A stretch of DNA of 48,667 nucleotides from an uncultured bacterium. Lineage in GTDB: Bacteria > Cyanobacteriota > Vampirovibrionia > Gastranaerophilales > Gastranaerophilaceae. The notes under the pieces are model-generated. The model had not been told where the DNA came from, made no database searches, and worked only from the letters and a program-made list of their open reading frames with translations. The stretch is from NCBI GenBank assembly GCA_949300515.1, contig CASGEP010000012.1, forward strand, positions 1 through 48,667, written 5' to 3'. A program made the translations under genes and the position numbers. Below are positions 1 to 48,667 of the stretch, one piece after another (positions within the stretch are counted from its first letter, which is position 1; each line of letters begins with the position of its first letter).

Positions 1-87
1 GCTGTTGTAGTCATATTTGCCTTACTTCTTCTAGTTTCTTTCAGTATTCATAAACTTATTACAAACAAAATTTCTCGTCAACACTAA
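1..87 (+). CDS. C-terminal end of a membrane protein (partial)
   Basis: Reading frame 1 is open from the left edge and ends in TAA at 85-87. It gives 28 residues: a hydrophobic stretch rich in Val, Ile, Leu and Ala followed by a short basic tail ending KISRQH. That looks like a last transmembrane helix with a cytoplasmic tail, as in a transporter permease, but the fragment is too short to assign a family. Codon use is like its neighbours. Confidence 0.5.
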   Translation, partial: AVVVIFALLLLVSFSIHKLITNKISRQH

Positions 88-138
88 ATTTTTAATGTTA
101 TAAATTTGTTACAATACTTCAAAATTCTTTTGTTGTGG

Positions 139-151
139 TAAAATAAATTAC
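139..151 (+). promoter_or_regulatory. -10 box of a leaderless promoter for the fluoride channel gene
   Basis: TAAAAT at 139-144 lies 7 nt before the ATG at 152 and is preceded by TGTGG. No Shine-Dalgarno sequence fits between them, so transcription would start at or next to the start codon. No fluoride riboswitch is visible in the 64-nt gap. Confidence 0.5.
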
Positions 152-523
152 ATGTTAAAACTCACTGCAATATTTTTGGGAGGAGGACTCGGCGCGGCAA
201 GCCGCTATTTGGCGACTGCTGCCTGCTCGAAGTTTTGCGGCGCCTTCCCTTTGGGAACTCTCGGGGTAAATGTTGCGGGAAGTTTTATTATGGGTTTTAT
301 TTTTTTGCTTTTTATGGAGAAAATCAGTGTGCCGGACGAGCTTAAGCTGTTTTTAACGGTCGGGTTCTGCGGCGGTTTAACAACATTTTCAAGCTTTTCA
401 CTTGATGTTTGGAATATGTTTTATGCGGGCGAATTTATAAAAGCCGCTCTGTATGTATTATTAAGCCTGATTTTATCCGTGGGAGCACTTTTTGCGGGGG
501 TAATGGTTGCAAAACAGTTCTGA
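152..523 (+). CDS. crcB: Fluoride-specific ion channel CrcB/FluC
   Basis: This 123-aa protein has four hydrophobic segments, the usual size for a Fluc/CrcB subunit, which forms a dual-topology dimer that exports fluoride across the inner membrane. Family motifs are visible: GGGLGAASRY near residue 10, GTLGVNVAGSFIMG around 35-48, and GFCGGLTTFSSFSLD around 72-86, the last holding the TTFSSF segment that lines the pore and the central sodium site. The gene opens a cluster with two overlapping downstream genes. The start is the first ATG, with a -10 box close upstream and no ribosome binding site, so it is probably leaderless. The family call is firm from the motifs. Confidence 0.93.
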   Translation: MLKLTAIFLGGGLGAASRYLATAACSKFCGAFPLGTLGVNVAGSFIMGFIFLLFMEKISVPDELKLFLTVGFCGGLTTFSSFSLDVWNMFYAGEFIKAALYVLLSLILSVGALFAGVMVAKQF

Positions 524-1442
524 AAAAATTAAAATAATTTTTTGCGGTATGCCCGATATGGCAACAATTTGTCTGCATAATCTCGTACAAAAAAATTTTG
601 AGATATCGGCGGTTATTCCGCCGCCAAATTCCAATCCGACGGCAAGCGGATTTATAAAATTTGCAAGAAGCCTTGCCCTTGAAGTGTTTGAGTATGACGA
701 AAACCCGAACACTGCGGATTTAATTGAAAAAATCGCCGCAAAAAACGCGGATATAGGCGTTATTTGCTCGTTTAACCACAAACTGAGCAGAGATTTTTTA
801 AACACGACAAAAATGGGCTACATCAACTGCCACCCCTCGCTTTTGCCGATGTATCGCGGCGCAAACCCGTATTTTCACATAATTAACAACGGCGAAAAAA
901 CGACGGGAGTAACACTGCACTTTGCGGACGAACACTTTGACACAGGCGAAATCATTGCCCAAAAAGGCTTTCTTGTAAGCGAAAAAGAAACCATCGGCAC
1001 GCTTTTTAACAGGTCAAATTTTATAATCGCGGACTTACTTGTAAATGTTTTAAGCATATTTCAAGACACGGGCAAAATAAACTCTAAAGCCCAGCCCGAG
1101 GGCACTTATCCCAAAGCCCCGAAAGTTCAAAACGAGTTAAAAATAAACTTAAATGACTCCCCCGCTTCAATAGAAAGGTTTGTGAGGGCGGCAAACCCTT
1201 TTTATAACGCCTATTTGAATTTCAGAGGCTCCGGCGCAAGGATTTTATGTGTTGACTATAAAATTCAAAAACACGATATGGAACCGGGTATTATAACAAA
1301 AATTTCGGGCGATGACCTTGAAATCTCGGCAAAAGACGGCTTTATTTACCCAAAATGCATACAGTGCGGGAGCTGGGGGATTTTTGACGCTGCAAATTTT
1401 ATAAAAGTTTTTAGACCAAATACGGGAGAATTTTTTAATTAA
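507..1442 (+). CDS. Fmt-like formyltransferase
   Basis: A 311-aa protein of the formyl-transferase family, which passes a formyl group from 10-formyl-tetrahydrofolate to an amine. The Rossmann-like half starts with KIIFCGMP. The active-site block INCHPSLLPMYRGANP holds the family Asn and His, and HFDTGEI holds the Asp. The last 100 residues resemble the Fmt C-terminal domain (SIERFVRAANPFYNAY, then FIKVFRPNTGEFF). It lacks the PDKP-x-GRG stretch usual in methionyl-tRNA formyltransferase, so it may act on a nucleotide sugar or another amine, although it could still be the cell's Fmt. The start is TTG: the first strand begins at residue 8 and no ATG precedes it. GGGGG lies 6 nt upstream. It overlaps the fluoride channel gene by 17 nt. 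Confidence 0.75.
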   Translation: MQNSSEKIKIIFCGMPDMATICLHNLVQKNFEISAVIPPPNSNPTASGFIKFARSLALEVFEYDENPNTADLIEKIAAKNADIGVICSFNHKLSRDFLNTTKMGYINCHPSLLPMYRGANPYFHIINNGEKTTGVTLHFADEHFDTGEIIAQKGFLVSEKETIGTLFNRSNFIIADLLVNVLSIFQDTGKINSKAQPEGTYPKAPKVQNELKINLNDSPASIERFVRAANPFYNAYLNFRGSGARILCVDYKIQKHDMEPGIITKISGDDLEISAKDGFIYPKCIQCGSWGIFDAANFIKVFRPNTGEFFN

Positions 1443-2263
1443 TGGATAAACTGAATTTTTTGACAGCCGGCATTCCGACAGTTGCAAAAGACTACTCCGA
1501 CGCTTTTTCAAAGCTTAGAGAAATGGAGCTTGACGGGCTTGAAATAGAATTTGTGCACGGCGTTAAAATGAGCGAAAAAACACAGAACATAGTGCTTGAA
1601 AACAAAAAAGAGCTTATTTTAACCTCTCACGGCCCTTATTACATTAACTTAAATTCAAAAGAGGAGGAAAAGAGAGAGGCAAGCATTAAAAGGATTACAG
1701 ACACCGCGGCAATGGCACACAGGCTCGGCGCCTATTCAATAGTCTACCATGCCGGCTTTTATATGGGCGAGAGCAAAGAAAATACTTTTAAAACAATTCT
1801 TGAAAAACACAATGAAATAGTTGAAATTCTTGAAAAGGAAAATAACGACATCTGGATAAGACCGGAAACAACGGGAAAGGGCACACAGTGGGGCGATATA
1901 GATGAAATCATCGAACTTTGCAAAAACTTTAAACAAGTGCTTCCGTGTGTTGATTTTGCACACATCCATGCCCGCACAAACGGACTTTTTAATACTTACG
2001 ATGAATTTTGTTCTATTTTTGAAAAAATCGCAAAAGGGTTGGGGGATAGGGCTTTAAATAATTTCCATGCACATATGGCGGGAATTGCCTACTCTCAAAA
2101 AGGTGAAAAACATCATTTAATCTTTGAAGAGAGCGATTTTAACTACAAAGATTTACTGAAAGCCTTTAAGACCTTTAATGTTAAAGGGGTTATAATTTGC
2201 GAAAGTCCTAACATTGAGGTCGATTGCAAGATATTAAAAGATTACTGGCAATCAATTAATTAG
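1442..2263 (+). CDS. Endonuclease IV-like / sugar phosphate isomerase family TIM barrel
   Basis: A 273-aa protein of the AP endonuclease 2 / xylose isomerase-like TIM-barrel family. The metal ligands of endonuclease IV can be followed in order: His in TSHGPYYINL, His in VYHAGFYMG, Glu in RPETTGKGTQWG, Asp and His in CVDFAHIHAR, His in NFHAHMAG, a His in GEKHHLIF and Glu in ICESPNIE. A trinuclear zinc site is therefore plausible. Known relatives cut DNA at abasic sites or isomerise sugars. The pattern is closer to endonuclease IV (Nfo), but the DNA-binding loops look short. The ATG overlaps the TAA of the formyltransferase gene by one base (TAATG), so the pair is translationally coupled. Confidence 0.75.
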   Translation: MDKLNFLTAGIPTVAKDYSDAFSKLREMELDGLEIEFVHGVKMSEKTQNIVLENKKELILTSHGPYYINLNSKEEEKREASIKRITDTAAMAHRLGAYSIVYHAGFYMGESKENTFKTILEKHNEIVEILEKENNDIWIRPETTGKGTQWGDIDEIIELCKNFKQVLPCVDFAHIHARTNGLFNTYDEFCSIFEKIAKGLGDRALNNFHAHMAGIAYSQKGEKHHLIFEESDFNYKDLLKAFKTFNVKGVIICESPNIEVDCKILKDYWQSIN

Positions 2264-2290
2264 ACAAAAAAACTTGTTTGTGGTATAAAT
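2261..2290 (+). promoter_or_regulatory. Promoter of secG
   Basis: TAGACA at 2261-2266, which overlaps the stop codon of the previous gene, and TATAAA at 2284-2289 are separated by 17 bp. TGG precedes the -10 box. A leader of about 20 nt would carry the AAGGA at 2306-2310. Confidence 0.6.
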
Positions 2291-2317
2291 TCTCATTATA
2301 AAAATAAGGATTTGACA

Positions 2318-2542
2318 ATGGTAACATTTTTCTATGTAATTCAAATAATTTCAGCACTTCTGCTTATTGCGCTTGTGCTCCTGCACTCGCCAAAAGGCGA
2401 CGGCATTGCCTCTATCGGCTCTGCAAGCCAGCTTTTCTCATCGCAAAAAAGTGCGGAAAAAGGCTTAAACAAAGTTACATACATTGTCGGCGGGGTGTTT
2501 ATCCTAACGACACTGCTTTTAGGTTTTGGCTTAATAAGATAG
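2318..2542 (+). CDS. secG: Protein translocase subunit SecG
   Basis: A 74-aa protein with two transmembrane helices (about residues 4-22 and 52-71) joined by the loop SPKGDGIASIGSASQLF. This is the classic SecG layout, which assists SecYEG during preprotein export. The length is normal. The ATG at 2318 is preferred over a TTG two codons upstream because AAGGA at 2306-2310 lies 7 nt from it. The gene is a single unit with its own promoter and ends just before a strong hairpin shared with the converging gene. Confidence 0.9.
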   Translation: MVTFFYVIQIISALLLIALVLLHSPKGDGIASIGSASQLFSSQKSAEKGLNKVTYIVGGVFILTTLLLGFGLIR

Positions 2543-2556
2543 ATACTTGACTAAAC

Positions 2557-2588
2557 AAAAATGAAAGGCAAAACAGCCTTTCATTTTT
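2557..2588. terminator. Bidirectional intrinsic terminator between secG and the HAD gene
   Basis: Stem ATGAAAGGC / GCCTTTCAT with an AAAACA-type loop, flanked by an A run on the left and a T run on the right, so it can stop transcription from both sides. It contains the TGA stop (2581-2583) of the leftward HAD gene. Confidence 0.85.
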
Positions 2589-3060
2589 TTATGCTTAAGC
2601 GCTCTAAAAACCTCACCAGTCTTACGATTTTTTTCTCGTCATCCGCACTGATTGAGTCGACCAAAATCGAAAACATGCCGGCACGCTTTGCGCAGAGAAT
2701 ATCCGTGAGCGGTCTGTCCCCTACAAAAGCACAGTTTGCGGGCTTTACCCCAAAATCCTTACAAACGTTTAAAAGTACTTTTACATCGGGCTTTTTTGCA
2801 TTCCCGATTACCGGAAAGTTTACCTGGGATTGCGCTTTTTTAATATATTCTTTATTTTTATTGTTCGAGATAACCGCGATTTTAAAATGTTTGCCGAGTC
2901 TGTTTAAAAAATCAAGCATATCTTTCTCGAAAATTCCGCTTTTTGAGCGCATTACGGTAGAGTCCAGGTCAAAAAATACAGCCTCTATCTCGCATGCTTT
3001 TAAATTAAAAACATTTATATCAAAAATTGATTTTATATTTATATTAGGTTTCAGTTTCAT
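2581..3060 (-). CDS. YqeG-family HAD phosphatase
   Basis: A 159-aa HAD superfamily IIIA protein. Motif I is FFDLDSTV (residues about 29-36), with the nucleophile Asp and the second Asp. Motif II is VISNN. A KP-type lysine lies in NAKKPD, and motif III/IV is FVGDRPLTDI. Length and motif order match YqeG-type phosphatases of Firmicutes and Cyanobacteria, whose substrate is not well settled (a phosphatidylglycerophosphate phosphatase role is known for some relatives). The start overlaps the end of the upstream U32 gene by 17 nt, so the two are probably co-transcribed. Confidence 0.8.
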   Translation of the reverse strand: MKLKPNINIKSIFDINVFNLKACEIEAVFFDLDSTVMRSKSGIFEKDMLDFLNRLGKHFKIAVISNNKNKEYIKKAQSQVNFPVIGNAKKPDVKVLLNVCKDFGVKPANCAFVGDRPLTDILCAKRAGMFSILVDSISADDEKKIVRLVRFLERLSIKK

Positions 3061-4273
3061 TTTTTATACCGAGCGTCCTTCCAAGTGCCCGCTGCCACTG
3101 GCTTTGCCAGTCGTCTTTGGCATCTAATTCCATCCATACCTCATCATTTGTATTTGCAATGTCCGTTTTGTCGCCGTCTTTATTTACTATAGATACAACT
3201 TTTGCAAACGCTTTAAAATCGGGAGTAATTATTTCAAACTCATCGCCAATGTGCATTTTATTTTTAATTACAACCTTAAACAAATTGTCTTTTTTATCAA
3301 GGAAAATGCAGAGAAAATCGGCCCCGGCAAGACCTTTTGAAATCTCATAACTGTAGCTTGAGGAGTTGTTATCGCCCATAAAAAAGCCTTCCGTAAAGCC
3401 GCGGTTGCCAACTTTTTTCAGTTCGCAAAAAGCTTCTTCACTGTCGATTTTACCGTCCATCAGCGCGCGGTAAGCCTTTGTAACCGCACTTACATAATAA
3501 AGGCTCTTTGTCCTCCCTTCAACTTTAAAGGAGTCAACGCCTATGTTTTGCAGCTCTTTTATATATCTTACAAGGCATAAATCCTTAGGCGAGAGTATAT
3601 GCGAGCCGCGCTCATCCTGCACTATTTCGTAATATTCCCCGGGGCGGGTTTCTTCCAAAAGTTTATAGCTCCAGCGGCAAGGCTGAGCACAGCCGCCGTG
3701 GTTTGCTTTTCGCTCTCCTTTTGTCATATAATCGCTCAAAAGGCAGCGCCCTGAGTATGACATGCACTGTGAACCGTGAATAAAGATTTCAATTTCAATG
3801 TCGGGAACAGCTTTTTTAATTGCTTCAATTTGTTTAAGCGAAAGCTCGCGAGCAAGGATAACTCTTGCCGCACCCATATCTCGCCAGAACTTTACGGCTT
3901 GGGTGTTTAAAATATTTGTCTGGGTTGAAATGTGTATATCGGTGTCGGGCAGATATTTTTTTACAATTCTGTACACACCGAAATCACTCAGGATAATTGC
4001 ATGCGGGTTTGCATTTTTAATGATTTCAATACTTTCTTCCAAACTCTTAATGTCATTGTCGTATGCAAAAATATTCAGAGTTAAATACGCCTTTTTATTC
4101 AATTTTCTTGCGGTATCAATTGCGTATTTTAAATTTTCCCTTGTAATCAGCTCGCCTTTTCGCATTGTCCTTAGCGAATAGTCTACAAGCCCCAAATAGC
4201 AAGCATCCGCGCCGTATGCGTATGCGTATTTCATTTTTTCTATGTTGCCCGCTGGCATTAAAAGTTCACTCAT
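3044..4273 (-). CDS. U32 family protein, TrhP/YegQ-like (tRNA U34 hydroxylation)
   Basis: A 409-aa peptidase-U32 family protein. It starts with ELLMPAGNIEKMKYAYAYGAD, and carries the signature block IEIFIHGSQCMSYSGRC followed by NHGGCAQPCRW, with the four conserved cysteines that likely bind an iron-sulfur cluster in TrhP-type enzymes. TrhP is known to make 5-hydroxyuridine at position 34 of tRNA from prephenate. Older annotation calls the family collagenase-like protease. A C-terminal beta-barrel of about 80 residues is present. There is no ribosome binding site. TAATAT at 4280-4285 lies 6 nt before the ATG with an upstream TGT, which suggests a leaderless message. Confidence 0.82.
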   Translation of the reverse strand: MSELLMPAGNIEKMKYAYAYGADACYLGLVDYSLRTMRKGELITRENLKYAIDTARKLNKKAYLTLNIFAYDNDIKSLEESIEIIKNANPHAIILSDFGVYRIVKKYLPDTDIHISTQTNILNTQAVKFWRDMGAARVILARELSLKQIEAIKKAVPDIEIEIFIHGSQCMSYSGRCLLSDYMTKGERKANHGGCAQPCRWSYKLLEETRPGEYYEIVQDERGSHILSPKDLCLVRYIKELQNIGVDSFKVEGRTKSLYYVSAVTKAYRALMDGKIDSEEAFCELKKVGNRGFTEGFFMGDNNSSSYSYEISKGLAGADFLCIFLDKKDNLFKVVIKNKMHIGDEFEIITPDFKAFAKVVSIVNKDGDKTDIANTNDEVWMELDAKDDWQSQWQRALGRTLGIKNETET

Positions 4274-4287
4274 AGGAGTATATTAAC
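4274..4287 (-). promoter_or_regulatory. Leaderless promoter of the U32 gene
   Basis: Read on the minus strand: extended -10 TGTTAATAT (hexamer 4280-4285), then 6 nt, then ATG. No Shine-Dalgarno sequence is present. Confidence 0.45.
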
Positions 4288-4306
4288 ATAAAAGGAAAGG
4301 TTTTAA

Positions 4307-4455
4307 AACTTGACGTTTGTTATCCAAAATGAAACGTATTGTCATCCTGAACTTGTTTGACAAAGCGAACCGAAATTTTAGTTTAACAATTGCGCAAGTA
4401 CAAACATGGTATATAGCGTCATCCTGAACTTGACGTATTGCCATCCTGAACTTTA
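4307..4455. repeat. Degenerate CATCCTGAACTTG repeats in a 237-bp spacer
   Basis: The gene-free stretch 4274-4510 carries three near copies of a GTCATCCTGAACTTG unit, at 4341-4355, 4418-4432 and 4441-4453, the middle one joined to TGACGT. AACTTGACGTTTG at 4308-4320 is a further partial copy. They look like remnants of a small dispersed palindromic intergenic repeat of the CATCCTGAAC type. A GC-rich tract follows at about 4472-4512, unlike the AT-rich surroundings. Confidence 0.55.
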
Positions 4456-4510
4456 CGCGCCGTTGTGCCGGACTGTCCTTGCCGCAGCAAGTGCGGCGCG
4501 GGGCGCCGGC

Positions 4511-4774
4511 TTACCTTACGCAGCACTTAAATGTAAAACCCGTAATCTTGGACGAGGGAATATTGAGCCACCTGTACTCTCTGAACTGGCAGCCGTCCGC
4601 ATGGGTGCAGTCTTCAACCGTTGCATCCTGCAGGGTAACTATATCCTCCAAACATTTTCCATCATCACACGTATAAAGTCTGCCCGAAATTTTTTTATGA
4701 TTTACCCATAAAACAATAGAGTCCGAGTCCATTTTTTTGGCAAGTTTATTTATGCCGTCAAAAGTTTTGCACAT
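4511..4774 (-). CDS. Small cysteine-containing hypothetical protein
   Basis: An 87-aa protein not recognised as a known family. It has five cysteines (residues 2, 36, 41, 56 and 62) plus a terminal CC pair and a LWVNHKKISGRLYTCDDGKC stretch, which may form a small beta-rich or disulfide/metal-bound fold. The gene is credible because AAGGAG lies about 8 nt before the ATG (minus strand) and TACAAT at 4822-4827 gives a -10 box. It is divergent from the next gene and unlinked to others. The C-terminal end falls in the GC-rich tract and may be a recent extension. Confidence 0.55.
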   Translation of the reverse strand: MCKTFDGINKLAKKMDSDSIVLWVNHKKISGRLYTCDDGKCLEDIVTLQDATVEDCTHADGCQFREYRWLNIPSSKITGFTFKCCVR

Positions 4775-4898
4775 GGTTACAACTCCTTTCTTATAAAGCT
4801 ATTTTGGGCAAAATTTCGGCATATTGTATCAGACATAAAACTAAACATGTTAACAATTATTAATAATTTTAAAATATGATGCTTGAAAAATTTTTTTA

Positions 4899-4907
4899 TG
4901 GTACAAT
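4899..4907 (+). promoter_or_regulatory. Extended -10 promoter of the 4941 gene
   Basis: TGGTACAAT at 4899-4907 is an extended -10 element (hexamer TACAAT). The expected start near 4914 leaves a short leader holding AGAGGA at 4928-4933, 7 nt before the TTG start codon. Confidence 0.5.
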
Positions 4908-4940
4908 GAACACCTAATCTTAAAATAAGAGGATAAAAAA

Positions 4941-5396
4941 TTGGAAAAAAGCTTTATGCGGGTTAGTTTAAACTCGAGTAAACCACCAATCACATTCAGA
5001 AGTAAAAACCATTCGGTCAATATTTCAACTACGGGACCGATAAGCTCTTGGGAGTCGAGCGCAATTGTGCAGGACGTACTCCGAGAGAAAACACAAAAGG
5101 AAAGCAACGGTAAAATTGCGCTTGATACATCGAAAAACGATGTTTTTATGTTAAGAGGCGAGAGTGCCCGCAGCGCAAAGGTAAGTCAGGAAGATAGCGA
5201 CATTCTGCGCCATAGTGATGAGAAAAAGCATAATTTAACGCAAATATTATTGCAGCCTAAAAAAGCAAAGAGACAGGCTGCAATTTATTTTGATGCAACT
5301 TCCATGAAAGGCAAAAAGCTCTCCGTAGTAAATATTGACAAATCACAAAAAGGCAGGGTAAAAGTAAGAATTCAAGCCCTTGATGTGATGGCATAA
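4941..5396 (+). CDS. Hypothetical protein with a TTG start
   Basis: A 151-aa protein with no recognised domain. The first 45 residues are Ser/Thr/Asn-rich (VSLNSSKPPITFRSKNHSV). The middle is charged and polar, and the end is a short beta-like stretch (KLSVVNIDKSQKGRVKVRI). There is no signal peptide or membrane segment. The TTG is supported by AGAGGA 7 nt upstream and an extended -10 promoter, and a strong hairpin terminator follows. The PITFRS segment near the N-terminus is reminiscent of the short 'FKG' motif of the 31249 protein, but this is a weak hint only. Confidence 0.6.
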   Translation: MEKSFMRVSLNSSKPPITFRSKNHSVNISTTGPISSWESSAIVQDVLREKTQKESNGKIALDTSKNDVFMLRGESARSAKVSQEDSDILRHSDEKKHNLTQILLQPKKAKRQAAIYFDATSMKGKKLSVVNIDKSQKGRVKVRIQALDVMA

Positions 5397-5404
5397 AAAA
5401 ATTT

Positions 5405-5432
5405 AAAACGCGCCTTGTGTGGCGCGTTTTTT
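5405..5432. terminator. Bidirectional terminator between the 4941 gene and uvrA
   Basis: Stem AAAACGCGCC / GGCGCGTTTT with loop TTGTGT, T run on the right and A run on the left. The ancestral uvrA stop codon (TAA at 5431-5433, read in the shifted frame) lies right at its edge, while the present uvrA stop is 17 nt earlier. Confidence 0.88.
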
Positions 5433-5447
5433 AATTCAAAAGTCTTT

Positions 5448-8201
5448 TTAAATACTTGCCGGTATAGGATTTTTCACACTTTGCCAGCCGCCTTCCGGTC
5501 CAAGGTCGATTATATAGTCGGCGCATTTAATAATATCTAAATTGTGCTCGATTATCAAGACTGTATTTCCGCTGTCCGCAAGCTGATGAAGGATTTTAAC
5601 AAGCTTATCTATATCCCACCAGTGAAGCCCTACCGAAGGCTCGTCCATTAAATAAAGCGTTTTTCCGGTTGCGCGTTTGTTAAGTTCAAGCGCAAGTTTT
5701 ACCCTCTGCGCCTCTCCGCCGGAGAGAGTTGTTGCACTTTGCCCCAGTTTTATATAATCAAGCCCGACATCATAGAGGGTTTGCAGTCTGGTTGCAATTC
5801 TCGGTACGTTTTTGAAAAACTCAAGAGCCTCGCCCACCGTCATATCAAGTACGTCCGCTATGCTTTTGCCCTTGTATTTAACCTCGAGGGTTTCCTGATT
5901 ATATCTTTTACCCTTGCAGACGTCGCATTTAACATAAACATCGGACAAAAAATTCATCTCAATTTTTAAAACGCCGTCGCCCTTGCACTTTTCGCACCTT
6001 CCGCCTTTTACGTTAAAAGAAAATCTTCCCTGTTTATACCCTCTTACTTTTGCTTCGTTTGTCTGCGCAAAAAGGTCGCGAATATGCGTAAAAACTTCGG
6101 TATAAGTAGCGGGATTTGACCTTGGCGTTCTGCCTATCGGGCTTTGATCCACACATACAATCTTATCTATATTTTCAAACCCTTTTATCTCATCCACCCC
6201 TTGAGGTTTTGGGCGGTTGGAGCGAAGCTTGTGCATGGCATATTCGTTAATTAAATCCTGCACAAGGGTAGATTTCCCGCTGCCCGAAACACCCGTAACC
6301 GCAACTATTTTACCGAGCGGAATATTAACGTCAATATTTTTCAGATTGTTTAAATGTGCGTTTTTAACTTCGAGAAAATTTCCATTGCCAAGGCGCCTTT
6401 CTTTCGGAACGGGGATTTTCAATTCACCGCTTAAATATTTTCCCGTAATTGAGTCTTTTGAATTTTCAATATCTTTTTGCGTGCCGAAAGCCACGACATT
6501 CCCACCTTCAACCCCTGCCTTGGGGCCTATATCCACAATATAATCGGCGGCTTTTATTGTATCTTCGTCATGCTCTACAACAATTAAAGTGTTTCCGAGG
6601 TTGCGAAGCTTAATAAGAGTATTTATCAACATGTCATTATCGCGCTGGTGCAGACCTATTGAAGGCTCATCAAGAACATATAAAACACCCGACAAACCCG
6701 AGCCTATCTGGGTTGCAAGTCTGATACGCTGAGCCTCTCCGCCCGATAGAGTGCCAGCGCTCCTTGCAAGGTTTAAATAGCCTAAACCGACGTCAATTAA
6801 GAATTTCAGACGAAGGCGGATTTCATCGAGAATTTGTTTTGCAATGGTCAATTTAAAATCGTCCAAATTCAGATAAACTTCCTGAATGAAATCATAAGCC
6901 TTTGTAACGGACAAAAGACAAAACTCATAAATATTTTTATCCATAATTGTAACAGCCAGCGCAAAAGGATTTAATCGCGCTCCCTTGCAGGCTTTACAGG
7001 GTATTGAGGTCATATACTTTTGAATTTCTCCGCGGATTAAATCCGAATCGGAAGATTCGTATTTTCGCGTAAGATAAGGAATTACGCCGATATATGCAAC
7101 ATAATGCGTGCGGTAATTTTTTGTGCCAAAATCCGCATAGCGCATTTTAATGCGCTCATCGTCATTTCCATACAGAATTATGCCTTTTTGCGACGGCGTC
7201 AGGCTTTTAAAAGGCACGTCGGGATTAATGCCGTAGTGCTCGCAAACAGAATTTAAGACATCATAATAATATTGATTGCCCGTCTTTGCCCAGGGGTAAA
7301 TTGCACCCTGATTTATTGATTTTGAAGGGTCGGGAACCACAAGCTCGGGAGTAATTTCAAAGTGCGCGCCAAGGCCGTTGCACACCTTGCAAGCGCCGTA
7401 AGGGTTATTAAAACTCAACATTCTTGGTGTCAACTCTTCAAAACTCAAGTTGCATTTTGGACAAGCCAACTTTTCGGAAAAAATTACTACATCAAGCACC
7501 ATAAGCCCGTCAGAGCGCTGCAGAGCTATTTGCGCACTGTCAAAAATCCTTGATTTTGCGCTTTCTTTAACTACAATCCTGTCTATAACAACGTCAATTG
7601 TGTGTTTTTTTGTTTTATCAAGCTCAATTTCATCTTCATCAAGATTATAAATTTCGCCGTCAACTCTTAAGCGCACAAAACCTTCGGACTTTAGCCCCTG
7701 GATAGTTTGGACATATTCACCCTTTTTGCCGCGAATAATCGGGGCAATTATTTGAATTTTAGTACCCTCGCCCAATGCCATAATTTTTGCGACAATTTCG
7801 TCAATGGTCTGCGGAACAATTAACTCGCCGCACTGCGGGCAGTGAGGAGTGCCGACACGGGCATATAAAAGCCTTAAATAGTCGTAAATTTCGGTAATTG
7901 TACCGACAGTTGAGCGCGGATTGTTTGTGGTTGACTTCTGATCTATTGATATAGCAGGCGAAAGCCCGTCGATGTGTTCGACATCGGGCTTATCCATCTG
8001 CCCCAAAAACTGGCGCGCATACGTCGAAAGGCTCTCTACATAGCGCCTTTGCCCTTCCGCAAAAATTGTATCAAAAGCAAGCGAACTTTTGCCCGAGCCT
8101 GACACACCCGTAAAAACAATTAACTCGTTTTTGGGAAGCTCCAGCGAAACGTCTTTTAAATTATGTTCTCTTGCACCTTTTATAACTATTTTGTCACTCA
8201 T
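5448..8201 (-). CDS. uvrA: Excinuclease ABC subunit A, with altered C-terminus
   Basis: UvrA, the DNA-damage sensing ATPase of nucleotide excision repair. Visible elements: Walker [10 protein letters not shown] near the N-terminus, zinc modules CPQCG and CPKC/CKVCNG, signature [25 protein letters not shown], a second Walker [11 protein letters not shown], zinc finger [16 protein letters not shown], a second signature [13 protein letters not shown] and [10 protein letters not shown]. The end is odd. After IDLGPEGG the frame reads [12 protein letters not shown] and stops, while the usual C-terminus [18 protein letters not shown] is present in another frame at 5431-5487. About 14 expected residues between them are missing. 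The ATG at 8201 is chosen because the family begins [15 protein letters not shown] and CATAAT lies 6 nt upstream. An ATG at 8207 is possible. Confidence 0.92.
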
Positions 8202-8216
8202 ACTCATATTATGCCA
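8202..8216 (-). promoter_or_regulatory. Leaderless promoter of uvrA
   Basis: On the minus strand TGGCATAAT (hexamer CATAAT, 8208-8213) is an extended -10 box. Exactly 6 nt separate it from the ATG at 8201, which is the start expected from the family. There is no ribosome binding site. Confidence 0.5.
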
Positions 8217-8272
8217 TAAAAAAAATTTAAAAAATTAGTATATAACTGTTATATATTCTCGATATATGGAAT

Positions 8273-8278
8273 TATAAT
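8273..8278 (+). promoter_or_regulatory. -10 box for a candidate small RNA
   Basis: Perfect TATAAT on the plus strand in the uvrA-aroE gap. A convincing -35 box is not seen. It points into an 80-nt stretch that ends in an intrinsic terminator with no open reading frame between. Confidence 0.5.
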
Positions 8279-8283
8279 AGTAG

Positions 8284-8360
8284 ATTAGTTCTTCTTTTTC
8301 CACTCCTTCCTCCATATACACAAATTTTATTCTCGGTCGCCCGAAAGGCGGCTTTTTTTT
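8284..8360 (+). ncRNA. Candidate small RNA with a CU-rich segment
   Basis: Both neighbouring genes (uvrA, aroE) are on the minus strand, yet the gap carries a plus-strand -10 box (8273-8278) and a plus-strand terminator (8335-8360). The predicted RNA is about 77 nt. Its 5' half is unstructured and pyrimidine-rich (TTCTTCTTTTTC, then CACTCCTTCCTCC at 8301-8313), so it is complementary to AGGAGG-type ribosome binding sites. Its 3' half is a GC hairpin followed by eight T. This is the layout of C-rich antisense regulators. Cyanobacterial Yfr1 has a comparable ACUCCU core, but homology cannot be shown here. Confidence 0.5.
8335..8360 (+). terminator. Intrinsic terminator of the candidate small RNA
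   Basis: Stem GGTCGCC / GGCGGCT (one G-T pair) with a short CGAAA loop and eight T at 8353-8360. The T run exists only on the plus strand, so it does not serve aroE. Confidence 0.75.
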
Positions 8361-8389
8361 GGGTTAATACGTGCACTCGTGCTTTTTTG

Positions 8390-9247
8390 CTATACCAGAC
8401 TCTCAAGTGCCGCTATTTTCATAGCCGCAACGTCGGGCACCTGTCCCGTCCATATTTCAAACGCTTTTTGCGCCTGATGCACAAGCATATCAAGCCCGCC
8501 TATATAACGCTTTGAGCAAAATTCTGCGTGTTTAATCAGTCTTGTTTTCACGGGATTATAGACAATATCATAAACCAAAACATCGTCATCAAGCCCTTTT
8601 ACTACTTCATAATCAATCGGGGAAGCACCTTCAAGAAAATTTTTCATCCCGACCGGTGTCGTATTTACAAGTATTTTAACCCCCTTTAGTTTATCCATAA
8701 GGGAGTACGGTTTAAGCTCTATTTTAACTTTTGGAAATTTTTGGCGCAAAAGTTCAACATGCCCGTGAGAATCAATAACATTTCTTGAATAAAAAGTAAT
8801 ATTTGAAACCCCGAGGCTCACAAGTCCGGCGCAGATTGCCCGTGCGGCGCCGCCTGTACCCAGAACAACCGCGTGCTTGCCTCTGATATTTTCTTTCACA
8901 TCATCGGGTATCGGCTTTACAAAGCCGTATATATCGGTATTTGAGCCTTCCAAATTTTTCTCCTCCGTAATTTTTACGGTATTTACGGAGCCGATTAAGT
9001 CTGCATTTGTATCAAACTTGGACAAAAAAAGCGTTATGGGTACTTTGTGCGGAATAGTGACGTTAAAACCGTCATAGCCCTCCACTTTAAGCCTTTTAAT
9101 CCTTGTAATAAGTTCTTCGGGTTCCGTCGGCAAAATATCGTAACTGCCGCTTAAGTTGCAGGATTTAAGCGCCGCTTCCTGTATGACTTTGCTTAGAGAA
9201 TGTGAGAGCGGATAGCCTATTATTGCAAGCTTGTAGTTGTCTTTCAT
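8390..9247 (-). CDS. aroE: Shikimate dehydrogenase
   Basis: A 285-aa AroE, which reduces 3-dehydroshikimate to shikimate with NADPH in aromatic amino acid and folate precursor synthesis. Substrate-site motifs: GYPLSHSLSK (residues 11-20), GFNVTIPHK with the catalytic Lys, VNTV and SNTDIYGF with the catalytic Asp. The nucleotide fold has GTGGAARA near 131. The end has PVGM and GLDMLVHQAQKAFEIWTG. Length is normal. It is the last gene of a long leftward run. The ATG overlaps the topA stop by 4 nt (ATGA), so it is coupled to topA. Confidence 0.95.
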   Translation of the reverse strand: MKDNYKLAIIGYPLSHSLSKVIQEAALKSCNLSGSYDILPTEPEELITRIKRLKVEGYDGFNVTIPHKVPITLFLSKFDTNADLIGSVNTVKITEEKNLEGSNTDIYGFVKPIPDDVKENIRGKHAVVLGTGGAARAICAGLVSLGVSNITFYSRNVIDSHGHVELLRQKFPKVKIELKPYSLMDKLKGVKILVNTTPVGMKNFLEGASPIDYEVVKGLDDDVLVYDIVYNPVKTRLIKHAEFCSKRYIGGLDMLVHQAQKAFEIWTGQVPDVAAMKIAALESLV

Positions 9248-11523
9248 TGCTCATCCTCTCTCATATCGCGGGAATATTTGCATTCTTTGTTTGAGCAGGC
9301 AATTTTATTGCCTCTTTTAAGAATTTTTTTAACAAGCAGACTGCCGCAGTCGGGGCATTTCTCGCCTGTCGGCTCCGACCAGACAACAAAAGTACAGTCG
9401 GGGTATTTTGAACATCCCCAGAAAAGTTTTCCGTAGCGTGATTTTCTCTGTATTAATTCGCCGTCGCGCCCTTCTTTTTCACAAACCGGACATTTAACGC
9501 CCGATGAAATTACAATGCCTTTTCTTGCTTTGCAATTTTCGTTTAAACACTGATAATATTTGCCGTAAGGCCCCGTTTTAATAACCGTATCCGAGCCGCA
9601 CTTCTCGCACTTGTAATCCGTCGGTTCGTCTTTTGGCGGCTCTTTTGCCTGACCATCCAGCGGCAGAGCCGTTTTGCACTCGGGATATCCTGAGCATGCC
9701 AAAAACTGCTTTCCGAACCTGCTTGTCTTAACGACCATTTTCCTGCCGCAGTTCGGACAGTTGTGCTCTGATTCTATAACAACATTTTCCATATTTTCTT
9801 TTGCATCGTTAACGGTTTTTGAAAAAGGCTGCCAGAATTCTTTCAGCACTTTTACGGATTCTGCCTTGTCCTCCGCTATTTCATCGAGTTTTAACTCCAT
9901 GCCCGCGGTGAATTTGTAATCCATAATATCGCTGAAATGTTTTACAAGCTGTGTGCAGACCGTTCTGCCTAAGATTGTCGGCTTTAGGGCTTTTTCAAGT
10001 TTTTCCACATAGCCGCGCTGCTGAATTTTTGTAATAATCGGCGCATAGGTTGAAGGTCTGCCGATACCGTACTCCTCAAGCGCTTTTACAAGGCTTGCTT
10101 CCGAATATCTCGGCGGAGGCTGCGTAAAGTGCTGTTCGGGGTTGAGTTTAACAAGTTCAAGTTCATCTCCGACTTCAAGTTCGGGGAATTTTTGAATGAC
10201 TTCTTCCTCATCATCCTGATAAACTTTCAAAAAGCCGTCAAAAACAACTTTTGAAGAGCCTATTTTAAAAATATAATCGTTTGCGGCAATGTCAACGGTG
10301 AGGTTTTTAACCTGCGCATTTGACATTTGAGAAGCCATAAACCTTGACCAGATAAGCTTATATAGCTTATACTGTTCCGAGGTTAAATATTTTTTTATGC
10401 TCTCCGGAGTTTTTTCGACATATGAGGGGCGAATGGCTTCGTGTGCGTCCTGTACGTTTTTCTTTTTGGTTTTAGCATAGTCGTTTGGCGTGCTCGGGTA
10501 GTATTTATCGCCGAAATTATAAGTAATAAATTCTTTTGCCGCCGCCTGAGCATCGTCCGAAATTCTTGTCGAATCGGTTCTCATATAGGTAATAAGTCCG
10601 ACTGCGCCGTCATCGCCAAGTTCAATACCCTCATAGAGTTTCTGGGCAATCTGCATGGTTTTTGAAACACCGTAGCCGAGTTTTGAACTTGCCTCTCTTT
10701 GCAGGGTTGATGTAATAAAGGGCGCCTGCGGCTTCCTTTGAGAATCTCTCGGGGTGATTTTTGCGACTTTGTACTTTGCGCCTTCAAGCTCTTTTAATAT
10801 TTTATCAATTTCTTCCTTGTTTTTGATTTCAAGCTTTTCGTCTTTGTCTTTTTCGTTTATTTTTCTTGCAAGCATGGCTTCAAATTCAAAGTTATTTTTT
10901 GATAAAACAGCGCCCAGACTCCAGTATTCAACGGGCACAAAAGCTTCGATTTCATCTTCGCGCTCGCATATCATCCTGAGTGCAACGGACTGCACCCTTC
11001 CTGCCGAGAGTCTGTAGTTTCTTAATTTTTCCCACAAAATGGGGCTGATTTTAAAACCTACAAGCTTATCCAGAATTTGCCTTGTCTGCTGGGCTTTGAC
11101 TTTTAACATGTCAATCTGCCCGTAGTGCTCGACAGCCTCTTTTATTGCCTTTGGCGTGATTTCATTAAATACAATTCTGAAAACTTTATCCTCGGGCACT
11201 TTTAACACTTGGCTTACATGCCAGGCTATTGCCTCTCCTTCACGGTCAGGGTCGGATGCAAGATAAACTCTGTCGACGGTTTTTGCTATTTTATTCAAAT
11301 TATCCACGACTTTTTTCTTTTCGGGAATAATTTCAAAAGTCGGCTTAAAATCGTTATCGATATCAAACCCCAGACCCTTTGAAGGCAAATCACGAATGTG
11401 CCCCATTGAGGCTTCAATTATAAAGTCGTTACCGAGTATTTTTTTAATTGTTTTTGATTTTGCGGGAGATTCCACTATCACCAGTGATTTTCCGCTTGTT
11501 TTTTTAGCTGTTTTTGCTGGCAT
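9244..11523 (-). CDS. topA: DNA topoisomerase I
   Basis: A 759-aa type IA topoisomerase that relaxes negative supercoils. The Toprim domain starts with VIVESPAKSKTIKKILG (15-31) and has DPDREGEAIAWH (91-102). The catalytic tyrosine is Y313 in GLITYMRTDSTR. The C-terminal part carries four zinc-ribbon units, beginning CPNCGRK, CEKCGSD, CPVCEKEG and CPDCGSL, which bind single-stranded DNA. The third has a longer linker. GAGAG lies just before the ATG. It is 11 nt behind dprA, the usual dprA-topA order of many bacteria, and overlaps aroE by 4 nt. Confidence 0.96.
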   Translation of the reverse strand: MPAKTAKKTSGKSLVIVESPAKSKTIKKILGNDFIIEASMGHIRDLPSKGLGFDIDNDFKPTFEIIPEKKKVVDNLNKIAKTVDRVYLASDPDREGEAIAWHVSQVLKVPEDKVFRIVFNEITPKAIKEAVEHYGQIDMLKVKAQQTRQILDKLVGFKISPILWEKLRNYRLSAGRVQSVALRMICEREDEIEAFVPVEYWSLGAVLSKNNFEFEAMLARKINEKDKDEKLEIKNKEEIDKILKELEGAKYKVAKITPRDSQRKPQAPFITSTLQREASSKLGYGVSKTMQIAQKLYEGIELGDDGAVGLITYMRTDSTRISDDAQAAAKEFITYNFGDKYYPSTPNDYAKTKKKNVQDAHEAIRPSYVEKTPESIKKYLTSEQYKLYKLIWSRFMASQMSNAQVKNLTVDIAANDYIFKIGSSKVVFDGFLKVYQDDEEEVIQKFPELEVGDELELVKLNPEQHFTQPPPRYSEASLVKALEEYGIGRPSTYAPIITKIQQRGYVEKLEKALKPTILGRTVCTQLVKHFSDIMDYKFTAGMELKLDEIAEDKAESVKVLKEFWQPFSKTVNDAKENMENVVIESEHNCPNCGRKMVVKTSRFGKQFLACSGYPECKTALPLDGQAKEPPKDEPTDYKCEKCGSDTVIKTGPYGKYYQCLNENCKARKGIVISSGVKCPVCEKEGRDGELIQRKSRYGKLFWGCSKYPDCTFVVWSEPTGEKCPDCGSLLVKKILKRGNKIACSNKECKYSRDMREDEQ

Positions 11524-11534
11524 TATTCTCTCTT

Positions 11535-12641
11535 TTAGTTTGATACATAGTATTTAGCGTTGGTTTGTTTAATTAAACCCTTTAATTCCATTCCTGTCAA
11601 GCACACCATAAGCTCGTTAGAGGGAATATTCAGTTTTGAACACAGAGAGTCAAAACTTAAGGGTTCAATTTGTATTGTATCAAAAACATTTTTTTCAACA
11701 CCTTCTAATTTAATTTTTTTATCATTTTGTTCAAGAGCCCAGTTAAGACACTCAAAAATATCATTTGCGCAGGTAACGATAGAGGCTCCGTTTTTAATTA
11801 AATGATAAATACCCTCGCAGTTCGGATTTGAGATGAGCCCCGGCATGCACATAAGCTCTCTGTTTTGCTCAAGGGTTAAATTCGCGCTAATCATCGCGCC
11901 GCTTTTAAGAGCCGCTTCGGCAACGAGTGTGCCGCTGCAAAGCCCCGTTACTATTCTGTTTCGCTGCGGGAAATTCCGCGCAACGGGGGCAGTTGAGGGC
12001 GCAAACTCGCTTATTACGACTCCCGGGCCTTCTTCTATCTGCCGGTAGAGATTTTTATTTGACGAAGGGTATTCAAAGTCAAGCCCCGAGCCTATTACAC
12101 CGATTGTTTTAAGCCCGTTTTTAATGGCGCAAGTGTGAGCTGCAGCATCAATCCCGTACGCAAGACCGGAAACAATTGTCACATCGGTATTTTGCATTTG
12201 AGAAATTATTTTTGCCAGAGATTCTTTAGCATTTTCGCTTGCTTTTCTTGAGCCTACTATTGCAAGAGTGCGCTTTAAATTTATACCCTCAAAGCTCCCT
12301 TTATAGTAAAGCATAAGCGGAAAGTCGGGAATTTGTTTTAAAAGTTCGGGATAGTTTTCATCTTCATACCCTAAAATTTTATACCCTTTTTCAAGCGCGT
12401 TTTTATATTCAAGCTCCGGATTTATCTTTTCTAATTTTGACAAAAAACCCTTTGGAATGTTCACATCCGGATTATTAAGGGAAAATTCTTCCAAATCGGA
12501 CTTTTTGCACTCAAAAAATGACTGAATATCATAGTTAAAAAACTCGAAAAGTCTTGATTTAAAATAGAGCGAAACACCGCAAAGCGCCGCAGATGCGGCG
12601 TAGTACATATCTTTATTTTGATTAATTAACCTTTGCTGCAT
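11535..12641 (-). CDS. dprA: DNA processing protein DprA
   Basis: DprA/Smf, which loads RecA on incoming single strands during natural transformation. The Rossmann-like core shows GSRKASENAKESL, VSGLAYGIDAAAH, IGVIGSGLDFEYPS, SEFAP, FPQRNRIVTGL and EAALKSGAMISANLTLEQNRELMCMPG. The last 60 residues form a winged-helix-like tail (FDSLCSKLNIPSNELMVCL). The start is uncertain. ATG at 12641 is used and overlaps the upstream TPR gene by 20 nt. ATG at 12608 begins right at the conserved MYYAASAAL segment, and an open frame extends to 12680. It is followed 11 nt later by topA. Confidence 0.92.
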   Translation of the reverse strand: MQQRLINQNKDMYYAASAALCGVSLYFKSRLFEFFNYDIQSFFECKKSDLEEFSLNNPDVNIPKGFLSKLEKINPELEYKNALEKGYKILGYEDENYPELLKQIPDFPLMLYYKGSFEGINLKRTLAIVGSRKASENAKESLAKIISQMQNTDVTIVSGLAYGIDAAAHTCAIKNGLKTIGVIGSGLDFEYPSSNKNLYRQIEEGPGVVISEFAPSTAPVARNFPQRNRIVTGLCSGTLVAEAALKSGAMISANLTLEQNRELMCMPGLISNPNCEGIYHLIKNGASIVTCANDIFECLNWALEQNDKKIKLEGVEKNVFDTIQIEPLSFDSLCSKLNIPSNELMVCLTGMELKGLIKQTNAKYYVSN

Positions 12642-13575
12642 TCTTTTTGTTTTTCCTGTAGAGTGCAAGCTCTTTTTCAAGAGCCTTTATATTATAATTA
12701 AGAGTCGCCGGAGAATTAATTGCAATGTCGAGGTTTTTTTCATACAGCTCGTAATTTCCCGCCTTTTCATAGACCTTTGCCGCAAGATAATAAAAATCCC
12801 CCTGTGCCCCGAACTGCTTTAATACTGCGGCAATAAACCTGAGCGCCTGTTTATCGTCCCCGCTTTTTATGTATATTTTTGCAAGCAGTTTGCAGGCATC
12901 TATATCTTTTTTATTTTTTTCTATGGTTTTTCTCAACATTAAAATTGCGTTTTTTATGTCGTTTTGCTCCCAGTAGATTTGCGCAATGTTGTAATAAGCC
13001 CATGAATAATCGGGCGATAGTTCTATTACTTTTGAATATTCCTCAAATGCTTTTTGAATATTTCCCGTTTTTTTGTACTGCTGGGCAAGGTGAAAGTGTG
13101 CAAAATAGTCGCCGTAGTTGTTTTCTATAGCTTTTTTAAAACACTTTATAGCATTTTCGGGTTCGCCTTTTTTGGCGTAGAGCACTCCTATTGAGAAAAA
13201 AGCGTTTGAATCGTCGTTGTTTATACAGATTACTTTTTTAAAATTAAGCATGGCTTCATCTTCCATGCCGTTTGCCTCGTATGCAAGAGCAAGATTATAG
13301 AGAAAATCAGGGTCATCACCCTTCAGTTCAACAGCTTTTTTATATGCATTCAAAGCGTATTTGGGGTGTTTAAGTTTTTCCCAGCAAATCCCCGCGTTAA
13401 AGTATAAATTTGCATCATTTGGAAAAACGCCTATAAGATAGCTCAAATGCTTCATTGCAGCCTGATCAAAGCCCAAATCCAAACACAAAACGGCAAGTTC
13501 GCGCCTTGCCTGAAAATTAGCCGGATTGTTATCAATGGTTTTTTTTAAACTTTCAAACCTTTGAATTTCATTCAT
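12622..13575 (-). CDS. TPR repeat protein
   Basis: A 317-aa soluble protein built almost wholly of tetratricopeptide repeats, about seven to eight units. Examples are DANLYFNAGICWEKLKHPKYA, DPDFLYNLALAYEANGMEDEA, NAFFSIGVLYAKKGEPENA and SWAYYNIAQIYWEQNDIKNA. There is no signal peptide. TPR solenoids are protein-docking scaffolds, and the partner cannot be told from sequence. It starts 2 nt after the stop of the 152-aa gene and overlaps dprA, so it belongs to the same operon. Confidence 0.85.
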   Translation of the reverse strand: MNEIQRFESLKKTIDNNPANFQARRELAVLCLDLGFDQAAMKHLSYLIGVFPNDANLYFNAGICWEKLKHPKYALNAYKKAVELKGDDPDFLYNLALAYEANGMEDEAMLNFKKVICINNDDSNAFFSIGVLYAKKGEPENAIKCFKKAIENNYGDYFAHFHLAQQYKKTGNIQKAFEEYSKVIELSPDYSWAYYNIAQIYWEQNDIKNAILMLRKTIEKNKKDIDACKLLAKIYIKSGDDKQALRFIAAVLKQFGAQGDFYYLAAKVYEKAGNYELYEKNLDIAINSPATLNYNIKALEKELALYRKNKKNAAKVN

Positions 13576-13577
13576 TT

Positions 13578-14036
13578 CTAGTCTGATTCTTCAGCATCCA
13601 AATCAAGTATTGTAGAGCCGTCCTCGTCTGTCGTGATAACGGGTTTTCTGACTACAACACTTTCCTTCAGTTCGTTTTCAAGTTCCTCATCATCCACATC
13701 CTGAATGATTTTTTCTATTACAAGCTGTGCCATATCGAGCGCCACTTTTTGTTTTGTTTCTGGCGAGCACTTTTCAAGCATTTGAATAGCTGTTCTTACC
13801 GTAGATTCAATATCGTACCAGCGCCTTTGCCCTCTTTGAATTCTGCCGTCCTCTACCGCATTCATTATATCTTCCACATTTTCATATCTGTGGTCATTTA
13901 TGTTATGCTCAATAATTACTTTTATCAAATTAAGCGCAACCGCAATCTGACTCGGTTCATCCGATGTCGAAAGTGTACGCATGGACATAGAAAGGACAGG
14001 ATCCTTATCATACCAGCGTTGAAAATGTTCGTTCAT
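13578..14036 (-). CDS. Conserved-looking hypothetical protein, acidic C-terminus
   Basis: A 152-aa protein not recognised. It begins NEHFQRWYDKDPVLSMSM, which suggests an ordered N-terminus, then helices such as QIAVALNLIKVIIEHNI and YDIESTVRTAIQMLEKC, and ends in a very acidic tail (DLDAEESD). There is no membrane segment. The start is supported by AAGGAGAG 6-8 nt upstream of the ATG. It sits between fixX and the TPR gene with short gaps, hence is probably co-transcribed. The helical, acidic make-up might suit an adaptor, but that is a guess. Confidence 0.7.
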   Translation of the reverse strand: MNEHFQRWYDKDPVLSMSMRTLSTSDEPSQIAVALNLIKVIIEHNINDHRYENVEDIMNAVEDGRIQRGQRRWYDIESTVRTAIQMLEKCSPETKQKVALDMAQLVIEKIIQDVDDEELENELKESVVVRKPVITTDEDGSTILDLDAEESD

Positions 14037-14052
14037 TATCTCTCCTTCTATA

Positions 14053-14352
14053 CTAACTTTGTTTATAAATCACGCCATGACCCGCTCTTGGGTATTCCCA
14101 CCCGATTGCATTATACGGGCATGCTATGCGGCATGCTCCGCACTCGAGACAGTTTTCGTACTCTACATTTATAATGTTTTGATTTTCGTCATAACTGTAG
14201 ACCCCTGCGGGGCAAATATACGTACAACAACGGTTTTCGCAGTTGCGGCATTTTTGCTCGTCCGCTGCAAGATGCGGCTTGCTGCTACAATTATACTTGA
14301 TTGTTGTCAATTTGTCCTCAATTGTTTTTTTCTTAATATTTTCTTCGCTCAT
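14053..14352 (-). CDS. fixX: FixX-like ferredoxin
   Basis: A 99-aa ferredoxin of the FixX type, the iron-sulfur partner of FixC in electron transfer from flavoproteins to quinone or to low-potential acceptors. Cysteine motifs: CRNCENRCCTYICPAGVY, and CLECGACRIACPYNAIGW, the standard C-x2-C-x2-C-x3-CP of one 4Fe-4S cluster. The tail YPRAGHGVIYK is typical of FixX, where YPRGGFGV is usual. It overlaps the fixC stop by 4 nt. FixA and FixB are not in the window. Confidence 0.88.
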   Translation of the reverse strand: MSEENIKKKTIEDKLTTIKYNCSSKPHLAADEQKCRNCENRCCTYICPAGVYSYDENQNIINVEYENCLECGACRIACPYNAIGWEYPRAGHGVIYKQS

Positions 14353-15665
14353 TTTAAAACTCCAAAAACACAGCCAAGAAACGTCTTTATGTCGTAAAAC
14401 AGCTCCCTTAGGCTTCTTTGCTTAATGAAACGGACAAAAAGTCCTCTAAATTCATCTCGTTTCGCTACACAGTTTGCGCCGCAAAAAATCTTAAAGAAAT
14501 CACTTGCAAACGCGGGGTAGTAATTCATAAGTGAATTTGTTCTTGAATAAAGATTTTCCATAACGTTTTTATAAGATTTTAAATCTTTTAATATAAAAGA
14601 ATTTTCAAGCTTTTTTTTGTAAAGTTTAAGCGTTTTTTTGGAATAATCTTTTATCTTGATTGCATAAGCCGCGGTTTCGCCGGCGTATTTTCCGCTTATA
14701 AGGGCATAGTTTGTGCCTTCAAAGTGAATGCCGTTTACAAAACCGGCAGCATCGCCCGCAACCAGAACACCGTTTTTATAAAGTTTGGGAAGTTTTTTGT
14801 ATCCGCCCTCGGGAATTAAATGCGCGCTATACTCTACTAGCTCGCCGCCCTGAATAAGCGGGCTTACAACAGGGTGCTCTTTCAGTTTTTCGAGCAAGTC
14901 GGAAGGGTTTAGTTTATATTTTATTAAATCTTCAATGCTAAGCCCCAGCCCCAAAGACAGGCAATCATCGTAAGTATACATAAAACCAAGACCGAAAGGA
15001 GCATCTTTAAGACCCAATCCGCCTATAAAATTTCGCGCCGCGCCGCCTTTAGAACTTCCTTTCAAGCAAAAACGCTCCTCAATTGTTTCTCTTGAGAGTT
15101 TAATTGTTTCTTTTACACTTAATACCGTGTCTTTCGGCTTATATTCTTTTCTAAGACCTATTTGCCTTGCAAGGAGCGAGTTTACACCGTCTGCGAGTAT
15201 TACGACATCACTGTGAATTTCTTCAAGTTCCGTTTGCACACCGCAGATAAAACCCTCTTTTACAAGCAGGTTTAAAACAAGAGTTGACGGGGCAAAGTAA
15301 ACACCCTCCTCTTTTGCTTTTTCCACAAGCCACAGGTCAAACTTAGAGCGGTAAATACTCGCGCTTTTCTTCGCCCCCGGGAAGTCACAGGAGATATCAA
15401 CACTTGAATTATCCGTTAAAAGCGACCATGTGTGTTTGTTTATATACCTTTCAAAAGGCGCCTGCTCCCAGGAGTCGGGGAAAATTTCTTTTAGAGCAGT
15501 CAAAAACACCGCTCCGCCAATCATATTTTTTGCGCCCGCATAACTTGAGCGCTCAATGAGCAGAGTCTTTGCACCCCCGCGTTTTGCCGCAAGCGCGGCA
15601 CTGACACCCGAAGGTCCCGCTCCTACGACGATGACGTCAAATTTTTGTACCTCTGTATCCTCCAT
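14349..15665 (-). CDS. fixC: FixC-like flavoprotein:quinone oxidoreductase
   Basis: A 438-aa FAD-dependent oxidoreductase of the FixC / ETF-quinone oxidoreductase family. The dinucleotide site VIVVGAGPSGVSAALAAKRG is near the N-terminus, then AKNMIGGAVF. DVVILADGVNSLLARQIGL and NGVLVAGDAAGFVNGIHFEGTNYA are the second FAD motifs. Length fits FixC. Its neighbour fixX supports the call. The ATG at 15665 is preferred to a TTG five codons upstream because the promoter TTGTCA-17-TATAAT ends 6 nt before it. No ribosome binding site is present, so the operon head is predicted to be leaderless. Confidence 0.88.
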   Translation of the reverse strand: MEDTEVQKFDVIVVGAGPSGVSAALAAKRGGAKTLLIERSSYAGAKNMIGGAVFLTALKEIFPDSWEQAPFERYINKHTWSLLTDNSSVDISCDFPGAKKSASIYRSKFDLWLVEKAKEEGVYFAPSTLVLNLLVKEGFICGVQTELEEIHSDVVILADGVNSLLARQIGLRKEYKPKDTVLSVKETIKLSRETIEERFCLKGSSKGGAARNFIGGLGLKDAPFGLGFMYTYDDCLSLGLGLSIEDLIKYKLNPSDLLEKLKEHPVVSPLIQGGELVEYSAHLIPEGGYKKLPKLYKNGVLVAGDAAGFVNGIHFEGTNYALISGKYAGETAAYAIKIKDYSKKTLKLYKKKLENSFILKDLKSYKNVMENLYSRTNSLMNYYPAFASDFFKIFCGANCVAKRDEFRGLFVRFIKQRSLRELFYDIKTFLGCVFGVLK

Positions 15666-15700
15666 AAAATAATTATACAAGCTATTTATCTTGCTGACAA
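15666..15700 (-). promoter_or_regulatory. Leaderless promoter of the fixC operon
   Basis: Minus strand: -35 TTGTCA (15695-15700), spacer 17, -10 TATAAT (15672-15677), then 6 nt and ATG. It is the best-formed example of the leaderless layout in the window. Confidence 0.75.
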
Positions 15701-15754
15701 CGTTTTTAGAGTATAAATCATCGGAGTAATTTACTTTTTTATTTTTTTTGTTTG

Positions 15755-15763
15755 TGATAAATT
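15755..15763 (+). promoter_or_regulatory. Extended -10 promoter of alaS
   Basis: TGATAAATT at 15755-15763, with TG one base before the hexamer TAAATT. Transcription would begin around 15769-15771, past an ATG at 15764 and just before the ATG at 15773, giving a nearly leaderless message. Confidence 0.4.
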
Positions 15764-15772
15764 ATGCGTATT

Positions 15773-18394
15773 ATGAAAACTGCTGATGAAATTAGAGAAG
15801 AATTTTTAAGCTTTTTTGAAAAAAAGCACAACTCAAAAAGGGTAAAAAGCTCGTCGCTCATACCCGATAACCCTACAATACTGCTTACAACGGCAGGTAT
15901 GGTTCAATTTATTCCATACTTTTTAGGGTTGGAAAAATTTCCCTACGACCCGCCGAGAGCAACTTCCTGCCAAAAATGCGCAAGAGCCGGCGGCAAAGAT
16001 TCAGACATTGAAAACGTCGGAAGAACGCCAAGGCACCATACATTTTTTGAAATGCTCGGCAATTTCAGCTTTGGAGATTATTTCAAAGAGGAAGTAATAC
16101 CTTGGTCTTGGGATTTTGTAACAAACTATTTAAAATTAGATAAAAATCGCCTTTGGATTACCATCTATGAAGATGACGACGAAGCAGGCGAAATTTGGCA
16201 AAAAGCAGGTGTACCCAAGGAAAGAATTATTAAAAAAGGCAAAAAGGACAACTTCTGGGGCCCTGTCGGCATCTCGGGTTCATGTGGTCCTTGCAGCGAA
16301 ATACACTACGACTTGGGCGAACATTTAAAATGTTCCGATGATTGTTCAATCGCAACTTGTGAATGCAACAGATGGGTTGAAATTTGGAACCTTGTCTTTA
16401 CCGAGCTTTTCCAAGATGAAGAAGGCAACCTTACACCCCTTGAAAAGAAAAATGTTGATACAGGTATGGGCCTTGAACGTATTGCTATGGTATGTCAGGG
16501 TGTAGACTCCACTTTTGAAACCGATTTGCTAAAACAAATTTTAGATAAAGTTTGTGAAATTACAGGCAAAAAATACAAAGAAAACGACAAAACGGACATT
16601 TCACTCAGAATAATAACAGACCATGCCCGCTGTGTAAGTTTTATGATAGCAGACGGTATTTTACCTTCGAATGAAGGCAGAGGCTATGTTTTGAGGATGA
16701 TACTTCGTCGAGCATTGCGCCATGGCTACATTTTGGGTCTTGAATTACCTTTTATGCAACCTGTTATTGATAAAGTAATTGATATATACAAAGGTGCATA
16801 TCCCGAGCTGGAGGAAAACAGAGCAAAAATTCAAGACACAATTAAAAAAGAGGAAGAAAGGTTTAATCTGACACTAAAGCGCGGCTGGACGCACATAGAA
16901 GAATTAATCAAAAATATTAAATCGGAAAATAAAAATGAAATCTCCGGCGAAGAAGCTTTCAAACTTTATGACACATACGGTTTCCCGCTTGAGTTAACAA
17001 AAGAAATTGCGGATGAAAATTCGCTAAAAGTTAACGAAGAAGATTTTCAAAAAAACATGCAAGAACAAAAAGACCGCGCAAGAGCGTCGGTTCAAAAAAT
17101 CAGTCTTGTAGACGACCTTGTATATGTTAATAATCCCGCAACAGAGTTTTTGGGATACGAGCAAAACTCTTGCAGGGCAACGGTTATAAATGTCATAGAA
17201 AATGATGATACGCTGGATATAATTCTGGATAAAACCGTATTTTATGCACAAAGCGGCGGCCAAGTAGGCGATGTTGGCGTTATTATGAAATCCGACTGTG
17301 ACACAAAAATTGAGGTAATTGAAACATTTAAAGTGCAAGACGTTTTTGTGCACAGAGTCAAAAAAGATGCGCAAATCAAAAAAGGCGACCAAGTTTTGGC
17401 ACTTATTGACTTTAAAAGAAGGCGAGAAATTGAAAAACATCACTCTTTAGCACACTTGCTGCAGGCTGCACTTATAAAAGAGCTTGGAGATGAAGTTCAT
17501 CAGGCAGGTTCACAAGTGGAAGAAAACCGCACCAGATACGACTTTTCACTTTCACGCGCCATGAGCAAAGATGAAATTAAAAATGTTGAAAATACAATAA
17601 ATGACTGGATAAACCAAGGAATTGAGCGCAAAACGGAAGTTATGCCGATTGAAGAAGCAAGGCTGACAGGCGCTATGGCTCTTTTTGGTGAAAAATACGG
17701 TGATATGGTGCGCGTAGTAAGCTTCGGAGAAGAAAAATGCATCTCAAAAGAACTCTGCGGAGGCTGTCACGTTAAAAACACAAAAGATTTACGACTTGCA
17801 AAAATAGTATCGGAAAGCGCTATTGCAGCAGGCGTAAGGCGTATTGAGATTTTGTGTTCAAATTCTGCTTTTGACTATTTAAGTGAAAAAGCAAGTATTA
17901 TCGATGAAATTGCGCACAAAAACAAAATTCCCTACACCCAAATTGAGGATAAAATTGAAAAAATTGAAGCCCAAAACCGCGAATTAAGCGCAAAAGTAGG
18001 CGAACTGGAATCAAAAATAGCGCAATCAAGCTTTGCCTCATTTATTTCAAAAGCCCAAGACATTGAAGGCGGAAAGCTTTTCATATCAAAAATCGAAGAC
18101 TTTGCACCCAATGCAATTAAAACAGGCATTGAATTATTCGCTAAAAAGCTCGGCGAGAGCATTATAGTTCTGTGCTCGATGAAAGAGGACGGAAGCGCTT
18201 TTGTAATTGCAAAAGTCAGCGATTCTTTTGTTAAAAAAGGAATTCAAGCCGGTAAAATAGTTGGAGAAATAACCAAGAAAATGGGCGGAGGCGGAGGCGG
18301 CAGACCTCAAATGGCTCAAGGGGCAGGAAAAGACGCTACCAAGGTTGATGAAATTCTTGCAGATATTGAAAATTCAATAAAATCAAGTCTATAA
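15773..18394 (+). CDS. alaS: Alanyl-tRNA synthetase
   Basis: An 873-aa class II AlaRS that charges tRNA-Ala. It has the N-terminal TADEIREEFLSFFEKK, FEMLGNFSFGDYFKEE, DHARCVSFMIADGILPSNEGRGYVLRMILRRALRHG, the editing-domain zinc ligands HHSLAHLL and ELCGGCHV, and a C-terminal GGGGGGRPQMAQGAGKD. The editing motif reads CGGCH where CGGTH is usual, which adds a cysteine but keeps the C-x3-H ligands. ATG 15773 gives the canonical MKTADEIRE start. An in-frame ATG at 15764 adds MRI. The stop overlaps the stop of the converging rsmI gene by 6 nt. Confidence 0.96.
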   Translation: MKTADEIREEFLSFFEKKHNSKRVKSSSLIPDNPTILLTTAGMVQFIPYFLGLEKFPYDPPRATSCQKCARAGGKDSDIENVGRTPRHHTFFEMLGNFSFGDYFKEEVIPWSWDFVTNYLKLDKNRLWITIYEDDDEAGEIWQKAGVPKERIIKKGKKDNFWGPVGISGSCGPCSEIHYDLGEHLKCSDDCSIATCECNRWVEIWNLVFTELFQDEEGNLTPLEKKNVDTGMGLERIAMVCQGVDSTFETDLLKQILDKVCEITGKKYKENDKTDISLRIITDHARCVSFMIADGILPSNEGRGYVLRMILRRALRHGYILGLELPFMQPVIDKVIDIYKGAYPELEENRAKIQDTIKKEEERFNLTLKRGWTHIEELIKNIKSENKNEISGEEAFKLYDTYGFPLELTKEIADENSLKVNEEDFQKNMQEQKDRARASVQKISLVDDLVYVNNPATEFLGYEQNSCRATVINVIENDDTLDIILDKTVFYAQSGGQVGDVGVIMKSDCDTKIEVIETFKVQDVFVHRVKKDAQIKKGDQVLALIDFKRRREIEKHHSLAHLLQAALIKELGDEVHQAGSQVEENRTRYDFSLSRAMSKDEIKNVENTINDWINQGIERKTEVMPIEEARLTGAMALFGEKYGDMVRVVSFGEEKCISKELCGGCHVKNTKDLRLAKIVSESAIAAGVRRIEILCSNSAFDYLSEKASIIDEIAHKNKIPYTQIEDKIEKIEAQNRELSAKVGELESKIAQSSFASFISKAQDIEGGKLFISKIEDFAPNAIKTGIELFAKKLGESIIVLCSMKEDGSAFVIAKVSDSFVKKGIQAGKIVGEITKKMGGGGGGRPQMAQGAGKDATKVDEILADIENSIKSSL

Positions 18395-19201
18395 CTTGTA
18401 AAGAATTTCTTTGACTTTATTCTTTGGAAAATCAAAAAAAGCACATAATACATTGATTATATCTTTATCGCAAAGCCTTAAACTCTTTAGAGTTGAGGCT
18501 TTTTCAATTATTTGACTTTCAATGTCAAAATTTTGCTCAAAATGTACCATGCACACAAATTCACCCTTTTGCGTGAGATTTTCCAAAACCTCTTTAACAG
18601 GAGCAGTTTTTATTTCTTCAAATTTTTTTGTCAATTCGCGCCCATAGCTCAAAACAGCCTGCGGACGAAGTTTTGCAAGAATTTTTAGTGTTTCTTCCAT
18701 CCTGTTTGGACTTTGATAAAAAACAAGATTTTCTGCTTTATTTTTTAAAAAAATTTCTTCAATCTGTCCCTTAACTCTGGGTAAAAAACCGACAAACTTA
18801 AAGTTTTCACCCATCCTTTGTACAGACTGTAAAAGGGCAATAACCGCACTTGCGCCGCATATTGGAATAACCCTAAAGCCTGCCTCAACAACACTTTTTA
18901 CAAGTATTTCGCCCGGGTCTGAAACAAGGGGAGTTCCGGCATCAGACACAAGTGCAACACTTTTGCCCTCTTTTAAATATCCCAAAAAGAGCTCAGTACG
19001 CTTATTTTCACTAAACTTATGATAACTTATAAGCCGAGTCTTAATGTCGTATTTTTCGCAAAGTCTTGATGTAATTCTTGTGTCCTCGCACGCAATGACA
19101 TCCACATTTTTTAGAACATCGAGCGCACGAAAGGTAATATCGCCAAGGTTACCAATGGGTGTAGCAACGGTATAAAGCGCTGTTTCTATTTCACCTGCCA
19201 A
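18389..19201 (-). CDS. rsmI: 16S rRNA 2'-O-methyltransferase RsmI
   Basis: A 270-aa tetrapyrrole-methylase-fold enzyme that methylates C1402 of 16S rRNA with SAM. Motifs: LYTVATPIGNLGDITFRALDVLKNVD, ACEDTRIT, LVSDAGTPLVSDPGEILV, GASAVIALLQSV, FKFVGFLPR and the strand FYQSPNRMEETL. The start is set at TTG 19201, where GAGGG lies 6 nt upstream and the protein begins just before the conserved TALYTVATPIGN. No ATG fits nearby, and a longer frame to 19240 adds a basic non-family segment. It overlaps cysS by 16 nt and the converging alaS by 6 nt. Confidence 0.92.
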   Translation of the reverse strand: MAGEIETALYTVATPIGNLGDITFRALDVLKNVDVIACEDTRITSRLCEKYDIKTRLISYHKFSENKRTELFLGYLKEGKSVALVSDAGTPLVSDPGEILVKSVVEAGFRVIPICGASAVIALLQSVQRMGENFKFVGFLPRVKGQIEEIFLKNKAENLVFYQSPNRMEETLKILAKLRPQAVLSYGRELTKKFEEIKTAPVKEVLENLTQKGEFVCMVHFEQNFDIESQIIEKASTLKSLRLCDKDIINVLCAFFDFPKNKVKEILYKL

Positions 19202-20592
19202 GTTGTACCCTCTTTTGAATCTTTGAGCAATATGCCGCACTTGTCAAACTCATCGCGGATTAAATCTGATTTTGCCCAGTCTTTATTATCTCTTGCAGCT
19301 TTTCTTATTGAAATAATTTTCTCTATTGCCTCATTGGCGCAAATATTTTCATCAATTTCAAAAGTTTTGTACAACGGTAAAATCATTTCTCTAAGTTCAC
19401 TTTCGCACACTTCTTTCTTTGCAAGTGAAAAATCAAATCCCAAAACTTCGCCAAGAGTAATGAGTGTACTTGCATAGAGCCTTGCTTCTTTTTCATCCGA
19501 GGCTTTTTTAACCTTATCCGCCACAGCAAACAATACGGCAAGAGCCTTTGACGTGTTTAAATCATCATCCATTGCAAGCTTAAAGGCATTAACTGACTCC
19601 TCGTCGACTTCATCTGTTTTATTGTAACCACAAGCAGCGCCTATCAGTCTTTTTGCACCTGCAGCAGCAGAATTAAGCGCCTCGTCGTTAAATTCTACAG
19701 GCATTCTGTAGTGATTTGTCAAAATAAAAAACCTTATAGCATTTGAGTCATATTTTTTCAATAAATCATCAATTGTTAAAAAGTTGTTCAAAGACTTTGA
19801 CATTTTTTCTTTATTTATTGTCACAAATCCGTTATGCAGCCAATAATTTACAAATTTACATCCGTTAGCACACTCGCTCTGGGCAAGTTCGTTTTCATGG
19901 TGCGGAAAAGTTAAGTCAGCTCCACCTGCATGGATATCTATACTGTCACCCAAGAATTTTTTACTCATAGCCGAGCATTCAATGTGCCACCCCGGACGAC
20001 CCAAGCCCCAAGGGCTTTTATAGCCATGCTTTTCGTCTTTTTTCCACAGGGCAAAATCAAGCGGCGATTTTTTCTTCTCGTCAGTGTCAACTCTTGCACC
20101 TGCCATCAAATCATCAATAGGTTGTTTTGAAAGTTGCCCGTATTTTTTATATTTTTCAACTTCAAAGTATACATCACCATCAACAGGGTAGGCAAAACCG
20201 TTATCTATGAGTTTTTTAACCATAGCAATCATCTCGCCTATTGTCTTTGTAGCACGCGGCTCTACATCAGGTTTAAGACAATTTAAGCCCTTCATGGAAT
20301 TCTCAAAAGATGCATAAAATTCTTTTGTAATGTCTTCAGGCGAAACTCCCTGCATGTCGGCTTTTTTGAGAATTTTATCATCGACATCGGTTACGTTTCT
20401 GCAGTATGTGGTATTATAACCTAAGAACTTAAGATAACGATATAATACATCCCAGGTTATATAACACCTTGCATGTCCCAGATGCGCCTTATCGTATACA
20501 GTAGGACCGCAGACGTACATCTTTACTTTTTTATCCTCAACAGGAATAAATTCTTCTAATTTGTTTGATAATGAATTATGAAATTTAAGCAT
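19186..20592 (-). CDS. cysS: Cysteinyl-tRNA synthetase
   Basis: A 468-aa class I synthetase. It has MYVCGPTVYDKAHLGHAR (zinc cysteine and HIGH-type motif), the zinc ligands in WHIECSAMS and FPHHENELAQSE, and the KMSKSLNNF signature. Length is normal. The ATG at 20592 is preceded by TAAAAT at 20599-20604 with 6 nt between and no ribosome binding site, so the gene is probably leaderless. It reads into rsmI by overlap and is divergent from purA. Confidence 0.96.
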   Translation of the reverse strand: MLKFHNSLSNKLEEFIPVEDKKVKMYVCGPTVYDKAHLGHARCYITWDVLYRYLKFLGYNTTYCRNVTDVDDKILKKADMQGVSPEDITKEFYASFENSMKGLNCLKPDVEPRATKTIGEMIAMVKKLIDNGFAYPVDGDVYFEVEKYKKYGQLSKQPIDDLMAGARVDTDEKKKSPLDFALWKKDEKHGYKSPWGLGRPGWHIECSAMSKKFLGDSIDIHAGGADLTFPHHENELAQSECANGCKFVNYWLHNGFVTINKEKMSKSLNNFLTIDDLLKKYDSNAIRFFILTNHYRMPVEFNDEALNSAAAGAKRLIGAACGYNKTDEVDEESVNAFKLAMDDDLNTSKALAVLFAVADKVKKASDEKEARLYASTLITLGEVLGFDFSLAKKEVCESELREMILPLYKTFEIDENICANEAIEKIISIRKAARDNKDWAKSDLIRDEFDKCGILLKDSKEGTTWQVK

Positions 20593-20604
20593 ATTTATAT
20601 TTTA
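20593..20604 (-). promoter_or_regulatory. Leaderless promoter of cysS
   Basis: Minus-strand TAAAAT (20599-20604), then ATAAAT and ATG at 20592. The gap to purA is only 67 bp. A plus-strand TAAAAT for purA is at 20623-20628. Confidence 0.5.
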
Positions 20605-20659
20605 ATATAAACAATTTTATATTAAAATAGCAAGTGAGATTATAGTTTTTGGAGTAAGT

Positions 20660-21949
20660 ATGAAAAACACTGTAATTGTTGGAGCACAATTCGGCGATGA
20701 AGGAAAGGCAAAAATTACCGACCTTCTTGCACACGAAGCCGATTTTATTATCCGCTATCAGGGCGGGTCAAACGCCGGTCATACCGTTGTTGTTGATGAC
20801 AAAAAGTATAAATTCCACTTAATCCCCTCGGGTATTTTATACCCCGGCAAAACCTGTTTTATGGGTGCAGGCGTGGTTATCTGTCCGGAAGATTTCAAAA
20901 AAGAAGTTGACGAGCTGATATCACAGGATGTGAGTTTCGATCAAATAAGAAAAGCACTGAAAATAAGCCCGCTGGCACATGTTACAATGCCTTATCACAG
21001 AGCAATTGACGGCTGGTGCGAGAATGATTTGGGCGAAAATAAAATCGGCACCACAAAAAAAGGTATCGGACCGACATACACCGACAAATACGCACGCTGC
21101 GGAATAAGAGTAGAAGATTTATTTGACGAAAATCTTCTCTCGGATAAGCTTGATGTAATCCTTCCCATGAAAAACAAGGAACTGGAGAAGGTTTACGGGC
21201 TTAAAACGTATACAAAAGAAGAAATTTTAAAAATCTGCAAAGAGTATAAAGAAATTTTTACCCCTTATGTTTGTTTCAACTGGCAGGAAGTAATAGCTGA
21301 TGCCAGAAAAAATAAAACCGTGCTTTTTGAAGGGGCGCAGGGTGTCATGCTGGATATAGATTACGGCACATACCCTTTTGTTACAAGTTCAAACCCCATA
21401 GCAGGCGGTGCTGCAATCGGCGGCTCGATGGGGCCTCTGGCAATCGAGGAGGTAATAGGGGTATTTAAAGCCTACACCACGCGCGTGGGCGAGGGGCCTT
21501 TTGTAACCGAGCTTACGGATGAAACGGGCAAAACAATTCAGCAGACAGGGGCAGAGTTTGGCACGACAACAGGCAGAGCAAGGCGCTGCGGCTGGTTTGA
21601 CGCGGTGTTTGCAAAATACAGCGTGCTTGTCGGAGGTTTAAGCTGTGCTGCGATAACAAAACTTGATGTCTTTGATAAATTTGATGAAATTAAAATCTGT
21701 ACAGGCTACAAAAACAAAAAAACCTGCGAAATTATTAAGCAGTATCCGACAAAAGTAGCTACACACTATAATTACGAACCCGTTTATGAAAGATTTAGGG
21801 GCTGGAAATGCAACATCTCAAACATAAGGAAGTTTGAAGATTTGCCCGAAGCCGCAAAAATTTACATAAACAAGCTGGAAGAACTTTTGGAAATTCCCGT
21901 AAAAATCATAAGCGTGGGACCAAACAGAGATCAGACCATATTCAAATAA
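20660..21949 (+). CDS. purA: Adenylosuccinate synthetase
   Basis: A 429-aa PurA, which joins IMP and aspartate with GTP in AMP synthesis. Motifs: GAQFGDEGKAKITDLLA near the N-terminus, GGSNAGHTVV with the catalytic His, GIGPTYTDKYARCGIR, EGAQGVMLDIDYGTYPFVTSS and TTTGRARRCGWFD. The P-loop reads GDEGKAK where GDEGKGK is usual. The catalytic Asp, Lys and His are kept. GGAG lies 6 nt before the ATG, with TAAAAT at 20623-20628 as the -10 box, so unlike the divergent cysS this message has a leader. Its end overlaps the converging TPR gene by 8 nt. Confidence 0.96.
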   Translation: MKNTVIVGAQFGDEGKAKITDLLAHEADFIIRYQGGSNAGHTVVVDDKKYKFHLIPSGILYPGKTCFMGAGVVICPEDFKKEVDELISQDVSFDQIRKALKISPLAHVTMPYHRAIDGWCENDLGENKIGTTKKGIGPTYTDKYARCGIRVEDLFDENLLSDKLDVILPMKNKELEKVYGLKTYTKEEILKICKEYKEIFTPYVCFNWQEVIADARKNKTVLFEGAQGVMLDIDYGTYPFVTSSNPIAGGAAIGGSMGPLAIEEVIGVFKAYTTRVGEGPFVTELTDETGKTIQQTGAEFGTTTGRARRCGWFDAVFAKYSVLVGGLSCAAITKLDVFDKFDEIKICTGYKNKKTCEIIKQYPTKVATHYNYEPVYERFRGWKCNISNIRKFEDLPEAAKIYINKLEELLEIPVKIISVGPNRDQTIFK

Positions 21950-22535
21950 ACTCGTATTTGGCTAAAAGGCGTTTAATATCGGAAGTAATAATCAAATCGG
22001 GGTTTTGCGCACAAAAATCATCAAGGATTGTAATTGCAGCCCCGATTTTATTCTGTTTTAAATAAATTAATCCCAGAATTATTGCACTGTAGGGGTTTTC
22101 TTCTTTTTGCGAAAGGTGGTAAGTAATTTTTGAATTTAAAACTCCGAGCACCTCGTAAGTATCTACGAGATTGTTGTAATAAACAAAATTCATGCAATCA
22201 CCCAAAAGCGCCTGCTCAAAACACTTTTGTGCCCAGAAGGGAAAAAGCCTGTTGTTATTGAGGGCGTACATCCTCATATAAACCTGCCCGAGATTATTGT
22301 AATAAACGCTTGTTGCCTGAACATTGGGATTTAGTGCGATTGCTATTTTGAACTCTTTCATCGCGGCGCTTAAATCACCCTCGCGCATAAAAATTACACC
22401 CTGATTGTTGTGCTGCTTTGCATTTCTTGTTGCATCAATAGGAGAGATTTCTCCTTTTGCAAAATTGAAAGAAAACAAAAAAACACTCAGTGCGATAAAA
22501 ATTTTATAATGTAATTTCCATGCCTTCTTTTGCAA
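21942..22535 (-). CDS. Exported TPR protein
   Basis: A protein of up to 197 aa with an N-terminal hydrophobic signal (KIFIALSVFLFSFNFAKGE) followed by tetratricopeptide-like repeats (AKQHNNQGVIFMREGDLSAAM, VYYNNLGQVYMRMYALNN). It is probably secreted or membrane-anchored. The start is uncertain: a TTG at 22535 lies inside the upstream MBL gene (32-nt overlap), and a shorter start closer to the hydrophobic stretch is possible. It is the last gene of the leftward block that includes a secreted metallophosphoesterase. Confidence 0.7.
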   Translation of the reverse strand: MQKKAWKLHYKIFIALSVFLFSFNFAKGEISPIDATRNAKQHNNQGVIFMREGDLSAAMKEFKIAIALNPNVQATSVYYNNLGQVYMRMYALNNNRLFPFWAQKCFEQALLGDCMNFVYYNNLVDTYEVLGVLNSKITYHLSQKEENPYSAIILGLIYLKQNKIGAAITILDDFCAQNPDLIITSDIKRLLAKYEFI

Positions 22536-23436
22536 ATTCTATTCCGTTCGTTGGATTTGAAAATTCTTTTTCTAACATTTCAAGTGTTGCATCATCGTAA
22601 TTCGGGTCATAGTGGAAAAAGAACAGCTTTTTTGCCTTTGCAAGTTTTGCACTCTCAAGTGCCATTTGGTAGGTAGAGTGCCCGTAACCCTGTTTTGGCG
22701 CAACCGGCGAAACGTAGTCCTGATGGGTATATTGGGCATCGTGAATTAATACGTCGCACCCGTGCGCAAACTCGATAAAGCGTTTGTCTGAACCTATGTA
22801 GCTCTCTTTATCCGTTGCATACACCAACACTTTATTATTATAAGAAATTTTCATGCAAAGGCAACCGTTTTTGGGGTGAGCCTGAGTTTTATAGAAGGTA
22901 ACAACCACATCGCCGCAGTCAAAATCATTCGGGCAAAACTCACTAACATCAAAGATTTGCGCCTGTCTTGCTTTATTTATAACAACAACTTTGGAATCGT
23001 TCAAATTTTGTATATTAAAAGTACACTTAACGTCATCAATCCCGAGAGGAAAAACTCTGTCAAACAAAACATCCTGCAGAGTGTCTTTTAAATCCTCATT
23101 GCTTACATTCAGTCCGAAAACGTTAATTTTTGAGCCGCGGACAAAAACCGGCTTAAAAAACTGCAACCCCTGTATATGATCCTGATGCACGTGGCTTAAA
23201 AGTATTGTAGCCTCTATTGTTTTTCTCTCGGACGGATTTTGAGAGCTTAATATATGTTCCCTTACAAGCTCCCCGCCCAAATCAACAATCCCCGTGCCCG
23301 CATCAAGCACAAGCAGATTATCGCCTAAATTTACCTCAACACATGAGGTATTTCCGCCAAAGTGCAGAAAATTAGCCTTTGCCGTAGGATAAGAACCTCT
23401 TACACCTCTGAATTTTATCTTAAAACTTTGTTCCAC
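22504..23436 (-). CDS. MBL-fold metallo-hydrolase (cyclic phosphodiesterase-like)
   Basis: A 310-aa metallo-beta-lactamase-fold protein. The metal motif HxHxDH is in LLSHVHQDHIQGL. Further blocks are GVRGSYPT, FGGNTSCVEV, LVLDAGTGIVDLG, KVLVYATDKE (Asp ligand), LIHDAQYT, GYGHSTYQMALE and LFFFHYDPNYDD. The GVRGS opening and the GHST and HYDP blocks match the PhnP / phosphoribosyl cyclic phosphodiesterase and class II phosphodiesterase branch, so a cyclic phosphate ester is a likely substrate. There is no signal peptide. The GTG start overlaps the previous stop as TAGTG, so translation is coupled to the metallophosphoesterase gene. Confidence 0.82.
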   Translation of the reverse strand: MEQSFKIKFRGVRGSYPTAKANFLHFGGNTSCVEVNLGDNLLVLDAGTGIVDLGGELVREHILSSQNPSERKTIEATILLSHVHQDHIQGLQFFKPVFVRGSKINVFGLNVSNEDLKDTLQDVLFDRVFPLGIDDVKCTFNIQNLNDSKVVVINKARQAQIFDVSEFCPNDFDCGDVVVTFYKTQAHPKNGCLCMKISYNNKVLVYATDKESYIGSDKRFIEFAHGCDVLIHDAQYTHQDYVSPVAPKQGYGHSTYQMALESAKLAKAKKLFFFHYDPNYDDATLEMLEKEFSNPTNGIEFAKEGMEITL

Positions 23437-24740
23437 TACAGCATATCCTCGTTAAATTCGTCGATATGTTCTTTTAATATTTCATTTGCAATGTCATTTG
23501 CACTGTTGTCAATTTCCTGCTGCACTTGCGCACTGTCTGTCTGTCCGCTGTAGTCCCGCACGGGAATATCATCGGGCATATAGGTATCGTCTTTTGACTG
23601 CTCGATTATTTCTTCGCTTTCTTCTTTTTTAGATCTTTGCCACCAGCGTTTTTTCTTCTTTGGTTTTGCTTCCTCTAAATTTTCATCTTCAAGATTCGAT
23701 TCCGTAATATCTTCCTCAATATCTTTTTTCTTTTTAACTTTTTCCTTTTTGGGAGGCTTAACATAGGGCTTTCTCATGGTATAAGTCAGCTCTCTGTCTT
23801 TTCTTGTTCCGTAAAAAGTTGCCGCCGCAATTGTGCTTGCCTTTGCACGCTCAATTACATCAAGCAGGCTTGATTGATGAAAAATAACTTTAAAATCCGT
23901 CCTGTCCCTGTAGTTTGTAATTTTAATCTGTCTGAATGCGTTAGGGTAACTCACCAAAGACGGAGTATTTATAAAAATTACATTTTTTTCCCTGACAATT
24001 TTTGTTGCATGGTAGTGACCTGAAATTACCACTATAGGATTTTTGTATTTTTTTAATATATCAAGATATGCCTGTGCATTTACAATGCTGTGATCGTCGC
24101 TCTTAAAAGGTTCAAGCGGCGGATGGTGCTGGAAAATAACGACGACTTTATCCTGATTTTGATTGAGTTCATTATCCAGAAACTGAAGCTGCTCATCGCT
24201 CATATATCCGTTTGCCGTTACTTCATTTCTTATAACAGGGTCAAGCACAACAATTCTGTAGTCGGTCTTGGGGCTAAAGGCATAGTATGTGTTATCAAAC
24301 ATGTAATTTCTGTTACACTTTTTGACAAAGTCCAAAACCTCATCTATTTTCATACCTTGCGTACACTCGTCACTGTCCGCAAGGCACATTGCACTGTCGT
24401 GGTTGCCGAAAGTAACAAGCGAGGGGTAATTAAGTTCGGATAATATTGTAAAAAAGCTTTTGTAATTGTCAAGCGTGGGTGAATCGACCATATCTCCCGT
24501 GAACATGACAAAGTCTACCCCCATAATTTTATTTATCGATAAAATTGCATCTTTTAACAGCTCTTTTGAGGAGGACAACATTTTATAAGATGTGTCCTCT
24601 CTGTCTGTAATGTGGGTATCACTTATTTGAATAACGTTAAGTGTCATATTTTTAAACGAAAATGCACTTGAGGGCATAACGTTTAAAAATATTAAAAACA
24701 CTATAAATACTATATTCTTTGCAGCTTGTTTAAAATTCAT
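23436..24740 (-). CDS. Exported metallophosphoesterase with charged C-terminal tail
   Basis: A 434-aa calcineurin-like phosphoesterase. It has a signal peptide (residues about 7-27, ending PSSAFS) and the five metal blocks ISDTHI, GDMVD, GNHD, HHPP and GHYH in order, covering residues 35-245. These usually hydrolyse nucleotides or phosphoesters outside the membrane. After residue 320 comes a 110-residue low-complexity tail, first Lys/Pro-rich (PPKKEKVKKKKD), then alternately acidic and basic, with KKKKRWWQRSKK. The tail is unlike the catalytic family and may hold the protein at the cell surface. It starts 4 nt after the malQ stop. Confidence 0.85.
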   Translation of the reverse strand: MNFKQAAKNIVFIVFLIFLNVMPSSAFSFKNMTLNVIQISDTHITDREDTSYKMLSSSKELLKDAILSINKIMGVDFVMFTGDMVDSPTLDNYKSFFTILSELNYPSLVTFGNHDSAMCLADSDECTQGMKIDEVLDFVKKCNRNYMFDNTYYAFSPKTDYRIVVLDPVIRNEVTANGYMSDEQLQFLDNELNQNQDKVVVIFQHHPPLEPFKSDDHSIVNAQAYLDILKKYKNPIVVISGHYHATKIVREKNVIFINTPSLVSYPNAFRQIKITNYRDRTDFKVIFHQSSLLDVIERAKASTIAAATFYGTRKDRELTYTMRKPYVKPPKKEKVKKKKDIEEDITESNLEDENLEEAKPKKKKRWWQRSKKEESEEIIEQSKDDTYMPDDIPVRDYSGQTDSAQVQQEIDNSANDIANEILKEHIDEFNEDML

Positions 24741-24743
24741 CTT

Positions 24744-26630
24744 CTAAATTAATTTTTCCAATCTTTCAATCAAACCTGCGTTTTGTGCGGCAAAATCTCT
24801 GCCGCGCGCTTTTATCGCATACACAAGTGCAAGCGGAAGATTTAGCGCATCGCCCGATTTTACTTTTTCAAAATAAAATTCTTCAAAATTATCAGGCAAT
24901 CTCAGTGTCCAGTTGGGATCGCCCGAGGTACCCGGAACATTGTACACTTCATTAATTCCGAAGAAATCCGTAAAGAATATTTGAAGATTTTGCGCTTTTG
25001 AAGCAAAAATTTCAACGAGCTTTGAAAAAGCAAGGAATTTTTCATCCGTATATAGTTTATGTCTTATCATATCCTGCCCGTCAAACTCGCTGTATAAATC
25101 TTCCATTAAGTTGCGCACATGCGGGTGCATTTTATCGGTGTTAACCATTTTTGAAGCCCACATTCTGATAGGTTCATTGTCATGCGTTCCCACCATAGCC
25201 CAGGAATTTGGAACAATATTTTTGCAGCGGTAAGGATGATCTTCTTCCTCGGCAACTACAAACTGCACAAGCTTCATGCCCTGCAAACCGTATTTTTCCA
25301 TAACCTGCTCAACGGGGTAGGTAAGTGTACCCAAATCCTCCGCAACAATGGCATCTTTATTTAATCCGCACTCGTTTGCCGCAGCTATTACAATTTTTTC
25401 AATCATTGCGCCGTAGCGTTTAATTTGCTCGTCGCTTAACTGTTTAATCCATTTTTCTTCATCAGGCTCAAACTCCTCATCAATATCATCAAGAGTTGCA
25501 ATAGAGTACTTTTTCAGCTCGTCGTGCTGCGGAGAAGAATAAAGCCTTCCCGCCCCTTCTTCAATTTTTGGCAGAGCACCTTTTTTATACACCCACGGGT
25601 CAATAAGACCTACCGTGTGGTCAATCCTTACCCCGCCGGGGTTTTCTTTAAACATTTTTAAGTACAATTTATACAAAAGCTGACCCGCAGGACCGAGTGA
25701 ACCGTTGGCGTTAAAAAGCTTTTCGGGATCCACAACACTAAAGCCCCATGCCTGTCCGTCTTTTGAGAAGTAATCGGGAGGACAGCCAAGTGACCAGCCT
25801 TCTTTAAATAAAGCCTGATATGCCCAGTTATCCCTGTCCGAGAAAGCAACCTGCCTGTCGGCAATCAGTTTTATACCCTTGCTTTTTGCGTATTCAAGAG
25901 TCTGCTCGCCTTGAAGCGCAACGATAAACTGGGCAAGTTTATATTTTTCAATCGTATCTTTGTATTTTTTTGAAATTGTATCAATGCGTTTTTTTGTTTC
26001 TTTAGTCTGCAAAGCAAGAACGGTCTTGTCCGACTCGTTTTGCCACTGAGGCCAGTAGTCCGAATTATTTTCAATACAAAATGCTTCATAAAGAGCATCG
26101 TTATCAAGCCAGAAAGAATTTTCTTTTTTGAATTTATCAAATTTTTTCTTTAAATTCCAAGACGCTTTTTTTGTGAAATTTTTATAAACTTCATCCATAG
26201 CGGCATCATTTCGCTCGATTGCATAAGCGTATGAAGCCCTGTTTGTGCCTTTTGAAGGATTGTTGTTAACTATATTATTCAGGGTTTCTTCACTTAATAA
26301 ATTTTCCCATTCACCTGTAGTCAGGGCTTTAAGGTTAATAAAAAGAGGATTTTTTGAAAAAACCGTACCGCAATAGGGGGAAGGGTCTGAAATTTTTGTT
26401 TTTCCCGCAGGACCTAACTGCAGGGCGTTAAATACTCCGCTCATAAAATCAAAAACACGTTTTGCACCTTCCGAGTTATATGTACCAAAACCCGTGTTTT
26501 CACCTTCGCTTGAAGGAAAACTTACCCCGTGAAGTATCAGGGCGAGATTTTTTTTATCAAGCACTTTTAATGCGTCGCTTACTGCTTCTCTATATTCTTG
26601 CGATAACTTAAAATTCTCTTTACACAACAT
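24744..26630 (-). CDS. malQ: 4-alpha-glucanotransferase (GH77)
   Basis: A 628-aa MalQ/amylomaltase, which transfers maltodextrin segments in glycogen and maltose metabolism. Catalytic residues are visible: the nucleophile Asp337 in VRIDHTVGL, the acid/base Glu431 in VAEDLG and Asp484 in GTHDNEP. The substrate block SPYCGTVFSKNPLFINL is at 83-100. It is longer than the usual 500-aa enzyme because of extra helical stretches around 120-230. AAAGG lies 6 nt before the ATG. With glgA in the same window it supports glycogen storage. It is followed directly by the metallophosphoesterase gene. Confidence 0.92.
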   Translation of the reverse strand: MLCKENFKLSQEYREAVSDALKVLDKKNLALILHGVSFPSSEGENTGFGTYNSEGAKRVFDFMSGVFNALQLGPAGKTKISDPSPYCGTVFSKNPLFINLKALTTGEWENLLSEETLNNIVNNNPSKGTNRASYAYAIERNDAAMDEVYKNFTKKASWNLKKKFDKFKKENSFWLDNDALYEAFCIENNSDYWPQWQNESDKTVLALQTKETKKRIDTISKKYKDTIEKYKLAQFIVALQGEQTLEYAKSKGIKLIADRQVAFSDRDNWAYQALFKEGWSLGCPPDYFSKDGQAWGFSVVDPEKLFNANGSLGPAGQLLYKLYLKMFKENPGGVRIDHTVGLIDPWVYKKGALPKIEEGAGRLYSSPQHDELKKYSIATLDDIDEEFEPDEEKWIKQLSDEQIKRYGAMIEKIVIAAANECGLNKDAIVAEDLGTLTYPVEQVMEKYGLQGMKLVQFVVAEEEDHPYRCKNIVPNSWAMVGTHDNEPIRMWASKMVNTDKMHPHVRNLMEDLYSEFDGQDMIRHKLYTDEKFLAFSKLVEIFASKAQNLQIFFTDFFGINEVYNVPGTSGDPNWTLRLPDNFEEFYFEKVKSGDALNLPLALVYAIKARGRDFAAQNAGLIERLEKLI

Positions 26631-26663
26631 TTTTAACCTTTCTTCCCAAATAATTTTAACTTT

Positions 26664-27338
26664 TTAATAACTTGTCAGACCCCGCCTTTGCAAATACTCT
26701 CTTACGCTGTTTAGAGAACTCTGTACAATACGGGTAATTCTGGAGCTTGACAGCCCGACCTGCGCCGCAATCTGCTTAACCTGCATATTACGATAAAATC
26801 TGTATTCCATAATTGTTCTGTCTTTTTGAGGAAGCGTCGCGATAGCTTCTCTTATAAGTTTGCCAAGCTCCGATATCTCCGCTCTTTCATCCGGAGTTGC
26901 GGAGTTATCTTTTATAAAATCAAAAGGAGAGTCATTATCGGAAGATGAAGCGGCAATAGAATCTATTGACAAAATAGTTTCGTAAATTGCCTCTCTAACT
27001 TTGTGAGGTGAAACATCAAGACTTGAGTTATCGTTTGAACTCCCTTCGCTCTCGTCATCTACATCCTCACGCTTGTGTTTCAGGGTATACCATTTGTAGC
27101 GGTTCCTAAGCTCGTTTCTGATAGCCCAGCGCACGGCAGTTGCAATATATGAAGTATTGTATCTTTGCAGCTGCTCCTGAGTTTTGTTTTTAATCAGAGT
27201 TTGTATTGCAATAATACCTATGGACACAAGCTCCTCGCACTCCACCATGTGCGATGGAATCCGCTTGTATTCTACCCGTGCTACTTTTTGAATGATATCT
27301 ATATAGTCATTAAGATTTGATTGCAATGTTAACGCCAT
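26664..27338 (-). CDS. FliA/WhiG-like sigma-70 family factor
   Basis: A 224-aa sigma factor. Region 2 runs about residues 12-90 (HMVECEELVSIGIIAIQTLI, YIATAVRWAIRNELRNRYKW). Region 4 is at the end (IATLPQKDRTIMEYRFYRNM, then VKQIAAQVGLSSSRITRIVQ). SSSRITRI is close to the SESRVSQI of motility sigma factors. The middle is a long Ser/Asp-rich linker (EGSSNDNSSLD) in place of an ordinary region 3. It lies 60 nt after flhB, the usual setting of fliA in flagellar clusters. Promoter hints upstream include TGTAAAAT, with AGAAG before the ATG. A stress role, as for cyanobacterial group 3 sigma factors, is the alternative. Confidence 0.75.
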   Translation of the reverse strand: MALTLQSNLNDYIDIIQKVARVEYKRIPSHMVECEELVSIGIIAIQTLIKNKTQEQLQRYNTSYIATAVRWAIRNELRNRYKWYTLKHKREDVDDESEGSSNDNSSLDVSPHKVREAIYETILSIDSIAASSSDNDSPFDFIKDNSATPDERAEISELGKLIREAIATLPQKDRTIMEYRFYRNMQVKQIAAQVGLSSSRITRIVQSSLNSVREYLQRRGLTSY

Positions 27339-27398
27339 CTTCTACTAACTACAATTTTACAAGTAAATTTTACTATCTTTTAGCCATAAATGCAAATT

Positions 27399-28502
27399 CT
27401 ACACTTTATCTGTAGGAGTATTAACCTCAATGTCAGCATTTTGCGCTTTTTTCTTTTTAAGATTGTAAACAAATATAAGAATTTCGGCAACAGCTTTATA
27501 TAAATCCGGCGGTATTTCCTGATCAATTTCAACAAAACGAAATATTGCACGCGCCACGGGCGGGTTTTCAATGACCGGCACACCATGGTGCTGTGCAATT
27601 TCTTTTATTTTTTTTGCAAACAATTCACTTCCCTTTGCAACAAGTTTTGGAGAGCGCATGGTTTTTTGGTCATATTTTAAGGCACAGGCAATATGTGTCG
27701 GGTTTGTGACAACAAAATCCGAATCAGGCACGGCATCCATCATTTTCTTTTGCAAAAGCTGGTGACGTCTTTGTCTGAGTGCAGCTTTTACATGCGGGTC
27801 GCCTTCGGTGTTTTTATATTCGTCCTTTACCTCTTTAAAAGACATTTTCTGGTCCTGTAAAAACTTCCACTTCGTAACCCCGTAATCGGCTGCGGCGATG
27901 ATTAAAAATATAATACCCGCTTTTATAACGAAATCGACAACCAGCTTGCCGAACTGAATTAAAACCGCGAACTGATTATCAATTGCGGCAAGCATAATAA
28001 TTGCCTCAAAGTGATCCATATAGACAATATAGCCTATGATACCCAGTATAACTACCTTTGCAATGTTTTTAACAAGTTCAAAAAGAGTTTTCGGACTCAT
28101 AAGATTTTTAAAATATTTCGTCGGGTTTAATTTGTCAAACTTCGGAGAAAGCGGCGCCATGGTAAAAAGCGGTCCTACCTGAATTAAATCTCCCATAACC
28201 CCCACAAACCATGCCAGTAGAAGTATGGGCACAATAATAAGTGCGGCAGGGACAACCGTTATAAAAAGCAGATAACCGTAGCCTATCTTTTCAAGATGGG
28301 CAGTCGGGATTTGTTCATAAATGAGGGTAAAAAGCCCCGACACCTGCGACCAGATAAAAGGTGCAAGGGCGTATATACCGCTGAACATAACTATCAGACC
28401 GATAGCAACCGAAAAGTCTTTAGACTTTACGACCTGTCCTTCTTTTCTTGCTTTATTGAGCTTCTGCTGCGAAGCTTCAAACTGCTTATCCTCATCAGCC
28501 AT
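27399..28502 (-). CDS. flhB: FlhB-type type III export switch protein
   Basis: A 367-aa FlhB/SctU family protein. The N-terminus (EASQQKLNKARKEGQVVKS) is typical of the family, followed by four membrane segments (about 31-60, 76-104, 145-165 and 183-207). The cytoplasmic part holds EGDPHVKAALRQRR and the self-cleavage site N267-P-T-H in VVTNPTHIACALKY. It gates the flagellar or injectisome export apparatus. No other export genes are in the window, but the next gene is a FliA-like sigma factor, which favours a flagellar origin. TATAAT lies 6 nt before the ATG with no ribosome binding site. Confidence 0.9.
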   Translation of the reverse strand: MADEDKQFEASQQKLNKARKEGQVVKSKDFSVAIGLIVMFSGIYALAPFIWSQVSGLFTLIYEQIPTAHLEKIGYGYLLFITVVPAALIIVPILLLAWFVGVMGDLIQVGPLFTMAPLSPKFDKLNPTKYFKNLMSPKTLFELVKNIAKVVILGIIGYIVYMDHFEAIIMLAAIDNQFAVLIQFGKLVVDFVIKAGIIFLIIAAADYGVTKWKFLQDQKMSFKEVKDEYKNTEGDPHVKAALRQRRHQLLQKKMMDAVPDSDFVVTNPTHIACALKYDQKTMRSPKLVAKGSELFAKKIKEIAQHHGVPVIENPPVARAIFRFVEIDQEIPPDLYKAVAEILIFVYNLKKKKAQNADIEVNTPTDKV

Positions 28503-28514
28503 AGTTTAATTATA
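28503..28514 (-). promoter_or_regulatory. Leaderless promoter of flhB
   Basis: Minus-strand perfect TATAAT (28509-28514), preceded by AGTG, then TAAACT and ATG at 28502. No clear -35 box is seen. Confidence 0.55.
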
Positions 28515-28526
28515 CACTATTTGGTT

Positions 28527-29042
28527 TTAATATTTTACAAGGGATGTAACTTTTACGTCTTTGGGGAGCTTTTCTCTACCGTTTAAGTCCGTAAGCTCTA
28601 TTACAAATGCAATGCCCGCAACATCAGCCGCACTTTGCACAAGTTTAACCGCTGCCGCAGCCGTTCCGCCCGTTGCAAGAAGATCATCAACAATAAGCAC
28701 TCTGTCGCCTTTTTTAAGGGCATCTTCGTGCATTTCAATCTTATCCGTACCATATTCAAGAGAATACTCCTGAGATATTGTTTTTGCGGGAAGTTTGCCC
28801 GGTTTTCTGATAGGTATAAAGCCGCAGTTTAATTTATAGGCAATCGGCATGCCAAAAATAAAACCGCGCGATTCAATGCCTGCAACATAGTCAATTTTTT
28901 CGTTTTCATATTCTTTTGCCATTAAATCAACAATTTTATGCATTGTTTGTGCATCTTTAACGGCTGTTGTAATGTCCCTGAAAATTATTCCTTTTTTAGG
29001 GAAATCGGGAACATCTCTTATCATCTTTTTTATATCGTCCAT
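28527..29042 (-). CDS. apt: Adenine phosphoribosyltransferase
   Basis: A 171-aa Apt, which salvages adenine to AMP with PRPP. The family signature [18 protein letters not shown] is near residue 118, preceded by IESRGFIFG and [10 protein letters not shown]. Length is normal. AAGGAG lies 10 nt before the ATG, a slightly long spacing. The gene ends 24 nt before flhB starts and could read into it. It is divergent from prfB. Confidence 0.95.
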
Positions 29043-29097
29043 TGCGTCTTAACTCCTTTTTGAACCATTTTTTATTTTAACAAAAACATTTTTATAG

Positions 29098-29109
29098 TAA
29101 AATAATTTT
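29098..29109 (+). promoter_or_regulatory. Leaderless promoter of prfB
   Basis: TAAAAT at 29098-29103, then AATTTT and ATG at 29110. No Shine-Dalgarno sequence is present. Confidence 0.5.
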
Positions 29110-30214
29110 ATGTCGGAAACAAAAGAAGAACTGAAACAAATAACCACCACCCTAAAGCCGCGGCTTGAAGCGGCGGGAAGGTGTCTTTGACCTTGGCGGT
29201 CTTAAAAATTCCCTAAAAAATCTTGATGAAAAACTGCGTGATGAAAATATCTGGAATAATCAGGAAGAAGCCTCAAAGCTTTTAAAAGAGCAAAAAGAGG
29301 TAAAATCTTCTCTTGAAAGATTTGAAAAGTGGACAGGTATTTTAGAAGATGCGCTTTTAAGTCTCGAACTTGATGATGAGGGTCTTATGTGCGAAGCGCT
29401 GGCAGGCGTTAAAAATCTTGAAAAAGAGCTTGATAAATTTGATTTAGAGCAGATGCTAAGCGGCGAATACGATAAAAACGATGCCATTTTAACCGTTAAC
29501 TCGGGCGCGGGCGGCACAGACGCGCAGGACTGGGCGCAAATGCTTTTAAGGATGTATATGCGCTGGGCACAGCTGCACAACTACACAATAGAGCTTTTAG
29601 ATAAATCAGACGGCGAAGAAGCGGGGATTAAATCCGCAACCATTAAAATCTCGGGCAAATGGGCGTACGGGTATGCAAAAGCCGAAAAAGGAGTGCACAG
29701 GCTTGTAAGAATTTCACCCTTTAACGCCAACGGCAAAAGACAGACAAGCTTTGCCTCTCTTGAGGTAACTCCCGTTATAGAAGATTTTGAAAAGAAAATA
29801 ACAATACCACCCGATGAAATTGAAATTGAAACAATGCGCTCGGGCGGCGCGGGCGGACAAAACGTAAATAAAGTAGAAACGGCGGTAAGGATTTATCACA
29901 AACCGACGGGGATTGTCGTAAAGTGCCAGCAGGAGCGCTCCCAGCTTCAAAACAGGGAAACCGCCATGCAAATGCTCGCTTCAAAACTCCTTGCAATAAA
30001 ACAGCAGGAGCACGAACAAAAACTTGCAGGGCTAAAGGGCGAAGTTATGGATGTAAACTTTGGCTCACAAATTCGCTCTTACGTTTTTCACCCCTATAAA
30101 CTTGTAAAAGACCACCGAACAGGCTATGAAACGGGCAACGTTGATGCTGTCATGAACGGTGAAATAGATGGGTTTATTGAAGAATATTTAAAGTTTGGTG
30201 AAAAGAAAAACTAA
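29110..30214 (+). CDS. prfB: Peptide chain release factor 2, programmed +1 frameshift
   Basis: RF2 reads UAA and UGA. The first frame starts at ATG 29110 and codes 26 residues ending GRCL, then meets an in-frame TGA at 29188-29190. The second frame continues from GAC at 29189 as DLGGLKNSL. The slippery site CTT-TGA-C with the purine-rich GGAAGGTG just upstream (29177-29183) matches the known autoregulatory frameshift, in which low RF2 favours the shift. The full product is 367 aa. It has the anticodon-like [19 protein letters not shown] and the catalytic GGQ in [17 protein letters not shown]. Coding is 29110-29187 joined to 29189-30214. A terminator follows. Confidence 0.95.
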
Positions 30215-30240
30215 AAAGCAGGCATTATGCCTGCTTTTTT
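30213..30240. terminator. Bidirectional terminator between prfB and the 31249 gene
   Basis: Stem GCAGGC / GCCTGC (loop ATTAT), flanked by A and T runs on both sides. The leftward gene's stop codon touches its right edge. Confidence 0.88.
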
Positions 30241-31249
30241 AAAATACTAAAGAATCCGTACCGATTTCACTTATTTGTTTTGTACCATCTTTTGCAATAT
30301 TAATAATTTTTTTGTAACCCTTGCTGCCTTTGTCAAAATATTCAACAACTATTTGCTTTGAACCGTCATCAGCTATTTTTGTAGTTTGCCTTGCATACAA
30401 TTCACCATTCTTTATAGTTTCAACCACTTTGTTGCCGTTTTTATCTATGTAATTTTTGGACTGTTTTACAAACTGCTCATGTGAATTTATAGAAGGTTTT
30501 CTGCGATAAACACGCTTTTTATCAACAACATTTCCTGCTTCATCATAAGTATAAACAAAATGCCTTGAATAATTTTTATTTATATAATTGTCATCCAATC
30601 CGAGATCTATACCCTGGAATGTTTTTTTCCAGCTGCCGTCTTGTTGTTTTTCTGCAACATCTCTAAGTATGTCACCCGTTAGACCCATACGTTCTTTAAC
30701 TACCTTGCTGTCAGAAATTATAGTTTTTTCACCCGTTGGAACCCATTTCAAACTTGCAACTTTTTGACCGTTTTTATCGGCTTTTGAAACATATGCACGG
30801 TCAAAATGTTGTATGACTTTTGTACCGTCTTGTTCACTGTACACTTTTTTAAATTTCGACACTTCTCCATCTAAAATACCGCTTACACGTTCGCTGAATG
30901 TTGATGATTTTAAAACACCGTCAGCGTATTCAAGGGCATAATTACCTTTTTGATTTGTAACATTAATTACACCGTTAAAAGGTTTACCCTTAACAGTGGC
31001 TGCGCCTTTATTAAACTTTCCTATCTTTTTAAAGTCATCAAGACTGAGTTCAGAAGGAAGCTTTTTTCCTCTTGAAATAGCAACTGCAGCAACACCGACA
31101 GCAGCAAGTGCACTAAGTCCGAGAGCAATTTTGCCTTTGTTATCTTTTATAACTTCTTTGACGTTCTTTTCCTTATTAGGAACACTTACAGATGCAGACT
31201 CATTAGCACCTTTAAATGTATTAGTGCTTGAAATTGAACCAATTATCAT
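30239..31249 (-). CDS. Lineage-type hypothetical protein with N-terminal FKG motif and one membrane helix
   Basis: A 336-aa protein not assigned to a named family. The N-terminus has NTFKGANESASV, then a basic KEVIKDNKGKI segment and a hydrophobic helix ALGLSALAAVGVAAVAI (about residues 42-58) followed by SRGKK. This suits a membrane-tethered protein with the bulk on one side. Residues 80-336 carry repeated short beta-like units with G/N-D turns (KGNYALEYADGVLKSS, KDGTKQI, DDGSKQIVVEYFDKGSK) that recall MORN- or YD-type strands. The start has AAGGAAG upstream and TATAAT at 31278-31283. Confidence 0.65.
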   Translation of the reverse strand: MIIGSISSTNTFKGANESASVSVPNKEKNVKEVIKDNKGKIALGLSALAAVGVAAVAISRGKKLPSELSLDDFKKIGKFNKGAATVKGKPFNGVINVTNQKGNYALEYADGVLKSSTFSERVSGILDGEVSKFKKVYSEQDGTKVIQHFDRAYVSKADKNGQKVASLKWVPTGEKTIISDSKVVKERMGLTGDILRDVAEKQQDGSWKKTFQGIDLGLDDNYINKNYSRHFVYTYDEAGNVVDKKRVYRRKPSINSHEQFVKQSKNYIDKNGNKVVETIKNGELYARQTTKIADDGSKQIVVEYFDKGSKGYKKIINIAKDGTKQISEIGTDSLVF

Positions 31250-31416
31250 TTTACTTCCTTTCCTTATACATTTTACTATTATACATATAAGAAAAAATAT
31301 GAATAAATCTTATTGCTGTATTAAGGGTATTCTTTAACATTTTGTTACATTATTTAGCCATATTTATAAACATTTAGTTTATTAAAGCATTTGACGATTT
31401 ATTATAAGTTGTGACA

Positions 31417-31728
31417 ATGAAGTATCAGGAATTAATCAATACAAGCATTAAAAATTTAAGAAAGAGCAACAATCTTACGCAGGAAGAATTTGCCGAAAAA
31501 ATTGACATAAGTATTCAAGGGCTTTCAAATATTGAAAGGAACCGTTACCAGCCGACAGCAGATACTATAGATAAAATATGCAAAGCCTTTAAAATAACTC
31601 CTGCAGAGCTGCTTTTGGGGCAAAATGACAATGAAATTATAAACAACATTACACTTTTGTTAACCAATTGCCCAAAGAATAAACTTAAAAAGATTTATGA
31701 AGTTATAAAAATACTGATTAAATTTTAG
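31417..31728 (+). CDS. XRE-family HTH transcriptional regulator
   Basis: A 103-aa protein whose first 65 residues are a Cro/C1 helix-turn-helix: IKNLRKSNNLTQEEFAEKI, then SIQGLSNIERNRYQPTADTIDKICKAFKITPAELLLG. The rest is a short helical tail (NCPKNKLKKIYEVIKILIKF). A GTG at 31411 could add two residues. TATAAG at 31403-31408 is 8 nt before the ATG, and no ribosome binding site is seen, so the message may be nearly leaderless. It is transcribed away from the 31249 gene, which it might control, and precedes hisS by 41 nt. Confidence 0.82.
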   Translation: MKYQELINTSIKNLRKSNNLTQEEFAEKIDISIQGLSNIERNRYQPTADTIDKICKAFKITPAELLLGQNDNEIINNITLLLTNCPKNKLKKIYEVIKILIKF

Positions 31729-31736
31729 TTTTATAG

Positions 31737-31742
31737 TAAAAT
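31737..31742 (+). promoter_or_regulatory. -10 box of hisS
   Basis: TAAAAT at 31737-31742, preceded by ATAG. The leader of about 20 nt carries AGGAAAAGAG before the ATG at 31770, so this unit uses an ordinary ribosome binding site. Confidence 0.45.
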
Positions 31743-31769
31743 ACTCCTTGGAAATTCAGGAAAAGAGAA

Positions 31770-32993
31770 ATGATAAAAGCACAACGCGGAACAAAAGACA
31801 TAATAGGACTTGATACCTTAACTTGGCAAAAAATTCAGCAAAATGCGCAAGAAATTTTTCAAAGTGCAAATTACAGTGAGATAAGAACTCCGATTTTTGA
31901 AGCAACAGAGCTTTTTAAACGCGGGGTCGGGGATTCAACAGACATTGTAAACAAAGAAATGTACACTTTTTGCACAGGCGGCAAAGACAAGAGTGAAAAC
32001 TCGATTACGCTTCGCCCCGAAAATACCGCGGGAGTAGTACGTGCTTACATTGAACACAATATTTCAAGACAATCACCGCCGCAAAAATTCTGGTATTTTG
32101 GTCCCATGTTTCGATATGAGCGCCCGCAAGCAGGTCGCCAAAGACAGTTTCATCAGGTCGGAATAGAGCTTTTTGGCGTTGAAAACCCAACAGCAGACGC
32201 CGAAGCCATACTTATGGCGCAAGAGTTTTTAAAATCAACAGGTGTGGTTGACTTAGAGGTGGAGTTAAACACACTTGGCTGTCCAAAATGCCGTGAAAAC
32301 TACAGAAATTCAATTAAAGAAGTTTTAAAACCTTACTTGGGCGAACTTTGTGAAGATTGCAAAGTAAGATACGAAAAAAATCCGCTCAGAATGCTTGATT
32401 GCAAAGACGAAAACTGTCAGAAAATTTTTGAACGGGAAGAAATTAAAAAAGTTGTTTTGAGTGATTTTGTTTGTGATGAGTGCGCAAAACATTTTGAAGA
32501 AGTTCAAACACTCCTTAGTGCTCTGGGTATCAAATATAAGCGCAACAAAATGCTTGTAAGAGGGCTTGATTACTACAACAGGACTGTTTTTGAAATAAAA
32601 AGCAGCTCTCTTGGTTCTCAAAGTGCAGTTTGCGGCGGAGGAAGGTATGACGGACTGGTTGAAATGCTCGGCGGCACGCCTACTCCTGCAGTCGGTTGGG
32701 CAATGGGAGTTGAGAGGCTTTTTGAACTTGTAAAAAAAGTTGAACAGAAAAAACTTGATTATTTTGTTGTTTCAAAATACTCGCAAGAAGCAATAAAACT
32801 TTGCCAAAAATTAAGACACAAAGGTTACAGTTGCGACTTTGACATGCAAAATCGCAAATTTGCAAAGCAGCTTGAAAAAGCAGCAAAACTTGCAAATTAT
32901 GCAATTATTCTCGGTGAAGAAGAAATAGAAAAAGGCTTTTATACCCTCAAAAACTTATCTGACGGCACTCAGGAGCAAAAAAGAGAAATTTAG
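31770..32993 (+). CDS. hisS: Histidyl-tRNA synthetase
   Basis: A 407-aa class II HisRS. Motif 1 region RTPIFEATELFKRGVGDSTD, TLRPENTAGVVRAYIEHN, motif 2 FRYERPQAGRQRQFHQVGIE, the histidine loops VRGLDYYNRTVFEI and CGGGRYDGLVEMLGG, and motif 3 AVGWAMGVERL. A short anticodon domain closes the protein (IILGEEEIEKGFYTLKNL). The cysteines CPKC/CEDC/CDEC in the insertion domain could bind zinc. AGGAAAAGAG precedes the ATG. It is the second gene after the XRE regulator but has its own -10 box. Confidence 0.96.
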   Translation: MIKAQRGTKDIIGLDTLTWQKIQQNAQEIFQSANYSEIRTPIFEATELFKRGVGDSTDIVNKEMYTFCTGGKDKSENSITLRPENTAGVVRAYIEHNISRQSPPQKFWYFGPMFRYERPQAGRQRQFHQVGIELFGVENPTADAEAILMAQEFLKSTGVVDLEVELNTLGCPKCRENYRNSIKEVLKPYLGELCEDCKVRYEKNPLRMLDCKDENCQKIFEREEIKKVVLSDFVCDECAKHFEEVQTLLSALGIKYKRNKMLVRGLDYYNRTVFEIKSSSLGSQSAVCGGGRYDGLVEMLGGTPTPAVGWAMGVERLFELVKKVEQKKLDYFVVSKYSQEAIKLCQKLRHKGYSCDFDMQNRKFAKQLEKAAKLANYAIILGEEEIEKGFYTLKNLSDGTQEQKREI

Positions 32994-33060
32994 ATTTTCA
33001 AAAAACTTTCCTTATAAAATAAACATGTCATAATATTTTTATACGAGGAGTTTTTTAAGG

Positions 33061-33726
33061 ATGAGTATTATGAAAAAGTTTAGAATACCTTTATTAGGGG
33101 CATTTTTAGCCCTTAGTTTGTTTAGTGCATCATATGCGATAGTAGAGCCGCCAAAAGTGCCAAGCGCACTTATTGATGAGGGTCTTGCAAAAACTTACAA
33201 AAAAAGCACTCAAGACACAAATGTGATAGAAGCGCTTGAGCTATTAAAACAAACAAGCGGCGAATATTCAAGAAAAGCAATTTTAGGAGATAACCTGACA
33301 AGACGCCCCATTAAAATTGAATTTAAAAACCTGTCTGAAATAAACCCCGCTTACGCAAATTTTGACGCACTGGGTTGGAAAAAATCGGGGAAATTATATA
33401 TATACATAAACAAAAAACACCAAAGTGCACCAAAAGAGGCACTGGCAGCACTTTTAGCCCATGAAGCAATTCATCAGGACGAGTTTAATTCACTAAATGA
33501 AGAAACCTATGCTTGGACGCTTGAGGCTGCAGTGTGGACACAACTTAGCGAGGATAATCTCGAGCTGCAAAATATCTCACATCCTCTTGTAGAGCGGGAA
33601 AACGTGATAAAAAAACTTTTCAAAAAAGGAAACTACACAAGTGCTTATATAAGAAAATTTGTAATTTCTAACAAAGGTTATCAAAATTTGCCCGAGCGCT
33701 CACCGGGGTTTGAAGAAAATCTGTAA
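33061..33726 (+). CDS. Exported putative HExxH metallopeptidase
   Basis: A 221-aa protein with a signal peptide (MKKFRIPLLGAFLALSLFSASYA). The mature part holds HEAIHQDEF near residue 138, an HExxH zinc motif, followed after a short gap by NEETYAWTLEA, whose Glu could be the third ligand of a gluzincin-type site. The rest is not recognised, and no family name is claimed. GAGGAG lies 10 nt before ATG 33061. A second ATG three codons later starts directly at the signal peptide and may be the true start. Confidence 0.65.
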   Translation: MSIMKKFRIPLLGAFLALSLFSASYAIVEPPKVPSALIDEGLAKTYKKSTQDTNVIEALELLKQTSGEYSRKAILGDNLTRRPIKIEFKNLSEINPAYANFDALGWKKSGKLYIYINKKHQSAPKEALAALLAHEAIHQDEFNSLNEETYAWTLEAAVWTQLSEDNLELQNISHPLVERENVIKKLFKKGNYTSAYIRKFVISNKGYQNLPERSPGFEENL

Positions 33727-33731
33727 TAAAC

Positions 33732-34115
33732 TTAGACACTGCCCGTTAAATATTTAACGGGCATTTTGTTTTCATCATCAACCCAAATTTGAGCAGAGGC
33801 AAGTTCAATTTGAGATTGCGTTAATTCCTCTTTTGTATAAATTGCGTAAGCAACGTCAATAAAACTGATTTTTTCTAATTTTTCAACGTAAAATTCTTTT
33901 GAGCCGCAGTTTGTGCAAAATTTTTCTTTCGGCAAAATGTCACCAAAATAGACTTTTGCCTCCCTTTTTACATCACACCTTGAACAACGCACAATATAGA
34001 AATATTTTTTAACATATGCGCCGCAATCGGGACAATAGCCTTCATTTGTATTAATAAGTGCATTTGTATGCGTGCAGGCAGGCTTTTTTAAAAACAAATC
34101 AAACAAGCTTTTCAT
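33732..34115 (-). CDS. Zinc-ribbon hypothetical protein
   Basis: A 127-aa protein with paired cysteines: CTHTN...CPDCG (residues 14-31), CSRCD (44-48) and CTNCG (67-70), which fit two zinc-binding knuckles. The C-terminal half is helical and ends MPVKYLTGSV. There is no membrane segment. The function is not recognised. The start ATG at 34115 has no ribosome binding site. TAAAAA lies 6 nt upstream, a poor -10 box, so a leaderless start is only possible. Its last codons form half of a palindromic terminator for the converging gene. Confidence 0.6.
   Translation of the reverse strand: MKSLFDLFLKKPACTHTNALINTNEGYCPDCGAYVKKYFYIVRCSRCDVKREAKVYFGDILPKEKFCTNCGSKEFYVEKLEKISFIDVAYAIYTKEELTQSQIELASAQIWVDDENKMPVKYLTGSV
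33740..33770 (+). terminator. Terminator of the HExxH gene, a perfect 24-bp palindrome
   Basis: 33740-33763 is a perfect inverted repeat with arm TGCCCGTTAAAT, followed by TTTTGTTTT on the plus strand. On the minus strand the same bases code for the MPVKYLTGS end of the zinc-ribbon protein. Confidence 0.7.
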
Positions 34116-34145
34116 AGCTTGTTTTTAATGCGAATACATCTAAAG

Positions 34146-34442
34146 TCAATTTTTGTTTCTTCTTTTTATTATAAATCTTGCAATTGCAATTCGGATTTTT
34201 TTGAATATTTTCTTTATTCTTTCAATCAGGCTTGCATTACCCGCAGGCTCAAAATTTTCATTATCGTCCGACTTCTCAAAAGAGTCCTCGCCCTGATTAT
34301 CGACAAATTTTATCTCCTCATCCGCATCCTGACGCATAAAATAACCGAGGTTGCCGCCGCCGCCATTGTTTAGCAGGCTCTGCGCCTCCTGAATGGATGG
34401 GATATTTGAAGGACCGTTGATATTAAACGACATATTTGCCAC
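34146..34442 (-). CDS. Small hypothetical protein with basic amphipathic C-terminus
   Basis: Up to 98 aa, starting at GTG 34442 or ATG 34433 (MSFNINGPSNIPS). The first half is Asn/Gly-rich with a GGGG turn, the middle is strongly acidic (DADEEIKFVDNQGEDSFEKS), and the end is a basic helix (LIERIKKIFKKIRIAIARFI) that could lie on a membrane or bind nucleic acid. TATAAT at 34466-34471 gives a -10 box. The ribosome binding site is weak. No family is recognised. Confidence 0.5.
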   Translation of the reverse strand: MANMSFNINGPSNIPSIQEAQSLLNNGGGGNLGYFMRQDADEEIKFVDNQGEDSFEKSDDNENFEPAGNASLIERIKKIFKKIRIAIARFIIKRRNKN

Positions 34443-34502
34443 ACTTAATTAAACTTCACAATTCCATTATATCCTATTTTTTACATTTGTAGTATATTTT
34501 AA

Positions 34503-35381
34503 TTAAGTTTTGTTAAGTTTATATGCCAGTTTAATAGCCTCGACCATGCTTGTTTCATCTGCAATGCCCTTGCCTGCAATGTCATAAGCCGTACCGCAGG
34601 AAGGAGAAGTACGAATTACCTTAAGCCCTATGGTTGTGTTTACCGTTTTGTCAAAGCAGAGCGCTTTAACGGGGCACAACCCCTGATCGTGATAACAGGA
34701 GATAATTGCATCATAGTCTTGTTTTTGAGAGTTTAGGTATTTTTTGCCCGCCTTTGCAAAGAGTGCATCGGCGCTCTTTGGTTCCGAAATATTCACACCC
34801 GACTTTTGCAGTATTTCAACAGCGGGACTCATTATCTCAATTTCTTCTCTCCCGAGCATTCCGCCCTCGCCCGCATGCGGATTTAGAGCACAGAGTGCAA
34901 TTTTTGGAGAGTTGATTTTACAATATGTTTTCAGAAAGTCATTAAGCCTCAGCGCTTTATCAACAATCATTTGAATATCTATTTTAACATCCTTCAGCGC
35001 AAGGTGTCTTGTCAAAAGCATAACCCTAAAGTCATCGGCAATAAAAAGCATTTCGGCTTTTTGATTAAAAAGCTTCTGCAGCACCTCTGTTTGACCCGAG
35101 AAATTATACCCCGCTTCAAGGAGTGCAAATTTTGAAACCGGAGCAGTCACAATCGCACCTATTTTATTTTCGAGCGCAAGCTCTGCCGCACACTCAAGTG
35201 ACTTGTAGCAAAATTCGCCGTTATTTGAATTATCTGTTTTAATTACCCTGTAATCTTTTGTAATTTCTTCCCCGATGATTAAAACATCTTCATGGGGCAA
35301 ATTGAGCTTTTTTAGAGCTTTTTGGGTAATCTCCGCGCCGATTCCTTTTGTGTCTCCCGTGGTAATTGCTATTTTATACAT
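34503..35381 (-). CDS. PdxA-family 4-phospho-acid-sugar dehydrogenase (PdxA2-like)
   Basis: A 292-aa protein of the PdxA family. Family blocks: ITTGDTKGIGAEI at the N-terminus, the metal/substrate region LCALNPHAGEGGMLG, and CYHDQGLCPVKALCFDKTVNTT followed by GLKVIRTSPSCGTAYDIAG. PdxA oxidises 4-phosphohydroxythreonine for vitamin B6, while PdxA2 oxidises 4-phosphothreonate or erythronate. The direct link to a DUF1537 kinase (8-nt overlap) favours the acid-sugar role. It is shorter than the usual 330 aa. The start ATG 35381 fits the MYKIAITTGD opening; the frame stays open to 35414 inside the upstream gene. Confidence 0.82.
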   Translation of the reverse strand: MYKIAITTGDTKGIGAEITQKALKKLNLPHEDVLIIGEEITKDYRVIKTDNSNNGEFCYKSLECAAELALENKIGAIVTAPVSKFALLEAGYNFSGQTEVLQKLFNQKAEMLFIADDFRVMLLTRHLALKDVKIDIQMIVDKALRLNDFLKTYCKINSPKIALCALNPHAGEGGMLGREEIEIMSPAVEILQKSGVNISEPKSADALFAKAGKKYLNSQKQDYDAIISCYHDQGLCPVKALCFDKTVNTTIGLKVIRTSPSCGTAYDIAGKGIADETSMVEAIKLAYKLNKT

Positions 35382-36693
35382 TTTGATGATGTTCCAGATA
35401 TTGAATAATTTCAAGCAGTGTGGAAGATGTCCCTAAATTGCCCGACTTTGTAACAATAAGCTGTGCACAGGAATCAATACACAGAGGGATAGCGGGCAAA
35501 ATCGCATCCACTACCTGCAGATATTTTGACTCAATAGCTTCACAGCAGGCGCGCGACGTTTCGCCGCCTATCGTAATCAAAATAAACTCCGCTCTTTTCT
35601 TAATTTCACTTGCAAGCTGAGCAAGATAGCTTGTAATTTTTTTTGACAGAGCTTCTTTTGTAATGCCTTCATCTATCAAAAGGCTTTTACCTTCGTCCGT
35701 ATCAACCTCCCCTGAAATATTGCAGACATGAACCGCTACAATATTATCCTGTACAAGGTTATCGCAAATTCTTTTTACAACGCTGTCGCTTACGCCGTTT
35801 ATGATGTCCTTAAGCGTGAGGCACACAAAATAAGAGTCGTTTGAATAATCAGCCTCATCCTCCAATTTTTGGATTTGCAGAGCGCTCAGCTTTGCGGCGG
35901 AGCCTGATAAAATGAGCTTTGGCAGCTTTGGCACCATTCTTGTCGCTTTGTTTACCTTCATATCCCCGAGCCAAAGGGGTGCAAGCGCCTGTGCAAGCCC
36001 TGCGGAGCCGCAGGGAAGAATGTTGTACTGGGATTTTTGCATTGCAAGCACGATTTGTTCAAAGTCAACCGTTGAAACACAGTCCGCAACAATAATTTTT
36101 TTGCCTGCGGCGATAAGTTCATTCAGTTTCTGAGCCACCGGACCCGCACCCTTTGCGATGGTGTTAAGTTCAATAGAATCCACAATTGATTTTGCATTTT
36201 CGCCAAGGGGTTTTTTTAATATATCCGGCACATAAGACTCATAAATCGGCGCTTTCGGGTCACGCGCGGCATCCGTGCGCTCTATCGGCACACCTTTTAA
36301 AAGCTGATAGCCGCCGATTGTAATTCGCCCCTCCTGTACATAAGCAGGGGCAACAACAGCCGCATCTTTTCCCGTTGCTTCAAGTGCGGCAAATATTTCA
36401 TAGGTTATATTGCCTCTCAGTGTAGAGTCAATTTTTTTATAAAAATGTTCTACGTTAAGTTTGTCTTTCAAAACGCTTGCCGTACTGTAGACAATTTTTG
36501 CGGCATCGTTTTTATCAATATTTCTTGTTTCCGTAGATATTGCCCATGTGCCGACATTGACATGGTTTTGCAGCTCATCGCTATATCCCAGAAGTATCTC
36601 GGTATTTGAACCTTTTATGAAAAATTGCAATGCGGTGTCGTTTGCGCCCGTCAAGTCATCTGCAATTATACCGATAGTGCTCGATAAAATCAT
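35374..36693 (-). CDS. Four-carbon acid sugar kinase (DUF1537)
   Basis: A 439-aa DUF1537 kinase. The N-terminal domain has IGIIADDLTGANDTAL and HFYKKIDSTLRGNI with the usual acidic and basic substrate residues. The C-terminal nucleotide domain has SGSAAKLSALQI, ITIGGETSRACCEAI and IVTKSGNLGTSSTL. Family members phosphorylate D-threonate, L-threonate or D-erythronate at O4. The product would go to the PdxA2-like enzyme encoded next, which ends in dihydroxyacetone phosphate. The ATG lies 3 nt after the ssb stop with no own ribosome binding site. Confidence 0.85.
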   Translation of the reverse strand: MILSSTIGIIADDLTGANDTALQFFIKGSNTEILLGYSDELQNHVNVGTWAISTETRNIDKNDAAKIVYSTASVLKDKLNVEHFYKKIDSTLRGNITYEIFAALEATGKDAAVVAPAYVQEGRITIGGYQLLKGVPIERTDAARDPKAPIYESYVPDILKKPLGENAKSIVDSIELNTIAKGAGPVAQKLNELIAAGKKIIVADCVSTVDFEQIVLAMQKSQYNILPCGSAGLAQALAPLWLGDMKVNKATRMVPKLPKLILSGSAAKLSALQIQKLEDEADYSNDSYFVCLTLKDIINGVSDSVVKRICDNLVQDNIVAVHVCNISGEVDTDEGKSLLIDEGITKEALSKKITSYLAQLASEIKKRAEFILITIGGETSRACCEAIESKYLQVVDAILPAIPLCIDSCAQLIVTKSGNLGTSSTLLEIIQYLEHHQNV

Positions 36694-36696
36694 ATT

Positions 36697-37026
36697 CTAA
36701 TTCTCGTCTTTTTTAGAGCCCATTAAACGTACGTTTGTACCGCGGATTAAATACCTTTCAGCCGTTTCGCCGTCGGGAGTCTGCCACTTGCTTGTTGCAA
36801 GTCTGCCCTCGACACCTACAAGAGTGCCTTTTTTAACCCACTCTCCGACAATTTCCGCCTGTTTATCCCAAACTTCCACATTAAACCAGTCGGTCGTTTC
36901 TTCTTTTGTGCGGGGATTCCAGCGGTTAACCGCAACAGAAAAGCTCGTGCGGACTTTGCCGCTGTCAAAGTATTTCATCTCGGGATTTTGACCGACTCTG
37001 CCCACTACTACAACCGAATTTACCAT
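36697..37026 (-). CDS. ssb: Single-stranded DNA-binding protein, OB-fold only
   Basis: A 109-aa SSB: MVNSVVVVGRVGQNPEMKYF, FSVAVNRW, TDWFNVEVWDKQAEIVGEWV and KGTLVGVEGRLATSKWQ. It ends with GSKKDEN just after the OB fold and lacks the Gly-rich linker and acidic DDDIPF tip that recruits repair proteins in most bacteria. Similar tail-less SSBs exist as second copies in some cyanobacteria, so another ssb may exist elsewhere. AAAGG lies 8 nt before the ATG, with TATAAT at 37057-37062. It heads the acid-sugar pair. Confidence 0.9.
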   Translation of the reverse strand: MVNSVVVVGRVGQNPEMKYFDSGKVRTSFSVAVNRWNPRTKEETTDWFNVEVWDKQAEIVGEWVKKGTLVGVEGRLATSKWQTPDGETAERYLIRGTNVRLMGSKKDEN

Positions 37027-37056
37027 TATTACAACCTTTCAAATTCTTTTGAAAAA

Positions 37057-37062
37057 ATTATA
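37057..37062 (-). promoter_or_regulatory. -10 box of the ssb operon
   Basis: Perfect TATAAT on the minus strand, about 30 nt before the ssb ATG. The leader carries AAAGG, so this is a conventional leadered unit. Confidence 0.5.
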
Positions 37063-37090
37063 ATACGAATAAAAATCATGCGCAAATCAA

Positions 37091-37267
37091 TTATGTTGCT
37101 TTGGTAATCGTTATCGTTTTCTTATCAACGTTTAAAACCAGTTTTACCTTTTGCGAATTATCCTCTGTATCCACTCCCAGTATTTTAAGCCAGAGCTTCG
37201 GGAAAATTACGCCTCTGCTTGCCTTGCCCGAACGTATTAAACTTTTTGTTTCTTCAATTTTATTCAT
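37091..37267 (-). CDS. Small AbrB/SpoVT-like protein
   Basis: A 58-aa protein read from ATG 37267 to TAA 37091, shorter than common length cut-offs. The sequence runs MNKIEETKSLIRSGKASRG, then VIFPKLWLKILGVD, and ends VKLVLNVDKKTITITKA. This is the swapped-hairpin pattern of AbrB/MazE DNA-binding proteins: a strand, 'lPK.w...lg' turn, then 'v.l.....i.i.k'. GATAAT at 37274-37279 lies 6 nt before the ATG within an extended TGCGATAAT, predicting a leaderless message. No toxin partner is adjacent; ssb lies 65 nt downstream on the same strand. Confidence 0.65.
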   Translation of the reverse strand: MNKIEETKSLIRSGKASRGVIFPKLWLKILGVDTEDNSQKVKLVLNVDKKTITITKAT

Positions 37268-37282
37268 AAAACAATTATCGCA
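37268..37282 (-). promoter_or_regulatory. Leaderless promoter of the AbrB-like gene
   Basis: Minus-strand extended -10 TGCGATAAT (hexamer 37274-37279), then TGTTTT and ATG. Confidence 0.45.
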
Positions 37283-37386
37283 ATATTTAAAAATAAAAAA
37301 TCATCATACAGGGTATAAAAAATTAAATATTTACAAATGTAATTAATTATGTTATTACAAATAATATGTTTTTATAATTATTTTAA

Positions 37387-37629
37387 GTGAAAACCATGAC
37401 ATTTGAAGAACAAATTAAAATAATAAATAAACAGGTTGAAATTGCACTAAATCATCTAAACAGACCTGACCGGCTTTTTGATGTACAACTTATATTGCTA
37501 AATATTGTTTTTGTATTGAATAAAAAAATAAATCTCGGTGATGATGTTAAAACAATACATAAAAATTTTATGAATTATATTAAGAATTATATAGATAAAA
37601 TCGATATGGATATAAAACGCAACATTTAG
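37387..37629 (+). CDS. Small helical hypothetical protein
   Basis: An 80-aa protein starting at GTG 37387 (or ATG 37396), all helical by composition (EEQIKIINKQVEIALNHL, then QLILLNIVFVLNKKI and a Lys/Asp-rich end). No known family is seen. TATAAT at 37373-37378 sits 8 nt before the GTG, so the message would be almost leaderless. The region 37268-37386 is very AT-rich with no other feature. Its stop overlaps the stop of the converging diguanylate cyclase gene. Confidence that it is coding is moderate. Confidence 0.45.
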   Translation: MKTMTFEEQIKIINKQVEIALNHLNRPDRLFDVQLILLNIVFVLNKKINLGDDVKTIHKNFMNYIKNYIDKIDMDIKRNI

Positions 37630-39422
37630 ACCTTACTCTCAACGCGGTTGCGCCCGTTTTGTTTTGCCTTATACAGGCACTTATCCGCATACTCGATTAT
37701 CTCCTGCGGAGTTTTGCCGTCGTCTGGCATGCCCGCAACACCGACACTTATTGTAACATTTGTCCTTGTACCGTCCGCAAGTTCAAATTTTTTCTCTCTG
37801 ATTGCGCTCCATATTTTTTTAGCGGTTGTAATTGCATCTTCTTTTTTTGTATTGGTAAGAATGATAGACATTTCTTCGCCGCCGTATCTGCAGGCAATGT
37901 CGCTTGTCCTTATATTTCTTTTAATCGTCTGTGCAACCTGTCTTAAAACAGCATCGCCGCTCTGGTGTCCGTGGGCATCGTTAAAGTTTTTAAAGAAATC
38001 AATGTCTATTAAAATAAGCGAAAACACACCGCCGTAGCGGCAAACGTTTTGGACATTTAAAATCATCTGCTCCTGAAAGTATCTGTGGTTGTACAATTCC
38101 GTTAAGCCGTCAGTCACGGCAAGTTTGTATGTGTGTTCGTAATCTCTTGACTTTAGCAGATATTTTGCGATATATGCCGCAATGATTATTAATGTTGCAG
38201 AAAATACCGGCAGTACAACGCCGAGCCACAGGTTGAAAAATTCCATGGCAAAAAGTGCGAAAACCAGATAAAAAGCTATTATTGCAGCACAGCACAATAT
38301 TGAAAACGGTATAGACTCCAGTCTTAAAATCAAATAGCCGATAAAGATACAAATTACAATTGAGATAAACATATCCGCTTTAAAACTCAGGTGGGTTATA
38401 AAATTGTTATCCAAAATATTGTTTAAAAATGTCGCATGGGTTTCAACACCGGGATACATAAAAGAAACAGGGGTACTCTTTACATCGGAGAGTGCCGTTA
38501 CCGTTGTTCCGATATAGATTATTTTACCTTCAAACTTTTGCTTCAGATACTCAATGTCCGAGCGGTTTATTGCATTATCAACTTCCCACAGACTCACATG
38601 TTCAAAAGTTCCCTCTTTTCCATACCAGTTTATAATTGCTCTCCCGTCGGGATTTAGCGGAATTTTATGGTCTTTATCCAGAACCAGTCTGTTCATTTTA
38701 TCCACATGTAAATGCTCGGGCGAAATGTTCAGATACTTCATTGCAATCATTGTGGTTAAATTGGGATAAAAAGCACCGTTATAGTAAAACATAGGCGCAA
38801 AGTACCTTATTATACCGTCCTCATCACGCGTAACGTTTATGAAGCCAAAATTTGAAGTAACTTCCAAAAGTTCATCCATAGCATTTCTGCAGTTTTTAAA
38901 ATGCAAATAGGGGCTGTTTTTTATTATACCGCCATTTTTTATATCAAAACCCAAATTTTCGGGAAGCACGGGCGGTTTTCTTATTTGAGAGGGGTAGTTG
39001 TCGAAATTCATTGAAAGGTAGACGTTTTTATTATTTTTAACGGCTTCAATAAGTTCTAAATCCCCCTTATCCTGCGTTTCAAGCCTTTTTGCAAAAAGCA
39101 GGTCAAAAGCAATGAATTTTGGATTTGCAACCTCTAGTCCGTTTATAAGCTTTGCCCAAAAACTCCTCGGTGCGGGCCATGTGCCGAAGTTTTCCGTAAT
39201 ATACTCATAACTCGGGTCATCAACTGCGATTATTACTATTTTATCGTTGTTTTGTTTGCGCGAGAGAATTAAATTCTGCCTTGTGTCAAAAGCTTTGTTC
39301 TCAACACCCGAAACAAACTTTCCAAAAGCACTGTGTCTGCCTGTATAGATTATAAAACCGAATACGAAAACAAAAATTAAAACGTAAACAAGAAAGTCAA
39401 AAATTTTCTTTTTTTTATTCAT
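37626..39422 (-). CDS. CHASE2-GGDEF membrane diguanylate cyclase
   Basis: A 598-aa protein. After an N-terminal membrane helix (FLVYVLIFVFVFGFIIYT) comes an extracytoplasmic CHASE2 sensor domain (KIVIIAVDDPSYEYI, WPAPRSFWAKLI, FIAFDLLFAKR), then three membrane helices (about 350-430) and a GGDEF domain: LAVTDGLTELYNHRYF, RYGGEEMSIIL with an intact GGEE-type active site, and RTSD five residues before it, the inhibitory I-site. It should make cyclic di-GMP from GTP in response to an external signal. The start MNKKKK at 39422 overlaps the 61-aa gene by 8 nt; the frame extends to 39452. Confidence 0.9.
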   Translation of the reverse strand: MNKKKKIFDFLVYVLIFVFVFGFIIYTGRHSAFGKFVSGVENKAFDTRQNLILSRKQNNDKIVIIAVDDPSYEYITENFGTWPAPRSFWAKLINGLEVANPKFIAFDLLFAKRLETQDKGDLELIEAVKNNKNVYLSMNFDNYPSQIRKPPVLPENLGFDIKNGGIIKNSPYLHFKNCRNAMDELLEVTSNFGFINVTRDEDGIIRYFAPMFYYNGAFYPNLTTMIAMKYLNISPEHLHVDKMNRLVLDKDHKIPLNPDGRAIINWYGKEGTFEHVSLWEVDNAINRSDIEYLKQKFEGKIIYIGTTVTALSDVKSTPVSFMYPGVETHATFLNNILDNNFITHLSFKADMFISIVICIFIGYLILRLESIPFSILCCAAIIAFYLVFALFAMEFFNLWLGVVLPVFSATLIIIAAYIAKYLLKSRDYEHTYKLAVTDGLTELYNHRYFQEQMILNVQNVCRYGGVFSLILIDIDFFKNFNDAHGHQSGDAVLRQVAQTIKRNIRTSDIACRYGGEEMSIILTNTKKEDAITTAKKIWSAIREKKFELADGTRTNVTISVGVAGMPDDGKTPQEIIEYADKCLYKAKQNGRNRVESKV

Positions 39423-39600
39423 AACAAATTCCGCAATATTCCATTTTATCAATTATTTCATAAATCGGATTTTCGTTTTTAAAGTTTATTTTAACACCCA
39501 GCGAACACAGTAAATCCATAAGGCAAACTTCCTTTTCTGACGGGGAATTTGCACATGACATAAATCTAAGGAGATATTTCTCGTTCAAATCGGATAACAT
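39415..39600 (-). CDS. Small hypothetical protein coupled to the diguanylate cyclase
   Basis: A 61-aa protein (MLSDLNEKYLLRFMSCANS..., ending DKMEYCGICYE) with five cysteines, two of them in a terminal CGIC pair. Not recognised. It overlaps the CHASE2-GGDEF start by 8 nt, so the two are translated together; AAGAGA lies upstream of the ATG. It may modify or sense for the cyclase, but that is a guess from position. Confidence 0.5.
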   Translation of the reverse strand: MLSDLNEKYLLRFMSCANSPSEKEVCLMDLLCSLGVKINFKNENPIYEIIDKMEYCGICYE

Positions 39601-39696
39601 ATAAAGATTCTCTTACACTATAGGGAAAATTAAATCAATCATTAGAATAATATTAAAGCCTGCAAATTCAACCGATTATAGGATTTTTAACGCTTT

Positions 39697-40992
39697 TTAC
39701 GAACCTGCAAGGATTACCGTAAAATCTTTTGCGGCTTTATTAAAACCGACAGGGTCATAAACCGTCTGTTTTTCTTGCATTTCGGGTATTGTTTTCTTGA
39801 GTGATTCTATAACGTCGCCCGAAACATCAAGGTTGTGAACGGCAATGTGGTCATGGGTTAATTTGCTTCTGTTTTGCATTTTTACTATCGCGCCGTTTTG
39901 TTCAAGGTGCATTTTTAAATCCCTTGCAACAGCCTCTTTTGAAGGTGTATATAAAATGCCGACATTTAAAGCCTCGGTCAGCGGTGCAGATTTATCCCTG
40001 TATACAAGTTTGTTAATAATCTCCTGTGTTTTATCCGGATCTAAAATCCAATAGCTTACCACACCCTTTGTAGAAGGCGTACCCGGCAAAGTTGCAACCT
40101 GAATTGATGACATATCAACGGCTTTAACCATAGCGGCATACTGGGAAAGCTCATAAACAGACAAATCTGTCTGAATATACTTTGGCATAATTTTTAATAC
40201 TTCAGAAATTTTAACAAGTACAGAGGGGTCTTTCAACCTTGTCATAAGAGCATTAAAGAACCACTGCTGGCGTCTTATGCGCCCGATGTCGCCGAGGGCG
40301 TCTTTTCTAAATCTTAAATAACCCTCCGTCTGCTCGCCGTTTAGCACCTGCTGACCTTGAGTTAAGTCAATATGCAGCCCTGCCGTATTATCATGGTAGT
40401 GCATATCTTTTTCAATATATATGGGCAAACCGCCTATTGTGTCGATAAATTTTATAAGACCCAGATTACTTAAGGCAATATAATGGTCAACCTTTACACC
40501 GAAAGTTTCTTCAACGGTTTTAACCGCCAAGTCCGCTCCGCCGAAGGCAAAAGCGTGGTTAATTTTATCGGGCTTGCTCCTGTCTGCAATGTAAACTTTT
40601 GAATCTCTCGGGATTGATATAACGTTAATATCCTTGCCGTAGGGTGCTATACTTATTAAAAGCATAGCATCCGAGCGATTGCCCTTAAAAGGGTCAACGG
40701 CATTTGAAGCAACATCCACGCCCATAAACAGTATATTTTGGCGGCGCGGAGAAAACGGAAGGTTAAACTCGTTTCTGCCGCTGTTTGTACCTGTTGCCGC
40801 GGCAAAAAGTTCGCTTATTGAAGCCTGAATATCAGAATGATAGGCAAGTATTGCAATTGAGCCTAAAAGTATAAGCGTGATTAAAAAAGAGCGCAAAAAG
40901 CTGCCTGCGCCGTTTTGCCTTTTTTTCCTCCTGCGCATTTGCGGCAGGGGTTTGTAATTTTGTTTAACGGGTTTTTCTATCATCATGTTCAT
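39697..40992 (-). CDS. LytR-CpsA-Psr (LCP) family ligase
   Basis: A 431-aa LCP protein that transfers undecaprenyl-linked polymers to peptidoglycan. A basic cytoplasmic start (MRRRKKRQ) precedes one membrane helix (about 31-50). The LCP domain holds ILFMGVDVA, GNRSDAMLLISI, VISIPRDSKVYI with the key Arg, and GQQVLNGEQTEGYLRFRKD followed by GRIRRQQWF. A LytR_C domain closes it (LNVGILYTPSKEAVARDL). The ATG at 40992 is followed by two more Met codons, so the start may vary by a few residues. The 96-bp gap downstream of it holds nothing recognised. Confidence 0.9.
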   Translation of the reverse strand: MNMMIEKPVKQNYKPLPQMRRRKKRQNGAGSFLRSFLITLILLGSIAILAYHSDIQASISELFAAATGTNSGRNEFNLPFSPRRQNILFMGVDVASNAVDPFKGNRSDAMLLISIAPYGKDINVISIPRDSKVYIADRSKPDKINHAFAFGGADLAVKTVEETFGVKVDHYIALSNLGLIKFIDTIGGLPIYIEKDMHYHDNTAGLHIDLTQGQQVLNGEQTEGYLRFRKDALGDIGRIRRQQWFFNALMTRLKDPSVLVKISEVLKIMPKYIQTDLSVYELSQYAAMVKAVDMSSIQVATLPGTPSTKGVVSYWILDPDKTQEIINKLVYRDKSAPLTEALNVGILYTPSKEAVARDLKMHLEQNGAIVKMQNRSKLTHDHIAVHNLDVSGDVIESLKKTIPEMQEKQTVYDPVGFNKAAKDFTVILAGS

Positions 40993-41069
40993 CGGCTTTA
41001 ATTCTTAGCTTTATTTCTTAGTTATATCTGTCTGTAATTGTACTGTAAAAAAATAAAAAAATAATCTTG

Positions 41070-41099
41070 TTGCAAATAAAACTAAATAAATGTTAACAT
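41070..41099 (+). promoter_or_regulatory. Promoter of the exported TPR gene at 41135
   Basis: TTGCAA (41070-41075) and TAACAT (41094-41099), spacer 18, with an extended TGT before the -10 box. GGGGAAAG follows before the ATG. Confidence 0.5.
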
Positions 41100-41134
41100 T
41101 TTATTGAGAGTATTTCCAACGGGGAAAGTATTAC

Positions 41135-41755
41135 ATGAAAAGTTTAAACAAAAATAACATATTAAAATCATCTATTAGTGTGATTCTTATATTATTTTTT
41201 CAAACATTCTGGCAGAGTGCATTTTCATACGGTTTGTTGAGCGATAAAGAGATTTTAGACATAAAAGACGAAGCTTTTGCGCTCTACTCCACAAACAACA
41301 AGGAAGAAGCACTTGAACTTCTGAACAGAATTCCCCAGAACAGGAGAGATGAGGACGTTTTTGTAATAATAGGGAATATTTACGATGATAGCGGTAAAAG
41401 AGGCGATGCCATTGAAAATTACAACAAAGCGGCAGCTATAAGCAAAGAAGCTTATAAAGCGTATTATAATATAGGCTGCATTCTCCTAAAGAAAAAATCA
41501 TACGAACTTGCGGAAAAAAACTTTAAAATGAGCATAAAATCCAACAAAGAATTCCCATACGCCTACTATAATCTTGCAAGCTGCTATATTGCACAACAAG
41601 AGTACTCAAAAGCGAAAAAACAGCTTATAAAAGCACTCTCCCTGAAAGCGGATGATAAGGATTTTTATGTAAATCTTGCCTATTGCTACAAAATGCTCGA
41701 CAACGACAAAGCGGCGCAAAAAATAATCGACTCGCTGAACGAAATTAAATCTTAG
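41135..41755 (+). CDS. Exported TPR protein
   Basis: A 206-aa protein with an N-terminal hydrophobic signal (ISVILILFFQTFWQSAFS) and about four TPR units in the mature part (DEDVFVIIGNIYDDSGKRGDA, KAYYNIGCILLKKKSYELA, YAYYNLASCYIAQQEYSKA, DFYVNLAYCYKMLDNDKAA). It is likely periplasmic or surface-held. GGGGAAAG precedes the ATG. It converges on another TPR gene with an 11-nt stop overlap; the two are similar in make-up and may come from an old duplication. Confidence 0.8.
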   Translation: MKSLNKNNILKSSISVILILFFQTFWQSAFSYGLLSDKEILDIKDEAFALYSTNNKEEALELLNRIPQNRRDEDVFVIIGNIYDDSGKRGDAIENYNKAAAISKEAYKAYYNIGCILLKKKSYELAEKNFKMSIKSNKEFPYAYYNLASCYIAQQEYSKAKKQLIKALSLKADDKDFYVNLAYCYKMLDNDKAAQKIIDSLNEIKS

Positions 41756-42437
41756 ACTTAATTTCAAAAGTCATTTTCATAAAATCAAGACCCTGATAGT
41801 CGGGGAATTTTTTCTTAATTTTATTATAAACCCGCACGGCGTCGTCCTTTTGCCCGATTTTATCGTAAGTCAGGGCAAGATTTGAATAGTATTTCGGGAA
41901 CTGTGTGGGGTTTAATTTTATTGCTTTTTTAAAGTATTTAACCGCGTTTTCCCAATCCTCAACCGAGTAGCAGATAAGCCCCATTTGATTGTTCGCCCGA
42001 TGCGAGCGCTCTTGCAGTTTTAGCGCTTCCCCGCAGTATTTCTGCGAATTTTCCCACTGCGCAAGGCTGGCATAGCAGATAGACAGTGCATAAAAAGCAT
42101 CATAGTTTTTATCATCCGCTTCAATTACCCTGTCAAACATTTCAATAGCTTCATTTATGGAGTTTTTTGAAAAGTAAATACAGCCGATATTATAAACGGT
42201 ATCCAAATCCTCGGGACACAGCTTGTGCGCCACTTTATAGTAATCAAGCGCCAGAATATCCTCGCCTAAATTTTGATAGCACAGTGCCATATTATAAGGT
42301 ATTTTATAATTTGCCGGCTCGAGTTTTTTTGCCCGCTCAAAAAGCTCCAGCGCACGCTTATAATTTTTCTTTTTGTAAAAATCAAGAGCGCTGTTATAAT
42401 ATTTTGCCCAATTGTTTGATAAATTAATTTTGAACAT
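41745..42437 (-). CDS. TPR repeat protein divergent from bioB
   Basis: A 230-aa cytoplasmic protein of about six TPR units (NWAKYYNSALDFYKKKNYKRA, YKIPYNMALCYQNLGEDILA, DTVYNIGCIYFSKNSINEA and others). The ATG at 42437 (MFKINLSNNW) is preferred although the frame runs on to 42599, because TACAAT at 42444-42449 lies 6 nt upstream and bioB occupies the other strand beyond. There is no ribosome binding site, hence a leaderless prediction. Confidence 0.82.
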   Translation of the reverse strand: MFKINLSNNWAKYYNSALDFYKKKNYKRALELFERAKKLEPANYKIPYNMALCYQNLGEDILALDYYKVAHKLCPEDLDTVYNIGCIYFSKNSINEAIEMFDRVIEADDKNYDAFYALSICYASLAQWENSQKYCGEALKLQERSHRANNQMGLICYSVEDWENAVKYFKKAIKLNPTQFPKYYSNLALTYDKIGQKDDAVRVYNKIKKKFPDYQGLDFMKMTFEIKSKI

Positions 42438-42459
42438 ATTTTTATTGTATAATACTTTT
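42438..42459. promoter_or_regulatory. Overlapping divergent leaderless promoters (bioB / TPR)
   Basis: The whole gap between the two start codons is 22 bp. On the plus strand TATAAT (42448-42453) is 6 nt before the bioB ATG. On the minus strand TACAAT (42444-42449) is 6 nt before the TPR ATG. The two -10 boxes share two bases inside the near-symmetric ATTGTATAAT. Confidence 0.6.
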
Positions 42460-43374
42460 ATGAATAAAAAAACACTGTTGGAATTATATTCTCTGGAATT
42501 AGATAAACTCCTTGCCCTGGCTAAGGAAAAGACAAAAAACAAAGTGGGGTTTTGCTCTATCATAAGCGCACGCACGGGAAAATGCGGCGAAGGCTGCAAA
42601 TACTGCGCGCAAAGTTCCTATTATATGACTAATATTCCCGCTCATCCGCTTATTGAAACAAAAAAAGTAATAGAAGTTGCAAAAGAGGCAAAAGCAAACG
42701 GCGCAACACGCTTTGCAATTGTCACATCCGGCAGAGGGCCCTTGGATGAGGACATGCCGCGCTTTTGCGAAATGATATCGGAAATCAATAAACTCGGACT
42801 TAAAAGCTGTGCCTCAATAGGCATTTTAAAAGACGGGCAGGCGCAAATGCTCAAAAAAGCAGGGCTTTCGCGCTATCATCACAACATTAACACCTGCCAC
42901 TCTTATCACCCCTCAATCACCCACACTCACACCTATGACGACAGATTAGACACAATCAAAAAAGTTAAAGAAGCAGGTCTTGAGCTTTGCTGCGGGGTAA
43001 TTGTCGGCATGGGCGAAACCGTTGAACAAAGGGTTGAAATGGCGCTTGAACTGGCTCAAATTCAGCCCGAGTCAATTCCTTTTAATATCCTGACGCCCAT
43101 TAAAGGCACGCCCTTTGAAAATTACGGCGATAAAATCGATGAAGAAAATATTTTAAGAACGGCAGCAATTTTTAAAATCGCAAACCCGAATTCGATTATA
43201 AGGCTTGCGGGCGGCAGGAAAGCCCGCCTTTCAAAAGAAAACATGGAACTTGCCCTCAAAAACTGCATAGAAGGCATTCTCATCGGCAACTACCTTACGA
43301 CTCTGGGCATAACGCCTGATGAGGACAGAAAAACCCTTGATAAATTAGGAAAAACCCTATGTACGACTACATAA
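42460..43374 (+). CDS. bioB: Biotin synthase
   Basis: A 304-aa radical-SAM BioB that inserts sulfur into dethiobiotin. The 4Fe-4S motif is CGEGCKYCAQSSYY; other family blocks are FAIVTSGRGP, the second-cluster cysteine in CASIGIL, HHNINTCHSYHPSI with further ligands, CCGVIVGMGET, FNILTPIKGTPF and RLAGGRKARL. The ATG at 42460 is chosen over upstream codons (frame open to 42412) since the family starts here and TATAAT lies 6 nt before. There is no ribosome binding site. Its end overlaps ruvA by 16 nt, an unusual operon of vitamin and repair genes. Confidence 0.95.
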   Translation: MNKKTLLELYSLELDKLLALAKEKTKNKVGFCSIISARTGKCGEGCKYCAQSSYYMTNIPAHPLIETKKVIEVAKEAKANGATRFAIVTSGRGPLDEDMPRFCEMISEINKLGLKSCASIGILKDGQAQMLKKAGLSRYHHNINTCHSYHPSITHTHTYDDRLDTIKKVKEAGLELCCGVIVGMGETVEQRVEMALELAQIQPESIPFNILTPIKGTPFENYGDKIDEENILRTAAIFKIANPNSIIRLAGGRKARLSKENMELALKNCIEGILIGNYLTTLGITPDEDRKTLDKLGKTLCTTT

Positions 43375-43973
43375 AAGGAATTTTAATATCCAAAAACCAC
43401 CCTTATGCCGTTGTTGAAAATAACGGCATCGGCTACTCAATCCTCTGCAACGCGAGGACTCTCGGGCTTTTGGGCGAATGCGAAAAAGAAATAAAAATCT
43501 ACACAAAACTAATCCACAAAGAAGACTCCATGACTCTTTGCGGCTTTTGCCACAGAGAGGACAGAACAATTTTTGATATTTTAACATCGGTTTCAGGCAT
43601 TGGCACAAAAGTCGCCCTTTGCCTTTTGGACGAATTTTCAGGCTCCGAGCTTATAGGCGCCGTCATCGATGAAGATTACAAACTAATCTCGCGCACAAAA
43701 GGCGTAGGCGCAAAAATGGCTCAGAAAATAATTTTAGAACTGAAAGACAAACTCACAAGCCTGAATGTCACCTCCGAAGTGACCGCAGGCAAAATAAACA
43801 CCGATAACATCTCAAAAGACACAATTCTTGAAGTGCAAACAGTGCTTCAATCCCTTGGCTACAGCCAGAGCGAATACCAGAGCGCCCTTGAAATTAGCGC
43901 CAAAAAAACTCAAAAAGACGACCCTCAGGAAATTTTAAGGCAAACCCTGCAAATATTATCAAACGAAATATAA
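43359..43973 (+). CDS. ruvA: Holliday junction DNA helicase subunit RuvA
   Basis: A 204-aa RuvA, the tetramer that binds four-way junctions and directs RuvB. Domain I is MYDYIKGILISKNHPYAVVENNGIGYSI. The two helix-hairpin-helix motifs are ILTSVSGIGTKVALCLL and SRTKGVGAKMAQKIILELKDK. A C-terminal RuvB-contact domain follows (VLQSLGYSQSEYQSAL). AGGA precedes the ATG, inside the end of bioB (16-nt overlap). Size is normal. RuvB is not in the window. Confidence 0.94.
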   Translation: MYDYIKGILISKNHPYAVVENNGIGYSILCNARTLGLLGECEKEIKIYTKLIHKEDSMTLCGFCHREDRTIFDILTSVSGIGTKVALCLLDEFSGSELIGAVIDEDYKLISRTKGVGAKMAQKIILELKDKLTSLNVTSEVTAGKINTDNISKDTILEVQTVLQSLGYSQSEYQSALEISAKKTQKDDPQEILRQTLQILSNEI

Positions 43974-43983
43974 GGATGGAATT

Positions 43984-45417
43984 ATGGCAGAAAAAAAACT
44001 CAGAGTGCTTTTTGCAAGCGCAGAAGTCGCACCGTTTTCAAAAGTCGGCGGACTTGCCGACGTCGTGGGAGAACTTCCCCCTCACCTTGAAAAAGAAAAT
44101 TGCGAAATAGCGATTTTTACCCCGCTTTACGGCTGCATAGACCAAAACAGATGGGGCATAAAAGAGCTTGAAAACTCCGAACTTCAAATTGACATGGGTC
44201 ACACCCGCCACATTTTCAAGCTGAAAATGTGCAAACTGCCAAAATCAAAAAACGTAAACGTATTTTTTGTAGACAACCCGAAATACTTTTCCTGCTTTAA
44301 CGTTGTCTACCCCCAATGGGTCGATGAAATGTATGAACAACAGCGCTATGTCGCCTTTTCGCTTGCCGTTTTGGAATATGCAAAAATGCTGAACTTCCGA
44401 CCCGACATAATCCACGCAAACGACTGGCACACGGCGATGATACCCGTCTACATCAAACACAACTACAAATTCGACGAATTTTACGACGGCACAAAGACCG
44501 TTTTTGCAATACATAACCTTGCCTATCAGGGAAGCTGCGACAAATCAATTATCGATTTTGCAAACATGCGCTGGGATTGCGTTTACAATGACCAATGCGT
44601 CGAGCACTACGGCAGGGTAAACTGGGTAAAAGGCGCGATATACTGCGCAGATAAAATCGTCACCGTATCCCCGCGCTACGCGCAGGAAATCTTGGGCGGC
44701 GAATTCGGCGAAGGCATGGACTACACGCTAAGGGGGCAAACCTACAAGCTCTGCGGCATTTTAAACGGCACGGACTACGACAAAAAAGACTTTGACCCCA
44801 AAGTAAAACCGGAATTTAAAGCACAGGTTCAAAAAATGTTCTCCCTTCCGCAAAATCCCGACAGACCTCTTATAGCAATGATTTCAAGGCTCGTTTATCA
44901 AAAAGGTCTTTCCCTTGTTGACTTTGCAAAATTCGACCTTATGAACCAGCCCGCCGACTTTGTATTTTTGGGAACGGGCGAGCACGGTTTTGAAAATATG
45001 TTAATCTGGGTTTCTAATAACTCACCCAACATGCGCGCCTGGATTGATTTTAAACCCGAATTATCCGAAACAATTTACAAAGGCGCCGATATGTTCCTGA
45101 TGCCCTCACTCTTTGAGCCCTGCGGCATTTCGCAAATGATAGCAATGAAATACGGCACCCCTCCGATTGTTCGGGCGGTCGGCGGCTTGGATGACACCGT
45201 AATTTCCTACCCCAACGAACACGCCAACGGCTTTAAATTCCTCACCTACGACGCACGCTCAATGGTGGATGAAATCAAAAAAGCCATCTGGACATACATA
45301 GACAGGCGCGATGAATTTAATAAAATCGTCAAAAACGCCATAGCCTCAAAGTTTACTTGGAAAGACAGCGCAATAAAATACAAACTCCTCTACCTTGACG
45401 CTCTGGGCAGAAAATAG
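43984..45417 (+). CDS. glgA: Glycogen synthase (ADP-glucose type)
   Basis: A 477-aa GT5 glycogen synthase. The N-terminus has FASAEVAPFSKVGGLADVVGELP, the ADP-glucose KxGG motif. Further blocks are HANDWHTAMIPVYIKHNY, FAIHNLAYQG, MISRLVYQKG, and the C-terminal acid block MPSLFEPCGISQMIAMKYG followed by TPPIVRAVGGLDDTV. Length is standard. AAGGATGGAATT before the ATG supplies the ribosome binding site, 10 nt after ruvA, so it is in the bioB-ruvA operon. Together with malQ it points to an alpha-glucan store. Confidence 0.95.
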   Translation: MAEKKLRVLFASAEVAPFSKVGGLADVVGELPPHLEKENCEIAIFTPLYGCIDQNRWGIKELENSELQIDMGHTRHIFKLKMCKLPKSKNVNVFFVDNPKYFSCFNVVYPQWVDEMYEQQRYVAFSLAVLEYAKMLNFRPDIIHANDWHTAMIPVYIKHNYKFDEFYDGTKTVFAIHNLAYQGSCDKSIIDFANMRWDCVYNDQCVEHYGRVNWVKGAIYCADKIVTVSPRYAQEILGGEFGEGMDYTLRGQTYKLCGILNGTDYDKKDFDPKVKPEFKAQVQKMFSLPQNPDRPLIAMISRLVYQKGLSLVDFAKFDLMNQPADFVFLGTGEHGFENMLIWVSNNSPNMRAWIDFKPELSETIYKGADMFLMPSLFEPCGISQMIAMKYGTPPIVRAVGGLDDTVISYPNEHANGFKFLTYDARSMVDEIKKAIWTYIDRRDEFNKIVKNAIASKFTWKDSAIKYKLLYLDALGRK

Positions 45418-45500
45418 CGGCAAATAGCACAAAAGTCTAAAATACAATTACACTTTTATCGGATAACAAAAAAATTTATTACATATAAACTAAAGGCATT

Positions 45501-46964
45501 ATGTACGAATTTTTAAAGAACTTATCCGATAAGTCGCACTGCCGCAGTATGGGTATCTGCTCTATCGACCCTACGGTAAGCGCCATAGAGGAACTTTTGC
45601 TCTCGCAAATACGCGAAACAAGTTTTTATATACTGAAACTGCACGACCTCGGGCAAACAAACAGAGAAATAGAAGAAAACATTATAAAAGGACTCTCTAT
45701 CGTAATGATTAACACAAGTTTCGACAGACACGACCTTTTAAACTTCCTTGCCCTCATCTGCCGCGATAAAAATAATGCAAAAGAAAAATATATAAGCATT
45801 TGCAGGAAAAATCACCAGCCCTGCGAACTCATAGACTCCGACTTCAATATCTGCAATCAAACAGACTTAAACTCAATAATAAAAGCCGGAGAAGCCGGAC
45901 TGCAAAACAAATACAAAGGCGTAACCCGCGAAAAACAGCGCCTTTTTGAACTTATCACCCTGTTTGCAAAAACAAGCTCAATAATACTTGAACTCTACAA
46001 AAAAATCACACAGGACACATCACGCTACGATTTTGAAATAATAAGATTTTTTGCCCTCACAAATACCCTCTCCACACGCTGCGAAAAGCTAAAGAGGCGC
46101 ATTCTTGAATTTTCAAAATTATCTTTCAAACTGCAAAGCGAAATGAGCGGCGCATATGAAAACCGCTGGGGAAAAAGGCAAAGCGCAAAAATCCTCCTCA
46201 GCCCCAAAAAGGGTAAATGCATTCTCATAAGCGGACCCGATTTATTTGAACTTGAAAAACTTCTTGAAACAATAGGCGACAGAAAAATTGACGTCTACAC
46301 AAACTCGCTTATGTTCATAGCCCACACCTACCCGAAATTCAAAAACAATAAAAATCTCGCAGGACACCTTGGCACACAGGACCCGGGAATAGACTTTTCG
46401 GACTTCCCCGGGGCAATCCTTATAACCCAAAATTTTGTCCAAAAAATAGACTCCCTTCTAAGAGGCACAATGTACTCAAACAAAATAATCGCCCCCAACC
46501 GCGTTTTTAAAATAGAAAATAACGACTATGAGCCTCTTATACAGGCAGCCCTAAAACTTGAAGGCTATGAAAAATCATACGAGAAAAAATACCTCGAAAT
46601 ATCCCACAACTTTGAAAAACTCGACAACACACTAAAAGAACTAAAGGGCGAAAGCGTTGTGATAATCGTCGGCGAAAACGTCAGCGACAGCACGATAGAA
46701 GACTTTGGCGGCAAAAAAGTTATCAATCTCGAATGCCCCGTTGAAAGCGACCTGCTCATAAGGGCGCTCGAAAAATGTACAGAATTTGAAATCAAAACCG
46801 ATTTATTTTTTACAACCTGTACAATAAGCGGTATAAACACCCTTATGTCAACACTTTTTATGAATTTGGAAAGACTCTGGCTTGTAAACTGTTCATCCGC
46901 GCTCATCAACCCCCATGTGCTCGAGTCGCTTGAACTTGACTTCAATGTAAAAATAATTCGTTAA
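45501..46964 (+). CDS. Hybrid-cluster-protein-like protein without cluster ligands
   Basis: A 487-aa protein whose fold blocks follow hybrid cluster protein (Hcp): NTSFDRHDLL (Hcp TNVNFD), CILISGPDLFELEKLLE (ISGHDL), IDVYTNSLMFIAHTYPKF (VYTHGEMLPAHxYP), FPGAILITQNFVQK (FPGPILMTTNC), YEPLIQAALKLEGY, and the closing LWLVNCSSALINPHVLE. The metal ligands are not kept: the ISGH His is Pro246, the HGEM Glu is Leu270 (same 24-residue spacing), the TTNC Cys is Phe312, and the later GGCDG and CGKxRF blocks are absent. Of the N-terminal cluster cysteines only C14 and C20 remain. AAAGG precedes the ATG. It follows glgA by 83 nt. It is probably not a reductase; function unknown. Confidence 0.7.
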   Translation: MYEFLKNLSDKSHCRSMGICSIDPTVSAIEELLLSQIRETSFYILKLHDLGQTNREIEENIIKGLSIVMINTSFDRHDLLNFLALICRDKNNAKEKYISICRKNHQPCELIDSDFNICNQTDLNSIIKAGEAGLQNKYKGVTREKQRLFELITLFAKTSSIILELYKKITQDTSRYDFEIIRFFALTNTLSTRCEKLKRRILEFSKLSFKLQSEMSGAYENRWGKRQSAKILLSPKKGKCILISGPDLFELEKLLETIGDRKIDVYTNSLMFIAHTYPKFKNNKNLAGHLGTQDPGIDFSDFPGAILITQNFVQKIDSLLRGTMYSNKIIAPNRVFKIENNDYEPLIQAALKLEGYEKSYEKKYLEISHNFEKLDNTLKELKGESVVIIVGENVSDSTIEDFGGKKVINLECPVESDLLIRALEKCTEFEIKTDLFFTTCTISGINTLMSTLFMNLERLWLVNCSSALINPHVLESLELDFNVKIIR

Positions 46965-47173
46965 CTTTTCTCAACAATTTTAAACTCATACCCTAAAAAG
47001 TCTAAAATCTCCTGTACGGTTTCAAAGCGTATTCGTCTTTTGTTCAACATAACCGAAAAATTACTCGAAGCGGGCATATCATAGCCTGCTTCATTCATTT
47101 TTACAAGCAGCTTTCTCATGGACATACCTTTTCTCAATAGTAATATTTGAATTTCTTGTTTGATATTTAACAT
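46961..47173 (-). CDS. Small XRE-like regulator
   Basis: A 70-aa DNA-binding protein: MLNIKQEIQILLLRKGMSMR, then KLLVKMNEAGYDMPASSNFSV and the recognition-type MLNKRRIRFETVQEILDFLG. This is a compact Cro/C1-like helix-turn-helix without extra domains. The ATG at 47173 is 7 nt after TAGCAT, and a TTGTCA -35 box lies 17 bp further up, so the message is predicted leaderless. The gene is divergent from the prepilin and the repeats in the gap may be its sites. Its stop overlaps the converging Hcp-like gene's end by 4 nt. Confidence 0.75.
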   Translation of the reverse strand: MLNIKQEIQILLLRKGMSMRKLLVKMNEAGYDMPASSNFSVMLNKRRIRFETVQEILDFLGYEFKIVEKS

Positions 47174-47209
47174 AATAATAATGCTACCTATATATATAAC
47201 AATTGACAA
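47174..47209 (-). promoter_or_regulatory. Leaderless promoter of the small XRE gene
   Basis: Minus strand: TTGTCA (47204-47209), spacer 17, TAGCAT (47181-47186), 7 nt, ATG. The same -35 sequence is used by fixC. Confidence 0.55.
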
Positions 47210-47219
47210 TTTTAAAAAT

Positions 47220-47249
47220 TATTGCTATACATGTTTTAATATTGCTATA
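47220..47249 (+). repeat. Two direct repeats, possible operator
   Basis: TATTGCTATA occurs at 47220-47229 and again at 47240-47249, exactly 20 bp apart, about two helix turns. The second copy overlaps the plus-strand TATAAT (47248-47253) of the pilin unit. Between divergent regulator and target, they are candidate binding sites of the XRE protein. Confidence 0.45.
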
Positions 47250-47253
47250 TAAT
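47248..47253 (+). promoter_or_regulatory. -10 box of the prepilin unit
   Basis: TATAAT at 47248-47253, ahead of AAGGAAATAAGAT and a short open frame. No clear -35 box at normal spacing. Confidence 0.45.
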
Positions 47254-47280
47254 AAATAACAAATATTAAGGAAATAAGAT

Positions 47281-47367
47281 ATGGGACACCCTGGTAATTT
47301 TTATCTTACCCAACCGGCTAATATTTTATCGGATAAAGAAACAAAATTGCTCGGGTGTGAAAGGTAA
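47281..47367 (+). CDS. Possible 28-aa leader peptide before the prepilin
   Basis: ATG GGA CAC to TAA codes MGHPGNFYLTQP and 16 more residues ending LLGCER. AAGGA precedes it at a usable distance, and its stop lies in the purine-rich AAGGTAAGGA that serves the next gene, so translation could be coupled. It is not recognised. It may be a chance frame. Confidence 0.3.
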   Translation: MGHPGNFYLTQPANILSDKETKLLGCER

Positions 47368-47377
47368 GGAATAGAAT

Positions 47378-48667
47378 ATGCTTAAAAAAAGGTTTAGAGG
47401 GTTTACTCTTGCGGAATTGCTCGTTAGTGTCCTGATAGTCGCTACCATGCTTGTAATTCTGGCACCTGTAATTACAAAGCGCTCTAAGGATAACCTGTCA
47501 GTGACAGTAGACCGGCAAAAAGGGCTTGAAATATATACAAACCCCGGGTTGTATACGTTTTTTATTCCAACAGGAATTAACACTGTATACATCCAAGGCG
47601 CAGGTGGCGGCGGAGGCGGCGGGGGTGCTAATGAAACAGATGAAAAGATACAAACCTTTACAAATGATAACACTTTTACAATTCCAAACGGTGTAAATAA
47701 AGTTACGCTTAGAATAACAGGCTCTGGCGGAGGCGGAGGAGCGGGCAACGGTGCAACAACAGGCGCTACTTCATGCGAGAATAACCCCGGAGATAACGGT
47801 ATGAAACCAAATGCAACAGAACTTGCAAAATATCCCCTGTATAAAGCGTTGAGAATTTCAGATGACGGCTCAGACCTTTGTATTTTTAAAAGAAATGCTG
47901 CAGATGATGGAACTTGGCCCTATAACAATACTGACACAACTTTATTAGAGGCAGGTCAAATGTGTACATCTGAAACCTGTTGCTGGTACTCAACGGATGC
48001 TAATAAAACCTGTCACTACACCAAAGATTATCCATACTCATACAAAGGAGATAAAAGAACAGTGTGTACCTATCGTTCCGCAGATAAACTTTGTAGAGTA
48101 TATGGAAGAAAAACACCGGAAGGACCAGATTACGCTTACAGATTGCCAACTTCCGGAGAGCTAAATAAAATAGTCAGGTATCTTGATGATTTTTCAAGAA
48201 ATGCAGGTGATAACGGTTTGCAATTATGTACTAGCAACTATCTAGAAAGTGAGCCTAACAATGTTCCCGAGTGTCAGGGCAGGCTAAGTTGTATTGGCTC
48301 CGCAGAATACAACAGATGCCTTGCAAGAAGCATATGGGGTAGTGGACAAATGGTCTTTCTTTGGGATTCACCGTCAAGCATCTTTGTTATGACTTCATCT
48401 ATCACAAATACCGCTTCTGTCCGTTGCGTTAAGTCACTTAAATATTATAACGGGTACTGGGGTTCAGGCGGAGCCTCAGGAGCAGGGTTGGAAAAAGAAA
48501 TAAATGTATTGCCCGGAGATACGCTGCAAATATCAATCGGCGCAGGCGGAGAGGGCGGAAGATACAATACAAGTAAATCAAACGGCATGATATCAAGAAC
48601 AGGAAACGGCACACAAGGAGGAACAACACAGGTTGTGCATAAAAGAGGTTCAAACACTCTTGGCACA
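47378..48667 (+). CDS. Glycine-rich prepilin-like protein with lectin-like insert (partial)
   Basis: Open to the right edge, 430 codons so far. The N-terminus RFRG-FTLAELLVSVLIVATMLV is a type IV prepilin site: Gly8/Phe9 cut, Glu at +5, hydrophobic helix. Next come two TFxIPxGxNxV strands, each followed by a Gly run (residues 74-82 and 114-122), as in Gly-rich surface domains. Residues about 131-350 are Cys- and Tyr-rich and hold RLPTSGELNKIVRYL and ending VRCVKSL, the pattern of FGE/lectin-like domains. The Gly-rich domain then resumes (VLPGDTLQISIGAGGEGG). AAGGA is 7 nt upstream of the ATG. It is likely a minor pilin or pseudopilus adhesin. Confidence 0.85.
   Translation, partial: MLKKRFRGFTLAELLVSVLIVATMLVILAPVITKRSKDNLSVTVDRQKGLEIYTNPGLYTFFIPTGINTVYIQGAGGGGGGGGANETDEKIQTFTNDNTFTIPNGVNKVTLRITGSGGGGGAGNGATTGATSCENNPGDNGMKPNATELAKYPLYKALRISDDGSDLCIFKRNAADDGTWPYNNTDTTLLEAGQMCTSETCCWYSTDANKTCHYTKDYPYSYKGDKRTVCTYRSADKLCRVYGRKTPEGPDYAYRLPTSGELNKIVRYLDDFSRNAGDNGLQLCTSNYLESEPNNVPECQGRLSCIGSAEYNRCLARSIWGSGQMVFLWDSPSSIFVMTSSITNTASVRCVKSLKYYNGYWGSGGASGAGLEKEINVLPGDTLQISIGAGGEGGRYNTSKSNGMISRTGNGTQGGTTQVVHKRGSNTLGT

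Follow-up and report, generated by a model that had tools for sequence, protein, structure and literature searches.

Signals of leaderless genes beside a Shine-Dalgarno majority in a non-photosynthetic cyanobacterial family

Does a non-photosynthetic relative of the cyanobacteria begin some of its mRNAs directly at the start codon? The question is raised by the window, a 48,667-nt stretch of DNA from an uncultured bacterium of the Gastranaerophilaceae, in which a preliminary description had pointed to eleven genes with a -10 hexamer 6-7 nt before the ATG and no Shine-Dalgarno (SD) sequence, and had read them as leaderless. All 11 hexamers, spacings and ATGs were confirmed in the window, none of the 11 sites has an SD 4-mer between positions -18 and -3, and TTGTCA does lie 17 bp 5' of the -10 at two of them (fixC and XRE), as had been claimed; moreover, the -1 base is T at 10 of the 11. 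The sites are as follows.

139..154, plus strand: fluC (CrcB), -10 TAAAAT at 139-144, 7 nt, ATG at 152-154, C at -1
4271..4285, minus strand: peptidase U32 gene, -10 TAATAT at 4280-4285, 6 nt, ATG at 4273, model p 0.94
8199..8213, minus strand: uvrA, extended TGN -10 CATAAT at 8208-8213, 6 nt, ATG at 8201, model p 0.81
15663..15700, minus strand: FixC-like FAD oxidoreductase gene, -35 TTGTCA at 15695-15700, 17 bp to the -10 TATAAT at 15672-15677, 6 nt, ATG at 15665, model p 1.00
20590..20604, minus strand: cysS, -10 TAAAAT at 20599-20604, 6 nt, ATG at 20592, model p 0.99
28500..28514, minus strand: flhB, -10 TATAAT at 28509-28514, 6 nt, ATG at 28502
29098..29112, plus strand: prfB, -10 TAAAAT at 29098-29103, 6 nt, ATG at 29110-29112, preceding a frameshifted frame
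37265..37279, minus strand: small AbrB-like ORF, extended TGN -10 GATAAT at 37274-37279, 6 nt, ATG at 37267
42435..42449, minus strand: TPR gene, -10 TACAAT at 42444-42449, 6 nt, ATG at 42437, model p 0.98
42448..42462, plus strand: bioB, -10 TATAAT at 42448-42453, 6 nt, ATG at 42460-42462, model p 1.00
47171..47209, minus strand: small XRE gene, -35 TTGTCA at 47204-47209, 17 bp to the -10 TAGCAT at 47181-47186, 7 nt, ATG at 47173

Pfam matches were obtained for CrcB/FluC, peptidase U32, a FAD oxidoreductase (FixC-like), CysS, FlhB and a radical-SAM/BATS protein (BioB), and a Pfam search with the AbrB-like ORF matched no family; the labels TPR, XRE, AbrB-like, secG, purA, hisS and ssb are those of the preliminary description, which also assigned normal leaders to secG, purA, hisS and ssb. 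The CTTTGA frameshift context is present in prfB. The -10 of flhB sits within the 24-bp gap that follows the preceding co-directional ORF, so that any -35 would fall inside that ORF. Taken singly, fluC is a weak case, and so is XRE, the -10 of which is poor.

By itself, the window is too small to establish a spacing excess clearly. Among 36 candidate ATGs from 19 automatically called head genes, a set without flhB (24 bp behind its neighbour), prfB (frameshifted), the short AbrB-like and XRE genes and fluC (no preceding gene), TANAAT occurs twice at 6-7 nt versus 0.43 times in shuffled sequence, a count matched or exceeded by 35 of the 500 shuffles; TANNNT is no commoner than expected at these spacings (3 versus 3.06; 301 of 500 shuffles reach 3). 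Across 847 kb, representing 49% of the genome, and with 500 dinucleotide shuffles as background, the spacing signal is above chance. TANAAT lies at spacer 6 before 28 candidate starts, versus 3.03 in shuffled sequence (maximum 9 in 500) and 4.98 at spacers 12-59, which makes a narrow peak with a shoulder at spacer 7 (10 versus 3.17, maximum 9 in 500); the lack of any distance peak over an AT-matched background had been named beforehand as a refutation, and this test did not refute the leaderless reading. TANNNT is likewise in excess at spacer 6 (50 versus 22.2, maximum 41 in 500) and weakly so at spacer 7 (30 versus 22.6; 36 of 500 shuffles reach 30). Leaderless (TA-led) genes are recognized by such an above-chance -10 spacing, with +1 at the start codon, and by the absence of an SD. 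They are further defined by an mRNA 5' end at the start codon or a few nt from it, on which the -1 T bears indirectly, and by translation from the 5'-terminal AUG, on which protein homology from residue 1 (UvrA and FlhB) bears indirectly.

To what share of genes does the signal extend? Head genes and their starts were taken from a simple, purpose-made gene caller run on the same 49% of the genome, and of the 533 head genes a mixture model assigned 86 to the leaderless class. A free EM settled on TATAAT, with spacing probabilities P(6)=0.70 and P(7)=0.25, gained 70-146 nats over ten decoy spacings, and arrived at the same matrix and spacing in two further genomes of the family. Free-model decoys also reach weights of ~0.2, albeit with poor matrices, so that the resulting figure of 20% is a loose one. 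Holding the matrix fixed gave 70 genes out of the 533 versus a decoy mean of 8.1 (sd 2.6), a conservative excess over decoy spacings of 11.6%, or roughly one head gene in nine. The 'frequent' use that had been proposed thus amounts to ~12% (conservative) and up to 20% (free model) of head genes, SD leaders remaining the majority. The same pipeline called 0 of 121 genes leaderless in E. coli (decoys 0-5), a weak negative control since the decoy counts are also ~1.

The 86 called sites comprise 66 at spacer 6, 19 at spacer 7 and one at spacer 8. T occupies -1 at 55 of the 66 spacer-6 sites (83%) and 12 of the 19 spacer-7 sites, versus 137 of 349 SD starts, and the start codon is ATG in 85 of 86 called genes versus 313 of 349 SD genes (p 0.004). 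The SD 4-mer is found in 0 of 86 called genes, an absence that the model itself favours, versus 292 of 349; the window sites likewise have none (0/11). The called sites also carry a weak -35 at 16-17 bp; -35 matches peak at gaps 0-1 as well (10 and 12), where T-runs may be their source.

Orthologs bear on whether this layout is maintained. In the uvrA set, which consists of 39 sequences of one family (own sequence included, best-scoring loci only), a TATAAT-like hexamer lies at spacer 6 in 37 sequences and an SD in none of the 39, the upstream DNA being divergent despite the kept spacing. In near stretches, the layout is kept by 16 of 18 orthologs of leaderless-called genes (14 of the 18 coming from two genes), versus 1 of 107 orthologs of SD-called genes; beyond near relatives, it is mostly absent (2 of 13 orthologs have it). 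For the U32 gene, a scripted test allowing one mismatch to TATAAT found spacer 6 in only 5 of 18 family orthologs because most carry TAATAT; by eye, TAATAT, TATTAT or TATCAT stands at 6 in 17 of the 18, and outside the family 0 of 2 orthologs have the layout. A -10 at 6-7 occurs in 9 of 30 flhB orthologs, with an SD in 17 of the other 21, and in 5 of 29 bioB orthologs (counted without L220, which has no usable ATG), with an SD in 20 of the other 24; the bioB layout is mainly limited to its own genus and near relatives. Judging by these upstream regions, flhB and bioB alternate between a predicted leaderless layout and SD leaders within one family.

At the level of whole genomes, TATAAT-N6-ATG exceeds TATAAT-N9-ATG in 62 of 62 genomes of the family (totals 7374 to 3321). 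The comparison set comprised 64 putatively photosynthetic genomes (23 family codes), of which the 62 with PF00124 were retained and the two others excluded, genomes outside the 62 listed matches being taken as lacking PF00124; these 62 show no overall excess of N6 over N9 (1810 to 1743). Outside the family, free-matrix EM gave a clear gain of 7-20 nats in G016, with TAtgAT as the matrix and 62% at spacer 6, and none in G013, G128, G086, G090 and G071. With our own matrix fixed, weak excesses in G128 (10 versus 1.8), G090 (7 versus 1.2), G013 (3 versus 0.9), G086 (3 versus 0.5) and G071 (5 versus 1.8) are hints of a leaderless signal there. It seems that the signal recurs in the family relatives examined and is absent overall from the photosynthetic cyanobacteria examined.

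The -10 to ATG spacing peak, lack of an SD, -1 T, kept spacing, ortholog switching and lineage distribution all lead to the leaderless reading, according to which two start systems very probably coexist in this genome, an SD-leader majority and a leaderless minority. A sigma-70-type RNA polymerase would bind the TATAAT-like -10, sometimes TGN-extended and accompanied by a poor -35 at a distance of 16-17 bp; transcription would start 6-7 nt past the hexamer at the A of the ATG, which together with the preceding T forms a T(-1)A(+1) initiator; and the mRNA would begin with AUG and be taken up by the ribosome without SD pairing, as are other leaderless mRNAs. For the called genes, we infer both 5' ends and ribosome entry from sequence. 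As originally advanced on the window, this reading met with a non-significant excess and with weak cases in fluC and XRE; it is upheld by the peak and by the -1 T, the -35 at 16-17 bp and the ortholog spacing, which agree with it and were not used in finding the sites.

Its closest competitor, very short leaders of 1-5 nt rather than zero with the same leaderless-type initiation, is improbable: the sites at spacers 7 and 8 are compatible with starts at -1 or -2, and sequence cannot fix a start to the single base, but the narrowness of the peak speaks against it and the preponderance of T at -1 at both main spacers fits initiation at the A. Less likely still, the promoters could be real and the ATGs wrong, translation beginning at a downstream SD-equipped codon. 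The starts are indeed predictions, and some are uncertain given the further in-frame ATG upstream of 13 of the 86, yet UvrA and FlhB homology begins at residue 1 from the called ATGs, and a fixed 6-nt register to the ATG would have no reason under such a scheme. That TATAAT-like words are simply common before starts in an AT-rich genome fits the lack of a significant excess in the window alone, but no such peak appears in dinucleotide shuffles, other spacings, reversed patterns or the pooled 62 photosynthetic genomes; shuffles, decoy spacings and N9 counts rule this artefact out, and we give it next to no credence.

One arrangement in the window deserves separate mention.

42438..42459, unstranded: putative bidirectional promoter of 22 bp, the two -10 boxes having 2 bp in common

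The start codons of bioB and its divergent TPR neighbour, which would also be their TSSs, are 23 bp apart, and the pair is kept in L192, L026, L033 and L037. Bidirectional promoters in E. coli have symmetric -10 elements, with divergent TSSs that share the -10 and for which 23 bp is a common separation (PMC12825309); overlapping opposed -10s with predicted divergent TSSs 10-23 bp apart are found here too, at the same 23 bp. Here both predicted TSSs are start codons, so that the 22 bp hold both -10 boxes and no leader; the word 'leaderless' is absent from the main text of the E. coli study. A bidirectional promoter shared by a pair of leaderless genes looks new. We lean slightly towards the view that these relatives carry a leaderless regime which photosynthetic cyanobacteria lack, and that it lets one symmetric promoter serve both bioB and its neighbour. 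If so, promoter and both translation starts would share the same few bases, and an altered choice of TSS would deprive a protein of its start.

Leaderless genes are widespread in bacteria. TA-led genes, in which a TANNNT -10-like signal precedes the start codon by ~12 bp, exceed 20% of genes in Actinobacteria and Deinococcus-Thermus (PMC3160421); as here, they are mixed with SD-led genes and the initiation mode shifts among genes of common ancestry, although the signal described here occurs in non-photosynthetic relatives of cyanobacteria. Cappable-seq assigned 10-15% of TSSs to leaderless transcripts in the gut bacteria Akkermansia muciniphila and Bifidobacterium pseudolongum (PMC4782308), a share near ours, which is sequence-derived, whereas those TSSs were measured, the four species studied belonging to other phyla; neither the word Cyanobacteria nor the word Melainabacteria appears in the main text of that paper. 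Leaderless mRNA in Cyanobacteria has been asserted in print (PMC5397173) and also denied, in that Zheng et al. (2011, PMC3160421) report many Cyanobacteria to rely neither on SD-led genes nor on leaderless ones, and initiation signals in photosynthetic cyanobacteria are described as unknown (PMC9581028). The novelty claimed for a cyanobacterial-type lineage thus narrows to its non-photosynthetic part, which looks new as a host of such genes.

The phylum would accordingly be split between non-photosynthetic gut lineages that have a leaderless regime and the photosynthetic genomes, which, when pooled, give no indication of one by this motif, such that gain and loss of leaderless initiation become comparable inside one phylum. 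The results also suggest that SD-based gene finders probably misplace some starts in genomes of the family, and flhB and bioB offer cases of an initiation layout that appears to change inside a family.

The recurrent -10 boxes reported in the preliminary description, 6-7 nt before the ATG of fluC, U32, uvrA, fixC, cysS, flhB, prfB, an AbrB-like gene, a putative TPR gene, bioB and a putative XRE gene, were confirmed, hexamers and spacings being exact at 11/11 sites. The reported absence of a Shine-Dalgarno (SD) sequence likewise held, as no SD 4-mer lies in -18..-3 at any of the 11 sites, and a T occupies -1 in 10 of them. Six of the gene names were supported by Pfam; the AbrB-like ORF is without any Pfam match. 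Restricted to the window, and to an automatic gene set that includes just part of the described genes, the count at spacers 6-7 was 2 vs 0.43 in shuffled sequence, and because 35/500 shuffles reach 2, the window alone leaves the claim unproven.

Spacing was examined at larger scale in a sample of 40 stretches that together with the window covers 49% of the genome. Calling by hexamer coding score yielded 813 genes, and the spacing histogram drew on 402 genes preceded by 50 nt or more of free sequence, which offered 685 candidate ATGs. TANAAT occurred 5, 3, 0, 2, 1, 1, 28, 10, 4, 4, 8 and 5 times at spacers 0 to 11, the background at spacers 12-59 averaging 4.98 (sd 2.53). The histogram of -10 distances proposed in the preliminary description peaks at spacer 6 against an AT-matched background, with 28 occurrences vs a mean of 3.03 in dinucleotide shuffles (maximum 9 in 500). 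For operon-internal starts the values were 5 vs 1.02.

A mixture model distinguishing a -10 class (spacers of 5-8 nt), an SD class and a class with neither, in which both matrices were learned freely from 533 genes heading transcription units, converged to TATAAT for the -10 class, with spacer 6 taking 70% and spacer 7 taking 25%, and gained 70-146 nats of likelihood over ten decoy spacings. At posterior >0.8, 86 genes were called leaderless and 349 were SD genes. With a fixed matrix, the own genome gave 70 calls vs 8.1 (sd 2.6) on average at decoy spacings, which leaves 11.6% of the 533 as excess; the corresponding values were 11 vs 2.0 in genome G018, 10 vs 1.0 in G047 and 11 vs 1.6 in G016, which lies outside the family, and 0/121 in E. 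coli K-12 (decoys 0-5; 200 kb analysed).

The called sites share further features. Position -1, which the mixture model did not include, is T at 55/66 spacer-6 sites (83%) vs 137/349 SD starts and vs 24/54 other TANAAT-N6-ATG places; T(-1) before A(+1) is an initiator preferred by RNA polymerase. SD 4-mers precede 0/86 leaderless-called vs 292/349 SD genes, a separation that is just partly independent since the model itself favours it. ATG is the start of 85/86 leaderless-called vs 313/349 SD genes (p 0.004). A TGN extension is present at 22/66 sites, and -35-like words peak at gaps of 16 and 17 bp (15 and 13 occurrences, vs 0-7 at the remaining gaps); T-runs may account for an additional peak at gaps 0-1 (10 and 12).

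Conservation among orthologs bears on the same arrangement. In the 39 best-scoring uvrA loci, all from a single family and including the own locus, 37 carry a TATAAT-like hexamer at a spacing of exactly 6 nt from the conserved ATG and none carries an SD 4-mer, and the DNA farther upstream has diverged between loci. For flhB, the -10 is at 6-7 nt in 9/30 orthologs, 8 of these 9 without SD, and SD is found in 17 of the 21 others; for bioB, the 5/29 orthologs with such a -10 include none with SD, which precedes 20 of the remaining 24. These counts indicate that a gene tends to carry either a start-codon -10 or an SD leader. Across near stretches (L111-L130, of the same family by kinship, and L025-L037, with at least 80% identity in the query protein), the -10 at 6-7 nt was kept in 16/18 orthologs of leaderless-called genes, which amounts to 4/6 genes as bioB and TPR supply 14 of the 18, and was found in 1/107 orthologs of SD-called genes. 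In more distant stretches the layout was kept in 2/13 vs 0/60.

Read by eye, U32 has TAATAT, TATTAT or TATCAT at 6 nt in 17/18 family orthologs, and no such -10 at 6 nt in either of two orthologs from other families. Upstream of U32 in the 18 family genomes (L255-L272), a block resembling CATCACCTAATCGGTTGATTATTTAT around -35 is conserved, again by eye, far past a bare promoter, which suggests a candidate operator; in the window, the sequence upstream of U32 is without this block.

Two window genes present particular contexts. The flhB start follows the co-directional ORF before it at a distance of 24 bp (28502-28527); its -10 is inside this gap and any -35 would fall within that ORF, so that flhB would be served by a promoter internal to an operon. 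At prfB (29110-29180), the CTTTGA frameshift context is kept after the leaderless-type start, and RF2 autoregulation would thus act on a leaderless mRNA.

The bioB and TPR genes diverge as follows.

bioB and TPR starts and their -10 boxes
42460, + strand: bioB start; -10 box at 42448-42453
42437, - strand: TPR gene start; -10 box at 42444-42449

Their start codons are 23 bp apart and the boxes overlap by 2 bp, so both fit the 22 bp that separate the start codons, and a leader could not be accommodated. The same pair, with both spacings, is found again in L192, from the same genus, and in L026, L033 and L037. The sampled genome half holds 106 divergent pairs, and both genes are leaderless-called in 5 of the 25 closest (15, 23, 24, 45 and 57 bp). 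In the 15-bp pair (L060:10851-10866), the opposed -10 hexamers overlap. Transcription start sites (TSSs) of E. coli bidirectional promoters are commonest 18 bp apart, 10 and 23 bp also being common (PMC12825309). In contrast, both predicted bioB/TPR TSSs would be start codons, and this predicted bidirectional leaderless promoter is unusual.

The host genome measures 1.72 Mb, one entire contig of 48,667 bases being the window, and among named organisms is most closely related to Candidatus Galligastranaerophilus intestinavium and other Gastranaerophilales. Gastranaerophilales are relatives of cyanobacteria without photosynthesis, and PF00124 (photosynthetic reaction-centre protein) was not found in the host genome. 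Whole-genome counts of TATAAT-N6-ATG vs TATAAT-N9-ATG, which keeps the codon phase, were compared in 168 genomes: 63 vs 24 in the own genome, 7374 vs 3321 in the own family (N6 higher in 62/62 genomes) and 1393 vs 1047 in 22 genomes from other families of the order (higher in 18), where f6 (225/121) and f7 (178/103) are strongest and f2, f4 and f5 lack a clear N6 excess. The 62 photosynthetic genomes (PF00124 present) gave 1810 vs 1743, with N6 higher in 31, lower in 27 and equal in 4; a few photosynthetic families represented by a single genome reach high ratios, though from small counts (f29 13/3, f33 5/0). Another 22 genomes of the class and phylum without PF00124 gave 748 vs 508 (N6 higher in 17), strongest in f11 (213/95), f15 (24/6) and f19 (36/10); f9, f25 and f36 are not among the N6-rich families. 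With ratios of 2.2 to 4, f11, f15 and f19 are possible carriers of a leaderless regime that is older or arose independently.

One survey reports leaderless genes in >200 of the 953 bacterial genomes that it covers and describes many Cyanobacteria as relying on neither type of gene, SD or leaderless (PMC3160421), whereas Cyanobacteria are named elsewhere among groups reported rich in leaderless mRNAs (PMC5397173) or are assigned to a class of unknown initiation, the leaderless class comprising 21.6% of bacterial species (PMC9581028). Measurements in two gut species gave 10-15% leaderless TSSs, in a paper whose main text leaves Cyanobacteria unmentioned (PMC4782308). Literature searches pairing 'leaderless' with Melainabacteria, Vampirovibrio or Gastranaerophilales found nothing for each name. 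Taken on sequence evidence, the leaderless interpretation of the -10-at-ATG sites is supported. This is a known kind of gene start in a new lineage, and the contrast is clean between the host lineage and its photosynthetic relatives taken together.
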